Below are positions 1 to 64,000 of a DNA stretch of 64,000 nucleotides, piece after piece. The stretch is taken from NCBI RefSeq assembly GCF_040958095.1, contig NC_091227.1, positions 21,860,526 to 21,924,525 on the forward strand, written 5' to 3'. Both the position numbers and the translations under genes were made by a program. How positions within the stretch are numbered: the stretch's first letter is position 1; every line of letters starts with the position of its first letter. This DNA comes from Procambarus clarkii (lineage: Eukaryota; Arthropoda; Malacostraca; Decapoda; Cambaridae). Under the pieces are notes generated by a model. That model was given only the letters and a program-made list of their open reading frames with translations. It was not told the DNA's origin and searched no databases.

Positions 1-76
1 GTTTTGTTACTACTTAAGCACCAATATATAACACTTAGGACAAACAAAACAAATTTCTTTAGTTGATAATGATTAC

Positions 77-226
77 CTTTGACCTTTTTTACTTCAAGTG
101 GAGCCTTGGATGTGAGTGTGCGTTTCCGCCCTCTTCCTTTGGGTACTTTGGATACTTCTCCATTTACTTTAACTTCTTTAGCTTCAACTTTTGAAGCTGC
201 TCTTCCTCGAACCATTTTTCTATAGC
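77..226 (-). CDS. First coding exon of a lysine-rich, probably nuclear protein (partial gene)
   Basis: On the minus strand an acceptor-like TTTTCAG precedes 11 nt of putative 5-prime UTR and an ATG at 215-213. The frame stays open for 46 codons to a good donor (AAAG|GTAATC, GT at 76-75), so the exon ends in phase 1 and the gene continues off the left edge. The peptide starts MVRGRAASKVEAKEVKVNGE and is rich in Lys, Val and Arg. It contains an NLS-like KGRGRKR cluster around residues 27-33. A nuclear or chromatin-associated role is a guess from composition only; I do not recognise the family. The alternative is a chance ORF, but start context, composition and a strong donor together favour a real exon. 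Confidence 0.5.
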
Positions 227-505
227 CTGAAAAGTAAGTCCTTATAGCTGACCAAGAGTTAACAGATGTTTAAGTTAGATGTCTGGGCACAAAAATTTGT
301 TTGCTGTACAGTATATGTATGCTGTACACATATTTGGGTATACAGGTATGTCGTTATACCTGATGCATTTGTTTACCTAGCAGTAAACAGATGAATGGGA
401 GTTAGTCAACTGCAGTATGGTGCATCCTTGGGAATGACCAGCTACTGACTTGGAAGAAGACATTAATAAACCTAGCAGGCATTAGCAACTTTTCTTAAAT
501 TCCAT

Positions 506-725
506 AAAAAACCAGTGTAGAATGTAATGAAACTCCATTTTCTGGGCGAGTCCCAGAGGCTCCCCCGGAGCTTACCGGGCTGATATGCATGTACAGTATT
601 AGACCATGGCAACAGTCCTTCGAATGGAGTTCTAATGCCTACCGGGGACCACAAGCCAGAACCTGGCACCAGCAGAGAGGCACAAGGAGCAATGGCTTAT
701 AGAAACCACCCTGTGGTTGGAAGCA
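506..725. repeat. Dispersed fold-back repeat fragment
   Basis: The start (CCAGTGTAGAATGTAATGAA followed by a TTTTCTGG box and GAGGCTCCC) recurs near 15333, 15905, 17163 and 17670 in both orientations. It is therefore a copy of a dispersed, partly palindromic repeat. No coding content is visible. Confidence 0.6.
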
Positions 726-769
726 TTCTATGTCTGCCATCGACCAAGTTAGGCACCCAAAAAGATACC

Positions 770-1430
770 CAAAAATAAATATATCTTTATTTCTGGTGTG
801 GTGCTCATGGGTTCTATTACACCTATCAAGGAAAAGTTTCAGGTCAAGATTAGCATTTAGGAACAAGGTCTTGTACATGTAAATAGCACATGAAGAATGT
901 GTGTGGAATGAGTGTATGTTTAGCATGTTAAGGGACTTAAACAATGGGGGGGGGGGTGTCTGAAAACAGGTGTTTGTTATAGTTATGATAGCAGATTTTT
1001 GCCGAGTGATGATAGGCTTGAAGTAATTTGCAGTGGTTGAACCCCATGCACAGATACAGTATGTAAGATAGGCATAGATTAGAGCATAGTATAATGAGAG
1101 GAGAGCAGAGTAGGAAACATAATATCTGAATATCTGATTTTAGAGAGTATACTGACCAATTTTTATACTTTTTTGGCTGTGATGTATGTGGGTGCTGAAA
1201 TTCAGTCTCTAGTCTATGTAAAGGCCAAGAAACTTTCCTTCATATTTATTGATAATGTTAACATTGTCTATCAGAATTTGAATTTGAAGATTTACTACCA
1301 AATAAAATATAGTAGGTCTCTTTTATGTTTAGTGAGAGTTTGTTGGTTGACATCCATGAGTGGACATACAATATATCCTTACCAGTGTAATCACCTCTGT
1401 AAATTTTGTATTGTAGTTATTTGTTGACAT
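770..1430 (-). mobile_element. Decayed 3-prime part of a non-LTR retrotransposon (family B)
   Basis: The minus strand encodes pieces that align with the C-terminal half of the 47.7-49.6 kb element: MFKSLNMLNI, then the diagnostic CNRTHEHHTRN box. The antisense reading at 1173-1365 matches the part of the same reverse transcriptase after the catalytic FADD region. Frames are broken by stops and frameshifts, so it is a relic. It is a different copy from the nearly intact one at 48-49.5 kb. Confidence 0.7.
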
Positions 1431-1962
1431 AAAACCTCGCTAAACTAAGCAGTACGGCCCAAAACCTAGATTCACAAATTTATCATTTAACAAGTACATC
1501 ATTCTCATTAAATAACAACTTTTAAAAAACATTGTTTATGGTGTCTTGTTTTGCAAGAATTTCATGCAAAAATGCTTTTTTATTTTGTATATATTCTTCC
1601 TAAAAATATAAATATGTAATTATACTTCTGTGAATTATGTTCCTTTATTTACTATTAACACATGATAAATGCATATTTATGGATGGAACCTGTTCAAGAT
1701 TTTATCCATATATATGCATTAATCATGTGAACTCACATTTATCATGCGAGTTCACATGATAAATAAATATATAAATAAATACAATAACATACACAAAATG
1801 CAGTTCTTGCTGTGGCTTGCAGTAAAAAAAAAATGTTTAAAAAAATGCTGGTCTAGCCTACACTGATGGGGAAGGCCTAAATCTATGGAACCTATTCTGC
1901 CCACAACAGCTTAGAGTGAGTAATTATAAAAGAAAGCAATGGATTAAGGGGGATAGGTGTAG

Positions 1963-2512
1963 GCCAGGAGGTCAGATCCCAGCCTTCGGAGCCCCAGGCA
2001 GTGCTGGGGATGGGGGCTAGGAGGTCAGGTCCCAGCCTCCAGAGCCCCAGGCAGTGCTGGGGATGAGGGCTAGACGGTCAGATCCCAGCCTCCAGAGCCC
2101 CGGGCAGTGCTGGGGATGAGGGCTAGAAGGTCAGATCCCAGCCTCCAGAGCCCCGGGCAGTGCTGGGGATGAGGGCTAGGAGGTCAGGTCCCAGCCTCCA
2201 GAGCCCCGGGCATTGCTGGGGATGAGGGCTAGGAGGTCAGGTCCCAGCCTCCAGAGCCCCGGGCAGCGCTGGGGATGAGGGCTAGGAGGTCAGATCCCAG
2301 CCTCCAGAACCTCGGGCAATGCTGGGGATGGGGGCTAGGAGGTCAGATCCCAGCCTCCAGAACCCCGGGCAATGCTGGGGATGAGGGCTAGAAGGTCAGA
2401 TCCCAGCCTCCAGAATCCCGAGCAGTGCTGGGGATGAGGGCTAGGAGGTCAGATCCCAGCCTCCAGAGCCCCCGGGCAGTGCTAAGGAGGATGAGGGCTA
2501 GTACCTCCCCAT
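1963..2512. repeat. GC-rich minisatellite, about ten copies of a 53-bp unit
   Basis: The unit begins GCTAGGAGGTCAGATCCCAG and continues with CCTCCAGAGCCCCGGGCAG and TGCTGGGGATGAGG. I count ten full copies, with the outermost ones the most diverged and the last carrying a 4-bp insertion. Its base composition stands out sharply against the AT-rich surroundings. No ORF runs through it. Confidence 0.95.
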
Positions 2513-2780
2513 AGCTCACAGTACACACCACCTTACCGTCCCTCATACTATCCCAACTACCTCACTAACCACTCCCATACTTACAGCCGATTCGCCGGTT
2601 CAATATACTTGAGAACAGCAGTAGGGCAAGACCTGGGGAGCGTCCACTTTGCTGCGAAAATACCCACGTGTCTCCCGGAGTTTCGTGTGTATTGTTGTGA
2701 TGATTTTAAATGGCGAGAACATGTGGCGGGAAGTTCAAACCCCGGTGACGCTCGCCAGGCGCCACACACATCTGCTACAC

Positions 2781-3064
2781 TCTTTGTAGCCACATATATG
2801 TACATATACAGGCATATGTATATAGCTATATCTTTGTAGCCATATATATGTATATCTACAGGCATATGTATATAGCTATATCTTTGTAGCCACATATATG
2901 TATATCTACAGGCATATGTATATAGCTATATCTTTGTAGCCACATATATGTATATCTACAGGCATATGTATATAGCTATATCTTTGTAGTCACATATATG
3001 TATATATACAGGCATATGTATATAGCTATATCTTTGTAGCCACATATATGTATATCTACAGGCG
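2781..3064. repeat. 50-bp AT-rich minisatellite, five full copies plus one partial
   Basis: The unit starts TCTTTGTAGCCACATATATG and ends GGCATATGTATATAGCTATA. Full copies start at 2781, 2831, 2881, 2931 and 2981, and a partial one at 3031. The last copy runs straight into a LINE 3-prime tail (GGCGTAATAGTGGCTTTAGG), which suggests that the array grew from the variable part of a LINE tail. Confidence 0.95.
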
Positions 3065-3168
3065 TAATAGTGGCTTTAGGCATTGTATGTACTAGCCCTA
3101 TCTATAAATCCATCACTCTTTGTAAAACCTCTTGTATGTATGTACCTTACCTAAATAAATATTTGATT
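3061..3168 (+). mobile_element. LINE family B 3-prime tail fragment
   Basis: GCGTAATAGTGGCTTTAGGC and the following text up to CCTTACCTAAATAAATATTT match the reverse complement of the tail of the 47.7 kb LINE. Only the tail survives. Confidence 0.7.
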
Positions 3169-3354
3169 TTTTATTTGATTTGATCTCAGGCCAAATGGTA
3201 TGAGGTACTTTGAGCTCTGTAGTTACTTCATACACTCAGGAATATTGCAAGATATTCTTGTGCTGTACCCAGAGTGTGCTAATGGAGGCTTATTGAGCAT
3301 TATATTTTTTGTTTGTTTCAGTATTGACCGATAATTTCAGTTAAGGACGGTAAC

Positions 3355-3610
3355 ACTGTGGGTGGGATCCGTGGTGTATCCTGCACCCCTCCCAGAGGAC
3401 GGCTTCACCACGTCTGCAGGGGGACGCCCACCAACCTGCACAAGATTGATTGATGAAGATTAAGCCACCGAAGAGGTGGCACGGGCATGAATAGCCCGTA
3501 AGTGGTGGTCCTTTTGAGCCATTACCAGTATCAATAGATGATACTGGAGATCTGTGGAGGTGCGACTGCACCCTGCGTGACGGGAGATGTCTCCCGTAAC
3601 CTGCACATAG
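3355..3610. repeat. Dispersed repeat with ATTGATTGATGAAGATTAAG core
   Basis: The segment carrying GATTAAGCCACC, GGCACGGGCATGAATAGCCC and CTGGAGATCTGTGGAGGTGC is repeated at 40938-41090 and, inverted, at 41190-41245. It is a dispersed noncoding element. The 91-residue minus-strand ORF through it is incidental. Confidence 0.75.
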
Positions 3611-3954
3611 ACACACACAGACACATATAACGTAACTGCCCCTAGTTTCTGCTTGTTACATCGTGTAATAAAGTTGTTACATCTTGTTACAACATTTTAT
3701 GACGTATTAGAACGTTGTTACATCTTGCTATATTGGTTGTCACAGCTTTTTAGGTGTTAAACCTTGTTCGAACGTGTTTGGCGGGCAGCAACTTAGGTCT
3801 TTTGGTTTATTGTTACTCACCTTGTATTGACAATTGGTGTAAGCACTGATTTAGATCACAAGTTCATTGTTGCAAGAACTGTGTAACAAATGGGACTACA
3901 TAAAGAACATGGTTCTAAGGCAGAGAAAACGAGGAGGAAGCCGAGGGAGTTGTG

Positions 3955-4030
3955 TACTCACCTAGTTGTGCGTCGGCTCTTGGGTCCCGCCTCTCAACTG
4001 GTGTACAGATTCCTGAGCCTATTGGTATCT
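3955..4030 (-). mobile_element. CR1-like LINE tail fragment
   Basis: The text around GGTCCCGCCTCTCAACTG and ACAGATTCCTGAGCCTA matches the region downstream of the reverse-transcriptase C-terminus at 40040-40380 (minus). It is only a short fragment. Confidence 0.5.
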
Positions 4031-4189
4031 ATGGGCGTATGTTAACTAGGGAATAAGATTAAAGTAATAATAATTACTTAATAAAGAACGTTTTTTTTTA
4101 ATAGACAATTAAATGTTAAACCATGGATAGTTCTATTTTCAATGTTCAAAGAACTTATAATAGTATACATCGTATACTATTGCCTGTAT

Positions 4190-4945
4190 ACATCGGTACT
4201 GTAGATACTGTTATTGGACGTCGCTTAACTGACATGTCTCTTCAACACAGGCTGAACTCCAAGGTGTATTAGCAGGATTACAGGAAGTAGTCAAATGTGG
4301 TAAAAATGCTTGCTTCTTTATTGATAGTAAAGGGGCGTTAGTCTTAAAATAGCAGACGCCCAGTATACCAGAATATTGTGATAGAGTGTAGAGAGAATGT
4401 TAAGAAATTATAAAAAAAACTGGGTATAAAGTAAGATTCATGTGGATCCCTTCACATGTGGGAATACTGTTGAATGAGGTAGTTGATGAGACAGCGAAGA
4501 AAGCCACGGAAAAAACTCTTGTTGATGTTATATGTCAGATAACTTTGAAACAAATAAAAACAAGAATCGAGATGATCCAAGGGGGTGACGAAATGGTAAA
4601 GAGAATGGCAATGGTGGACAGTAGTAACACACTTAAGAATTATCCAATAATAAATACAAACTCGTCCTTCACCTATGGTAGAGGAAAGTCTACTTGGAAG
4701 GATTCAATTTACATGAGATTAAGATTAGGATACAAATATATCTGGCAATACGGTGTTGATGTCTGTGAAAAAGATAAGGAGTGTAAATTATGTAGTATGC
4801 CGCACGCCCACACCTTAGAACATCTTGTATTTGTATTCACTGAATTTGTGCGCCCCTTGAAGGACTTGAAGTAGAGGGGGTGGGGGGTAGAAATAACCTA
4901 AGCTACTCTATCCCTTTGAGATGTATTTTTTCTTGTCTCAATAAA
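4190..4945 (+). mobile_element. 5-prime-truncated RNase H-type LINE (family A), 3-prime end only
   Basis: This corresponds to the last third of the element at 36.9-39.3 kb. It starts inside the RNase H domain (GTAGATACTGTTATTGGACG). The segment at 4440-4874 is open for 144 residues and carries the last RNase H acidic motif (WIPSHVGILLNEVVDE) and a C-terminal cysteine/histidine tail (CKLC...HTLEH). A 1-2 bp indel near 4350 breaks the frame upstream. From about 4683 to 4926 it is apparently identical to the 39.06-39.30 kb copy. It ends at the ATAAACGAACTTGAATT tail. Confidence 0.85.
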
Positions 4946-4985
4946 CGAACTTGAATTAGCACATTTAACTATTACTACACACACA

Positions 4986-5092
<107 letters not shown>

Positions 5093-5137
5093 TTATATTA
5101 TAAAAGACTACAGATATATTGTATATATTAAAGTGTG

Positions 5138-5268
5138 TAACTAGCTTGTCAAGATTGTAACTTGCACAGCTAAATGAATTTGGAGGTTGTCTAAGCCCAG
5201 TGTGTGTGTGTAACATTTTCCGCTACTCTACCCACATGATGGGTACAGGGTGCATAATAAATGGCAAA
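5138..5268 (+). mobile_element. LINE family C 3-prime end fragment
   Basis: TGTAACTAGCTTGTCAAGAT, then the CCGCTACTCTACCCAC box and GGGTGCATAATAAATGG match the tails at 42.56-42.73 kb (plus), 46.0-46.2 kb (minus) and 62.5 kb (minus). Confidence 0.75.
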
Positions 5269-5269
5269 A

Positions 5270-6205
5270 TTTTAAGTATAATATGCTGAGCTATTTCCTT
5301 TACAAGTGGCATAAAGGCACTTTGTGGCACAGTGGTCAGTTCAGGTTACTACTGAGGTGCCCCTGAATATATTCCATCAGAAGAAAACAATCATTTTGCA
5401 ACATTTTCTCTCATCCAATGCCTTTGTTCGCAGAGTAAATAGATACCAAGGTATTTGGCATCTGCTGCAGGTTAATTTTGTAATTGGGTTGGGGCATTTC
5501 AGTAAAACCTAGCAGGCTTCCTGTATCTGGCTCAAACGGTTGATCTTCACATTAAATTTTTCAAGGGGTCAGATCTGCTGCAAATAAAGTCAAATATTTA
5601 TGGACAAAGCATTGCTGAAACACTATGACCAAATTTCCAACAAGTATTTTACTGCTAGAGTTTGATTCTTATTCTAACATAATTCAAGTACAAATAGAAC
5701 TACAGTACTATTCTGAGGTTGAAAGACATTTGTATTCATTCAAAAGGAATATTTTTGATAGTCTAGTAATCTGTCTCTAAAGAGATAAGTGGATTATTAA
5801 CATGTTGAGCTTCGTGCAGTAATTTGCCTATTTGCTTGTTTTTCTGACAGCACTTGTAAAACATGCATCTTGGTACGCTGATATCGCAACTCGATGCTTG
5901 AGCTTATTGCTAGCACCATTTCTTTATATTTTACAATTTCAAATTGTAAATAATCACTGCTTTCTCTGAATAATCAAATTTGAAATACAGTACCTTCTTG
6001 TGTGTATAGGAGCTTCCATAAAAAAATGAATTGTATCCTATCTACCTGGATATCCGTGACAATAAGGTTCTCACAGAATCTGATTTTTTGCTAGAGCCAG
6101 AGAAATATTTTTAATATTTATTGTCACGGTGAATTATATGAGGATACCACCACAGATGTGGCAATGAAAAGCAAATACAGTAATTATCAAAAGAAGGCAC
6201 TAAGC
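5270..6205. other. Gene-free AT-rich stretch
   Basis: I see no splice-linked coding segment, tRNA or long repeat. A 62-codon plus-strand ORF at 5324-5512 has no recognisable features. Confidence 0.5.
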
Positions 6206-6209
6206 AGGG

Positions 6210-6560
6210 GAGACTATGTAGTACCATCAAAGGTGATAAATATTACTGTACTAAGGATACAAATACGCACAAGATGAGCATTATCATAGGTATATGATTT
6301 ACCAAGGATTCTATCGAGGGACACATGACTGATGGACAGTTGGGAAGCAAGACTCTCGCACGTCCTGGAAGTCAGGATATTCAACAAGGACATGCTGAAC
6401 TGTAAGAGGTACAATGCAATTCGGACAGTAAGGAGCAAGGCAGTGCTCCAATACGTGCCCATGAGTTAAACATGCAATGGAAAGCAAGCTCTAGAGGAGT
6501 ATCGGGGAACGGTTTAGGGTTCATGATCAAAGATAGGAAGCCAGGGTCAGATTTACAAAT
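6210..6560 (-). mobile_element. Degenerate LINE C-terminal (Cys/His) fragment
   Basis: In one minus-strand frame the text reads CLTHGHVLEHCLAPYCPNC followed by IVPLTVQHVLVEYPDFQD. This type of zinc-binding tail closes many RNase H-bearing LINE polyproteins. Stops and shifts follow immediately, so it is a relic. Assignment to a clade is uncertain. Confidence 0.55.
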
Positions 6561-9500
6561 AACTAGGGGTAATTTCTAAATGTGAAATAGTTGGTGTACT
6601 GTAATTCATTTTATCCCGTCAAAGAAGCACGTAGCTCTCCAAGAAACTGTACTCTATTTCCAGACGAATGGAAATAGGAAATGAATAGATATTCATACAT
6701 GTCAGAAGTACTGCATCACTGGCAGTGATTGAACTAGTCCAAATAATACTCTCACCAGCTGCTGTTAACATGCATGGGACATTGTCAGCTAATGAACCAA
6801 TCTGTAGCACTATCTTATTATGTATTTCCCTGTTTAAATTATCATGAATAGCAAATCTATTTTTAATTTTATGAATGAAGGATCTTTCAACTCGGTGCTC
6901 AATGCAAATAACTTACTTTATATTAGCTTAATTATTTGTTCAACCACTGGTTAATAAGCCCATTCATTGATACGTCTTTGACCAACTGGTTGGTACTATA
7001 CACGACCTACTATGTGTTGTTCCTAAACCAGCCAAAATGTTGGAATATGTTAAGGTCCCTAATCTGCACTCTGTGTTTTTTTAACAGAATGGATACAGTA
7101 CAATAAATCGAAGAATACAAAAGAAATACATGAACACACATTGGAGCATGAACAGATCAAGCATTATATATATATATATATCTACTGCAAACTCCTTCAC
7201 TTTTCAGATATGTCTGTCTATTATATCTTCTGAAATTTTAGATGCGATACAGAATCGTACATGGAAAACTTTGGGCAATGATACTGCCATACTAATGGCA
7301 CAACTGATTAAGGTAACTTACTTTCTTTTCTTTGACATTAGATAACTTTGCTATGAAATGAGTAGCAACCCACAAGAACACAGTTACCAGTACGTATTGC
7401 ACGGCAAATTCATAATGCGAGATACAAATAAGGTCACCAAGGGAAACAAGCATATTGAAGGCCATTTTTGTATTGCTCTTTTTCTAGAGGGTTTAGATTC
7501 AGAAGTGACATAACATTAACTTCGAAAATGCTTCCTTGCAGAGAGGAAAACAATTTGGCGACATAAACAAGGTCTGTCATTGCAAAATTTAGTATAGTGT
7601 CTAAATAGTACATATGGTTAAATAATCTTTGCTTAAGCCAAAATTGAAATTCATACAACTAAGAAATATTCAAATATTAAATATTACCACAGTAATTGTG
7701 ATGGGAAACTATGGCAGAGACTACACAGATAATAAGTAAATATCAATATATGTGGTGATGCATTAAAAGTTCCGTATGACGGATCATTCACCACCACTGC
7801 CATATCTGTTCAAATGTCAATACCACGACCCATCACTACTATATCAAATGTTTCAGCTAAACCTAAACATGATTCTGAGAAAATCAAGTGAACAATTCAA
7901 AAAGATGCTTTGGTGACTCAAAACCTTAATAAATAAAGCTGCTTTTGTAGTAACATAGGTCTTACTTCAGAAATAAATGTTAACAATAAATCCTTTCAAA
8001 TCATCATAGGTAAAAAAATATGAGGATGAAATGTATAATGTTCCCATGATGCTCCCCCCCTCTAGCTACACCACACATTCACAATGGCTTACTTAAAACC
8101 CATGCTTAAATATTTCTCCTTAATAATGCCACTTGTCAAGCCTTGTGGTCACTAGTTCTGCCCCACATCTCTTTTTACAGAGTAAAACTAAAGATTGTGC
8201 AAGACCTAAGAAAATAACATTCATACATACATATTTATATACACAGAAAAAAATACACAAAGGAGACTGGATGAATATAATAGATTTAAAGGTTCAAGCA
8301 TGGGCCACCTCTGTGGAGACTAGTGAATTTGGGTCTGAAATATTGCTGTAGGAAACCAAGGTATTAAACATGAACTCTCATGCAGTCTTAATGTTTCATG
8401 AATGGTGCACAACAGACAAATATCTTCATGCATTATGTAAATGATGTACAAAGTACAATGCCATCCCGGAATAAAAGTTAAACAAATTTTGTGGCCAAGT
8501 TATTATTAAGTTCAATTCTAAGAAGTAAGATTTTGTTCGTATTTGGAACAGTGCACCTTAGTGACTGCTTAACTTTCACTTCAGGCCATTTTCCCATACA
8601 AATGTGTTTCCGGTAATCTTCATAAAGTTTTAAGCCCCAGCAAAAAACAAAGTAAAGAAATTAAACGTAATTTGTCCTCTCACACATGGTTATTTCTTAT
8701 AGTATTTACACTCAATATTTTGCAGTTATCATACATTCACATACCAACACTAAGACACATTTTTCAGTAGCATCAAATGTCAAGTCATGTAAATACACCT
8801 AACTTTTAATAAATGCTACAAACTCGAGTAGCTTTTTTGCCTGACAACTGTCACTTCCATCCTTTCAGTGTCACACAACAGTAGTCATCATTCCAAAAAC
8901 TACTTTACTCTTAGTCTTGTACAACTCATTCATTATTCAATTACAATAAAAACAATCTAGTGCTAATGCTGCTTTTGTCTTCCTCACACGTAACATTTTA
9001 TTCGCTTCCACACATCAAAGAACCAGAAGCTATGCCATGATGGTCATAACAGTCTCACATGTACCTTCAAGACCTAACTTTAAATAATTACGTTGTCCTT
9101 CCAGTTTCCAACTGATGATTACTTTAATAATGCTCATACTCAAGCACTACCTGCCACAGTCTTATGTTCACAAATTATTAATCAGTACTGATTATTATTA
9201 TTAGTCAATGCCAGTTGTTTTGAATGGTAACTGCAGTGCCAGTTTGGACACACTGTATATCAGTATCACTACCACAAGCCATAGTTTGTCCAGCTATTGA
9301 GGTGAGGTGTACAAGTGAAAGGCTGCAATTTGAGAGTTCAGCCATAATCTCCACAAAGTTTAGCTGTGTTACATGGCCAAATTTTAAGGAATGGGAACAA
9401 AATATATCCATTTACTAAAGAATGCAAACTAAAATAGTCAAGGGTGACAGACTGAAGAAGGGAATAAGAAATTGAAGGAAGGAAATAGAGACGAGAGAGG

Positions 9501-12500
9501 AGCAAGCGAGTTCAGACGTGAAGAACACAGAGGAGAGATGGGAGGAGGGAGACAAGGCCTTGGATAGAGATCTGAGAGGATAGAAAGTGCAGAAGTAGAA
9601 AAAGATATTAAAGGAGCAAGAAACTCAACAGCTATCTGTAGCACAGTTTGCAGCCAATATAATATTTACCAGTAAATAATATTCAGTAAAAACTGTTAAT
9701 TCTAATAGAAGGTAGGAAGCGAGAAATATGTAATATAAAATTTGAAATTACCAGGAATTTGTAGTGCTATGATTTATGGACTGATTAAATGTTCTAAAAA
9801 AATTCTTTAGGTGGAAGTGCCAGTGAATTACAGAAGAGGCGTGACAAGATTGCATACTGCAATTATGCTTCCGTTGTCATGATGAAAAATCGGAAATAAT
9901 TTAAATTTCAAAAGCAAGCAGTAAACTTTACAACAAGACTTAAGAGAAGTCTGGCAATAAGACAAACCTTCAAGATAACTAGCCACTAAGCAAGCAACTA
10001 TTAAATCATGCAACAAAGGGGATCCAAAGCACATCAAAACAAAAGTCACAGCTACTAGATCTCAATAGATCATTAAGCTGCAGTTGTACCAAGTATCTTT
10101 ACAAGTGATATACCACAATAATAACAGCCTTCATTCAACAATAAGTTGATAATGATGAGTGGAAGGCATGTTCAATAAGGTCTTGAAGGGTATGAGATAT
10201 ACAGGCACTCTGACAGGGATAGAGCTAGTGGCTGCAGCAGGGTGCACAGAGGCAGGTCCAGGTTACTGAACCTAGTCATGGATGAGAAAGCCTCTTAAAA
10301 ATTTACAATCAATTTGAGTATTATGTCAGCAGAATTAATACAAGTTGTTTAAGAAAGAGTGACTAAGATACTCCATGGAGTAAAAGGCACATAATGGTGA
10401 TGAGAAACATGATAATCCAACAGATGTGATCGAGATAAAAGCTAAAGAATCACAAAGTATATTTCATACAGGACTTTTTTTTATAAATAATACTGTAGAA
10501 ATAGGAAAAAAGAATGTACTAAAAAAGGCAATTATGGGCCGAAATCCATAAGTGGCAAGCCATAAAACTGGCCCACTGAAGTTTATGTAGAAAGAACCTA
10601 CCAGCTAGCCATCAGGTAGTAATTCAATAATTTAGTCACCAAGACAGTCCACAGTAATTTTTTTTATAGAGCACATGACCCTATGAGAAAAAACTGTGGC
10701 ATAGATACACTGACATGGACAAGTAACAAAGAGAACAGTATAATAGCATTAATTGACAAAATATAGCCTTCAAGAGATTACTTAATGTTATGTGCCGACA
10801 GTAACACTGTTGAACTAAAACAATTTAAAGAAAATTAGAAAATGCTACCCCAAGCAGTAGACTGCAGACGTATCATGAAGTAGCCACAATTCCAAAAACA
10901 ACTAAACAATAGAAAAAACACTCCTCATTCAGAAGTCAAGTCATGAAGAAGAAAATAATGTTCTAAAATACTAAATCATTTGTGCACATTTGTGTTTTGT
11001 AACAAAGTAGTTACAGCCTAGTTTTGCAAGTCACGTATACAGTACAGTACTCATTATAATTACACATGATCGCAAGTGACAAATCCAAACTTCATGCCTG
11101 GTCACACAGAAAAGACCACTTGTGATGGCATCATGTATAAACAGCAATGGTGTTATATAGATGGCAACATGTTATAGATTTATCAAAGCCTATACAATAT
11201 TTATTGCAGGTTCACTCAATAACTAAAGAGTATTTTGCCAGGATTTGAATTCGCTCTGGGATTATGGACTCACAGGTGAGAAAGTGAATGAAGGCGGCAT
11301 TAAAAATAAAATTGTATTGTTTCAACTTGAGTGCATTACAATATACAAACAAACCATTTATTTAGTGCCATATTCCAAATAATTTGGTTAAAGCATTCTT
11401 GTTAAGTTTACATTTTTCAGTCAAGACCTAGGTCAATTGCTGTTCCTTTGAACCCTTAATCTCTCAATGTTAGCTCTAGCTATGTACATGCTATCAAAGT
11501 ATTTCGCCTTGCATTAGTTACACTTACGAGGCAACAGCACCTTTGGATCACAAACCAAGACTTAAAAGTTGTCTTTTTTTTGTTTGTGACAAGTTGTGAA
11601 AATTATACAATGAGGCAGTGACATCTTCATTATTAGTCAGTCATATTTTATAATGCAAATCTATATTTTGAAATTTCACACAGGTGTGCTGGATGAATTG
11701 CGATTCCATGATTAAAGTGATGATTTGGGGCTTGTCTAAGCAAGAAACTAACAAATTAGCAATACTGAAACAGATCATTTTTTTTTTTTGAGGTGTTAAG
11801 AATTTTGATAGCCATGAAATAAGATAAAACTCACATCCTCCTTCGATCAAATGAGTGCTTATGAATTTAAACCAAAATCAGATGACCTTAATCCTAATAG
11901 TTCCATGTAGAAGCTACTGGGTCCAGATAAGACTAAACACCGATTCATTTATTTACATCCTGATATTAGGCCAATTAGAATGTGTTTGTAGGTCTGATTA
12001 ATATAAAATTTTCCAGCTGCAGATTGATACAGGATTCATTTTATATCTTTTTATACCGATTTGGAATTAATTGTACAATGTTCCTTTTTATCATGACTGT
12101 ATTATACGTCTATTTCTGCCTTGTTGCGAATTTTAGATTCTGTTTATGACAAAGAGAACCGAAATAAAATAATGTTCTTTATACAAACTTGGGTCATACT
12201 CATTGTGTATCTGCATTTGCCATGTAATTTGCCTATATTCCATATGTATACACAGCATGTACAGTTTATATAATAATACAAGATATGCAACATATTATAT
12301 TATTATATATATATATATATTACATAATATATAAACCGTAGTATAATATATACTGTACACAAAATGCGTACTCATCTCGGTTATATGTTTTTACTTTCTC
12401 AGTGTCACTTACTGAACATGGCCTTCTCTTTAAACTATATTTGAGGAGCTTTTGCAGACAAGTATTAGTCAATCTGCAAGACATGTGCTAATAAAGGCTA

Positions 12501-14101
12501 GCTGGAAGGGAAAGTGGTAGGTTTAATTTGTCACTAATGAAGTAGTTATGTAGTCCATTAGTACAAGTCTATAATGCATTCAGACTACATTTATAGAAAT
12601 CTGCACGAGATTTACAAATTATACACTATGAAACTGCTGTATTGTCACGAGTTTATTATGTTGGGTGCAAACCCTCATCGTAAGGAGTTAGTCATTTACA
12701 CAAATGCAGTTTTACAGTTTATTCTTAATGTATGAAGAGAATATACTCGAGATTCTCTGGGGGGTTAACCATTCATTTGGAATGTTCAACTTGTGTGAAT
12801 TTAGTTAATGGGTGTAAATGTTTCCCACGTCAACTGTATAAAACTCCTACTCTTTGGTGCATAGTAACATCCTGATACAGGATATTACTAAGCTAGATAG
12901 TTGTGAAATAATTTCAGGAGTAAAAACAAATACAGCCAAGTTCATTTTATCATGTGGGAGGAACTATGATGAAGGAACCGAGAGAAGACTGAAATTAGGG
13001 TGCTTTGATGCAAGGAATTTTAATCCTTAATCCTAATGTCTCATGCATTGTGTTTGTATTAAATTTGTTATGATTTGAATTTGCATACCCTTCTCAATAG
13101 TTGGACACCACTACAGTGGGTAAGGCATGAGAGCAAACTATTTACATCAAATGAAATGTCTGGGGCCTATTAAAGTTTGACAAGCAAGTTAACCTGCCTA
13201 GATGTCAAACTTGACAGTGTGGTTACCAACACAATGTTTACGTCTTTTGGGCAAGGTGATGAGTGCTGCAGGACCCAATGGCAAAGCTCAAACCTATTTT
13301 GCATGCTGGTTAGATTACAAATAAAGCAGTTGACAAGGAAATATTAACAGAAAAAAAAAAGTAATAATAAGAAAGCTGGTACAAGGAAGACAGAAGTAGT
13401 GGAGCACGAACACCCACTGCCTTACCCTACTTTACTCCAGTAACCACACTATAGTACATACTGGGATTATTTTCATAATTCAAACTGTGACTGCTTTTAC
13501 AGCAGCATGCACTTGTCAACTGCTTTAAATGTGCTTTACTGATAATGTTAACTCCTTTTAAAATATAGGTTAAATTATTAATGCCTTTTTTCAGTTCTTT
13601 AGTTCAGTTGCAAACAGCTCTAAATTTCCTTCTTTTAAAGAAAATTTTCACACTGCAGATAACAGCTCTTGAGAAAGATAGTCAATTAAATATAACAAAT
13701 AGATACAAAAATCCATTAATCATCTACTCATCAAACTTGTTATTCATTTTAATTTTATAACAATGAACAAAATAAAAAGCAACAGGTGAATAATTTTACA
13801 ATAAAATGTCTTTGCAGCCAAACTTCTAAAATTTTCATGTGCTAGCCTCCTCATTTTTTGCTCTTTACCGGAAACACAAAAATATTTTTGTTTGGCCTTA
13901 TGACTAGCTAAAGTAACCTTGGTTGGCACCAACCTAATATTATGTTACAGAAGGCTGAGTGAATGTAAAAATATGAATGATGTGATATACAAAACTCAAT
14001 TAACACCATATATACTGCTGTGATATGCTTGATGATTGCAGATGAGTTTTCTTATTTGGTGATTAACAGTATTCAACACCTATCATACAAAACTACAGAT
14101 C
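6561..14101. other. 7.5-kb gene-poor AT-rich region downstream of TRF2
   Basis: The longest ORFs are under 75 codons and none shows a domain or consistent splice sites. It contains short simple repeats only (for example TA tracts near 7165 and 12300). Part of it must be the TRF2 3-prime UTR, because the stop codon is at 14104-14102, but I could not place the poly(A) site with confidence. Confidence 0.5.
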
Positions 14102-17100
14102 TTAGTTCCAAAGGTCGGCTGGAATATCAGAATCCGAATCGTGCCCATCGTCATGTAATAACTGCCGTCTAGCCTTGAGGTGCCAGTATTCGGCCATTTC
14201 TTCTTCAGTGCGTGCCTTTCCAAATTCATTTACTAAGGGATATATGTGCTCTATGGCACTCTGTACATTGTTTACACTGGGAGCTGAAAAAAGAAGAATA
14301 AAGATTCACCAACTGATCAAAATAAAACAGTTATACATCCTTGAAATTTAGATTTATATTTTTGTGAAGTCAAATGTATTTTTTACAATGTATGATATGG
14401 GCATTTCTTTGTAAAATCACAGCAATAAGGCCAAATTCTGAACATACAATATTTTGAAAAAAGTGAGGAAAGCTCTTGATTGAACTCCCTAAACCATTTT
14501 GTACATCTTAATATAACTTTAATATGCACTACATGAATTGGTGCTATTAAATTTTTCCCTTAAATAACAAAACCTCTGTCCTTCACATTATACCTAATAA
14601 CTTTCAAAAACTAACAATTATGCCAATAAAATATTAAATTTAGAAAGCAAGTTTCACATAAATATCAGGAAGTATATGTGGCGAGGTTACAGTGCTACAA
14701 AATAGTGTGTTCATACACATTTGCACCTAACGCATTGTAAGCCATCAAGAGTGGACAAAACCTAAGAATATAGGGTTCTGCAGAAGGCTTATAAGAGGCA
14801 TTTCCTATTTACACCCAACTACCTCCACTCATGTTTGTCCAACAGATGCTTCCTATAGTTACTTGGCAATTCATTCCCTTGAACTAAAGCCAACTTTCTA
14901 AACCAGTAATTGCCTATTTTCTAAATCTTAAATGTTTTTTAATCTATTAGGGTGACATTTCAGCACTTTATACATATCCAGCTTATTAAACTTATACTGT
15001 ACATCCATTCAGCTTTGATTGTGATTCCTCTGGTCTTTGCAATGATCACAAGCAAATTAAAAATATGCAAGTCCTGTAGTCAACAGAATATCATTTCCAT
15101 AATCAAGATGAAATTTAATTTAACAAAACAAGAAACTAAGCAGGAATGAGAAAACTAACCTGTCACAGTAATACTTCCAGTTGAAAATATTTTCAGCGTT
15201 GCCTTTGGGTGATCAATCTTATACGTGACGCCAGGATGCAGCTCTGGTTCATAACTGTTGAAAAGCATAACATAATATTCTTTGAAACTACCTCAGTGTT
15301 TATGCATATGATTCTTTATAATACAGAAGACCAGCATTGAATGTAATGAAATGCCCTTTTCTAACCTAGCTCTGGTGACTCCCTGAAGTTAACTCGCCAA
15401 GACAGCTTTCCGTACAGTCACATTAGTTTGTTAGTTTTAGTCCAGGGACCTAGAGCCAGAATATGGCTTCACAAAGGCACAGAGCAGGAAATTGTTATAA
15501 TCACCCTACACAGGAAAGCGCCCAGAAAACAGGCAAGACTTTTGTGTGTGGTCTGGTCAATATACTTCAGCCACGTTATTGTGACTCATCGCCTGCACAG
15601 GCAAGACAATAAAGAACTGCACTGTTCATGAAAACGATGCACTAAAACAGCTATGAGTCTCTGCAAAAGAATATCTCAAAACAAAATGGTTTATTCAAAC
15701 CAGGGTATTAAATACCCCATAGTACACATGTACAGCACTCCCAAGTGGGCAGACACCTGGCAAGTGGCTGGTCAACCTGGAGTTGACAATTCCTGAACTG
15801 ATGTAAATGGTAAAGGAAGGGGGGGGGGGGGGAAGAGGTCAAGAAGCCAATAGGGGTTCACCCAGAAAGGGGGCCAAATTCATTACATTCTATATTGGTT
15901 TTCTGGAGGATCCTCTTGGTGGTTCCCTGATGATAACTAACAGAAAATAAGGAAAGCACGGGACTTGCCAGTCTTAGAAAAAACACCGAGCCAGGAAACA
16001 TGGCTTGGGTGAAGAACACAAACCTGACTGGGAACAGTAATAATATTGACTAGAAACCATGTTGGGAAGACCCAGTTAAGTCTCCAAGATCCAAGTCTGA
16101 ATGGCAGCCCATATATTAAAGTCAAGACTGGTCAAAGCTATGAAATGACGAACAATGAAGGCCCCAAGAGAAGACCCCAATTGGCTAGTGATAAGGACGT
16201 AGCAGATGACCAGGAATACACCATGGAACATGGGACCAATGAAACCGAAATGACAAACAGTACATCCACCGAAGCAGAATGGGTGGCTTGCCGACAGTGA
16301 TTGACCATTGTAACCAAAACAGAAGGTACAATCCCGAACTGGATAAACCAAGCTGCAAACACCAATGAACCTCTCTCTGGAAGCTAACCACTTCCATCTC
16401 TGTCAGAAAAGAAGGAAAAGGTAGCAGGCTCTACATCTCTGCTCCAAGTAAACTTTTCCAACATATTTATCAGTTTATAAAAATAATTTTTTTACCATTT
16501 GGGTCAAAAGTTCAATGCCAAGAAAAAACGGAAATGCTGACACGTTTGGATATTTTTAATACAACAGTAACACTTTAGATAAACATAGTGGAAATTTAAA
16601 ATATCAGTTACACTTACCTGGCTCTATTTCTGAATTTTTGAGAAAACGGAGTAATCTTCACAGCAAATGGCATGGTGCAAGTCCCTAATACATTAACAAT
16701 TCTAAAATTTTTGAACTTGGCATTGTATCCTAATTTTTGGATAGCTCGTGCAACACGCCTCGCTGCTGTTTTAGCCTGGATTTCTGAAGTGGAGCCTGAA
16801 GAGGAAATGAGATAATTAAGGAACAATTTATTTATATAATTATAAAAAAATGATGTGTGTGAATACACAAATGTGTACATACACACACGGGGGACTTTAA
16901 TTTCAACTGGTAGTCAAACTTGGTACATACTTTGGCAGTCAAAAAACACACACACACACACACACACGCGCGCACACACACAAAAAAAAAAAAAAAAGCT
17001 AGTAGTTAAAACCAAATGGATAGAACATCTGGAGAGTAATGGCATAATAACGGACAGACAGTATGGTTTTTGAACAGGAAGACCCTGATAAGAAATCAAC

Positions 17101-20100
17101 TTAGAGCCACAGAGATTCCACAGGAAAGAGATGGTTAAGTTGACTGTCTATCTGGACCTAAAAACCACTGTTGAATGTATTGAAACACCTTTTTCTGGAT
17201 AGAGCCCCAGAGGCTCCCTGGAGCTATTGGACTGATATTAGCTAATATTAGTACGGGGCTTCAGTTATATGGAGCTGTCACACCTACTGAGGACCACTAG
17301 CTAGAACATGGTCCCCCTCAGAGGCACAGGGAGCAAAGGCCTGTGAAACACGTATGGAAGTATTTCATACTAAGAAAAGAAAATTTTCGCTTGAAGAACA
17401 GACCCCTCCTGGTAGAAAATTGCAACCCGAGACCGAACAGAGGCTAGAAACTCCCCCAAAGAAAAAACAAGCTAACAAGCAACAGGTTATCACGCCATGC
17501 ACAGCTTGTTTATGCCGAACACCACCCCCCTCCCGGAGGGAAAGAGGGCACCAGCCCACTTAGCCAGACCGTCAATTTGGAAACAAAACCCGCCGACCAG
17601 GGAAAAGAAGGGTGCCAGGGAGCCTCCAGGTCTATACCCATAAAACGTGGCGTTTCATTACATTCAACGCTGGTTTTCTGTGAGGGAGCCCCATCGGCTC
17701 CCTGGAGCCAACCACCCAACGAGCAGAAAAAGAGGTACTTACCCAGGAGGCAGCTACACCGCACCACTCGTAATGAAGACAAGACAATTGGCTGCAACTG
17801 CTGACCCAAGGCAGCAGAAGACCGGTGAGGGCCTGGCACATTAACACGATATCTGGCAGCCAGGACCCTGTTCGATCTTCAAAACCCACGTGCCCGAATG
17901 TCCGCCTAAGACATATTGTCAAACACAGCAGCCAAAGCTGCGAACTTACGAACATCGTGGGCGAGGGTAGACAGCGGGCTGGCTAGACATAACACTTTTG
18001 GCAGGCGGGGACAGAAACTGCATCCATAAAGACGCCTGTACAGGGGCCTGACAGCCGAGTGGACATCGCTCGGGATTCGTAGTCCTGAGGTTCTGGGTTC
18101 GATCCCCGGTGGAGGCAGAAACATATGGGCAGTTTCTTTCATCCTGATGCCCTATTCACCTAGCAGTAAATAGGTACCTGGGAGGTAGACAGCTGCTATA
18201 GGCTGCTTCCTGGGGGGGTATTGTTCGATTATTATGCAACTAGTTTTAAAATGCGCACCTTTAGATTGCGAACCATTTGATACAAAAATGACTGATGTAA
18301 CGTGAAAATCGAGGTAAAAAAAACTGTAAACGGTATATACATTTTAGTGCGGGTGTTTGGATGGGCGAGTGCTCATGGGTAACGCCTGGTGGATTTTCTG
18401 GTTTGCTGCAGCTAGTGCGACTGCTTTTTCTTTTACATTATATGCATATATCCTTTTAGAGAAATCTATAGCGAACAATTTGACACCAAAATGAACGATG
18501 TAGCATGGAAAGTGAGGTCATAAAACTGTAAAGAGCACGTACATTTTAGTGCAGTTACGCACTCACGGGTAACGCCTGGCCGATTTTCTGGTCTGCTGTG
18601 GGGGACACGCCAGGGTTTTTTAACCTTATATCCCTTTAGAGAAATCTATTACTAACAATTTGAAACAAAAATGGACGTAGCACGAAAATTAAGGTCAACA
18701 CACTGGAAAGAGTATACACATTTTAGCGTGGGTGTGCGCTTATAGGAAACGCCAGGCTGACCTTGGGATGGGCTGGGACGCGCACGCTAGGCTGCACAAA
18801 GTGTTAATAACCCTGTGGATGACCCGAGAAACACGAGCCCTGGAACAGGGAACAAGAGAAACAGGGTCAACCCAAAGTGTGTTCCTGGACACAGAGGCCG
18901 AGACACGTAGGTAACGGCGTAAAGCTGCAACCGGACACAAAACATGATGCACCTGACCAACCAAGCACCAATAACCTACGGACCCCTCCGGAAGCCCGCC
19001 GTTTCGTTCACCAGAAAAGGAGGAGACGGCTGCAAACAAACAAAACGTCCACCCCGAACCAAAAGAACAAGTCTCTGCGCCTGAAGAGAGCATGAAGCTC
19101 CCCAACCCGACCCCCCAGAAGCCAAAGCCAATAAGAAGCTTTCTGGAAACAGTCTTGGACCAATGGGCCACCACAAACCAAAGAGAAAAGAGAAAGGAGA
19201 GCACCCGGTCCAAAGACCAGGACGGTTCAGGCGGCACTGAGCAAGCTGGAGGTGAGAAAAGGCATGAGAAAGCTTGCAAAATGGATGTGAAGTGACATCT
19301 ACCCCGAATGCAAGCTGGAGCTGCACCGCCAGTGCAGCACGATACGAGGCGACAGCATTCGTCATAAGATGTTTGTCCTGAAAGAGCCAAGAAAGAAAAG
19401 TCAACAACGTGATTCGAGACCGAGAACAACCTATACAGAGAAAGGGAAGGGCGAAAAGACCACCAAGAGACTTCATACTGTTGCCGAGAAAAAGACCACA
19501 CGTGGGACACCATTAGAGAAGCCACTGGGTCGCCATATAGATGGTGATACACCCATGTCAAAACTCCAGACACGAAGCGCGGAAAGTTGAGTAAACCAGC
19601 AAGGTACCTCACCGGCCAGATCTGCTGAAAGAGGCGGAGCTGCAGGAAACGCACCGGGTTTGGACACCGAGTAAGCAGCACCTGAAGAAATGGACTGAGC
19701 TACCTTAACCAGTCCTTAAACTTTACCCCTAAAAAATTCTGGTACTAGTTGCTAACCTCTGTATTTTTTTTTTTTGAGATATATACAAGAGTTGTTACAT
19801 TCATGTACAGCCACTAGTACGCGTAGCGTTTCGGGCAGGTCCCTGGAATACGATCCCCTGCCGCGAAGAATCGTTTTTTCATCCAAGTACACATTTTACT
19901 GTTGCGTTAAACAGAGGCTACAGTTAAGGAATTGCGCCCAGTAAATCCTCCCCGGCCAGGATACGAACCCATGACATAGCGCTCGCGGAACGCCAGGCGA
20001 GTGTCTTACCACTACACCACGGAGACTGTAAATTTGTATTCTAATTTTTCTTATGTGCTTCATAAGATGACCATTCCAAGCCAATGCAGCATACTCCAAT

Positions 20101-23100
20101 AATGATCTTGTATAGAAATTTTAACCACTATGTGAACTTTAAAGCCTCTTAGTTTATATTTGTAAATGCCATTTTGCTTGTCAACTTCCAATATGCTAAT
20201 GACAATATTGTTCACAAGAGGTTCTGGTGTCGATGTTCGATTTAAATCCTCAGAGATAATTTTTTATCATTTCCTTGTAGTTTCCCCACCCGTCTCCTAT
20301 CTTCCTTTGTCATCTTCATTACCTTGCACTGTTTTGGATTCAATTTCCTTAATTCCCTCAATGGCCATTCATGTGACCATTTTTGAAGTTAGTCACAGTC
20401 TCCCTGCAGAACTACAGTCCTCATTAGCCTTGAATTTGCAAAAATTAACACGTACAATATACCCCTCTCAAGCAGTAAACATTAATTAGAAAGAGCATTA
20501 GTCCCAAGACATAGAACTGAAGGACTCCACTATGTACTCTTCAGCCTGATAGTTTCATATTAGGTTTGCCATGAAAATTCAGCATTACTGAAGTACTGTT
20601 AAATAGAAAGACGAGGCTACGAAAGTAAACTGAACAGCACTGTACCTACCTACAACATGGAAATCTAGCAATTATACAAATGAAGTAAACAAATTTTCCC
20701 AGTAGCTTCTGGCCTTACCTGTACACGTAATCTTCCCTGATGACCATATAGATGCAGTGGTGGGCGGCCTCCGAATTTTCATTGTGACCATCTGAATAGT
20801 TAGAGATTTTTGCTGTCAGTTTTTTGCCTAAGACACTTGTAGAAAATAACTAAAATAGGTCTCTTCTAGTCATTGTGAAGTATTGTAACATTTCAAAGTA
20901 TACATGATTAATTATTGACCAGACAATGCTGTCACTATAGTGGTACACAAACTTTACAATAAAAGTAATTGAAAAATGACATACACAAAAGTCAAACTTT
21001 TAGCAATTTTATTACTTACTCCATTTTCCCGTCGAAATTCCACATTATTTCCTGTTCTGGCAATATTCCTTAGATCAAGGTGGCAACTAACGGAGAAGGA
21101 ACTTACAACATTATTAATCATAATGTCTATAACAGGATCAACATCTGTAACTTCATCTGAAATGTCTTCCTCAACCTGTCAAGATTAAATGAAACCCATT
21201 ATCCTCATTGTCAACTTCCCCTTTAGCAATTATTATAAAAAATATTCTTAAAAATCACTCTTTGCCAGAAAAAAAAAACACAGTACATCAAGTACTGTAT
21301 TACAAGAGCAACCAGTTTATGACAGTATCTCTAGTCCCTATGACAGGCATATCTCACAAAACTAAAAAAAAATAATATTATGAATATCCTTAAAAGCCAC
21401 TACTTCCCCTCTGAACATACATGTTATACGGTCAAGAAAAGAGGAGAGAAGTGGTGGTGGTAGTGAGGAGGGAGGGAGGGAGGGGGGGGGGGGAGAGAGG
21501 GTTGAAGGGGTGCCTGTTAGTTGGGGGGAGGGGGGGGGAGAGAGGGTTGAAGGGGTGCCTGTTAGTTGGGGGGAGGGGGGGGGAGAGAGGGTTGAAGGGG
21601 TGCCTGTTAGTTGGGGGGTGGGGAGATGTGAAGGGTGCCTGCCAGTAGGGGTAGTGTGGAGAGAATAATGGGAGGTTCTCCCCTAACTGTTTTTGCCATG
21701 GATGAACCCAATGGGTTCAGCAACCATTGGGTTCAGCACCCACTGATCATTAGCTTTGAATTTAGTAACATGCACACGTTTCCGTATAATCCTCCTCCAT
21801 TCCACACCCTTGTTCGTTCCATATATTTGTTCCCTGCACATTTCAGTACTTATGTTAACCTTTTTGATCAATATGTTGGTCCCATTGCTGAATCATACTC
21901 AAGATGAGTATTACATCACAGACTGTACAAAAATGACAATCCTTAATATTGTATATTAAAAGGACTGTAGGATGCCAAATGGAGACCTTGACTAACTTTA
22001 AATGAGCAGGCAAATGGCTGCTGGAATTCAGTGTAAGGAAGATAGTAGACCTGCAGGTAAACTACATCATTAGCGGAATGCAATTACAGGAAGCAATGGG
22101 AGTGGGAAGTAGATATTATCCCAACACTAACACCAGAAGCTCTAAGAAGAATAAATGGAATTATAACAAATACAGGGGTACCTCAGGTTTAAAAATTTAA
22201 TCCGTTTCTGGAGACGGATTCGTAACCCGAAAATTTGTAAACCTGAAGCGAATATCTCCCATAAGAAATAGTGGGAAATTCAAACTTCACTTCAAAGTAA
22301 ATTTTATGCCTAATTCACCCCAAATCTTCACTACAAATGTAAAGTTATTACTTACCCTAGCTGATGACTCCTGTTGGCATATAGAAGATGGTGAGGAGGG
22401 GAGGAGAGAGGTGTTACCGTTTGGAAGGGGAGTTCCCTTCCATTATAACATCAGGCAGTGAAGATTTCTCTGGAGTGCACATCTCTGGCACGTTTTGCCT
22501 GCATACCACTAGGTCCTGGTTGTGGCTCACTGTTTTATTTTCTCACAAGGAGACGTTCCATTGAAGATCGTTTTTCCCTTCTTTGCAACGCTTGTCTGTA
22601 GCGAGGCATCACATTGTCATTGAAAAGATTAATGCAACAGCCTACTACAGCTTTCTCTGGGCGAGTCGTTCCAATAAAAGTTTGCATTTCTTCCCACATC
22701 TTACACCACTTTGTCACTTTAGCACTCAAAATGTCCTTTTTTTGGCAAGTACAGTGCATGTCTTTCACAGATTTGTTGTACAGTACTGCCTAGCTAGTTC
22801 AACAACACTAGTACCATTTTCATGCTTACGAATGATCTTTTATTTTGGCCTCTATGGTCACTCTCACATGTGATTTCTTGCCTTGAATCTGACCACTGGC
22901 TTTCTTGGGACCCATGGCGAGATATACAATAACTTATGGTCAAATGGTCAAAAATCCGAAAAGAAACCAAATCCTTGGGAAGAATTCAGGCGGGATAGTC
23001 CCTGAGCACGAGGCACTGGTAAACTGAGGCGCTATCGCTGTGCCATCATGCGCTAGGTTGGCTGTACGCGTATCAAACTCATATCCCAATTCAAATTTTC

Positions 23101-24736
23101 TGAACAAATCGGGCTCGTAACCCGAAAAGTTCGTAATTGGGCGTTCATAAATGGAGGCACCACTATTTTAATTTTGAACGCAACATGCATCCCCACTGGA
23201 CATATGTAGAGTTATTTATCTTTGTTGAAAAAAAAAAGCAAAGTTGTTGAAAAAACTCACCCAAATATAGCTGTAGCAGGATAATGCATTGACCTTTTAA
23301 ATGACAATGTGATGTCTCACTATAGACAAGTGTTAAATGTAGGGAAAAATAAGTGTCTAGACAGATTCTTAGTAACAGAAGGAAGTGGTGAGCCACAACC
23401 AGATCCAAGTGGTACTCCTGCAAAATGTAGGAGAGAGTACCCCAGAGAAGTCATCACTGCCCAATGTTATAATGGAAGGGGACTCCCTTTCCAAAACACT
23501 AACACCTCTCCTCCCCCCCCCTCACCGTCTTCCATATGCCAACGAGAGTTGTCAATAAAGGTATGCAATAACGTGTACATACTTTAGCATTAGGCATTAG
23601 AGATTTGGCTGAATTAGATATAAAATTTACTTTGAAGTTAATATTTTTGGGAGTATGCAACAGATTAATTCAACATACATTATTTCTTATGGGAAAATTT
23701 GCTTCGGTTTACAAATTTTCGGGTTACGAACCGTCTCTGGGAGTATTTATTTATAAATTTATTTTATTTTATTAATTTAATTAAATAAAATTTAATTAAA
23801 TAAAATTTAATTAAATAAAATTTAATTAAATAAAATTAAATAAATAAAATAAAATTTAATTAAATAAAATTATTAAATAAAATTAAATAAAATAAAATAA
23901 AATTTAATTAAATAAAATTTAATTAAATAAAATTGATTAAATAAAATTAATTAAATAAAATTGATTAAATAAAATTTATTAAATAAAATTAATTAAATAA
24001 AATTAATTAAATAAAATTAATTAAATAAATTAAATAAAAAATTAAAATAATAAAAAATTAAATAAAATAATAAAAAATTAAATAAAATAAATTTAATAAA
24101 AATTTATTTTATTTAAATTAAATAAATTAAATTAAATAAATTAAATGAAATTTAATTTATTTTATTTATATTTAATTAATTATATTATTTAATTTAATTT
24201 ATTTATATTTATTTATTCCCATGTGACAGGACACCAGGGAGTGACTGGATACCTTATCCTAACTACTGGATTACAATGAAGCCATTGAGAGTATTTATGC
24301 TGCCAGAGGTCTATATTTTTTAACAGCTGAACCACTCGGGCCATCATTGGGAGGTTTAGTTAAAAGTTAAAACTGGTTAATGATAATCTCTAGAACCATC
24401 ACAACATAAGAAGACCCTCACAAAAAGTTAATTAAATCTACAATTTAATCATTTAGAAAAGTGTGGAGGTTATCTAAAATGAAAATAAAATAAAGTTGAC
24501 ATGTCACTATTTACAGGAAGATGCCCTAAAGTGTCTCACCTTGACAACTTCTTCTTTGATTTCTTGTGGGAGATCACTCGTGTGTACGTCTTTTATTCTT
24601 GAAGGGGCTAAATCTGTTTGCATTTTTGGTGGTTTCTGATCCAGTTCTACCATATGCATAGGTGTTAAGTTATTAATATGTTGCAGCTGGCGAGGAGTCG
24701 TTGCACTTGTCGTCGAGTCACCTGTTGCGGCCATTT
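14102..24736 (-). CDS. TBPL1 (Trf2): TBP-related factor 2 (TBP-like protein 1)
   Basis: This encodes a nuclear general transcription factor that replaces TBP at many TATA-less promoters and binds TFIIA and TFIIB. Coding exons on the minus strand are 24734-24540, 21175-21020, 20791-20719, 16795-16618, 15254-15160 and 14283-14102. All have AG/GT borders and compatible phases, giving 292 residues. Residues 1-75 are a polar N-terminal extension not found in the roughly 186-residue vertebrate protein. TBP repeat 1 is about 78-165, repeat 2 about 166-250, and an acidic tail ends DSDSDIPADLWN. TRF2 hallmarks are visible: of the four TBP DNA-intercalating Phe positions, one is Trp133 (SIWSS) and one His207 (YEPELHPGV), while FSTG keeps Phe224. 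An AG acceptor lies 2 nt before the ATG, so at least one upstream exon exists. Introns are loaded with transposon debris. Confidence 0.93.
15333..15910. repeat. Fold-back dispersed repeat in a TRF2 intron
   Basis: The left end (CAGCATTGAATGTAATGAAA) recurs inverted at 15870-15905 (TTCATTACATTCTATATTGG), enclosing about 540 bp. Inside are a poly-G run near 15820 and a segment (GTGTGGTCTGGTCAATATAC and CAGCCACGTTATT) that is shared with 60.96-61.10 kb. The inverted ends suggest a MITE-like or fold-back element; no transposase is visible. Confidence 0.6.
15930..16440. other. Probable repeat-derived intronic sequence with overlapping short ORFs
   Basis: Several 60-90 codon frames overlap on both strands here, probably because the segment is less AT-rich than its surroundings. 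It adjoins the fold-back repeat. I recognise no domain and treat it as repeat-derived, without proof of a family. Confidence 0.35.
16951..16998. repeat. (CA)n and poly(A) microsatellite
   Basis: A CACACA run with a CGCGCG interruption, followed by an A15-type tract. It lies directly before a LINE reverse-transcriptase fragment. Confidence 0.9.
17005..17163 (+). mobile_element. LINE reverse-transcriptase fragment
   Basis: The plus strand reads WIEHLESNGIITDRQYGF, the box before RT motif A, and further on TVYLDLK, the start of motif A. A stop interrupts GFR. The fragment stops exactly where the fold-back repeat begins, so the repeat probably inserted into motif A. Confidence 0.7.
17163..17720. 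repeat. Second fold-back repeat copy in the same intron
   Basis: The left end is ACCACTGTTGAATGTATTGA with a GAGGCTCCCTGGAGC box. The right end at about 17645-17710 is the same core inverted (TTTCATTACATTCAACGCTG) followed again by CGGCTCCCTGGAGCC. The interior contains a purine-rich block with small ORFs that lack recognisable domains. Confidence 0.6.
17740..17990 (-). pseudogene. C-terminal catalytic piece of a tyrosine recombinase (DIRS-like retroelement relic)
   Basis: The minus strand encodes LAHDVRKFAALAAVFDNMS, stop, ADIRARGF, stop, RSNRVLAARYRV. HDVRKF matches the catalytic H-x-x-R box and AARY fits the nucleophile tyrosine of tyrosine recombinases. Both stops sit where Trp would be expected (TAG and TGA, each one change from TGG). 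The piece continues the 18757-19700 fragment and is separated from it by a satellite and a SINE. Confidence 0.7.
18040..18235 (+). mobile_element. tRNA-derived SINE
   Basis: The head carries a pol III A box (CAGCCGAGTGG) and B box (GGGTTCGATCCC), with an anticodon-like CGT loop between CGGGA and TCCTG. The body (ATGGGCAGTTTCTTTCATCC, CACCTAGCAGTAAATAGGTA) matches the SINE at 46.78-47.02 kb. It lies inside the broken recombinase element. Confidence 0.8.
18240..18757. repeat. Satellite-like tandem repeat, three diverged copies of about 195 bp
   Basis: Each copy contains a GCGAACAATTTGACACAAAA-like segment, an ATGAACGATGTAGCATGGAA-like segment, ATTTTAGTGCGGGTG and GGGTAACGCCTGG. The starts are near 18258, 18458 and 18645. 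The block interrupts a tyrosine recombinase just before its H-x-x-R box. Confidence 0.8.
18757..19700 (-). pseudogene. N-terminal and central part of a tyrosine recombinase (DIRS-like retroelement relic)
   Basis: A 313-codon minus-strand frame (19681-18740) is open but is a mosaic of two ancestral frames. One reads VASYRAALAVQLQLAFGVDV and FLLALASGG; the other reads PSWSLDRVLSFL and CPVAALRRYLRVSASVSRNT, followed by ARVSRVIHRVI. These are the core-binding and early catalytic segments of a phage-integrase-type recombinase as found in DIRS/Ngaro elements. The first catalytic Arg region (ASGGSGWG) looks mutated. No reverse transcriptase is attached. The open frame is incidental, not a functional gene. 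Confidence 0.7.
19762..20035 (-). mobile_element. tRNA-derived SINE carrying the shared LINE-type 3-prime hairpin
   Basis: Read on the minus strand it begins TCTCCGTGGTGTAGTGGTAA (A box) and has GGGTTCGTATCC (B box). The body is CGGGGAGGATTTACTGGG, and the 3-prime module is CCCGAAACGCTACGCGTACT, followed by TAGTGGC and a poly(A) end. Full-length head and tail are present. Confidence 0.85.
20036..20718. other. TRF2 intron sequence without recognisable genes
   Basis: A 107-codon plus-strand frame at 20166-20489 has no domain and lies antisense inside the intron. I see no clear repeat. Confidence 0.4.
21470..21645. repeat. G-rich 45-bp minisatellite, about three copies, with poly-G runs
   Basis: The unit is AGAGAGGGTTGAAGGGGTGC, then CTGTTAGTTGGGGGGAGGGG plus a few G. 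Runs of 9-12 G alternate with the unique part. The 15-residue reading of the unit is an artefact. The array lies just upstream (in gene sense) of the exon starting at 21175. Confidence 0.92.
21750..22165 (+). mobile_element. LINE-like segment, inverted partner at 25.2-25.6 kb
   Basis: The segment from AACCTTTTTGATCAATATGT through GACAATCCTTAATATTGTAT and GACCTGCAGGTAAACTACAT to CCCAACACTAACACCAGAAG is repeated in inverse orientation at 25.24-25.59 kb. The 25-kb copy reads VDIIPTLTPEAHVNKVTSA, resembling a reverse-transcriptase thumb region. It is a decayed LINE fragment. Confidence 0.6.
22174..23745. mobile_element. Composite Tigger/pogo-like DNA transposon relic with outward-facing transposase ends
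   Basis: The ends are inverted copies: left CAGGGGTACCTCAGGTTT then GATTCGTAACCCGAAAATTT; right AAATTTTCGGGTTACGAACC. Inside the left end a minus-strand frame (22768-22535) reads LFNDNVMPRYRQALQRREKR. Inside the right end a plus-strand frame (about 23230-23480) reads LLNDNVMSHYRQVLN. Both fit the C-terminus of a Tigger-type transposase. Between them, 22960-23163 holds the end of a third such element (CGGGCTCGTAACCCGAAAAG...GGAGGCACCACT). No catalytic domain is left. Confidence 0.7.
23746..24218. repeat. AT-only tandem array of AATTTAATTAAATAAA-type units
   Basis: More than 450 bp consist almost entirely of ATTTAATTAAATAAA variants of 14-20 bp. It begins exactly after the right end of the Tigger-like relic, and unique sequence resumes at TTCCCATGTGACAGG. 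Confidence 0.95.
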
Positions 24737-25139
24737 CTGCTTAGGAGGAAAAAATATTATTCAATGTAAATTATACCCCTGAATAAACATTTGTTTACAC
24801 ATTTTTTAATAATAAAGATTACATGCCAAATTGTTGTTATACAATACGATACTATCCCGAGACTCCGTATTTTTAAATACAGTACATACATAACATCTGG
24901 TAAAAAAATTGCAACAAAGAAACATAAATGACTATCCACTTCAAAAGTCAATGAGACAGCATGACCAACGAATTGAAAAAACATGAAGGTACACAACGGC
25001 CTTGTAATTTAGCTGTTTGTGTGCTTACCTATTGGTGATTACAGGGGGAGTGAAATGTAGCGCATTATCTAGCACACTAGACTAGCCACCTAGCCAATTA
25101 TACCCAACACACAAATTACCTCACATTACAATTTTATCT

Positions 25140-25600
25140 TTTTTCTTAAAAGTTGTAGATGGACTTCCTGCAATGCATTCCACTTACCAACCATCCATAC
25201 AGGGAACGAGAACTTCCTTACATCTCTGACTCATTTGCATGTTCACCTTCCACCAATGCTGAGGTTACCTTGTTAACATGAGCTTCTGGTGTTAGTGTTG
25301 GGATAATATCTACTCCCACATCTTTCTCTTGCATTGCTTCCTGTAATTGCCTTCCCCTAATGATGTAGTTTACCTGCAGGTCTACTATCTTTCTTACATG
25401 CAGCCATTTGTCTGCTCTAAAAGTTAGTTAAGGTCTCCATTCAACATCCTACAATCCTCTTAATATACAATATTAAGGATTGTCATTTTTGTAGTCTGTA
25501 ATGTAATATGAGTATGATCCACCAATGGACCAACATGTTACCAAAAAGGTTAACATGACTAAGTACTGAACTGTGCAGGGAACCCGACAGCCAATTACGG
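25140..25600 (-). mobile_element. LINE relic, inverted copy of 21.75-22.17 kb
   Basis: The minus strand shows EKDVGVDIIPTLTPEAHVNK and downstream ALVEGEHANESEM, like the end of a LINE reverse transcriptase. It shares GTTTACCTGCAGGTCTACTA and AATATTAAGGATTGTCATTT with the 22-kb copy in the opposite orientation. Confidence 0.6.
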
Positions 25601-26533
25601 TATGGTACACAGGTAGAGCACATGAATATTACACGTCATGGTAAAATTAGTTTCAGAGCACGACTTTTGTGAGCATGACCAACACTATGACAAGGAGAAT
25701 ACTTGGCATTTTTCCTATTCTCTTCATAAATCTTAATAATAATAAAAATTAAAGTGCTTATGTACATAATATTAATAATCTAAATGCAGTAGACTTTAAA
25801 TTATCCAATGATCTGTGCTAAAATCTGGTAACACAAACTGGACATAAAAAGTGCTTGCCATTATTTTTACTTGATCGTCTAACAGTAGCATTTGCCACGC
25901 TGAAGCTGATCAAGAAAAAAAAAGGGGGGAGGAGTAGGTGTAATAATTCATGATGTGTGATCATGTTCTATGCCCAACATCCACTTGATACCTGCTTGAT
26001 GGAGTTTTGAGTTTCTTCTACTCACAAAGCTCGACCTGAGGCCAACCTTGACACAACCATCACAATTTTACAGAATATAATTTAGATGAAAAACAATAGT
26101 AAAGTCCACAACTGTACCAATTGCAAGAGGTCTGACATATTCAAGGAATAATTTGTTGAAGATGGGGAGAGTGGAGGAAACATGGGTGAACCGTATATCA
26201 AAATTGGCTTGAGCCAATTCATCATCATGGACAAGAGAAAAGCATTTTAAACGCTCTGCAAAAGTGAAAGCCCAATAAGAAACCCCAGGTGACAAGCACT
26301 GCTTGTTCAACAGGTTTAACGTCACATTACTGTACTTGCACAGTATAAAAGCGAGTGATAAAGAAGCAAGTACTGATCACCAAGGTTCATTTAAGTTCTA
26401 CGACTCACTCAAAGCATTCATCAAACCCTAACCCTACTTGCCTTTTATGTAGATACAAACAGCCTTTATTGAAAGCACATTTTATTACTCTTTTAATCTC
26501 CCAAGAAGAGAATTATGCATCATGCATACTTTT

Positions 26534-26581
26534 GCCCAACAAAAGGCAGTCCATGCTACCATGGACTGCCTTTTATTGGGC
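26534..26581. repeat. 22-bp inverted repeat with 4-nt loop
   Basis: The left arm GCCCAACAAAAGGCAGTCCA TG and the right arm starting CATGGACTGCCTTTTATTGG are complementary at 21 of 22 positions, around the spacer CTAC. The single mismatch is C against A. It lies upstream of the first recognised TRF2 coding exon, in the putative 5-prime intron. Confidence 0.95.
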
Positions 26582-27439
26582 AGGAATGCTCAGATCCCAT
26601 GATTATCCAGCACTGATAGTAATTATTTGGCTGTCTTGAAGCATAACAAAAAAGCCTGGCAACAAGATGCACATTTCTGTAGTGGCTCATCCCCAGTCTC
26701 TCCAACAGTGCAGTTATGAAGATAATGACCAGTAGCCCAGTGCTTTGTCATTACTTGACAATACCCCTAGTGCTGAGATTTAACAATGTAGAAGTTACAC
26801 AATAGATTGGATATGTAAAGTCTGAATGGTCTCCAGGCATAAGTGTTTTAAAAACTCCAAATGATCCCTCAAATATTTGAACATGGGCCACAATAGGAGC
26901 AGCCCAGCACTACAGACTACTAACTCAACAAACAATAGCATCACAAGTGTTTGAAAGTCATGAGACCTATATGCATCCAACACCAATACATTCATGGAGA
27001 ATGGGCATCGTTACTTCATCAATTCCTCGAACATGTAAGGATCACACCAAGTTTCGACCCTGAAGGACTCATTTGAAGGTTTGCTAAAAAACTGATGACT
27101 GGGGACCATTCAAGTTTTACACAACTTTTAATTAATACTCAGTGTGATCTTAGCATGTTCAAGGAACTCTTGGAATAATAGTGCCTATTCTCCACTAGTG
27201 TAGTAGGATATTTGATACATATAGGTCTCAACTTTCCAACACTTAAGCTATCGATGGTCAAATGTAGGTCTAGTACTTGACTGTTACCCTGGTGGCCTTG
27301 GTTCAAATCCTATAGGACTTATTTATATTTCTGTTGAAAAATAAATTGGACACATCATCACTGAAACCAACAAATTAGTAAAATGCTAATCCACTGCCTA
27401 ATTAACACTACATAGTACTGAAATGGATTCCAGTGGACC

Positions 27440-28000
27440 AACCAGAGGTTCAAGGTATACAAAGGAATATCACTTAAAAACTAAACTGACAGACAGACAC
27501 AGCCAGAGAGACAGATAGAATCATACGAGGTCCTATGACATAACAGAGGATATTAAAAATGTCAATGCAACTTGGGAGAAAGCAACAACCTGTGTTACAA
27601 ACAGTACCTGAAAGAAACTATACCCCAGGGCATGTCAACACTTCATGAATTCAATAGTGGCAGTTGCCAATGACATTGTTCAGCTTGCCAACCAGACAGG
27701 AATAAGAGAGATTGACACTATGTGCATTAACTACTTCAGTCTCACCAGCAAAAATAAAAAGTAAATAAATTAGCAGGTCAGGAACAGCAGTACAGTATTC
27801 AACTGATAACTGCTCATGAATATGTACCAGAAAGAAACCTCATCACAGGAGTTAAAATATAGGGCATCAATAACATAATTGCTACACTGCAGCTTTTCAA
27901 TGAAAAAGATGCAGATTTTAGTGGAAGACTTGTAGTGAAGAGAATTGATGTCGACTATCTCCTGCTATAAAGAGCTGCTCTGGGCAAGACAATTTGTTAT
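27440..28000 (+). mobile_element. Decayed Tigger/pogo transposase, C-terminal half
   Basis: One plus-strand frame reads YDITEDIKNVNATWEKATT, stop at a Trp-like position, KKLYPRACQHF, then IVAVANDIVQLANQTGIRE. The order and spacing fit the Tigger signature of an induction helix, a W-x-K-L-W-P box and a leucine-rich helix. Several stops follow. It is probably sense-opposite to TRF2 transcription. Confidence 0.6.
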
Positions 28001-29667
28001 GCCCTCTTCAAGGAGGATTTGTCACAACCTGGCTCTTCCTAGCAGTACCTAACTTCATCTCTAACAATGCTATCAAGTACAAATGCTCAATATGCAGATA
28101 ATACAGAACAGTTTATAAAATGCTTGTCAATGTTGTTATGTATCAATGTTAAAGTAACCCAGTAAACCCCTAACACAGTTTTCCAAGAATATACTTCCAC
28201 TGGAACTATGTTGTTATGAAAAAAACTAGTCATTTAGCACTCCCATTTACAGAAAAATAAGCTTTATGTCAAATGGGGGATGCATGTAGATTATTTTGCA
28301 AGACGATCCTAATGACTCAATCCATCCAATGCTCAAGGGATTTTGTTCGATAAGTACACATTTGAATGTCAGTAGAACATTCAGCATCATCCAAAAAGTA
28401 GTTTCAAAGGCGAGCACAACTTTTCTTGTATGGATATCCTCTAAAGTTCTATCTTTAATATATAAATATGATAATTGAACTAGTCATATTGCAACTGTGC
28501 ACCGAGTGAATCTGCCACTTGGCTCTTTCTCCAAAAAACCACAAACATATTAAAGAATATTTTTAAGGATCCCAATTCCCTAGGTGCAATCAAAGATTCG
28601 TACGTTGAGGATCTAAGTAGCCTCACATCTTAATTTATAGTTCAAGAGAGGGATTTTCTTCTGTAACAGTAGCTTTAGGAAGTTTGCCACTTCTAGCATA
28701 CAAGCCATTTGTTGGCAAGAATTTAAGTGCTCTAGTATCAAAATATATGCTGTACTCTAGTTCTGGACAGAACCTAGAATTCATAATAGCACCTCTCTAA
28801 CAGAAGCATACATCTGACACCCCAAATTAAACACAGTAATTTTATGAATAGAGCAGGGTACTGTATATCTGTCTGCTCCAAGACTGATGGTACAGTATTT
28901 TGAATATCCACAGCTTTCATGTACTGTACATTTTTATATAATACTGCGATGTACTTATAAGTAGAGCCGAAGTTAAACAAATGTCAAACATTGTGCTAAA
29001 GTGTGTTTATTCATTAACATTTATACTACAGTGCAATGTACTCAGGAGGTTGAAAACCTGAAAACTTTACCCAAGATGAGCACACACTTCCACTGATCTT
29101 CCATTAACAGGAATATGCATTGCCACAAGATAATTTGTAAACATAAAATATAAATAATATTGTAATCTTGATGGTTTTAAGTGTAAAGATCTTTTAGATC
29201 AAATTGCAAATTTAACCACATTAAAAAATATATATATTCAGGTAGTTACTTTGCAATTATTCCTTAAGAATCCAAACAAGTCTCTTATCCCTTTTCCCAA
29301 TTAACTTTTATAAAGAGCTGGAGTATGAAAACCATGTAACATCTAGATGTTAGAACATTTGATGCATGTAAAAGTTTTATGAGCAAGTGTGGTATTTTTA
29401 CTTTATGCCTTGGGTTAAGTTTTGAAACTTCTAGTGCAACTCTTGTCTCTACTGTGGGCCAATATATTTCACCAAAGTGAGCTACTGTATAGTATCAAAC
29501 TCAATACTATTACTGTACTGATTTAAGGATAAGGACAGTAACCTTCATATTGAAGGATAAGGACAGTAACCTTCATACAACTGACACTACAGTTGAGCAC
29601 AGAAAATCGGGACTTCCAAAACCCAGTAACTCAAAAATCCAGAATGATTTTAAAGCCACAAAATTAC

Positions 29668-29752
29668 CTGAAATCTGGAACAGTTGGTTATTTCCTGGTG
29701 CTGCAGCAATGTTCTCCAGTACTGTGCGAGGGCCAGTCTTCCAGTCCGCCAT
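29668..29752 (-). CDS. Candidate alternative first coding exon of TRF2
   Basis: On the minus strand a good Kozak start (AAACAATGG, ATG at 29752-29750) opens 28 codons plus one base, ending at a donor TTTCAG|GTAATT. Joined to the acceptor at 24737, the G plus AA make a Glu codon. The frame then reads straight into the TRF2 ATG, adding 29 residues (MADWKTGPRTVLENIAAAPG...ISE) for a 321-residue isoform. A TATA-like TTTATAAG (29824-29817) lies about 70 nt upstream. Alternatives are an exon of another gene or part of a dispersed repeat. The phase and frame match is suggestive, not proof. Confidence 0.4.
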
Positions 29753-29784
29753 TGTTTACTCCCGAGCTGATGTCGTCGTGACCA

Positions 29785-29826
29785 TTAGCATTAAATTGAA
29801 ACTGTGTCTTTGCTCTTATAAAAGGC
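29785..29826 (-). promoter_or_regulatory. TATA-like element and possible initiator for the 29.7-kb exon
   Basis: Minus-strand CCTTTTATAAGAGCAAAG is followed about 25 nt later by TTCAATTTAA, near the expected start site, and about 40 nt after that by the ATG. Spacing is reasonable for a pol II promoter. The motif match alone is weak in AT-rich DNA. Confidence 0.3.
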
Positions 29827-30489
29827 TTCTCATAAGAGACTTGTTCAGTGATAACTGTAGTGACACAAGTGTTACAAAATGGAAACTTGTCTCACAGCAA
29901 ATTCAAAAAGTGGATTTTTTGTTTAAAGACAAATGACATGTGATTACTGGTCAGAATGGTTACACAATTACTGTATTGTATTTAAAGGCCCATGTTGAAA
30001 TATTGTTGCCTAGTAAAGAAGTAACCAACAATAGCAGTCAATTTTCCCCAAGTAGGTAAATGACAAAATGATAACTTCCGAGATAAACTGCACAATACAA
30101 ATTAAAGTTCTCTAGATGTGCCTGCATACCTCACTATGTTATTTACATCACTTAAAGCAATGTTTGCCTCTTCACTTTAGGAAGTGTGTATTTCTGCTTA
30201 TAGTCTATTTTACTGTAATAAATTGCAGTGTTGTATAAGTAGCCTTGTACAGTTTACATTTCTTTAAAAAAATGTATAAAAAAATCCTATACAAATAAAA
30301 TTTAAAATGACTATGGGGGAAAAACAGAGCTACATTTCAGAGACAAAGTATCATTCTTTACTAAGTAAAACACCCATGTACTACAATTCAAATTATTACT
30401 ATTTAATGCTCTCTCCACTTTCCAGCCACAAATACAGCACATACTGTAGTCAAGTCCTGAATGCATGGGCTATACAATAATGCAAGAAC

Positions 30490-31030
30490 ATTTTATAGTT
30501 TCGAGAAAGGGATGAAGGGCAGTAGGAGAGGGGAAGAGAAAAAAGAACGACTACATACTTCTATGACTACTTTATCTAGAAGGTGCGGGGTGGTGGTGTG
30601 GGATAGCAGTAATGTTGGGGATGGGTGATGGTCTTTTGTGGTATGGTTGTAGGTCGGGGATGCAGGTGGGTGTCTGGGTATCTGAAAATGGTAAGGTGGC
30701 AGGTATACAAAGATATGTTTGGTATTTTTTGGGGTGGCATATAGTCGAGTTTTAAGAAAGGGCAAGATTAGTCATATTATATTTGACAGCGAGAATGATG
30801 GATGGGTAGGGTTGAAGTAGAGATGTAGTTAGCGGTATAGTTTGTGGATGCTAAAGTGTGGGGGTAAAGAGGAATGTGTGGGCCAAGATGGAAAAGGACT
30901 GAGGGAGAGTATTGAGAGGGTGGCAAAGCTGGAAAGGAGAGCAGGTATGTGTAGGAGTTAAGTTGGATAGGGTGAGGGGAGATATTTGTGGAATGGACAA
31001 GAATGAAAAGGAGGGGGGGGGGGGGGGACT
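30490..31030. other. Strand-asymmetric G-rich, C-poor tract
   Basis: For about 540 bp the plus strand is G-rich and nearly free of C, ending in a G14 run at about 31013-31027. The Pro/Ser-rich minus-strand ORFs here are by-products of this bias. No gene is supported. Confidence 0.6.
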
Positions 31031-31204
31031 GATAATTAAACTATAGACTCGCCCTAGGAAAGTTACTATCAATTGGCCAAATACTGTATAAATTATTTAA
31101 ATTATTTTTAAAGATACTGCACAGTAATTTTTTTGCATTCAAGGTTACATACAGTTGAAAGTTCTTAATTTGTACTACAGTACCATGTAACTTATGTAGT
31201 TTTC

Positions 31205-31312
31205 ACATGCCACACAGTTGGCGTCATCCTAGACTGTCAGGAATTCCCGAGTTTGAATCTCATATGGGACAAATGGTTGGGCACGTTTACTATTCCTGAT
31301 GCCCCCTATAAA
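31205..31312 (+). mobile_element. Old tRNA-derived SINE remnant
   Basis: A B-box-like GAGTTTGAATCTC is followed by CATATGGGACAAATGGTTGG and TATTCCTGATGCCCC, as in the body of the 18.04-kb SINE. The A box is not convincing. Confidence 0.45.
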
Positions 31313-31829
31313 ATTAATTATTATAAAAGTTCTAAGTACTGTACGGTACTTTGTATTCTGTTAACCAAGAGCTATTCATATTCAGAGTAACTTAAAAGCA
31401 TGGAACATGGGTTTGTGTAATGGGTTATTCATAAAAATTCAAATGTGAACGAAACCATTATTACCCTTAATAGTTATAGCCGTTTTTTTTATAAATAAAA
31501 ATCACAACTTTACAAAATTATAACATTGACACCCCATGATCCCAACTTCAAAACTTTAGGATTTTAGTTTTTCAAATTTCTACTAATTAACCAAATATAA
31601 AAATAGAGAGCATGGAATGACCCTCTCTTAAATTATAACTTTATAAAATATTAATTATATACTACAGTACTGTATATATTATAGTTCAGAATTTCACAAC
31701 ACTAAAGAGACACGAATGAAAACAGAAGGACTACAAGTAAGCATTTAAAATTTATACGGGGGATGCTATGTTTTTTATACAGTAATGGCACTACCCAGCT
31801 GCTACGTTCATGGTACAGCACAAGACTAT

Positions 31830-32175
31830 ACCACCGTTTATTCTAAGAAGCACATCAATAAACTGCAAAAAATGCAAAGACATGCTACTAAGTGGCTTCC
31901 AGAACTGAAAAGGAAGAACTACAAGGAGAGGCTAGGAGTGTTAAATATGAGAAAGCAAGAAGTTAGAAGAAAAAAGAAGAGGCAATATGATCTTTACATA
32001 CAAAGTAGTAACTGGGATCAACATAAGTGACAAGGAATTTTGAAGCCTGCCACTTCAAAAAAAAAGAGGTCATAAATTCAAGGTAAGGATATGATAGTGA
32101 AAATTTTTAAATATATAAATGAATAAATAAATATAGTTCTCTTTTGCAGAGTGGCAGACAAGTGTAACAAATGGA
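31830..32175 (+). mobile_element. CR1-like LINE reverse-transcriptase C-terminal relic
   Basis: An 81-codon frame holds INKLQKMQRHATKWLPELKR and NYKERLGVLNMRKQEVRRKK, the thumb region typical of CR1/L2-type LINEs. RVADKCNKW near 32150 fits the usual end after a frameshift. Confidence 0.7.
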
Positions 32176-32819
32176 ATGGTAGTGTAAGCCAAAATCGTCA
32201 GTAGTTTCAACGAGTCACAGGACGAGTACCGGGAAGAGGGGACACCACGAGCATAGTTCTCGTCTTGTAACTGTATTGCCTACACTTTACCCTCTTCATT
32301 TCCATACAATCAGACGATTCCTAAAAGAACATCTCGTACTGTAAAAACTCGATAGGGCTACCATACCATACACAAAATTACATTTTCTGGGCTCACAAAC
32401 TATCAGTTAGGTACATATTTATTAGGTTTAGTGAAGTGTAAATGGTTAACTAGCCAGTGATATTTCTCTACCTTAAAACAAAACAAAATTCTGTATCTAA
32501 ATAACACAGCATGGGTCAAAGTATTTAGCCTTAGGATTACCATTTCAGTAATGCATAATTAGCCAAGTATTACACCTGGTTAATATTCTCTTGGGCTTGC
32601 AAGAACAATGTCGGGTGCTATTTTAATGGGACAAAAAACTTTAAAAACCAAACACATTATTCAGCCAGAGCAAATTACGTAGGTTTATCATTACTTATGA
32701 CAATATAGTATTTATTTTTTGTCTACAGCAATAAATTGCTAGAAACCAATTAACTTAGCCGATCTCTTTACCATCAATTTCTCCAAACAAGGGAATCCAA
32801 AATAATTCAATTCAATAAA

Positions 32820-33173
32820 ATACCAATTTTTGTCAACTACCATTCAAGCTGTCATTGCAATCAATCATATATTGTTTCTGCTGTATTGTGCCTACCAATT
32901 TGTTGTCAACTACCATTTTAAGCTGTCATTGCAATCAATCATAGCTACCTATGTGCTTTAATATACTGTACCTATAATTTTCTCTCATCTTTTTTTTTCA
33001 TTCCATGTAATCTGTTTTCATTTTTTTGTCTATAAACTTTGCAAGTATTTACCTCCTTAAAATTTTCTTAGATTAAGGACCTGCCCGAAACGCAGCGCGT
33101 GCTAGTGGCTTTACAAGACTGTAATTACCATATTTGTATCCTCACATTCCTTATGTACATTCTTGTATATGCA

Positions 33174-33204
<31 letters not shown>

Positions 33205-33205
33205 A
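32820..33205 (+). mobile_element. LINE 3-prime region with duplicated segment and shared hairpin
   Basis: Two copies of TTGTCAACTACCATTCAAGC...GTCATTGCAATCAATCATA are followed by the module CCCGAAACGCAGCGCGTGCT AGTGGCTTTA and a (AAAT)n tail at 33174-33204. The same order, inverted, lies at 44.79-45.18 kb. Confidence 0.75.
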
Positions 33206-33214
33206 TTCATTGTC

Positions 33215-33540
33215 CCCTGTTGTCGAGGACAGGAAGCCTGTACTTAGTCTTATCGAGGGCTCTATAGGCTAACTACAACCTTTCCTAGGATGCAACCGAC
33301 GACAATTCCCCAACTCCCAGTTCCTAGTTTTCTGCTAGGTGAACAGATGCATCAGGTGAACGGAAACTTGCCAAACTGTAATTATCTGACCCGGGGGATT
33401 AAACACAAGTATATTCAAGGCAGGGCGAGACGTATGGGCAAGTCTCCTTACACCCATTGCCCATGTTCACCTACCTAGCAGTGATTGGGAACCTGGGTGT
33501 TAGTAAACTATTGTTGGTGGAATGGGGACTGGTCAAATGC
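33215..33540. repeat. SINE-like dispersed repeat
   Basis: CCCATGTTCACCTACCTAGC followed by AGTGATTGGGAACC, and the CTAGGTGAACAGATGCATCA block, resemble the bodies of the SINEs at 18.1, 44.05 and 46.85 kb. Orientation is unclear. Confidence 0.45.
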
Positions 33541-34846
33541 TGCATATATCCGAGGTATACTTGAATTTCCCCACAAACACCGCAAGGCACAGCACGGGGA
33601 AAATAGCCGGAAGGCTACACATGAAATATGCCGCAAGGTAAAGAAACTAAAGCCGCAAGGCCACAGCAACAAGTGGGCCAGAAGGACTCAGGAGTCTAAA
33701 AAAGGGGGGTTTACACCCAAAGTCAAAAAGAGGGTCCATGAACAAACAAGCTGCAAGTCCTTCAGGTGTGGCCCAAGGATATACAATGTGTCCTGTTGCT
33801 AAACTGTCCAAGAAAATAAAAAAATAGACAGGTTTGGGCGTCAAGGCAGGCATCTTATACTTTGTTATCATAAGTAGCTTATTCTTATTCTACAATCTTC
33901 ACCCCCTTCCTTATACCAATCAGTTAATTTTGTTTTATTTATTAAGAAGCAATGTACATATTAGTTCCCGAATGTCAAAGGAATGGTCATTTAATTAGGT
34001 TCGACTTGAAGAAATACTCGTTACTCAAAATAGCTTTACCACTTGAAGCTTATGAGTTTGATGACTCCTTACCCAGCAACACCACCAAGGTCCTGAAGCA
34101 AAGTTTGTAAAAACATTTTGACAACACAATGAATAATGAGGATAATATGTTTTAAATTAATAAAATCGGCCAAACCTGTAGTAGAATGTTGGTCATAAGA
34201 GAGCACGAGGTTTTGGCGTGTTTACAAAATAAAGAGGTGTGAAACACCCACTTCAAGCACACTTGTGGTACAGTTTCCTGTTGTCTGCTGTGTATGTACA
34301 GATCAATACACCCTAGCACCTATACTGACGTACCCTGACATACACCAGTGTGTGCCGTATCAAGCAGGGTGTGCCTCTACTTCACCTGTTCACTCCCCGC
34401 CCCATGAAAGAGTCCCTCGACCAAATATCTTACGAGTAATGTGTAGCCACGGTCCACAAGGGTGCAGTGAGCGCACATGCAACACTCCCTCTCTCTCACC
34501 CTCCTGGCGCCCCCCTCACCCTTCAGCCCCACCCTTCTACATATACTTCATGCAACACACCCACCACACACCTACTCCATGTCCTACAGCAACCACATGT
34601 CACAACAATGAAATATATTGGTCAATTATGAACAATGAACAATATAAACATGCTCCGGTGCTTTAATCTTTGTGGTTCCTGGACAACAAATACCGTCCTG
34701 GCGGGCGGAGGAGCCCGTCAGGTAGACAGAGCAGCACTTCAAAGGGTTAGGACAGGGACAATCACCACGGCAAGTGGATTTTACATACCAGTAATAGAGG
34801 AAGTAACCCTGATCATTCCGTACAGAACACCATCACAGCATCTTAC

Positions 34847-35030
34847 CTCAACCATAACAGGATGAGGAACCGCGCCCGTCATTGGTTAAATCTTGTCCCT
34901 CACACCAATCACAGTTCGCCTTATGAAACGCACTGGGCGTCAAAAGTCATACAAGAGAGCTCAGTGATTGGTCTAGCTGGCGGTGCTCCACCAATGGCTA
35001 AAACCTATACACAATCAGCTGGGTGTGTGT
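34847..35030 (-). promoter_or_regulatory. Candidate CCAAT-rich promoter and noncoding first exon of TRF2
   Basis: Four CCAAT/ATTGG boxes occur at about 34883, 34905, 34970 and 34992, as two closely spaced pairs, in a relatively GC-rich stretch (GCGCCCGTCATTGG). A minus-strand donor GGTTGAG|GTAAGA ends at 34847, so a 5-prime UTR exon could splice over 10 kb to 24736. This is inference; retroelement regulatory DNA with similar CCAAT boxes exists at 41.7-42.1 kb. Confidence 0.3.
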
Positions 35031-35829
35031 AAAGGCTATCAGAGGACCGGAAGAGTAATATCTGATGCGTTACACATTTATCCTCGTATTATATGAGGGC
35101 AAACTGTAATCGCATCACTCTTCTTTATCACAATAGGGCATAAGGCACAAATTGTAAGACAAATATTCGAGATGATATAATTATGCAAACTCTTAATAAG
35201 AGTAGGGCGTTGACTTCAGCAAATATATATATATTTATGTATAATTATACATAATTAAGTTAAATACATAGGCCTTACTAGTACTTAATACAGTTTCGAT
35301 AAAATATTCAGATCACCTGGAAGGTCATCGATTAACCAGAATGAAGATGAGAAGATGAGAAACAGGAATGCAAAGAATTCGACAGGCTGGAGAAGCAATC
35401 ACATATTGCACATGTCCCGTCTCTCAGTCACCTCTGACGGTCTTCCCAGACAAATTTTCGCTGTCTAGACAGCACTCTAAATATGAAGTATTTCTGATTA
35501 CAATTATAAATTTTGTCTAAAATGTGAATATTGGCTACCCCCAGTATTGTCGCAGCTACAATATAAATGTAGGCCAAATGCCTGGGGGTAGGTACCCTCA
35601 CCCAACTTTGGTGGGTAAATGGTCTGAGGAACGAACATAGGACGGGGTTGGTACTATTGGTCCTACTAAGAGATGGTAAAACACTCAATAATGGATCAAA
35701 TTAAGTCCAGGTGACTGGAATCAATAATGGATCTTCCCCTTCACCCTTGCACAAAAAATGAACGATGGCGGACCCAATCCATAGATTTATTAAACACGCA
35801 TTAATTTGCCTGAATTTACCTGAGGGCCA

Positions 35830-36200
35830 CTAGCACTCTAGTGGCCTCGATGAGGGCAGGAAGCAAGCGACTTGTCAAAGGTCCACCATTTGTCTTGAAT
35901 TTGTTCAACCTGGATTTTAAAGTTTAGCAGAGTTTTGGCATTTTCGGCTTCGGCAGGTAGCCGGTACCAAGGGTTTATTACCCTGTGGGTGAAAAGGCCT
36001 CTGTTTTCAATCCTTGTTGGGCTTGAAACCGTTACTCTTTGTCTACGTTACATTTGACCTTTTGAAGAAGTTATATGGATCAACATCCTCTAAATTGTTC
36101 AGTATTTTGAACGCTTCTTTGAGATCAGCCTAATCATGTCTGGTTTTCAGTGTTGAGGGCTCTGTGGCCCTCAACTTGACCTGGTATGAGAGTTGACTTA
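35830..36200 (-). repeat. Dispersed repeat shared with 46.5-46.65 kb
   Basis: TTCGGCAGGTAGCCGGTACC followed by GGTTTATTACCCTGTGGGTG AAAAG matches TTCGGCAGGTAGGGGATTCC followed by GGTTTATAACCCTGAGGGTG AAAAG at about 46,550. No coding frame is recognised. Confidence 0.55.
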
Positions 36201-36447
36201 GTTCTGGAATTATTTTTATTGCCCAGAAATGCAAATATATGTCACTTCAAGGTTGGAAATTTTCTAATCATCATATTTTGCTCACAGTAGCATAAAACAG
36301 ATGATCCTCTCACAGACTTTCTTAAGCCTCTGCCTCTATCTCAAAACAAACAGGTATCTATTATATATTAATAATTCACACCACTACGCTCTACCCGCCA
36401 GTGGACCATCCACACACCAATGAAAGACTATTATATTATTTTTATTA

Positions 36448-36565
36448 GTAAGAGAGAGAGAAAGAGAGACAGAGATAGTCAGCAAAAAGACAGAATGAGA
36501 AAGACAGTCAGATACAAAGACAGACACACAGAGACAGACACAGAGAGAGACCAGGTAGGTCAAAG
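36448..36565. repeat. GA/GACA-rich simple repeat
   Basis: Runs of AGAGAGAAAGAGAGACAGAG and CACAGAGACAGACACAGAGA. They create a charged low-complexity ORF on the plus strand that is not a gene. Confidence 0.85.
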
Positions 36566-36884
36566 CAAAATGAGAGAGGCAGGAAGACAAGCAAAATACA
36601 AAGATATAAACAGAGGACTAGATACAACCTCAACACACGAGGCTGTGTTCATTCGGGAGCTAACACCAGTAATCAAAATCCGGATGCATTTGACTTCGAG
36701 CATGCAGCTGTTCAATGGTCCTCCACTGATCATGAGGGAAAATGGCAGACCTGGCAGACACCTAAAGCTGGAGTCAGGCAACAATCACCTCATCCTGTCC
36801 TTCGACGCTACCTACGATTAATGTTAGGTGAATAGTAGAATGAGGTGAACCCCACTAAGTGTAAACACTATGGGCGGAAGCTGC

Positions 36885-39335
36885 CAAACTTAGTTCATTA
36901 CCTGCTGTAACGAGTCATTAGATTCTTGGAAAGATCTAAGAAAGGATTTTATTCTTACAGCAGGTAACAGTGGTGATGTCACTTGCACAGGTATTACCAG
37001 AGAAGAACTAATAACGGCGATTAAAGTTGGGAAATCTACCGCCCCTGGGGAGGATGGAGTAACTTATGAAATACTTAATGAACTTGCCATTATGACGAAA
37101 AGCCCACTTTTAGACCTCTTTAATATTAGTTATAAAGAGGGCAGTATTCCCAGTAAATGGAAAAAAGCTATGATCATCCCTATCCCTAAAGCCAATGAAG
37201 AGTACAGACCTGTGTCTTTAACCTTGTGTTTTTGTAAAATGATGGAGAGGATCATTTTAAATAGACTTTTATATATAATAGGTGATCAGCTGTCTAGTAA
37301 TTTGTTTGGGTTCCTCAAAGGAAAAAGTACCTCTGATTGTATTATTAAATGTCTAGCTAATGAAAATGATTATTATAGAATTTTTATTGATTTACAAGGA
37401 GCTTTTGATAAAGCCAACAAAGAGGTTATTTTATATGAATTAGCTGGTCTTGGTGTTAAAGGGAGATTATTGCGCTGGATAGGGGATTATCTTTACGAAA
37501 GGAAGGCTCAGGTGTGGTATCAAGGTTGTATGTCAGGTGTAAGGTCTTTTGAACTCGGTACACCTCAGGGAGGAGTGTTGAGTCCCACCCTGTTTAATGT
37601 ACTAATGAATAAGATAGCATCTGAGAGATACTCAAATGGGGTAACTCCGATCATATATGCCGATGATATTTTGTTTCAGGGCAAGGATATTTCAAAGGTG
37701 TTGGACAATTTCGGAAACCTGTGTCACCATATGGGACTGGTGGTTAATGAAAACAAAACTAAGTTTGAATGTAGAAGTCGGGGGCCCATTATATTGAAAA
37801 TAAACGGTAAAAATATAGAGAGAGTTAATATATATAAATATTTAGGCATATATGTTGGATATACCCATGAGAGTTTGGAAGCTGAGATGAGCAGACTGTT
37901 GGGTCAATGTCGGAAGAGATTACAACCTCTGAAGGCCTTGGCATGCTGTGGAAAGGGAGTGGGAGTCCCTGTGCTACGAATGTTATACTTGAGTACTGTA
38001 AGATCTCTTATTGATTATGGTGCACCTGTCATTTCTTGTTTTGGTAAAGGTAGGATGGGCAAGTTGGAGAAGGTACAAAATGAAGCCATGAGAATTATCT
38101 TAGGATGCCCAAGAAATGCTATGATTGAGATAATGAGGATGGAGTTGAATCTGCAGAGTATTGGGGATAGAATTGTAGAGATAAATGTAGCCTCTGCCAT
38201 TAGATTAATGAGAGGTAGGGGAGCTAATGAATTAATCCTCTCGGTTCAAAAGGTGGGAAGTAGTGAACAGTGTATGTTGAAGAAGAGAGTACTGTATATA
38301 TGAATAACTTATGTACTAATGTTATAAAGTATGATGTTATTACAGAGTGTATTGTTGTGCCCAAGAGAAAATTCACACCACCATGGGAGGATTGTAACGT
38401 AGATGTAATAATTACTCCCTTGCAAAAGAAAAGAGTATGTATGAAATAGGAGAGCTGAGGGCAACATATGATTGTATAATTAGAAAACTGCCTACAGAAA
38501 ACACTCTACATGTATATTGTGATGGGTCAGTAGCTAGGGATGGGAAGGCAGGATGTGGAGTTTTGATCAGGGAGTACACTGACATCGGCACTGTAGATAC
38601 TGTTATTGGACGCCGCTTAACTGACAATGTCTCTTCAACGCAGGCTGAACTCCAAGGAGTATTAGCAGGATTACAGGAAGTAGTCAAATGTGGTAAAAAT
38701 TCTTGCTTCTTTATTGACAGCAGAGGAGCGTTAGAGTCTTTAAATAGCAGACGCCCAGTATATCAGAATATTGTGATAGAGTGTAGAATGTTAAGAAATT
38801 AGAAAAAACTGGGTAGAAAGTAAGATTCATGTGGATCCCTTCACAAGTGGGAATACTGTTGAATGAGGTAGTTGATGACATAGCGAAGAGAGCCACTGAA
38901 AAACTCTTGTTGATGTTGTATGTCAGTTAACTTTGAAACAAGAATCAAGATGATCCAAGAGGGAGAAGAAATGGTAAAGAGAATGGCAATGGTGGACAGT
39001 AGTAACACACTTAAGAATTATTCAATAATAAATACAAATTCGTCCTTCATTTATGGTAAAGGAAAGTCTACTTGGAAGGATTCAATTTACATGAGATTAA
39101 GATTAGGATACAAATATATCTGGCAATACGGTGTTGATGTCTGTGAAAAAGATAAGGAGTGTAAATTATGTAGTATGCCGCACGCCCACACCTTAGAACA
39201 TCTTGTATTTGTATTCACTGAATTTGTGCGCCCCTTGAAGGACTTGAAGTAGAGGGGGTGGGGGGTAGAAATAACCTAAGCTACTCTATCCCTTTGAGAT
39301 GTATGTATTGCTTATCTCAGTAAACATACTTGAAC
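36885..39335 (+). mobile_element. I-clade-like LINE (family A): reverse transcriptase plus RNase H, degenerate
   Basis: The frame is readable from about 36890 (SWKDLRKDF, then STAPGEDGVTYEIL), and the 403-codon segment 37092-38303 contains motif A FIDLQGAFDKA, TPQGGVLSPTLFN and the catalytic YADD. After a break, 38437-38802 holds RNase H with VYCDGS, QAELQG and FIDSRGAL, and its last box WIPS lies in another frame. The C-terminal Cys/His tail is at 38920-39252. The 5-prime part (ORF1, endonuclease) is missing and at least three frame breaks disable it. The tail ends near AACATACTTGAACTTGAATG. The 4.19-kb copy is its truncated sister. Confidence 0.9.
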
Positions 39336-39984
39336 TTGAATGACAACATATTCAATTCCAGATCCTTTAAATTCATAAAGAAAAGTTAAAGTCGTCTGTT
39401 CAGTTGGTGTAATAACTATTATTTAAGAAGCTAGAGTGAGGAGCCATAAGGGTGTGCAACATCCCCAGTGAGAGTGAGAGTGAAGAGAGTGCCCGGATGG
39501 GGCTAGTAGCTCAGGCTTCCTCACTCAGTGCCGTCAGCTACACTCTACACATTTTCTCTTTCAACCACTCCTTGCAGCTGTAAATACAAGGAAAGCTGCA
39601 CTGAGATAATCTTATAACACAAGCAAAATAATTCTAAGAACTAGATCATAGTCTTCCCTCCGCCCCAAGGACATGTTTATTCATAACAGACATGCGTTGG
39701 CGACTCCGAGGATTTACAAATGCTGATCTACTCTCATTGTGAGGACGACAGGCACTACAATGACTTGTTACAATGAACACACCGAGGATGACAAAATATC
39801 GCCTCTCTGTGTGTGTACTGATCTATTTGTATTCACCTATTTGTGCCCGCAGGATCGAGTTCTAGCTGTTGAACCCCGCTTTTCTAGCCGTTGGTTGTTT
39901 TATTAATAACTCCTGACCATCTGCCTAACATACCTGCTTTTAAAGTTATGAATGGAGTTTACCTCTATAACTTACTCCTTTAAG

Positions 39985-40012
39985 TCATGTGTGTGTGTGT
40001 GTGTGTGTGTGG
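39985..40012. repeat. (GT)n microsatellite
   Basis: GTGTGT run of about 12 units, with a smaller TGTGTGTG run at 40034. Confidence 0.95.
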
Positions 40013-40029
40013 CCTCTACAACCTGCTCC

Positions 40030-40385
40030 TTGTATGTGTGTGTACTCATCTAGCTGCGTTTGCCTTGGCGCAGTTAGATTTAGGAGTCCAATTGAGCTTT
40101 GGCTCTTTGGTCCCGCCTCTCGACTGTCAGGCAACTGGTCTACAGATTCCTGAGCCTACTGGGCTCTATCATATCTACATTTGAAACTGTGTATGGAGTC
40201 AGCCTCCACTACATCACTGTTTAATGCATTCCATTTACTAACTACTCTGACACTGAAGAAATTCTTTCTAATGTGTCTGGCTCATTTGGGTACTAAGTTT
40301 CCACCTGTGTCCCCTTGTTCGTGTTCCACCCGTGCTGAAGAGTTTGTCTTTGCCCACCCTATGGTGCAGTGCTCTCTCAGGAACA
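40030..40385 (-). mobile_element. CR1-like LINE, C-terminus and tail
   Basis: On the minus strand RVVSKWNALNSDVVEADS precedes SIHSF, then a stop, and the tail contains GGCTCAGGAATCTGTAGACC and GGCGGGACCAAAGAGCC. Related scraps lie at 3.96 and 43.5 kb. Confidence 0.7.
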
Positions 40386-40459
40386 CGTACCACCACCCAT
40401 TACTATGGCCGGTAGTGGATTGTGGTGTTGTGTGTGTCTACGACCTCATCCAGCTACAA

Positions 40460-40634
40460 CGCTCTCCCACATAGAGCTCTGCGACTCTGGCCTCACTCAG
40501 CTCTCTGCTCTGCTCCAGGCTTCGTCTCAAACATCTACGACACTGCTGTATCCAGGACTACTAAATAAATATGAAACTCACTAAACACTGTGTATCTAAT
40601 CAACCCAACAACGTAACATAAACGTACGTTACAT
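40460..40634 (+). repeat. LTR-like repeat, 3-prime part (copy 1)
   Basis: It shares about 175 bp with 60.12-60.30 kb: CATAGAGCTCTGCGACT, GGCCTCACTCAGCTCTCTGC, AATAAATATGAAACTCAC and CCCAACAACGTAACATAA, ending GTACGTTACA. The AATAAA and the CA end fit the R-U5 part of a long terminal repeat. No gag or pol is adjacent, so LTR identity is inference. Confidence 0.5.
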
Positions 40635-40639
40635 CATCT

Positions 40640-40800
40640 TCACTCTCACTGTCTCTCTGTCTGTGAATATTTCGCCGTTTATTTCTGCTCATTACTACTT
40701 CAAACGGCCTGTTATTATCTTGTCTGCCCTCCTCACTATCGCTTAGAGATACCGCCTCAGCCATTTCCTCGACACTCAAAGGCACTGTCAACAATCGAGA
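40640..40800 (-). CDS. Short acidic/basic ORF, possible retroelement ORF1 start
   Basis: A 64-codon minus-strand frame contains MAEAVSLSDSEEGRQDNNRP and a basic KRRNIHRQRDSESEDD segment. It lies against the LTR-like repeat. Composition resembles the start of retroelement ORF1/gag proteins, but no domain is visible and it may be fortuitous. Confidence 0.3.
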
Positions 40801-40937
40801 ACAAATTCACAATATCCAGCTGTAGCAGCCACATGCAAAAACTAAGATTGTGGGGCAATACTCCACCTCCCACCAAGCAGCGGACGCCAAGACCGCCAAC
40901 ACTGGCGACCGCACACAACCGCGGTCCGGTCACGATC

Positions 40938-41250
40938 CGTATCCTGATTGATTGATTGATTGATTGATTGATGAAGATTAAGCCACCCAAAAAGTGGCAC
41001 GGGCATGAATAGCCCGTAAGTAGTAGCCCTTTTGAGCCATTACCAGTATCAAGAGCTGATACTGGAGATCTGTGGAGGTGCGACGCCCGTGCGTATCCTG
41101 ATCCCTTCCGAGTGCTATATAATCGTAATGGCTTGGCGCTTTCACTTGATAGTTCCCCCTGAATAATATTACGAGAGCAGTATTTACGGGCTATTCATGC
41201 CCGTGCCACCTCTTGGGTGGCTTATTCTTCATCAATCGAGAGCAGTACGT
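40938..41250. repeat. Dispersed ATTGATTGATGAAGATTAAG repeat, with an inverted partial copy
   Basis: The left copy (40938-41090) starts with a (ATTG)n run and carries GGCACGGGCATGAATAGCCC. An inverted piece at 41190-41245 reads GGGCTATTCATGCCCGTGCC followed by ACCTCTTGGGTGGC. Together they could fold back on each other. Another copy is at 3.36-3.61 kb. Confidence 0.75.
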
Positions 41251-41274
41251 CCTAACCAGACGTTACATGATGAT

Positions 41275-41660
41275 ATCCTGAACAGTTGATAAATAAAAGT
41301 AATTGCGGAACTCCAGTTATCTAATACTTATTATAAATGGTATAAAACCTTATCATAAGCCAAGGGATTTTTGTAGATCAGTGTTTAAAAGGAATTTGGA
41401 AGTAATAATAATACAGCTGATGCCATCTGTCGGCAAAAGAGAACACTATCAACTGGCTGGTCAATAGTAGCCATAAGATACAGCTTACGCCATCTGTTGA
41501 CATCAAATTACACTTATAACAAATTACCCTACAAAATACAACTAGCGCCATCTCTTTTTTTTCCAACGCACTATAAATAGCCAAACAGCAACCCATAAGG
41601 CAGGTTGTTGTGCTCGGGTAGGAGGTTCCAAGCTCCGCCCACAGATGGTATAGGGTGCAT
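41275..41660. repeat. Direct duplication, copy 1, with repeated GCCATCTGT motifs
   Basis: It shares AATACAGCTGATGCCATCTG, CAACTGGCTGGTCAA, GTAGCCATAAGATACAGCTT and AGGCAGGTTGTTGTGCTCGG with copy 2 at 42.97-43.36 kb, in the same order and orientation. GCCATCT occurs at three places in this copy. No coding frame. Confidence 0.8.
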
Positions 41661-42257
41661 AATGTTGACATTCACACAACAGCCAATCACAGGAAGGGAT
41701 CAGCTAAAGGCTCCATGCACTTAATAAATCATTTTAATTCAGCACACCATTCTTGCTTATGATATTCTGTTTCAACTTGAATCTACCTAAAAAGTGAAAT
41801 GTTAAGTATTTAAAAGTATTAATATAGTGATAATTAAATACTGCAAGATGTAACGAGTGTTACAGAAACATGGGCTGGCTACCTAACTTGTGACGTCATC
41901 AGTGGGTGTTGCCTCACACAAATAATATCGGCGATACAATGCCTCCGCCCTCTTATTGGTCTACATTATTCAGTTAGATTGAAATTGCTGTCTTGTATAA
42001 AACAGAAATTGTTGTTCTTTTGTACAACAACACCAAGGTTATTGATTAAAAGGACGTATTTCTTATTTTGCATTTTATTCATATAAGCGTTGGCATTCTC
42101 CGCAACAGCCAATCACAGGAAAGTATTTGCCGGAAGCTCTGCCTTCAACAAAGTTTATTCCTAATGAACTCTAACAATAAATTTTTGTAATAAACGAGTA
42201 TTTAGGGTTAAGCTACAGATGAAGATTATATGATAACGGTGTTTTAGCTTGCAGCTT

Positions 42258-42735
42258 CGTTGCTCACCCTCCGTCACTATGTGATGGAGTGCGAAAAGAT
42301 ACGTGAATTTAGAGACAATTCTATAACCAATGTTCCGGCGATGTGTCAATATTTCATTCAAAATGATCTGCTACCAGAAATTTTAGCCAAATATCCCCAG
42401 TTTGCTAACTGTAGGTAGTAACTAAGTGATTGTAACCTATCCACCGCTGCCCACTGGATGGGGGGCGGTGTGCAGGACAAACATATAAATTTTGACACTA
42501 GCTCTCCACATATGTCAGTTGCTTAATTTAGAACCTGTACTTGAGGTCGATCTCGAACCCATTGTTGATGTGATGACTTATATTGAATTTTGTAACTAGC
42601 TCATCAAGATTGTAACTTGCTTAGCTAAATGAATTGTGGGGTTCAGTCCCTGAGCCCATTATGTGCCTCTGTAACCCTTTCCACTACCGCCCACAGGATG
42701 GGTATGGGGTGCATAATAAATGAACTAAACTAAAA
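42258..42735 (+). mobile_element. LINE family C 3-prime end (C-terminal tail plus UTR)
   Basis: The plus strand reads LTLRHYVMECEKIREFRDNS and then PEILAKYPQFANCR, stop. This is the same C-terminus as in the 62.5-63.8 kb element. The UTR ends with GGGTATGGGGTGCATAATAA ATGAACTAAAC. 5-prime truncated. Confidence 0.8.
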
Positions 42736-42964
42736 CTAGCTTCGTTGGACAGAATCCCTGGTCTTAATTTTAAAAATAAAGAACTAGAAAACGTATTTTA
42801 TTGCTAACTTTTCGATAAATAAATCCCAGTCTCATATTTACGAACATTTATGCATTTATTTTTTTGGTTTAAGTTCTTATCATAATCCCTTTCGCAATCT
42901 CAACACCATCTGGCTCGTATCTTGTAACTATCTTCGTTACTTAGCCTCAAAACCTTACGTTTGT

Positions 42965-43382
42965 CTTACATATCCTCAACAGTAGATAAAAAAAAGTAAT
43001 TGCAGATTTCTAGTTACCTAATACCAGCATGGTATAAAACCTTATTATAAGCTACCAGACTTATAGATCAGTGTTTAAAGTAATAATAATACATTATTAT
43101 TAATGTAGTAATATTATTAAAATAATAATAATACAGCTGATGCCATCTGTCGGCAGAAAAGAGCACTATCAACTGGCTGGTCAACAGTAGCCATAAGATA
43201 CAGCTTTTGACATCAAATTACACTTATAACAAATTACCCTACAAAATACAACTAACGCCATCTGTTGCTTTTCCAACACACTATCAATAGCCAAACAGCA
43301 ACCCATAAGGCAGGTTGTTGTGCTCGGGTAAGAGGTTCCAAGCTCCGCCCACAAGATGGGTATGGGGTGCATAATAAATAAA
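42965..43382. repeat. Direct duplication, copy 2
   Basis: It is diverged from copy 1 by substitutions and by an internal insertion of ATTATTAATG-type repeats near 43090-43130. After GGTTCCAAGCTCCGCCCACA it runs into AGATGGGTATGGGGTGCATA ATAAATA, the LINE family C end. Confidence 0.8.
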
Positions 43383-43509
43383 ATGGTGGCATATCATTAG
43401 TAGAAACTCTTTGTTGACATTTACACAACAGCCAATCTCTGGAAGGGATTATATATAGGTGCCATCCACTTAGTAAATCATCTTAGTTCAACCCACCAGT
43501 CCTGCTTAT

Positions 43510-43850
43510 GGAATTCTGCTTTAACTTTAACTCTGACACTGAAAAAGTTCTTTCTAACGTATCTGTGGCTCATTTGAGTAAGTACTCAGCTTCCACCTGT
43601 GTCAATTCCCCTGAGGATTTTGTATTTGGTGATCATGTCTTTCCGTGCTCTTCTGTCTTCCAGCGACGTGAGGTGCAGTTCACGCATCCTTTCCTCGTAA
43701 CTCATGCCTCTTAGTTCTGGGACTAGCCTCGTGGCATTCCTCTGAACTTTTTCCACTACAATCCACTCTGTCATTTGTGCTTGAACTATAAATATATCTG
43801 TGCTAGAAATATTAGTGAGTAGTATAGTGTGGAGAAGAGCAGAGAGGGGG
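43510..43850 (-). mobile_element. CR1-like LINE reverse-transcriptase C-terminal relic
   Basis: The minus strand reads VVEKVQRNATRLVPELRGMS, YEERMRELHLTSLEDRRARK and DMITKYKIL, followed by a decayed end. These are the thumb-region boxes of CR1/L2-like LINEs. Confidence 0.75.
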
Positions 43851-43924
43851 ACAAAATATAATTTTTTAGGTGGTGGCCTCGTAAATACAAAGTAAATGCT
43901 CATTTTCATTTCAATTTGTTTTAT

Positions 43925-44207
43925 TTAAACATACAATTCTTACATTCTTGTAAAGTCACTAGCACGCACAATATTACGGGCAGGTCCTTAATCCTAATTT
44001 TCCCTGGAATATGACCCACTAAATCGTTTAACAACCAGGTACCCATTCACTGCTGGGTGAACGGAGGCGTACAGTTAAGGATTTGCCCGTAGTTAATCCT
44101 TACCGGTTAGGATACGAACCCACGCCAAATCGCTCGCGATGCGAGGGACAAAAATCTTACCAACAGCCATGGGGACTGCCTACCACTGCGCCACGGGGAC
44201 TGTAGTT
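43925..44207 (-). mobile_element. tRNA-derived SINE with duplicated head
   Basis: The minus strand begins TACAGTCCCCGTGGCGCAGT GG. The CAGTCCCC motif is then repeated about 25 nt later. B box GGGTTCGTATCC, body and the 3-prime module follow; here the module is decayed (CCCGTAATATTGTGCGTGCT). Confidence 0.75.
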
Positions 44208-44224
44208 ACGCGAAATGCTTTGCG

Positions 44225-44400
44225 TAATATTGGCTTTAAATAAATAGTATTTATTTATTTATTTATTTATTTATGTATTTATTTATATACAAGAAGGTAC
44301 ATTGGGATTGTGAGGATACATAGCATAGTAATTACGTTTTTGTAAAGCCACTAGTATGCGCAGTGTTTCGGGCAGGTACTTATTCTAAGAAGCACAAGAT
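44225..44400 (-). mobile_element. Truncated SINE/LINE tail with (TTTA)n end
   Basis: A (TTTA)n run at 44245-44285 corresponds to the poly(A)-like tail. It is followed by TATACAAGAAGGTACATTGG and the module GCCACTAGTATGCGCAGTGT TTCGGGCAGG (minus sense reversed). Confidence 0.65.
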
Positions 44401-44639
44401 TCTAAGTATGTGTAACTCCTGTCCCTACAATTGTACATTACTCTTATCTTCTTCGTATACACATTCTTTTAAATAAACATTGAAGTGAACTAAATTTGGC
44501 TAAAATACTTTAGTTTATGCTTCATTTTTTAGAACTGTTTAATTTTCTCTATGCTAAATACACAGAAAACGATACCCTACTGCTGTAACTTATATAATAA
44601 TAATAATATTAACAAGAAGAATGGGTTTGTGACATTATA

Positions 44640-44715
44640 TATGATTGGTATGTTTACATTCTTGCAAAGCCACTAACACACATGGCGTTTCGGGGAGGTC
44701 CTTAATCTAACAATT
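44640..44715 (-). mobile_element. Short LINE/SINE tail fragment with the shared hairpin module
   Basis: GCCACTAACACACATGGCGT TTCGGGGAGGTCC, the minus-sense module with loop CAT and one G-U type pair. Confidence 0.6.
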
Positions 44716-44779
44716 TCAGGTAAGATGAAAAGGTACATTGTACGTACTGTTCCTAAATGCTAATCTTGATCTGAAGCTT

Positions 44780-45180
44780 TTCCTTGATTTATTTATTTAT
44801 TATATTTATTTATGCATATACAAGAATGTACATAAGGAATGTGAGGATACAAATATGGTAATTATAGTCTTGTAAAGCCACTAGCACGCGCAGCGTTTCG
44901 GGCAGGTCCTTAATCTAAGAAAATTTTGAGGAGGTAAATACTTGCAAAATTTATAGACAAAAAATTGATAACAGTTACATGAAATGAAAAAAACAAGATG
45001 AGAGAAAATTGTAGGTACAGTATATTAAAGCACATAGGTAGCTAAGATTGATTGCAATGACAGCTTGAATGGTAGTTGACAAAAATTGGTAGGCACAATA
45101 CAGCAGAAACAATATAAGATTGATTGCAATGACAGCTTGAATGGTAGTTGACAAAAATTGGTAGTCACAATACAGCATAT
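44780..45180 (-). mobile_element. LINE 3-prime region with a duplicated 73-bp segment
   Basis: It is the inverse of 32.82-33.20 kb: a (TTTA)n end, CAAGAATGTACATAAGGAAT, the module GCCACTAGCACGCGCAGCGT TTCGGGC, then two copies of GATTGATTGCAATGACAGCT TGAATGGTAGTTGACAAA about 73 bp apart. No coding part. Confidence 0.7.
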
Positions 45181-45194
45181 GGCTAGCACATAAA

Positions 45195-45620
45195 AGAAGA
45201 CAGCAATGAACACAATGATAAGGTGTAATAGAACCCATGAGCACCACACCAGAAATAAATATATCTTTGATATCCCCAGTCAAACATTTGTGCAAATAAT
45301 CCATGCAAATAAAAGGACCCAGTCCTTGGAACTCACTCCCTGATGAATTAAAAAGATATCCAATCTATGCTCTATTCAAAAGTAAAACCAAAAAGTAATT
45401 CATTTCAGCCTCATAGTTTCCTACCTTGTGCTTCAAACTCACACTATATTGTAGTTATTCTTATCAATGTTATCACCTCTGAAAATTTATATTGTTGTGA
45501 TTCGTTAATATAAAACTGCACCTTTTCATCTTACCTGATATATTATGCCCGAAACGCTATGCGTGCGTATTAGTGGCTTTGCAAGAATGTACATATACCA
45601 ATCTCATGCAATCTCCCCAA
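45195..45620 (+). mobile_element. LINE family B-like 3-prime end
   Basis: The plus strand reads CNRTHEHHTRNKYIFDIPS and, in another frame, KGPSPWNSLPDELKRY then ALFKSKTKK, stop. This is the C-terminus seen in the 48-kb LINE. The tail includes CCCGAAACGCTATGCGTGCG and TTAGTGGCTTTGCAAG. Confidence 0.75.
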
Positions 45621-45639
45621 CCCATTGTATCTTCTTGAG

Positions 45640-45800
45640 AATAAATTACATACATATAATATATATACATATATATACAAGAAGGTGCATTGGGTTTATA
45701 ATAGTACATAGCATTGATGTTTTTACATTCTTGTGAAGCCACTAACACGCATAGTGTTTCGGGCAGGTACTTAATCTAACAGATAATTTTAAGTAGGTAA
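45640..45800 (-). mobile_element. LINE/SINE tail fragment with the shared module
   Basis: ATATACAAGAAGGTGCATTG and GCCACTAACACGCATAGTGT TTCGGGCAGG match the tails at 44.3 and 44.9 kb. Confidence 0.6.
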
Positions 45801-46004
45801 TTTCTTGCAAAATTGAGAAATGTTAAAATTTTCTTACATTGTAAGAAAATTTGACGAAGATTAGGAGGTACATTATAGTAAAATTTGAGGATTATCAACA
45901 AGTACATTGTAACATAATTTGAAGATTATTTCTAGGTATAATATAGTAAAATATGCATTCAATATAACAACAATGATATAAGATGATTGCAGTTAGTTTA
46001 GTTT

Positions 46005-46345
46005 AGTTCATTTATTATGCACCCCATACCCATCTTGTGGGCGGTAATGGGAAAGGGTTACAGAGGCACATAATGGGCTCAGGGACTGAACCCCACAATT
46101 CATTTAGCTAAGCAAGTTACAATCTTGATGAGCTAGTTACAAAATTCAGTATAAGTCGTCACATCATCAATGGGTTCGAGATCGACCACAGGTACAGTTT
46201 CTAAATTAAGCAACTGACATATGTGAAGAGCTAGTGACACAATTGATATGTTTGTCCTGCACACCGCCCCCCATCCAGTGGGCAGTGGTGGATAGGTTAC
46301 AATCACTTAGTTACTACCTACAGTCAGCAAACTGGGGATATTTGG
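46005..46345 (-). mobile_element. LINE family C 3-prime end
   Basis: Minus-strand text runs from CCAAATATCCCCAGTTTGCT (the KYPQF C-terminus) through the UTR to GGGTATGGGGTGCATAATAA ATGAACTAAAC. It closely matches the 42.26-42.73 kb copy over its length. Confidence 0.85.
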
Positions 46346-46779
46346 CTAAATAGCAGTTATTACAATGGTGAAGTTGAATGGCTTAGGCACATATATTGGG
46401 GGAGTGGGTAGCACAAGATACAGTGCGAGGTGGGAAACTATGAGGATAAAATTAGGTACTTTTTGGTTTTATTTTTGAATAAGGCGTAGGTTGGACATGA
46501 TGCCGATATATAGTGCTTCTGCTCCCTCTATAGTATCCTATTTCTTCGGCAGGTAGGGGATTCCATGGGTTTATAACCCTGAGGGTGAAAAGCTTATGTC
46601 TAGCCCTTGCCTCCACAAGTTAGGTCGAACTTCTGACCCTTCCCAGTGTAACAAACTAGGCTACACCAGGATGCAATCCCACAATACTTAATGTTTTTTT
46701 TTATCTTTATTAAATAATATACAATATAAAGGGTATATATATAAATTTACAAGGAAAATGCTACATTACATATCTTGAG

Positions 46780-47020
46780 GTTATCTTGAGATGATTTCGG
46801 GGCTTTAGTGTCCCCGCGGCCCGGTCCTCGACCAGGCCTCCACCCCCAGGAAGCAGCCCGTGACAGCTGACTAACACCTAGGTACCTATTTACTGCTAGG
46901 TAACAGGGGCATTCAGGGTGAAAGACACTTTGCCCATTTGTTTCTGCCTCGTGCGGGAATCAAACCCGCGCCACAGAATTACGAGTCCTGCGCGCTATCC
47001 ACCAGGCTACGAGGCCCCCA
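46780..47020 (-). mobile_element. tRNA-derived SINE with an intact cloverleaf head
   Basis: The head, 47015-46946 on the minus strand, folds as a tRNA: acceptor GCCTCGT/ACGAGGC (7/7), anticodon stem CAGGA/TTCTG with an anticodon-like CGT, and T stem GCGGG/CCCGC around TTTGATT. It continues into AGAAACAAATGGGCAAAGTG and ends with GGGGCTTTAGTGTCCCC-type sequence. The body identifies it as a SINE rather than a free tRNA gene. Partial copies are at 18.04 and 61.18 kb. Confidence 0.85.
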
Positions 47021-47266
47021 TATAGTTTATATAATTCTAAATAAACCAATGTATCATCCAGAACATGCGCCTTAAACCCGGAAGTTGTACTTGATCCTGC
47101 CTCGCAAGAATTTCAGTATTTTGTCCATTGAGAAACCCTCCTGCCTGCCTATCCACACAAATAATGTAATTAGAAAGTAGCACAATTATTGTATTCTTAA
47201 ATTTTCTTGTATTGAACAACTAGGTGAACAGACGCATTAGGGAATGGACATACAATACAACAACAA

Positions 47267-47686
47267 TACAATTTTATTTAGGTAAGGTACATACATACAA
47301 TAAATATTTACAAGGATTGTTTAACTTATAGGTATAGCTAGTACATACAATGCCTAAAGCCACTATTACGCAAAGCGTTTCGGGCATGATAAACTTAAAT
47401 GACAAGCTTAATACTAATTGAGCATAATGAGTAGAATGAAAACAAGAAATGAAAACATAGATGAAAAAGCAGCACAAATACAATTATGTCGACAAACAGC
47501 GCTCTTTAAAGAAAAAAACAGACATTGGTTGACAATAGAAGGGTAAGGTAGGTTACAGGGAATTTATTAGGTATAGCTTCGCTTTTAACTTAAACTGGTT
47601 GAGAGAGGTACAGTCTTTAACATGGTTGGGAAGGTCATTCCACATTCTGGGCCCCTTGATTTGTAGAGCATTTCTAGTTTGATTAG
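47267..47686 (-). mobile_element. LINE family B, second truncated copy in tandem
   Basis: It carries only the last codons and the tail (TGGAATGACCTTCCCAACCA, then TGCCCGAAACGCTTTGCGTA). It abuts the full tail of the 47.69-49.59 kb copy directly, so one element inserted at the end of the other. Confidence 0.85.
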
Positions 47687-49590
47687 ATGTTTCAGATTCA
47701 GATGTTTATTCAGGTAAGGTATATACATACAAGTGATGTTACATTAATGGATTGATATATAGATAGAGCTAGTACATACAATGCCTAAAGCCACTATTAC
47801 GCAATGCGTTTCGGGCAAGAAAAAACATTAATATCTAGAACTTAATACTAATTGAGCATAAAGAATAAAAGATGTTGAGAACAAATACAAATAAAGATAA
47901 AAAAAAAGGGGGAACATGACTGAAAAAGCAGCACAAATACAATAGGTTGACAAACAGTGTTGATTAAAAAAAAGAAAAAAAAAAGAAAATAACAGACATG
48001 GGTTGACAATAGAGGAGTGAGGTAGATTACAGGGAATTTATTAGGTAGTGTTTAGTTTTTATCTTAAACTGGTTGAGAGAGGTACAGTCTTTAACATGGT
48101 TGGGAAGGTCATTCCACATTCTGGGCCCCTTGATTTGCAGAGCATTTCTAGTTTGATTAAGACGTACTCTAGGAATATCAAAACTGTATTTATTTCTGGT
48201 GTGGTGCTCATGGGTTCTGTTACAACCTTCTATGAAGCTTTTAAGATCAGGATTGGCATTATAGTTTAGCGTTTTATATATGTATAATACACATGAGAGA
48301 ATGTGCAGTGACTTAATATCTAACATATTAAGAGATTTGAGTAGGGGTACCGAGTGATGTCTGGGGCCAGAGTTGGATATTGTTCTAATAGCGGCTTTGT
48401 GTTGGGTAATTAGAGGACGTAAGTGATTTTGGGTAGTAGAACCCCAAGCACAAATACCATAGTTGAGATAAGGATAGATAAGGGAGTAATAGAGAGTCAC
48501 CAGAGCAGGGCGTGGTACATAATATCTGATCTTAGAAAGAATGCCCACAGTTTTTGAAACTTTTTTTGATATATTTAGAATGTGTCCCTGGAAATTCAGC
48601 TTGTGGTCAATGAGAATGCCAAGGAATTTGCCATCTAATTTGTTACAAATTTGGGTATTGTTTATTTTGAGATTTATAAGACTAGAGGATTTATTGCCAA
48701 ACAGAATATAGAAGGTTTTGTCAATGTTAAGGGTGAGTTTGTTGGCAGTTAGCCAAAGATGGACTTTATTTAGCTCAGTATTTACTGTGGCATTTAGAGC
48801 AAGAGGGTCAGGACTGGAGTAAATGAAGGTTGTGTCGTCAGCAAATAGAATTGGTTTGAGGTGTTGGGAGGCATTTGGAAGGTCATTAATGTAGATGAGA
48901 AAGAGGAGAGGGCCAAGTATGCTGCCCTGAGGAACACCAATGTTGATGGGTAGGGTGGGAGAAATTGTATTATTCACAGAAACATATTGGAGCCTGTCAG
49001 TAAGGTAGGACTCGAGGTATTGTAGGGAGTGTCCTCTGACTCCATAATGATGTAGTTTAAGAAGAAGGTTTTGGTGGTTGACAGTATCAAAAGCTTTACG
49101 CAGGTCCACAAATAACCCAACAGGGAGCTCCTTTTTATCAAGAGCTGTATGAATCGAGTTAAGCATACTAATAAGTGCATCGTTAGTGCTTTTTTTGGGT
49201 CTGAAGCCATATTGGCAAGGGCTAAGTATATTGAGTTTGGCTAGATATGAGTAAAGCTGCTTGTATATAAGTTTTTCAAAAATTTTTGACAAGTTTGGCA
49301 GGATTGATATAGGTCTGTAGTTGTTAACATCTGTGGGGTCACCACATTTGTGGACAGGCGTTACTCTCGCTTTTTTTAGAATATCTGGAAAGGTTTGGAG
49401 TTCAAGTGACTTGTTGAAGAGCAAAGCAATAGCAGGGGCTAAAGATCTGGAGGCTTTTTTGTAAATTAAAGTTGGTATCTCCTCAAGGGCACCAGACTTG
49501 GTTTTAAGGGAAAGGATTATCTCATGTACCAAATCGTTTATCTCCTGCCCGAGAGTCCCGATTATAAGTTTTTGGGTATGTTTTAACGGT
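47687..49590 (-). mobile_element. Non-LTR retrotransposon (family B) with a 501-codon intact reverse-transcriptase frame
   Basis: The open frame 49532-48027 lacks the endonuclease and enters RT directly. It has YRPISILPNLSKIFEKL, motif A FVDLRKAFDTVNH, GVPQGSILGPLLFLIYINDL and the catalytic FADD (LFADDTTF), then a thumb and C-terminus with CNRTHEHHTRN and GPRMWNDLPNHVKD. No RNase H is seen. It belongs with the CR1/L2-like group by these boxes, though clade assignment needs a tree. The frame extends upstream of the TTG at 49532 to a stop near 49577, so the copy is 5-prime truncated. Its tail has TGCCCGAAACGCATTGCGTA and ends AATAAACATCTGAATCTGAA. With no frame breaks it may be young. Confidence 0.92.
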
Positions 49591-49594
49591 TAAG

Positions 49595-50355
49595 TTAATG
49601 TATATTTAATGACCAAATGTATTATTTTCACTTTCAACTGTGTTGGAATACAACTTGTATTTTACCATATGCATCTGCGACTATACTTCTACAATTAAAG
49701 CATTAATTAATTGACGATACCCTATATATATATGTAATCTCCAAGAAAGACTATAGTTTTGTCAAAAGCTAACTATATATGTTCACCTAATGTCTAGATG
49801 CGAGATGAATGTAACCGTAGAGTAGCGTAGCAGCGTGCTTTACAACACGGACCTTGAGCTGTAATGTACCTGATGCTACACCTGACTACACACTTCAGTC
49901 CGTTCCCAGAAGACAGCCATGTGTGCTGAGGGGATGTGAAACGTCAACACAGATCCAGATTTACCAATCTAATAATAATATGAATACTAATAATATACTT
50001 TATTTAAGCTAACAATTAAATTTATTTACTTCACATATGGAAATATATTGTTAGTTATTAGCTGATGGAGAAATTGATTTCCCTAACTTGCAATTATCAT
50101 GGTTTTCTTAGACATAAGAAGGTGATCGGTTGGCAGCCGTGGTTCCACGGTCGGTTCATTCCACGTTTCTTTGTTCCAAGTGCCGGCACGTCACAGAGGG
50201 CCAATAGTCAATGACAACTTTTACTTTATATTGTACTCTGAATTTGCTTGAGTTTTTGTCCTCACACATAATTGATTTCTATTTCATATACTATTAAAAT
50301 GAAAACAGTTAAGGTTTTATTAATGATAGATAGTTCCTAAGGGTAAAACAAATCC
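49595..50355 (+). promoter_or_regulatory. SSR1 upstream region with CCACG/CCAAT/TGACGTGC motifs
   Basis: About 160-230 bp before the likely transcript start lie a palindrome CCGTGGTTCCACGG (50137-50150), another CCACG (50160), TGACGTGC on the minus strand (50193-50186) and CCAAT (50201-50205). TGACGTG is the core of the unfolded-protein-response element bound by XBP1/ATF6, and CCACG plus CCAAT are the halves of ERSE, though not at the canonical 9-bp spacing. ER stress control would suit an ER translocon gene. No TATA box stands out. Confidence 0.4.
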
Positions 50356-50475
50356 GAGAATAATGTGTGGGTGGCAGTGGTGGGAAGAGTGAGGCGAGCG
50401 TCACAACACACGGCTCACGGGAGGTGGAAAGTGACACTCGCGGCCGCTCTCTTACTACTCTCACGCTCGCTCATC

Positions 50476-53400
50476 ATGTTCGCCGGGATGAAGAAACTAT
50501 TATTTCTGTTATTGCTGGTGCTTCCTGTGATCATCTCCATAACCAATGAAGGTAAAGCGAGTTTGGTTTCTGTGGATTAATTGGCAGGTGACGGATTACT
50601 AACTTTATTTCCTTAGTGCATTTCGGTTTCAAGATCGGCCGGCCTGTGCATCCTTGAGACAACTGTAGGAACTTCATGTAACTTCTTAATAAGAAAGCTG
50701 TCATAAAAGGTTCCACTCGGTCTTGGGGGGACCACTAAAGACACTAAAACTGGATAAACAAACATTTTGGAAAATCTTATTAAATCAACACATGGATTTT
50801 TACAACATAAAATCTTGATTTACTAATCTCACATATTTGGAGACGATAACCAACAATTCCAACACAAGACTCCCAGTAGCTCTAAAGCTGTTGATAAGAT
50901 ACTACATGGAAAACTGCCAAGGATATTACAAGTGCCGGAATAACAGGTAAAATACAGTACTAGAATATTTAAAAGACAGCAAAGGGTTCTAAATGTAAAT
51001 GAATATTACTAGAAAAACGTAGCAAGTGGAGTAACTCAAGGTTTCATCTTGACGCCAACCCTATATGTTATTCATCAATGACATACAAGAATATTAAAAC
51101 GCACAAAGAAATTTGCAGATCGCGTTAATGTTTTATGGTATAGTAGGATGTGAACATTATATATGTCTTGCAATGTGATCAACATGATCCTGAAATTTAA
51201 AACTATTTAATTTAAGAAAAAGATGATGGTAAAAAGACTGTATAAGTTTCTGGTGTGCCCCATCTGGACAGCTTTATCTGTATTGCAACCTCACTTTCAA
51301 AAGATGCATCTACGTTGGAGAAAGTTTAACACTAAAAAAAATTATTGCAAAACTGTCGACTCTCATTCCAGGAACGATTAAGAGCTACAGAACTAATATA
51401 TATACTTCGAAATACTGGACTGAACAAATTGGAATATATTAATCCAGACTATTTTTTCAAAGGGTCAAATATAATACTGTACATTTAAGGAGCAACAGCC
51501 ACATGCTTAGGGCCTGCACAGGAATATCCCTGCCCCCAAAAAATAAAAATAGCAATGGTGTCCCATTGAGTAAATTCAGGTAAAGGCGGTCATAGTTGAA
51601 TAAAAGTCAAATGCTGCAAGTTCCAATCAGTTCAAATGCAAGTACTGTACTGTGTAATTGTAAGGAATCTGTCAGACTAGTATTTGGTCATCACATTGTG
51701 AATCAATGATTTAGTAGAGGTAATGATAAAAAAACTTATATCCCACCCTCACACAGTTATGCTTGAGCCCTCATTAAGTTAGGGTCTATTGTTTGTATAA
51801 GAGAGTGAGTGAAGGGAGAGCATTAGTATTGTATGTTTGTAATGTAAGGTACTTGGCAGAGAGGACTTCCTGGATTGGCCAAGATTGACAAATACTAATA
51901 TTTATTGTTCTTGAATATAATGTTTGATATTATTCTAGGTCAAATGTCAGCATGGGCTCAGGAAGATGAAGTAGAGGGAGAAGAGGAGGACCTCGCAGAT
52001 GACGACGAAGTAAATGTTGACGATGGCACTGGTGCAGAGGTTGATACAACTGAAGGAGGCGGCGAAGAGGAAGAGGAGGAGGAGGAAGCAACAGCCAAGG
52101 GGTCACCAGATGCAGACACTATTATTCTTTTCACTAAGCCTGTTGGCTCGGGGACAGGTTAGTCACTTTACATAAAAGTATCACGGTTCATTACCTTGAC
52201 TACATTCTTAGCTGATCATTAACATGTAGAAAATAATTAAGGAATGAGAGAGTATCTGGATTGGCTAAAACCTGGAAGAGAACATGGATATCAAATAGGG
52301 AAAAGTTTTGCCTGGCAGTTATTATAATATAGCAGGATAAAGAAGGCTGGAAAGATTTAATTTTCCTAGACTATCAGAAAGCATTTGAAATGGTTCCTCA
52401 CAAAATGTTACTATGTAAGATTGAGAGACAAGATAGGATACAGTAACTGCAAAATATATTAAATAGCTTATGGGAGTACCAACATACAGGAAACAGGAGT
52501 CACAATCAGAGATGTTGGATTTTAAAGATGTAGCAAGCATAGGGTATTGATTAAACAGAGGGAGGATGTTTATATTGAGAATAAATGTAATGAGGGTAAC
52601 ATACAGAGAATATAGACACAGATGATTAATATGGATGATGGAAACCCTTTTTTCAGTTTAACTGCAATGAACAAGTGAAGTGGATTAGAATGGGAAATAG
52701 AGGTTATGTACATCTATATTTATAGAAATGTGTATGATAATAGCAAAGGAGTTGGAAGTGCTTGTATTTGATGGTTGACAATTGGAAAAGCAGTACTTGG
52801 GGACTGAAGCTCAGTTCTACAAACTGTAGTTAGGTCCAAACAAATCCTTTGCTACATTGTTGTAATTAGGATGTAATTTTGTTATCCATTCATCAGCTAC
52901 CTCTGTTAAAGCAAGTTTGCTTCATATATTTCATACTTTTACATTTTTCACCTTTTAGTGGCATTGATTATGTATTTTTCAACAAATAGCTTCCCCCTTT
53001 TTTGTGCAATTTACTGTATGTTGGTTATCTAATTGCAGAACTACCTGCTGGAAAGTTGGTAGAATTCCTTGTGGGCTTTACAAACAATGGTGACAAGGAC
53101 TTCATATTGGATGCCATTGATGCATCATTCCGCTATCCTATGGATTTTAACTTCTACATTCAGAATTTCACTGCTATTCCTTACAACCGTGCTGTGAAGC
53201 CACGGCAGGAGGCCACAGTTATGTATTCATTCTATCCTGCTGAAGCATTTGCTGCACGCCCTCTTGGACTAACTGTCAACCTTGCATATCATGATGCTGT
53301 AAGTAATGTTCTTAAATTTTATTTCTTTATCAGGCAACTTTGTAGGGTTATCTTGAGGGTTTGCCCCTCCTCCCTTAGTGCTGTATTATTCAATGTATTA

Positions 53401-56400
53401 AATTTTTTGTACCGAGTTAAATTATTGTGCAAAGGAAAGCAAAATGTGCTTGTTTATAGAAATGAAAGTGTAGCCCAACAATAACTACTTTTAATTTTTC
53501 TTGTGCATGCTCCTCTTCCATTCTTTCCACCTCCACCTTTCATTTTACCTTCACACCACCTCTTCCATTCTGTCATCCTTCTCTTTGCATCTCGTCTTCC
53601 TTTCTGCCTCCCCTTTGCCTCTCGTCTTCCTCTCTGCCTTCCTTCTCTTTGTACCTCCTCCTGTCAATTGGTTGCCTGGTGTATAGTGTATTCAAAGGCT
53701 CTTGCTATTTTTTGTTCATAGAGTAATTGAAAGTCTATTACAGTAATGCTCAGCTTTGTCAACTTATATTGGACATAAATTACCAAACTGGAAGGGTTGA
53801 GGACTAGGATGTGCAATATTTCTTTGTGATTTGGGTGGAATATACAAACCACATAATGCTGAAAAGTGCTTAAATATTGTTGAATGCAGATCACACAAGG
53901 ATAAAAATGTGCATAAACAGTTTTTTTTTTTTTAAGGATTCAGTAGGAGCATTTGATCAAGTGACCAGGGGTCCTGGATTTGACCTGAGGCAAAGATGAT
54001 TAACATTCATCATGTAGTGACAGTGACTTGTCATTTGTTGATCACCTGAGCCACGGTGGTTATCATAGAAGTAACGATTTAAACAATTATTGTCCGAGTT
54101 TTCCATGTATGATGCAGATGAGGATATAATTGGTTTATGTGGATGTAATGGAGTTTACCTTGATCCATGAACAAATCCTGTGGTTTGCGTGCTAGGTGAA
54201 TTTTTATTGTCATGAATGTTACTAGGGGAAAGCAGTCATCGTCATGTGATTTAAACAATTATTGTCTGGGTTTTACATGTATGAAATACTGTATATACTG
54301 GCAGAGAAAGTAGGCTGAGGGATGGAGGCTACATTGGTATCTCATTGATCAGGATGTGACTAAGGAAAAAGTAAGAGAATGTTAAGAATGAGTTCAGTTT
54401 GGTACAATTTGGGGTTTCTTGTTATAGGCAATAGAATTTCTATGGCATCATTTCATATTATACTTTTAATTACCACACCTGGCATTAAAGGCCAGGAGAC
54501 TGGGCATAAACAGCTACAGTAATTTGATAGTTATTGATAGGTAAGCACTACCACCACCACCACTCAACCCTTGAATTATTGTGCTTTTTCTTATCCTGAG
54601 ATATAGGGGACCTTTTGATTGGCTGATTCAAACAACCTGGTTATTAACATTTAACAAACATTTGATCTCCCCATCTTTAGGATGGAAATGCATTCCTGGA
54701 GGCAGTCTTCAATCAAACAGTCAGCATAGTCGAGCTTGATGAGGGAATGGATGGAGAAACATTTTTCCTCTACCTGTTCATGCTAGCTTTCAGCGTGCTG
54801 CTGCTTGTAGCAGGGCATCACTTTCTCTCCTCATTCGGCCGCAAGAAGGGAGGCAAGAAAGCTGTCGTGGAGGTGGGCACCAGCAAACGTGACGATGTGG
54901 ACTATGATTGGCTTCCCAAGGAAGTCCTTAATGAAATCAGTGAGTTTTTAAACATTGTAGTATCCTAGCCTTTAATATATTGTGCATATTGATAATTTGG
55001 TATTACCTGTAAGAATATCTTATGTTTTAACAAGGATTATAATTCGTAAATGTTCATGCAGGATCTGTAGAATGCCATGAAGTTCTGGCTTTAACACGTC
55101 AGTGCTTATATGTGGGGGGTGTATGGAAGTGTTATTGGGCATGTAACGTCCTGATTAGATAATTGGAACCATTTTAACACTTGGACCTTGAATGGGATTT
55201 AAAGGATATACTGTATGCATAACGGTCTTCTTGAAAAAGAATATGAAAATAAAATTAAAGATGAACTTCAGAAAGTGATAAGTATGAATGGCATTAACAG
55301 TGCAGTTAAATATGAAAGATTTTTGTCAAGTGTTTATGCAAAAGTGAATCATGTAACGAATAAATGATTTGATATTAATGTAGGTATACATCTGGGTTGT
55401 GTGATATCACTCTGGTTATTGAATACTGTATATATACATGATGTGGGTCTTGAGGGAGGTCGAAGTAAGAATGCTAGTGGGGTGTAAACTTGTATAAGCC
55501 TAATAAGAGTTATGGGCATAGTCAAATTTGATGTATGTAAATGATAGTTCATTTAATAGCAATAAAGAGAGTTGTGTAGACTAGTTGCAAATTTTATTGA
55601 GATGAGAGGATAATGGATAATGTGGACAAATTTAAAGTTATGGTGGTAGATAGATAAGGAAATGTTGAATGTGAATGTAAGTGGGTAATCAGTTGAAATA
55701 ATGGGGGATATATTATTTCTAAGAGGTATTTTTACGATTGTAGTTGAGAGCAGTGTCAGTCAGGTAAGCAGTGGTTGCTGCAATGAAAGCTGCAGTTAAG
55801 AGAATTGGAATAGATGCATGCAAAAGTCTACATGAAGTAATGGTAGAGCTAACATATGTTGTATCATAGTGTGGTATGATTGTGAAACTGTTATCGTAGT
55901 TGAAATATCTCTGACATGTGTAGTGGTTTAGGAACTATGTTAGTTAAAGAATTAAAATATAGCTGTTAAGTGCAGAGTTAAGAAGAGCATTCTATTTTGG
56001 ACATGTTCAATGATAGATGAGCTGGCTGGTGAAGCGAGCTGCAAAGTCATTGTAAAAGGTCACTGGGTTAAGGCACGTGTCTGGGGTTACTCAGGGCGCT
56101 GGTTTGACCCCCTGTCCTGCTCCAGTGATTTTCTCAGATATATCACATTGTGATTTCCTTGTGTAGCTATGAGATTGTGACCTAAAGCATTTGATTTCAC
56201 TCTCCATGGATGTTAATAAGTAAGCATCACTGCCATCACATTGCTAATGCTCTTTATTTCAGCATGTACTTGGTTGCAATACTGTTGGTATCTCATCTCA
56301 GTGATATTTCTTGATTGTTCCTGTATGATCCAACTACCTATTCTAAATTTACTTTTTGTGTCTTCCAGAGAAAACTCCACGTCAGTCACCTAGGCAACGG

Positions 56401-56430
56401 AAGGTCAACCGTGATGCTAGTTCTAAGTAA
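50476..56430 (+). CDS. SSR1: Translocon-associated protein subunit alpha (signal sequence receptor 1)
   Basis: This ER membrane glycoprotein of the TRAP complex sits beside the Sec61 channel and aids insertion and translocation of nascent chains. Coding exons are 50476-50551, 51939-52157, 53039-53298, 54681-54939 and 56369-56430, all GT-AG and in phase. They give 291 residues against 286 in human. A signal peptide (MFAGMKKLLFLLLLVLPVII) is followed by a strongly acidic segment, residues about 31-76 with a run of eight Glu. The luminal domain holds glycosylation sites at Asn141 (NFT) and Asn196 (NQT), both conserved. A membrane span is at about 213-236 (LYLFMLAFSVLLLVAG). The cytosolic tail is basic and contains DVDYDWLPKEVLNEI. 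The start was chosen because it is the first in-frame ATG; the frame is open upstream but lacks another ATG. Confidence 0.96.
50930..51500 (+). mobile_element. LINE reverse-transcriptase relic in SSR1 intron 1
   Basis: Plus-strand pieces read VASGVTQGFILTPTLYVIHQ (the GVPQG...LGPxLF box) and later a thumb-region segment similar to 60.33 kb (CTACGTTGGAGAAAGTTTAA, CTCATTCCAGGAACGATTAA). Heavily mutated. Confidence 0.6.
52255..52760 (+). mobile_element. LINE reverse-transcriptase relic in SSR1 intron 2
   Basis: One frame reads FLDYQKAFEMVPHKMLLCKI, which matches RT motif A (D-x-x-KAFD-x-VPH). Flanking text is degenerate. Confidence 0.65.
53503..53675 (+). repeat. Pyrimidine-rich tract in SSR1 intron 3
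   Basis: A CCTTT/CTTCC-rich run including a near duplication of CTCGTCTTCCTTTCTGCCTC and CTCGTCTTCCTCTCTGCCTT. The Ser/Phe/Leu-rich ORFs over it are by-products. Confidence 0.7.
55190..55990 (+). mobile_element. RTE-like LINE reverse-transcriptase relic in SSR1 intron 4
   Basis: In order along the plus strand: ERFLSSVYAKVNHVTNK, IHLGCVISLWLLNTVYI (the RQGCVMSPWLFN box), LCRLVANFIEMR, then IGIDACKSLHEVMVELTYVV. The order matches an RT from the palm to the thumb. Many stops and shifts are present. Confidence 0.65.
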
Positions 56431-57000
56431 ACCATCTGATGCTACCTCTGAAGATGTTCAGTTAGTTGTTACAGATGACAACTGTCAACATAACAATCAT
56501 TGTAAGCTGCAAGATTGTGGAAATAGAAAAAAACTACTGAGGTTGCCTACAGTAGGGAACATTAATGAAGAAGGTTTTTTCCACTTGATTGCTTGGCATG
56601 AAAAAACATGTCTCATACTAATGAACATTTTTATTTGCTCATGGAAATGCACTAGTGTGTGTATATTCTCAAATTTGTTTCAGGCAATTTATCATATTCA
56701 ATTCTTAAGTCTCAAACTCACTATACATCAGTGCCCCCAAAGTTATCTTCAGGTTTGGTGACTTCTATGTTGGAAATTAATAAGTAATTTTTTGTATTTA
56801 TTATTATTAGTCATGATGACTGAAGACAACTTTGGGGGCAATCAGGTTTCGATTGTGGACCTCAGCATAATGGGGGGGGGGGGGAAGAGAATTATTTGTA
56901 ATGCATTTTATAATGTACTAAGTGTTTGCATATTCAGTGTCCTATGTAGAATAAAATGTTATGTAAACAAAGGTCCAATAAATATTTGCCCTAGAATTGC
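56431..57000 (+). other. Probable SSR1 3-prime UTR
   Basis: Sequence after the TAA stop. Two AATAAA signals at 56950-56955 and 56977-56982 are candidate poly(A) signals. The 148-codon frame starting at 56315 overlaps the last exon in a different frame and is not supported. Confidence 0.5.
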
Positions 57001-59290
57001 TTTGACTGAAATTCATGAATGAATACTTAAAAAACTTAGTTTTATGCTGGTGTCATTTTATATTTGACCTTTTCCAAAGGTGTATTGCACTGCTATAATC
57101 GGTTAAATGCCTTCTATCTTCGTGAGAGGGAAATACAGTACGAAGATTGGAAAAGCTGTATAAAGAATTTTTAGTCATACTGTAATGAGCAAATAGATAA
57201 TAGTGAGAAAATGCATTTGAAAGGAGGGATAGAGGAAGGCTGAGTAGTCATAATTAAACAAATGGCAAGAAAATTTGGATGTGAGAACAGTCCATGGGTA
57301 GTGATGGATTGATGTGAGAGGGAATGTTTGACCTCTTTCAAATAATAACTTGCTAGAAATACTTTACCCTTAAACTGCTGTCACCGTGAAGAAATCGACA
57401 GTGCTCTATTCACCTGTGGCAGAGTTAACATGCCTTGTAATATTAATAACTAAGATTTTCTGTGGATGTTGTTTGACACTCAAAATCTGTTGCAGTTGTT
57501 TGCCATTTCGATGAAAAATTAAGAAATCCTTATTTTCCTTCCTGGGAATTAGTAAAAATATTGGCACAATGTCAGGTGCAGCACCATCCATTTACTGATC
57601 CCTATGATAGATGTTATGCTAAATTTTAAATTGGGTCAAGTAGATTTGTGATAAGGAGAATCTATTACAAATAGTGTACTTATAATAGAAATGAATGCTT
57701 TACAGAATAGAAAGGAAAAAGAATATTTAGATTTTTTTATTCACAACATAAAATCAACCTAAAAGCAGGATGCACACATAGAGTTAAGGATGTCTTCTAA
57801 CCAAAAGGGCATTTTTTTATATAGATAAAGTACACAGCACAATCATCTAAATTAATAAAAGTATTTGGAAAATATACAGCTACTATATTTATACTATCAG
57901 GGAGAGTAATATTGCAGTTACATTACCATATCTTTGGCATAACATTGAGATCCATGTTTTAGTTGTTAGGACACTGATATAAGAGGACAAACTGGTTTGA
58001 ATCGTGGCCAGTTTGGTACCATTCATTAATTTAGTGTACTGTGCAATAATAAGGTATGTGGATGTAAAATGATTGAATCATGTAGGGAAAATATGGCACT
58101 ATAATAACCAAAATGTCAACATAAAAAATTAAGGTATTTTTCAATTAACAGATTATTAAATTAAATAGAAAATTGTATACAGCAAAAAATGGCATTTTTG
58201 TTAACTGGAACCCCTAGTATATGCATCCTTATAATAGTCAAACTTTTGTAGATGGTACTTGCTGCTAAAAATAGTGCTACGTAGTATAAATTGGTACCTT
58301 TAATGCAGGACTGGTAATGCAAAGTATAGGATGAAATAAATCACAATGAGGAGGATTAAATGCAGAAGAGTTGTTTACTAAAGCATTTTATATTTGCCAT
58401 TGTAAAAATGTTAATGGCATCCAATTCTCTTACGATGGAAAAGGCAGTGGGTTACAAGTGGCCTAACATTCCTTGATTTCAACCAGATAATTTTGTAAAT
58501 ACACATACAGAAGTGTTAGAGTATTGTGAAATGTTTTTCCATGTTGAATGAGGGAAATGTATAAAAGGTACATGGAAAATAGGTTGAGAGCACCATTGTC
58601 CTGTCTTCAACCTAAGTACCACAATACTACATTTATGGCAGTGATTGCTTTAATATTTCGTTAAACAATGTATGTTGGATATGGTCAAAACTGAGTTGGA
58701 AGGAAATTGGTAAAAGCTGTAAGAGAGAATATAGATGGAGTGGCTGCCTCTATAGTAAGTTACTGGGAATGAATGAAGAGTGGGTATTTTATACTGCCAC
58801 AGTACTTTCACACAATTTTAAATCTTGATTCTTCCATTGATGGTTAAGAGAAATGATACAATGTACTTTTATAATGTTGAAACTTATGTCACTTGAAACT
58901 AGAAAGGCTGTTCAGTGGTCGATTATAACCCCAAAACATTATTTTGGTTTTACTCATCATAGGTTGCCCCAGTACACCAGTCAAAAATCAACAATTTAAC
59001 ATCTCGGCCAATTTTGACTGCATGTTAGTTTTAAATGAAAGCCTAAATGTAAATCAATGTCAGCATCAGTATTGTGGTGTACAAATATATTTTGATGTGT
59101 AAGGAGGCTTCAATGATCTGCAGGGTCAGTTAAGGTTGGTTTATGAAGCTCCTCCTCTTCCCTGAGGTGAAAAGAGAGGAGACAAAAATTATCTGATTGT
59201 CCAATGTATATTTTTTCCCTATGTGGAGACAAGTATATTTACCATTTCCTCTTAATTGGGAGTAGAGTGCCCTGGAAACTACAGTTCAAT
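57001..59290. other. Gene-free AT-rich stretch
   Basis: No ORF over about 62 codons and no splice-linked coding segment. A faint LINE-like GRKLVKAVRENIDGV reading is present at about 58690-58740 (plus), plus scattered SINE-like B-box text near 57990. Confidence 0.45.
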
Positions 59291-59299
59291 TGCTGGAAA

Positions 59300-59600
59300 T
59301 ATCAGTCTATCAACAATTAAATTGACAGGCATACAAAAAAGGGTGTCGAATGCAGCTATCTAGGAAATCAGATCAGCCTCCCCACAAAAAAGGAAAACTT
59401 GCTCTAAACATAAGGAATGACCCCAAGGCCCACTATGCTTATATAAGGAGTAAAATCAAAACAACAATGTCCATAGGGAATTGAAAAATGAGACCAAGTG
59501 AAAACCGATGACGAAAAAGCATCTGAAGCTGCAGTTATAAAAGCAAACCCAATCCTAGGAATAGTCAAACGAAATTTTGACGAAGGAAAATGTAGTTTCT
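59300..59600 (+). mobile_element. CR1-like LINE relic (linker and start of RT)
   Basis: Frames read LNIRNDPKAHYAYIRSKIKT and, after a shift, ILGIVKRNFDE. These resemble the KxNPKxFYxYVRSK linker and a LGxIxRNF box of CR1-like LINEs. Confidence 0.55.
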
Positions 59601-59639
59601 GTTCGGGGAGAAAAACGCATGCCTAGTATGGGGGGACTT

Positions 59640-60304
59640 ATTTATTAAAGTATAAAGATGAATAATTATCTGCAGTAACATAATAAAAGTATGCTTAATA
59701 GCTATAAGTAAAAGTATATGACGGAACGCTGTAACATAGGTGAGTAGTTACAGTAAATACAGGTAAAGTAGTTAAATTTATAGAGATGAATAACCTGCAG
59801 TAACAATTAATAAAAGGTATGCTTAATTTTAATAGCCATATGTAATAAGTATAAGACATAGTGCTATAACCTAGGGGAGTTAATACAGTAAATACTAAGA
59901 GCAGAAGAATGGTACATAGCGGACCGAAGCTGCAGCAAAATGGAGGACGCGACCCCACTTACCCTCGTTTAAGTATGCCTCACATACTTAGCGCGCAGCG
60001 CCCACTTGCGCATGTTTTTCTCCCTTCCAGAAATTCCCCCGCTTTCCGAGGCAAGCAGGGCCCATTTATACAACTGTATAAATCTCTGGTGTGCTTCCAC
60101 TTGGATTATTATCGCTCGCTCTCCCGCATAGAGCTCTGCGACTGCGGCCTCACTCAGCTCTCTGCTCTGCTCTAAGCTCCGTCTGAACGTCTACGATAAT
60201 GCCACCAACCGACTACTGTAATCAAGACTACTAAATAAATATGAAACTCACCAAACACTGTGTATCTAATCTACCCAACAACGTAACATAATCGTACGTT
60301 ACAC
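59640..60304 (+). repeat. LTR-like repeat (copy 2) with an internal tandem duplication
   Basis: The 3-prime 190 bp match the 40.46-40.63 kb repeat and likewise end GTACGTTACA. Upstream are two imperfect copies of about 115 bp (GATGAATAATTATCTGCAGT...ACAGTAAATAC and GATGAATAACCTGCAGTAAC...ACAGTAAATAC), as is common in LTR U3 regions. Whether 59.64 kb is the true left edge is not clear. Confidence 0.5.
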
Positions 60305-60317
60305 CTCATCTTCAGAA

Positions 60318-60715
60318 AGACATATCTGCTTTGGAGAAAGTTCAACACCGGGCGACTAAAATATTTTCCGAACTAAGTCGACTTTCATACCAGGAACGGT
60401 TGAGGGCCACAGAGACCAGCAGACATGACAGGACTGCTCTCAGCAAAACTTTTCAATTACTGAACAACTTGGAAGATATTGACCCAGACGAACAAGGAGC
60501 AACGGTTTCGAACTCAACAAGCCACACTGAAGGATGGAAAACATTTGTTTTCACCTATAGAATGATATAATTGTGGAAACGCATACCCGCCGAAGCCGTA
60601 AATGCCAAAACATTGCTCGATAAAATCACCAGGGCAAATAGGGAGACATTTGACAAGCCGCCGGCTTCTTATCCTCACTGAGAGATAGTGACCTTCTGGT
60701 AAATTCAAGTAAATC
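60318..60715 (+). mobile_element. CR1-like LINE reverse-transcriptase C-terminal relic
   Basis: LEKVQHRATKIFSELSRLSY, QERLRATETSRHDRTALSKT and FQLLNNLEDIDPDE are the thumb boxes. After a stop, LWKRIPAEAVNAKTLLDKIT follows. It sits directly after the LTR-like repeat. Confidence 0.75.
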
Positions 60716-60959
60716 TTAGTTAATTAAATAATCCTGAAAAGTTTGCTTATTGAAGGCAGGGCTGTGTTAGCAGCCTTATACTCTCTGAGCAAAGCAATGC
60801 ACTGTTGCCCTCCAACCCAGATGATGGGCACTGGGGCCCATGTCTGTGGACCTATACTTACAACCACGTTCTCGTCTGTGGACCCTCCCTACTTTGGTAG
60901 GGCTCTCAGTGTGCTTGGTAGAGTTAGGGGGGGGGGGGGGTGTTTGTCTGGTTAGACGA

Positions 60960-61115
60960 GGTGTTTGTTTACCAGACCACACACTAGAAAGTGAATTGAT
61001 GACGATGTTTCAGTCCGTCCTGGACCATTCTCAAGTCAATTGTGCATTCTCACACTCGACTTGAGAATGGTCGAATATTTCAGCCACGTTATTCCTCGTC
61101 TGCAGGTGTTTGTTT
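60960..61115. repeat. Decapod-type repeat with a 15-bp perfect inverted repeat
   Basis: GACCATTCTCAAGTC (61023-61037) and GACTTGAGAATGGTC (61058-61072) are exact inverse complements around a 20-nt loop. Flanking ACCAGACCACACACTAGAAA and TTTCAGCCACGTTATTC recur in part at 15.55 kb. Confidence 0.8.
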
Positions 61116-61127
61116 GCTAGGCCTGTA

Positions 61128-61168
61128 GGTACACAACTGGTCGGGCTCTGGTTACACAACTGGTTATC
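61128..61168. repeat. Short minisatellite, ACAACTGGTCGGGCTCTGGTT unit
   Basis: About 1.5 copies of a 23-bp unit that recurs at 63.94-64.0 kb at the right edge of the window. Confidence 0.6.
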
Positions 61169-61169
61169 T

Positions 61170-61240
61170 TGAGATGAGAGATGATTTCGGGGCTTAGTGT
61201 CCCCGCGGCCCGGTCCTTGACCAGGCCTCCACCCTCCTGT
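61170..61240 (-). mobile_element. SINE 3-prime fragment
   Basis: ATGATTTCGGGGCTTAGTGT CCCCGCGGCCCGGTCC matches the end of the 46.78-kb SINE. Confidence 0.7.
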
Positions 61241-61249
61241 ATTGTTATG

Positions 61250-61358
61250 CTAGGCTGTATTAGGTTATGTTATTAAGGTTAGGCTGCATTGGGCTCGGTT
61301 GGATTAGACTGGTTTGATTTGAGTTACGTTAGGTTGGGTTGAGCTAGGTTACTCAGGT
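61250..61358 (+). repeat. Degenerate TTAGG-like repeat
   Basis: Over about 105 bp, GGTTA/TTAGG/GGTTG-type words recur, with exact TTAGG at 61260, 61279 and 61329. TTAGG is the usual arthropod telomere unit. Periodicity is loose, so a telomeric origin is only a possibility. Confidence 0.45.
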
Positions 61359-61379
61359 TTCAAAATTCAAAATTCCACT

Positions 61380-61628
61380 ACGGCACGGAGCAATCTCTGT
61401 GGCGCAGTGGTAAAGCACGCGCCAGGCTCTTCCCCAGCGCTTTGACCTGGCCGGGAAGAATTGACCGGGCGCCAATCCTTAACTGTTCACCCAGCAGAGA
61501 ATAGGTTGTTAAACGATTTGGCGGGTCGTATTCCGGGGAAAATTTAGGATTAAGGACCTACCCGAAACGCTATGTATGCTAGCGGCTTTACAAGACTTTA
61601 AGAACTATTTTTATATATAAATAAAACA
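61380..61628 (+). mobile_element. tRNA-derived SINE, plus strand
   Basis: ATCTCTGTGGCGCAGTGGTA (A box) is followed by a decayed B box (GCTTTGACCTGG), CCGGGAAGAATTGACCGGGC and CGTATTCCGGGGAAAATTTA. The 3-prime module is CCCGAAACGCTATGTATGCT AGCGGCTTTACAAG. Same family as 43.93-44.2 kb. Confidence 0.8.
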
Positions 61629-61639
61629 ATAATAAAAAA

Positions 61640-62455
61640 AATCCGCTGACGAATCTTTTTGTGTGCGATGAGACTTAATTGTATCTGACATAATTACAAT
61701 ATTAACTTAAATAATTCGCTTGTTAGACAATATATGATATTCAGATCTATAAATTATATTTGGAAAGGCCTATAATGCATATAAATATTAATTTACACAT
61801 TCCTGGTGCTATACGCTAGGAATTTCAATATGGTGTTCAAATAATTTTAGGCAGAGGGTCTCTGGGTCGGTTGGTCGCTACGGGTCATCGACCACGACCC
61901 CGCCAGTCGACAGGAAGCAGCGGCGGCGTGAGCATCGTCGTTCCCGTATAGGTAAGGCTGACATTTTTTGTTGTTTGCAAATATCTGAGCAGTTGGGAGG
62001 TACGCATGAATATATAGTCTACCTCCACCTACAATGCTTAATGCATTATACATTTGTTCGCTATTATAATACTGAGTTTTTGTAATGTCTCCGAGAATCA
62101 TTGTTTCCGTATTTTTTTTTTTCATCCGGGTTCTATAGTATTCAAATGTTTGTATTCCACTAATGTCAAGTCAGTCAAGTCAGATAGTCAGTCCTCTCTA
62201 GGGTATTGTGGAAGATTTTGAGGATCATGATTTGCCAATATTATATAGGTAGGATATTATGTAGAATGCACTTCCCCAGTGTTAAACCACTCCATCGTCA
62301 GGCTAGGCTCGTTAACGCGGCGGTCGTCTCCCCCTCATCCCAAGAGGCATTTATTATCGACTTCCATGTACTGTGTATTAAAAATAGTTTTTATCGTGTA
62401 TAAATTCATTTTATATTCTATGTTTAATTAGGCGTATAGTAGGTTCGGTATTTAG
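61640..62455. other. Gene-free stretch
   Basis: A 92-codon minus-strand frame (62125-61847) has no recognisable features. Near 62155-62190 there is a small run of GTCAGTCAAGTCAGATAGTC repeats. Nothing else stands out. Confidence 0.4.
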
Positions 62456-62547
62456 GTTCTCAATTTCAATTTTCTTTATTATGCACCCCATACCCATCCC
62501 GTGCGGCGGTGTAAAGGATTACAGAGGCACACAATCGGTTCAGAAAC

Positions 62548-62805
62548 TGAACCCTCTATTTTTTTTTTTTTTTTGAGATATAGACAAGAGTTGTTACATT
62601 CTTGTAGAGCCACTAGTACGCGTAGCGTTTCGGGCAGGTCACTGGAATACGATCCACGCCGCGAAGAATCGTTTTTTCAACCAAGTACACATTTTACTGT
62701 AGAGTTAAACACAGGCTGCAGTTAAGGATTTGCGCCCAGTAAATCCTCCCCGGCCAGGATACGAACCCATGACAAAGCGCTCGCGGAACGCCAGGCTAGT
62801 TCGTT
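62548..62805 (-). mobile_element. SINE nested inside LINE family C
   Basis: The T16 run at about 62560 (its poly(A) tail), CAAGAGTTGTTACATTCTTG, the module GCCACTAGTACGCGTAGCGT TTCGGGC and the body match the 19.76-kb SINE closely. The tRNA-like head is mostly missing, ending near AACGCCAGGCTAG. LINE text resumes on both sides (CTGAACCCT and TTTAGCTAAGCAA). Confidence 0.88.
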
Positions 62806-62854
62806 TAGCTAAGCAAATAACAATCTTTTGACGATCTTTACACAATTATTAATG

Positions 62855-62965
62855 TTATATATACATGTACACATACTCATGCATACATGTACATATACAT
62901 ACGTATACATATATACATACACATACATATTTAATCACCCACACAAATACACACATCAATAATCT
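62855..62965. repeat. (TACATA)n / (CACA)n simple repeat
   Basis: ATATACATGTACACATACTC and TATACATACACATACATA-type runs inside the LINE C UTR. Confidence 0.85.
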
Positions 62966-63794
62966 TTTGTGTCACAAGTGATTCAACAAGAGGCTCACAA
63001 CAGTCACTATACAAGGCACTTGTTTACATCTGTGATGAATCACAGTTACTATTCTTACTGCACACCCACCCAACTGGGCGGCAGCTTTACAGTCATGTGC
63101 ATGCTTTACCTACAGTAAGCAAATTTTGGATACTTCGATAAGATTTCGGGCAGCACATGATTATGAATGAAGTACTTACACATTTCTTGGACACTATTGA
63201 TGGTGTTATCTCTAAATTCCGCGATTTTTTCACATTCCATTATATAATGACGTAAAGTATGTGAATAGTTCTGCTGACAGAGTTTACATTTAGTCAAATC
63301 TACATCAGCAGATGTTACAGATTCCCAGAGGTACTTGTAGCCGAGCCTAAGCCTAGCAGTGGTGTCTATGTACCGCACGTCTATAGATGACCCATAGATG
63401 TGCGGTACTTCCTGCATAATAGAATGATGATAGATGGAGTAACTGGTGTGAATTTCACTTTGCCTCAAGTCTCCGAAATTTAGTTGATGTTCCCGGAATA
63501 TTACTGCCCTCAGGCTGCTCAAAGGCAGTCCAAGTTGGTAACAATTCCCTTTTTACGAGAAAAAGTCTTGGCCAACTCATTGTTCTATCATGCATTCGGA
63601 GACCAATATGGGAAGGAATCCACAGCTAGGAGACAGACTCTGACTCCATCATTGATTATTTCATTATATCTGTGTCTAGCTTCAGAGATAAGCACGTCAC
63701 AGCTATGCCTTGGGGAGCTAAGGGCAGTCAAGGATGACAAGGAGTCGGTTCTGTTGGCATTATTTGCACTTGAAGTAAGTGGAGGGTGAAGCAT

Positions 63795-63945
63795 TTACCC
63801 TCCACTTAGCCTGTAAATGTAAGCTCTGGTAAGACATGGCTCCAGAGTAGCTATGTCTTTCTGAGGATGAGGTCTCCATGCCTGGATGCAATAATTCATG
63901 TGGGAGCGCACCAGCTACAGTCTAAGTAGACCTACGCTTGCGGTT
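63795..63945 (-). mobile_element. CR1-like LINE fragment at the right edge
   Basis: The minus strand reads VRSHMNYCIQAWRPHPQKDI followed by ATLEPCLTRAY, the VRSHLEYCVQAWSPHL-type box of CR1-like reverse transcriptases. It abuts the family C RNase H remnant. Confidence 0.65.
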
Positions 63946-64000
63946 ACATAACTGGTCGGGCTTTGGTTACAAAACTGGTGGGGCTCCGGTAACACAACTG
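63937..64000. repeat. GGTTACATAACTGGTCGGGC minisatellite, continuing off the edge
   Basis: Two and a half diverged copies of a 23-24 bp unit reach the last base of the window, so the array probably continues. Related to 61.13 kb. Confidence 0.7.

Follow-up and report, generated by a model that had tools for sequence, protein, structure and literature searches.

In the window, i.e. the whole stretch of 64,000 nt analysed here, four families of elements carry a similar 3’ tail: the LINE families LINE A and LINE B, which are related to each other, and the SINE families SINE1 and SINE2. The conserved core of this tail, referred to as the module, reads TGCCCGAAACGC-NNN-GCGT-NN-TAGTGGCTTTA. The arms ACGC and GCGT on either side of the three loop letters are complementary. 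The following parts of such elements lie in the window:

48027..49589, minus strand: last 520 codons of the LINE A ORF for endonuclease and RT (RVT_1)
47690..47815, minus strand: LINE A tail, module 47799-47815, loop ATT, ends in AATAAACATCTGAATCTGA (lower limit by eye)
47250..47684, minus strand: older LINE A copy with ORF end (47556-47684) and tail, whose module at 47368-47384 has loop TTT (lower limit by eye)
3061..3150, plus strand: LINE A tail that breaks off at the stem, with only the right module half present (upper limit by eye)
32800..33170, plus strand: LINE B 3’ UTR and tail, module 33084-33100, loop AGC; 98% to the LINE B UTR over 262 nt (limits approximate)
44810..45230, minus strand: LINE B 3’ UTR and tail, module 44886-44902, loop TGC; 97% to the LINE B UTR over 323 nt (limits approximate)
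45548..45620, plus strand: LINE B-like tail, loop TAT, 4 additional letters inserted 3’ of the stem; ORF-end matches upstream at 45224-45410 (upper limit by eye)
45660..45763, minus strand: LINE B-type tail with arms ACAC/GCGT and loop TAT (lower limit by eye)
44600..44694, minus strand: LINE B-type tail with arms ACGC/GTGT and loop CAT (lower limit by eye)
44290..44372, minus strand: LINE B-type tail with loop TGC, its stem broken as ACAC/GCAT (lower limit by eye)
19764..20027, minus strand: SINE1 with tRNA-like head, central part, short B-type tail and poly(A), module 19819-19835, loop TAC (limits by eye)
62559..62800, minus strand: SINE1 with incomplete head and poly(A), module 62618-62634, loop TAC (limits by eye)
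43919..44203, minus strand: SINE2, decayed module 43964-43980 (limits by eye)
61389..61625, plus strand: SINE2, module 61561-61577, ACGC/GTAT, loop TAT (limits by eye)

Two of the LINE A copies are nested, the one with the tail at 47690..47815 ending beside the older copy at 47250..47684. A preliminary description of this DNA had counted the word about 13 times in 64 kb, and all 13 positions were confirmed, the one at 3061 as a right half only. Allowing up to 3 mismatches, CCCGAAACGCNNNGCGT was found at 14 places in the window compared to 0.64 expected, a number reached by none of 100 shuffles. Two of these matches (19643 and 19984) are not modules, the latter being a SINE head in antisense. 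Near 43955, decay has gone too far for this search, and the copy there was picked up via TAGTGACTTTA. TAGTGGCTTTA with at most 1 mismatch occurs at 17 places, compared to 2.15 expected. Inspected by eye, ACGC/GCGT is intact in 7 of the 12 full copies, G-U pairing is kept in one (44678) and the stem is broken in four (43964, 44356, 45747 and 61561). A further weak copy of the module lies at 44209 on the plus strand, outside a tail context. Genome-wide, the module with up to 2 mismatches was found at 87,586 places (43,819 + 43,767), and the pattern read backwards at the same threshold at none. When the stem was left free in the pattern, the first 100 places of each type had two exact arms in 90 cases for B and in 89 for A (by eye).

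Endonuclease and reverse transcriptase domains (PF03372 and PF00078) are present both in the LINE A protein (1000 aa) and in that of LINE B (669 aa). The two proteins are about 60% identical, and both families are putatively L2-like. LINE A is a young family in which many frames are still open over about 1025 aa; in close copies of the window element elsewhere in the genome they measure 1025 aa and slightly more. The position of the module is nearly constant: in 26 of 30 LINE A loci it starts 201–217 nt past the ORF stop. Among the others, L037 has it at 259 nt (or 211 nt from a second C-terminal match), L051 at 101 nt and L056 at 248 nt, and L036 has a 1-nt insertion and gives no module match. 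In the LINE tails the module precedes terminal tandem repeats, which by eye are ATCTGA, TTGTA, TTA or TTTA-like in LINE A and TAAA in LINE B; SINE1 has A-runs. The copies available for judging 5’ truncation at the edge of the module are few.

The two LINE families have diverged to saturation at silent sites: 49 of 155 four-fold sites are identical (31.6%, compared to 0.299 by chance). Nevertheless, a 32-nt tail block is identical at 27 positions between one copy of LINE A and one of LINE B, and the five differences are the three loop letters and the two letters right after the stem. This block is the only match between the 3’ UTRs of A and B at an E-value below 0.001 (3.7e-5). With p = 0.316 the binomial probability of its identity is about 1e-9, a value that does not account for the selection of the best block. 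As this identity persists despite saturated silent sites, the tail block is conserved beyond neutral expectation and hence under selection.

Next, we consider the sharing of the tail. In a survey of 60 copies with distinct flanks there were 21 A-tails, 17 long B-tails, 20 short B-tails and 2 of neither type. The A-tails stand behind LINE A in 17 cases and behind a SINE in none (4 unassigned). Long B-tails follow LINE B in 10 of 17 cases and SINE2 in 2 (5 unassigned), and short B-tails follow SINE1 in 19 of 20 cases and LINE B in one. All 21 SINE copies read, from both families, carry the B-type tail. In all 16 SINE1 loci fetched by their bodies the module closes the element ahead of an A-rich run. 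Together with the LINE A loci (26 of 30) this bears out the earlier view that LINEs and SINEs alike end in the module, which is thus no independently inserted repeat.

The SINE1 tail is some 32–38 nt shorter than that of LINE B, the missing part lying between TACAAGA and TCTTGTA. Its loop is TAC in 15 of the 16 fetched copies. TAC occurs in a LINE B upstream context at only 12 places, and the five of these that were fetched all have long tails; the loops of SINE1 and LINE B are therefore not exactly common. One locus, L030, was considered as a LINE with the exact SINE1 end and rejected: its four next-best relatives that were fetched, among 39 other scored matches, carry the ordinary long B tail, so that L030, in which a LINE B UTR is joined to a SINE-type end within the shared block, looks like a chimera. 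The SINE1 head folds as a cloverleaf and the SINE2 head does not; an Rfam search of six of the 16 SINE1 loci and of the SINE2 stretch yielded no tRNA match with an E-value up to 1. Target-site duplications were not detectable in 13 SINE1 copies (mean shared run 4.08 vs 3.86 when re-dealt, 71/300).

We consider the tail most likely to be the template-recognition element of LINEs of the stringent type, borrowed by SINEs. The LINE protein would pick its own RNA via this tail as template for target-primed reverse transcription, with the hairpin as the putative bound form and the loop as a candidate family-specific label. Since both SINE families carry the B-type tail, internally shortened in SINE1, they would be copied by a B-like LINE.

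The preliminary description had read stem conservation as a sign of RNA structure, a weaker argument than that for a shared and conserved tail. For covariation we tested 41 distinct cores, comprising 21 of a set of 23 and 20 from the first 100 A and B places listed; left out were L036 (insertion shift), one core identical over 30 nt and C1:20287146, which has an intact stem. None of the 7 pairs showed a double change, and paired cells made up 93.7% compared to 94.2% in shuffles, all 500 of which scored at least as high. Since decay accounts for most of the little variation that the stem shows, this test has little power either way. RNAalifold prefers another structure, of nearly zero energy (-0.14 kcal/mol). 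Eight short cores were no more stable than shuffles (z-scores -0.05 to -1.04), and 7 of them have one nested minimum-energy fold in common. Four longer tails gave z-scores from 0.42 to -1.90; the ACGC/GCGU stem is part of the minimum-energy fold in those of LINE A and LINE B and is missing from it in those of SINE1 and SINE2.

The G-U variant, previously taken as evidence for structure, reflects CpG decay, with pairing kept in 2,087 and broken in 2,187 variants. Taken singly, the arms show opposite biases: in the left arm 1,112 variants keep pairing and 922 break it (P 3e-5), in the right arm 975 and 1,265 (P 1e-9); these values assume independent copies, which the copies are not. Summed, there is no net bias (P 0.13). 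Compensated double changes from C-G to U-A at the second pair are in excess, with 195 places genome-wide compared to about 41 expected, a rough figure that assumes some 34,000 intact copies as estimated from the first 100 places listed. By eye, 39 of 100 listed doubles have a TAT loop, compared to 20 and 14 of 100 in the two single variants, which fits older copies with more decay. Among the B tails, 12 of the 16 long ones and 16 of the 20 short ones contain a second helix, TACAAGA/TCTTGTA, of at least 6 bp, which was matched, copy by copy, by 0–10 of 50 shuffles. Its LINE A counterpart TTAGG/CCTAA was found in 7 of 16 tails, at chance level (31–44 of 50 shuffles). Overall, the hairpin is a plausible but unproven model.

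Recognition could also go by letters, through two boxes (TGCCCGAAACGC and GCGT..TAGTGGCTTTA) and a spacer, with the 4-bp complementarity accidental or unimportant. We rate this as possible, at roughly one chance in three. In its favour, the boxes are as strictly conserved between A and B outside the stem as inside, covariation is lacking, the cores fold no better than shuffles, the longer SINE tails lack the hairpin in their minimum-energy fold, and CpG variants break pairing as often as they keep it. However, these CpG counts mostly reflect decay after insertion, which is invisible to selection, and the letters by which A and B differ are those of the predicted loop and 2 nt more. Furthermore, the nested hairpin is the best fold of nearly all short cores, and known stringent LINEs use stem-loops, as far as they are described in PMC4176376 and PMC2653535.

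The loop itself is not free, as had been suggested, and its letters track the LINE family. By eye, the first 100 A places have 77 TTT, 19 ATT, 2 CTT, 1 ATC and 1 TAT, and the first 100 B places 80 TGC, 13 TGT, 3 TGA, 3 TAT and 1 TAC. The loop thus nearly tells the family, and the A and B sets barely overlap. A more speculative and rather unlikely reading is that the recognition logic is reversed, the protein reading the fixed letters of the arms and the loop with the next two letters serving as family label. If true, the label would separate the two LINE families and their SINEs within one genome, and nature would have provided a series of loop swaps in which the stem stays the same.

Two further explanations are improbable, to a similar degree. 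The A/B block may stem from recent tail exchange, by template switching or gene conversion, rather than from selection; the junction in L030 lies within the block, so switching seems to occur. However, around the block the A and B UTRs have no common sequence save poly-T and other short matches, so that an exchange would need two switches within about 32 nt, and the loop and the following dinucleotide differ between the two large families. Alternatively, the block may serve another RNA step (3’ processing, export or escape from silencing): AATAAA does lie downstream in most listed LINE A tails and RT binding is inferred, but the block is kept in SINEs, which are presumably Pol III transcripts and as such have no need of mRNA processing.

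Recognition of the tail by the RT, as proposed above, has close parallels. Sharing of tails between LINEs and SINEs is already known from fish, eels and other organisms, and the present case is a new example. The experiments on stringent recognition described in PMC4176376 were done with fish LINEs: in zebrafish L2 elements the tail stem-loop is bound by the region between EN and RT, the stem by the cTBR and the loop by the vTBR. Like ZfL2-1 and ZfL2-2 of the L2 clade, as characterized there, LINE A and LINE B are related families in one genome with an endonuclease-RT ORF, a P-W...E-like stretch between EN and RT and a short (here predicted) tail stem-loop with different loops. By our own reading, five of the eight cTBR positions named in PMC4176376 fit LINE A and B and three do not, among them W344, which is Y in LINE A and V in LINE B. 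In the zebrafish pair the stem can be swapped and the loop decides, whereas here, as judged from sequence, the arms keep their letters and the two families differ in the loop.

As in HAmoL2/HAmo SINE of carp and UnaL2/UnaSINE1 of eel, in so far as PMC2653535, PMC3747384 and PMC4176376 describe them, the SINEs have a LINE-derived tail; terminal short tandem repeats and a proposed RT recognition of the tail hairpin are likewise common to both (PMC2653535). In these accounts HAmo SINE and UnaSINE1 are tRNA-derived, and SINE1, whose head folds as a cloverleaf, may be so too. Their loop GGAUA is not among the loops seen here, which have three letters, mostly TTT, ATT, TGC, TGT, TAC or TAT. In carp a single base separates the SINE tail from the LINE tail, in contrast to the shortening and changed loop letter of SINE1. 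Tails of plant L1-clade LINEs and SINEs also share a conserved 3’ stem-loop (predicted here), but in the plant cases covered by PMC3747384 the stem letters vary and the loop and 3’ flank are conserved, whereas the present tails combine constant arms with a variable loop.

The very abundant, partly young LINE pair, with one tail block and different loops, and the SINEs, which add a third loop, offer natural material for asking which letters decide the RNA that is copied. The shared tail further suggests that a LINE-SINE engine operates in this large decapod genome; SINEs were rare in the decapod genomes surveyed (0.02% to 2.54%, as given in PMC10454600). The genome studied here is very repeat-rich.

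All 13 positions that the preliminary description had listed in the window contain the module, a repeated word with the core ACGC-NNN-GCGT (4-bp stem, 3-letter loop), or its right half, which is far over chance. Genome-wide searches covered the 4.03-Gb assembly with its 2,308 contigs. At ≤2 mismatches 87,586 module places were found and 0 places for the reversed pattern in the same search; listed places beyond 1 Mb occur on contigs up to number 92. Tails were distinguished by the sequence following the module, with the stem unconstrained in the pattern: type A continues TAGTGGCTTTAGGCAT (22,933 places genome-wide), type B continues TAGTGGCTTTACAAGA (15,894 places). Loops were counted by eye in the first 100 listed places per type, all from one contig (C1) and part of them in duplicated segments: 77 TTT, 19 ATT, 2 CTT, 1 ATC and 1 TAT for type A, and 80 TGC, 13 TGT, 3 TGA, 3 TAT and 1 TAC for type B. 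Since these counts differ between the types, the loop goes with the family; contrary to the earlier proposal, it is not free.

The two LINE families after which the tails are named, LINE A and LINE B, end in the module. The following features are located in the window:

48027-49589, (-): LINE A RT frame, the window copy defining the family
36894-38802: further LINE-type RT frame (RVT_1) and the frame that follows it
2835-3060 at least: tandem array, unit containing ATATGTATATCTACAGGCATATGTATATAG, extending to a cut LINE A tail at 3061
52990: exon matching TRAP-alpha, which fits an animal genome; the host may be a crayfish or another decapod crustacean

In our reading the frame after the RVT_1 frame looks like RNase H. 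At 47250-49589 a younger LINE A sits inside an older one, near the ORF end of the latter. In the genome search for LINE A the best 83 of 315,884 first-look candidates were scored; they showed 98-100% identity, the window copy among them, and open frames of 502 to 1,037 residues. As these matches are nearly identical and retain open frames, LINE A is, judged by its sequences, a young family. The module starts 201-217 nt past the ORF stop in 26 of the 30 fetched LINE A loci, which include some neighbours or duplicates. The exceptions are L036, where a 1-nt insertion hides the module match, L037 (259 nt; counted from another C-terminal match, 211 nt), L051 (101 nt) and L056 (248 nt). By eye, LINE sequence appears to start a few letters from the 5’ edge of the module in four loci (L002, L028, L050, L052); of these, L002 and L028 were compared by BLAST, which found 0 nt of LINE sequence upstream of the module in L028 and, in L002, a weak match of 26 nt reaching up to 60 nt upstream.

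LINE B is built like LINE A, with an endonuclease followed by RT, and its protein is identical to that of LINE A at 397 of 664 residues. We compared one LINE A copy (L034) with one LINE B region (frame from L062, UTR from L027). Four-fold degenerate sites were identical in 49 of 155 cases versus 0.299 expected from composition and are thus saturated. In the 3’ UTRs the sole match with E below 0.001 was the 32-nt block TGCCCGAAACGC-NNN-GCGT-NN-TAGTGGCTTTA (27/32 identical, E 3.7e-5), and all five differences concern the three loop letters and two letters past the stem. The binomial P for this conservation is about 1e-9, a value that ignores the picking of the best block. Conservation amid saturated silent sites, not covariation, is the main evidence suggesting that the tail block is functional.

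It counts for the hairpin that the stretch in which the A and B tails differ coincides with the predicted loop. Short cores of A, B and SINE tails had one common minimum-energy fold in 7 of 8 tried. In this fold a lower stem, GCCC/G-U-GGC with one U bulged out, is followed by an internal loop, the ACGC/GCGU stem and the triloop. Folding energies of the cores tried were no lower than those of shuffles (z -0.05 to -1.04). Four longer tails gave z 0.42 to -1.90; the ACGC/GCGU stem was present in the best fold of the longer LINE A and LINE B tails and absent from that of the longer SINE1 and SINE2 tails. The covariation check proposed earlier revealed no pair with a double change among 41 distinct cores (paired cells 93.7% versus 94.2% in shuffles), and RNAalifold chose a different, near-zero structure. 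A GTGT variant that keeps pairing by G-U had also been put forward as structural evidence. In CpG decay a C-to-T change retains a U-G or G-U pair, G-to-A disrupts the pair. Pairing was kept 1,112 times and broken 922 times in the left arm, 975 and 1,265 times in the right arm, and 2,087 and 2,187 times in both, so that this argument carries no weight. The counts reflect mainly mutations after insertion, so they cannot refute a hairpin in elements that are active. A compensated double stem variant occurs at 195 places, which exceeds independence by a rough estimate, but loops of older-looking copies are over-represented among them.

SINE1 and SINE2 are short families with a B-type tail; SINE1 has a putative tRNA-like head. 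An internal 50-mer of SINE1 has 22,608 genome places at ≤3 mismatches. Sixteen loci were fetched from its zero-mismatch places listed on three contigs (C1 to C3); some share flanks (L065/L067/L068, L070/L074) and heads are partly incomplete. All 16 carry the module, then CAAGAATGTAACAACTCTTGTATATATCTC with small changes, then a stretch rich in A; 15 of them have the loop TAC and one has TGT. The SINE2 family is known here from two copies in the window, at 43964 and 61561. We then surveyed 60 module copies with distinct flanks from the window and the fetched loci. A-tails (21) lay behind LINE A sequence in 17 cases, behind a SINE in none, and 4 were unassigned. Long B-tails (17) belonged to LINE B (10) and SINE2 (2), with 5 unassigned, and short B-tails (20) to SINE1 (19, of which 16 were obtained via SINE bodies, not tails) and one LINE B chimera; 2 rows were others. 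Tail sharing between LINEs and SINEs, as first described, is borne out, with B-type tails in the SINEs. At L030:1300-1575 (= L081) a LINE B 3’ UTR with a TGC-loop module is fused to a SINE1-type end and poly(A), probably by template switching or conversion within the common block.

In zebrafish L2-clade LINEs a tail stem-loop is reported to be required; the part of the protein that lies between the endonuclease and the RT binds it, cTBR the stem and vTBR the loop (PMC4176376). LINE A and B have a stretch like P-W...E in the corresponding region, and 5 of 8 positions named in that paper fit in our reading. PMC2653535 describes a carp SINE and L2 with a common tail that has a GGAUA hairpin and terminal repeats. 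Plant tails, as described in PMC3747384, have variable stem letters and a conserved loop and flank, whereas here the arm letters are constant and the loop varies. The simplest reading is that the scheme of the zebrafish and carp LINEs applies. The LINE protein would bind the tail of its own RNA and start target-primed reverse transcription from the terminal repeat; a B-type tail would let SINE RNAs compete for the LINE B protein. The SINE1 loop TAC is the common loop of neither LINE A nor LINE B. Because TAC with LINE B upstream context occurs at only 12 places, either the middle loop letter is irrelevant or a partner was missed. No crustacean LINE/SINE pair with this tail appeared in the literature searched; as this spans titles, abstract openings and passages of one survey, it is weak evidence for novelty.

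A tRNA-Thr call at 46945-47015 (-) of the window resembles the head of a third SINE, which would extend downstream to about 46740. The central part of this candidate is similar to SINE1 and SINE2 and its end reads ATCTCAAGATAACCTCAAGATA, without the module. At the place corresponding to a second inverted repeat, TACAAGA/TCTTGTA, LINE A has TTAGG/CCTAA, which is at chance level. TACAAGA/TCTTGTA itself is located at 33103-33170 and 44800-44902 of the window, in other B tails and in the SINE1 tails L065-L080; most SINE1 copies retain both arms, with a spacing some 32-38 nt shorter.
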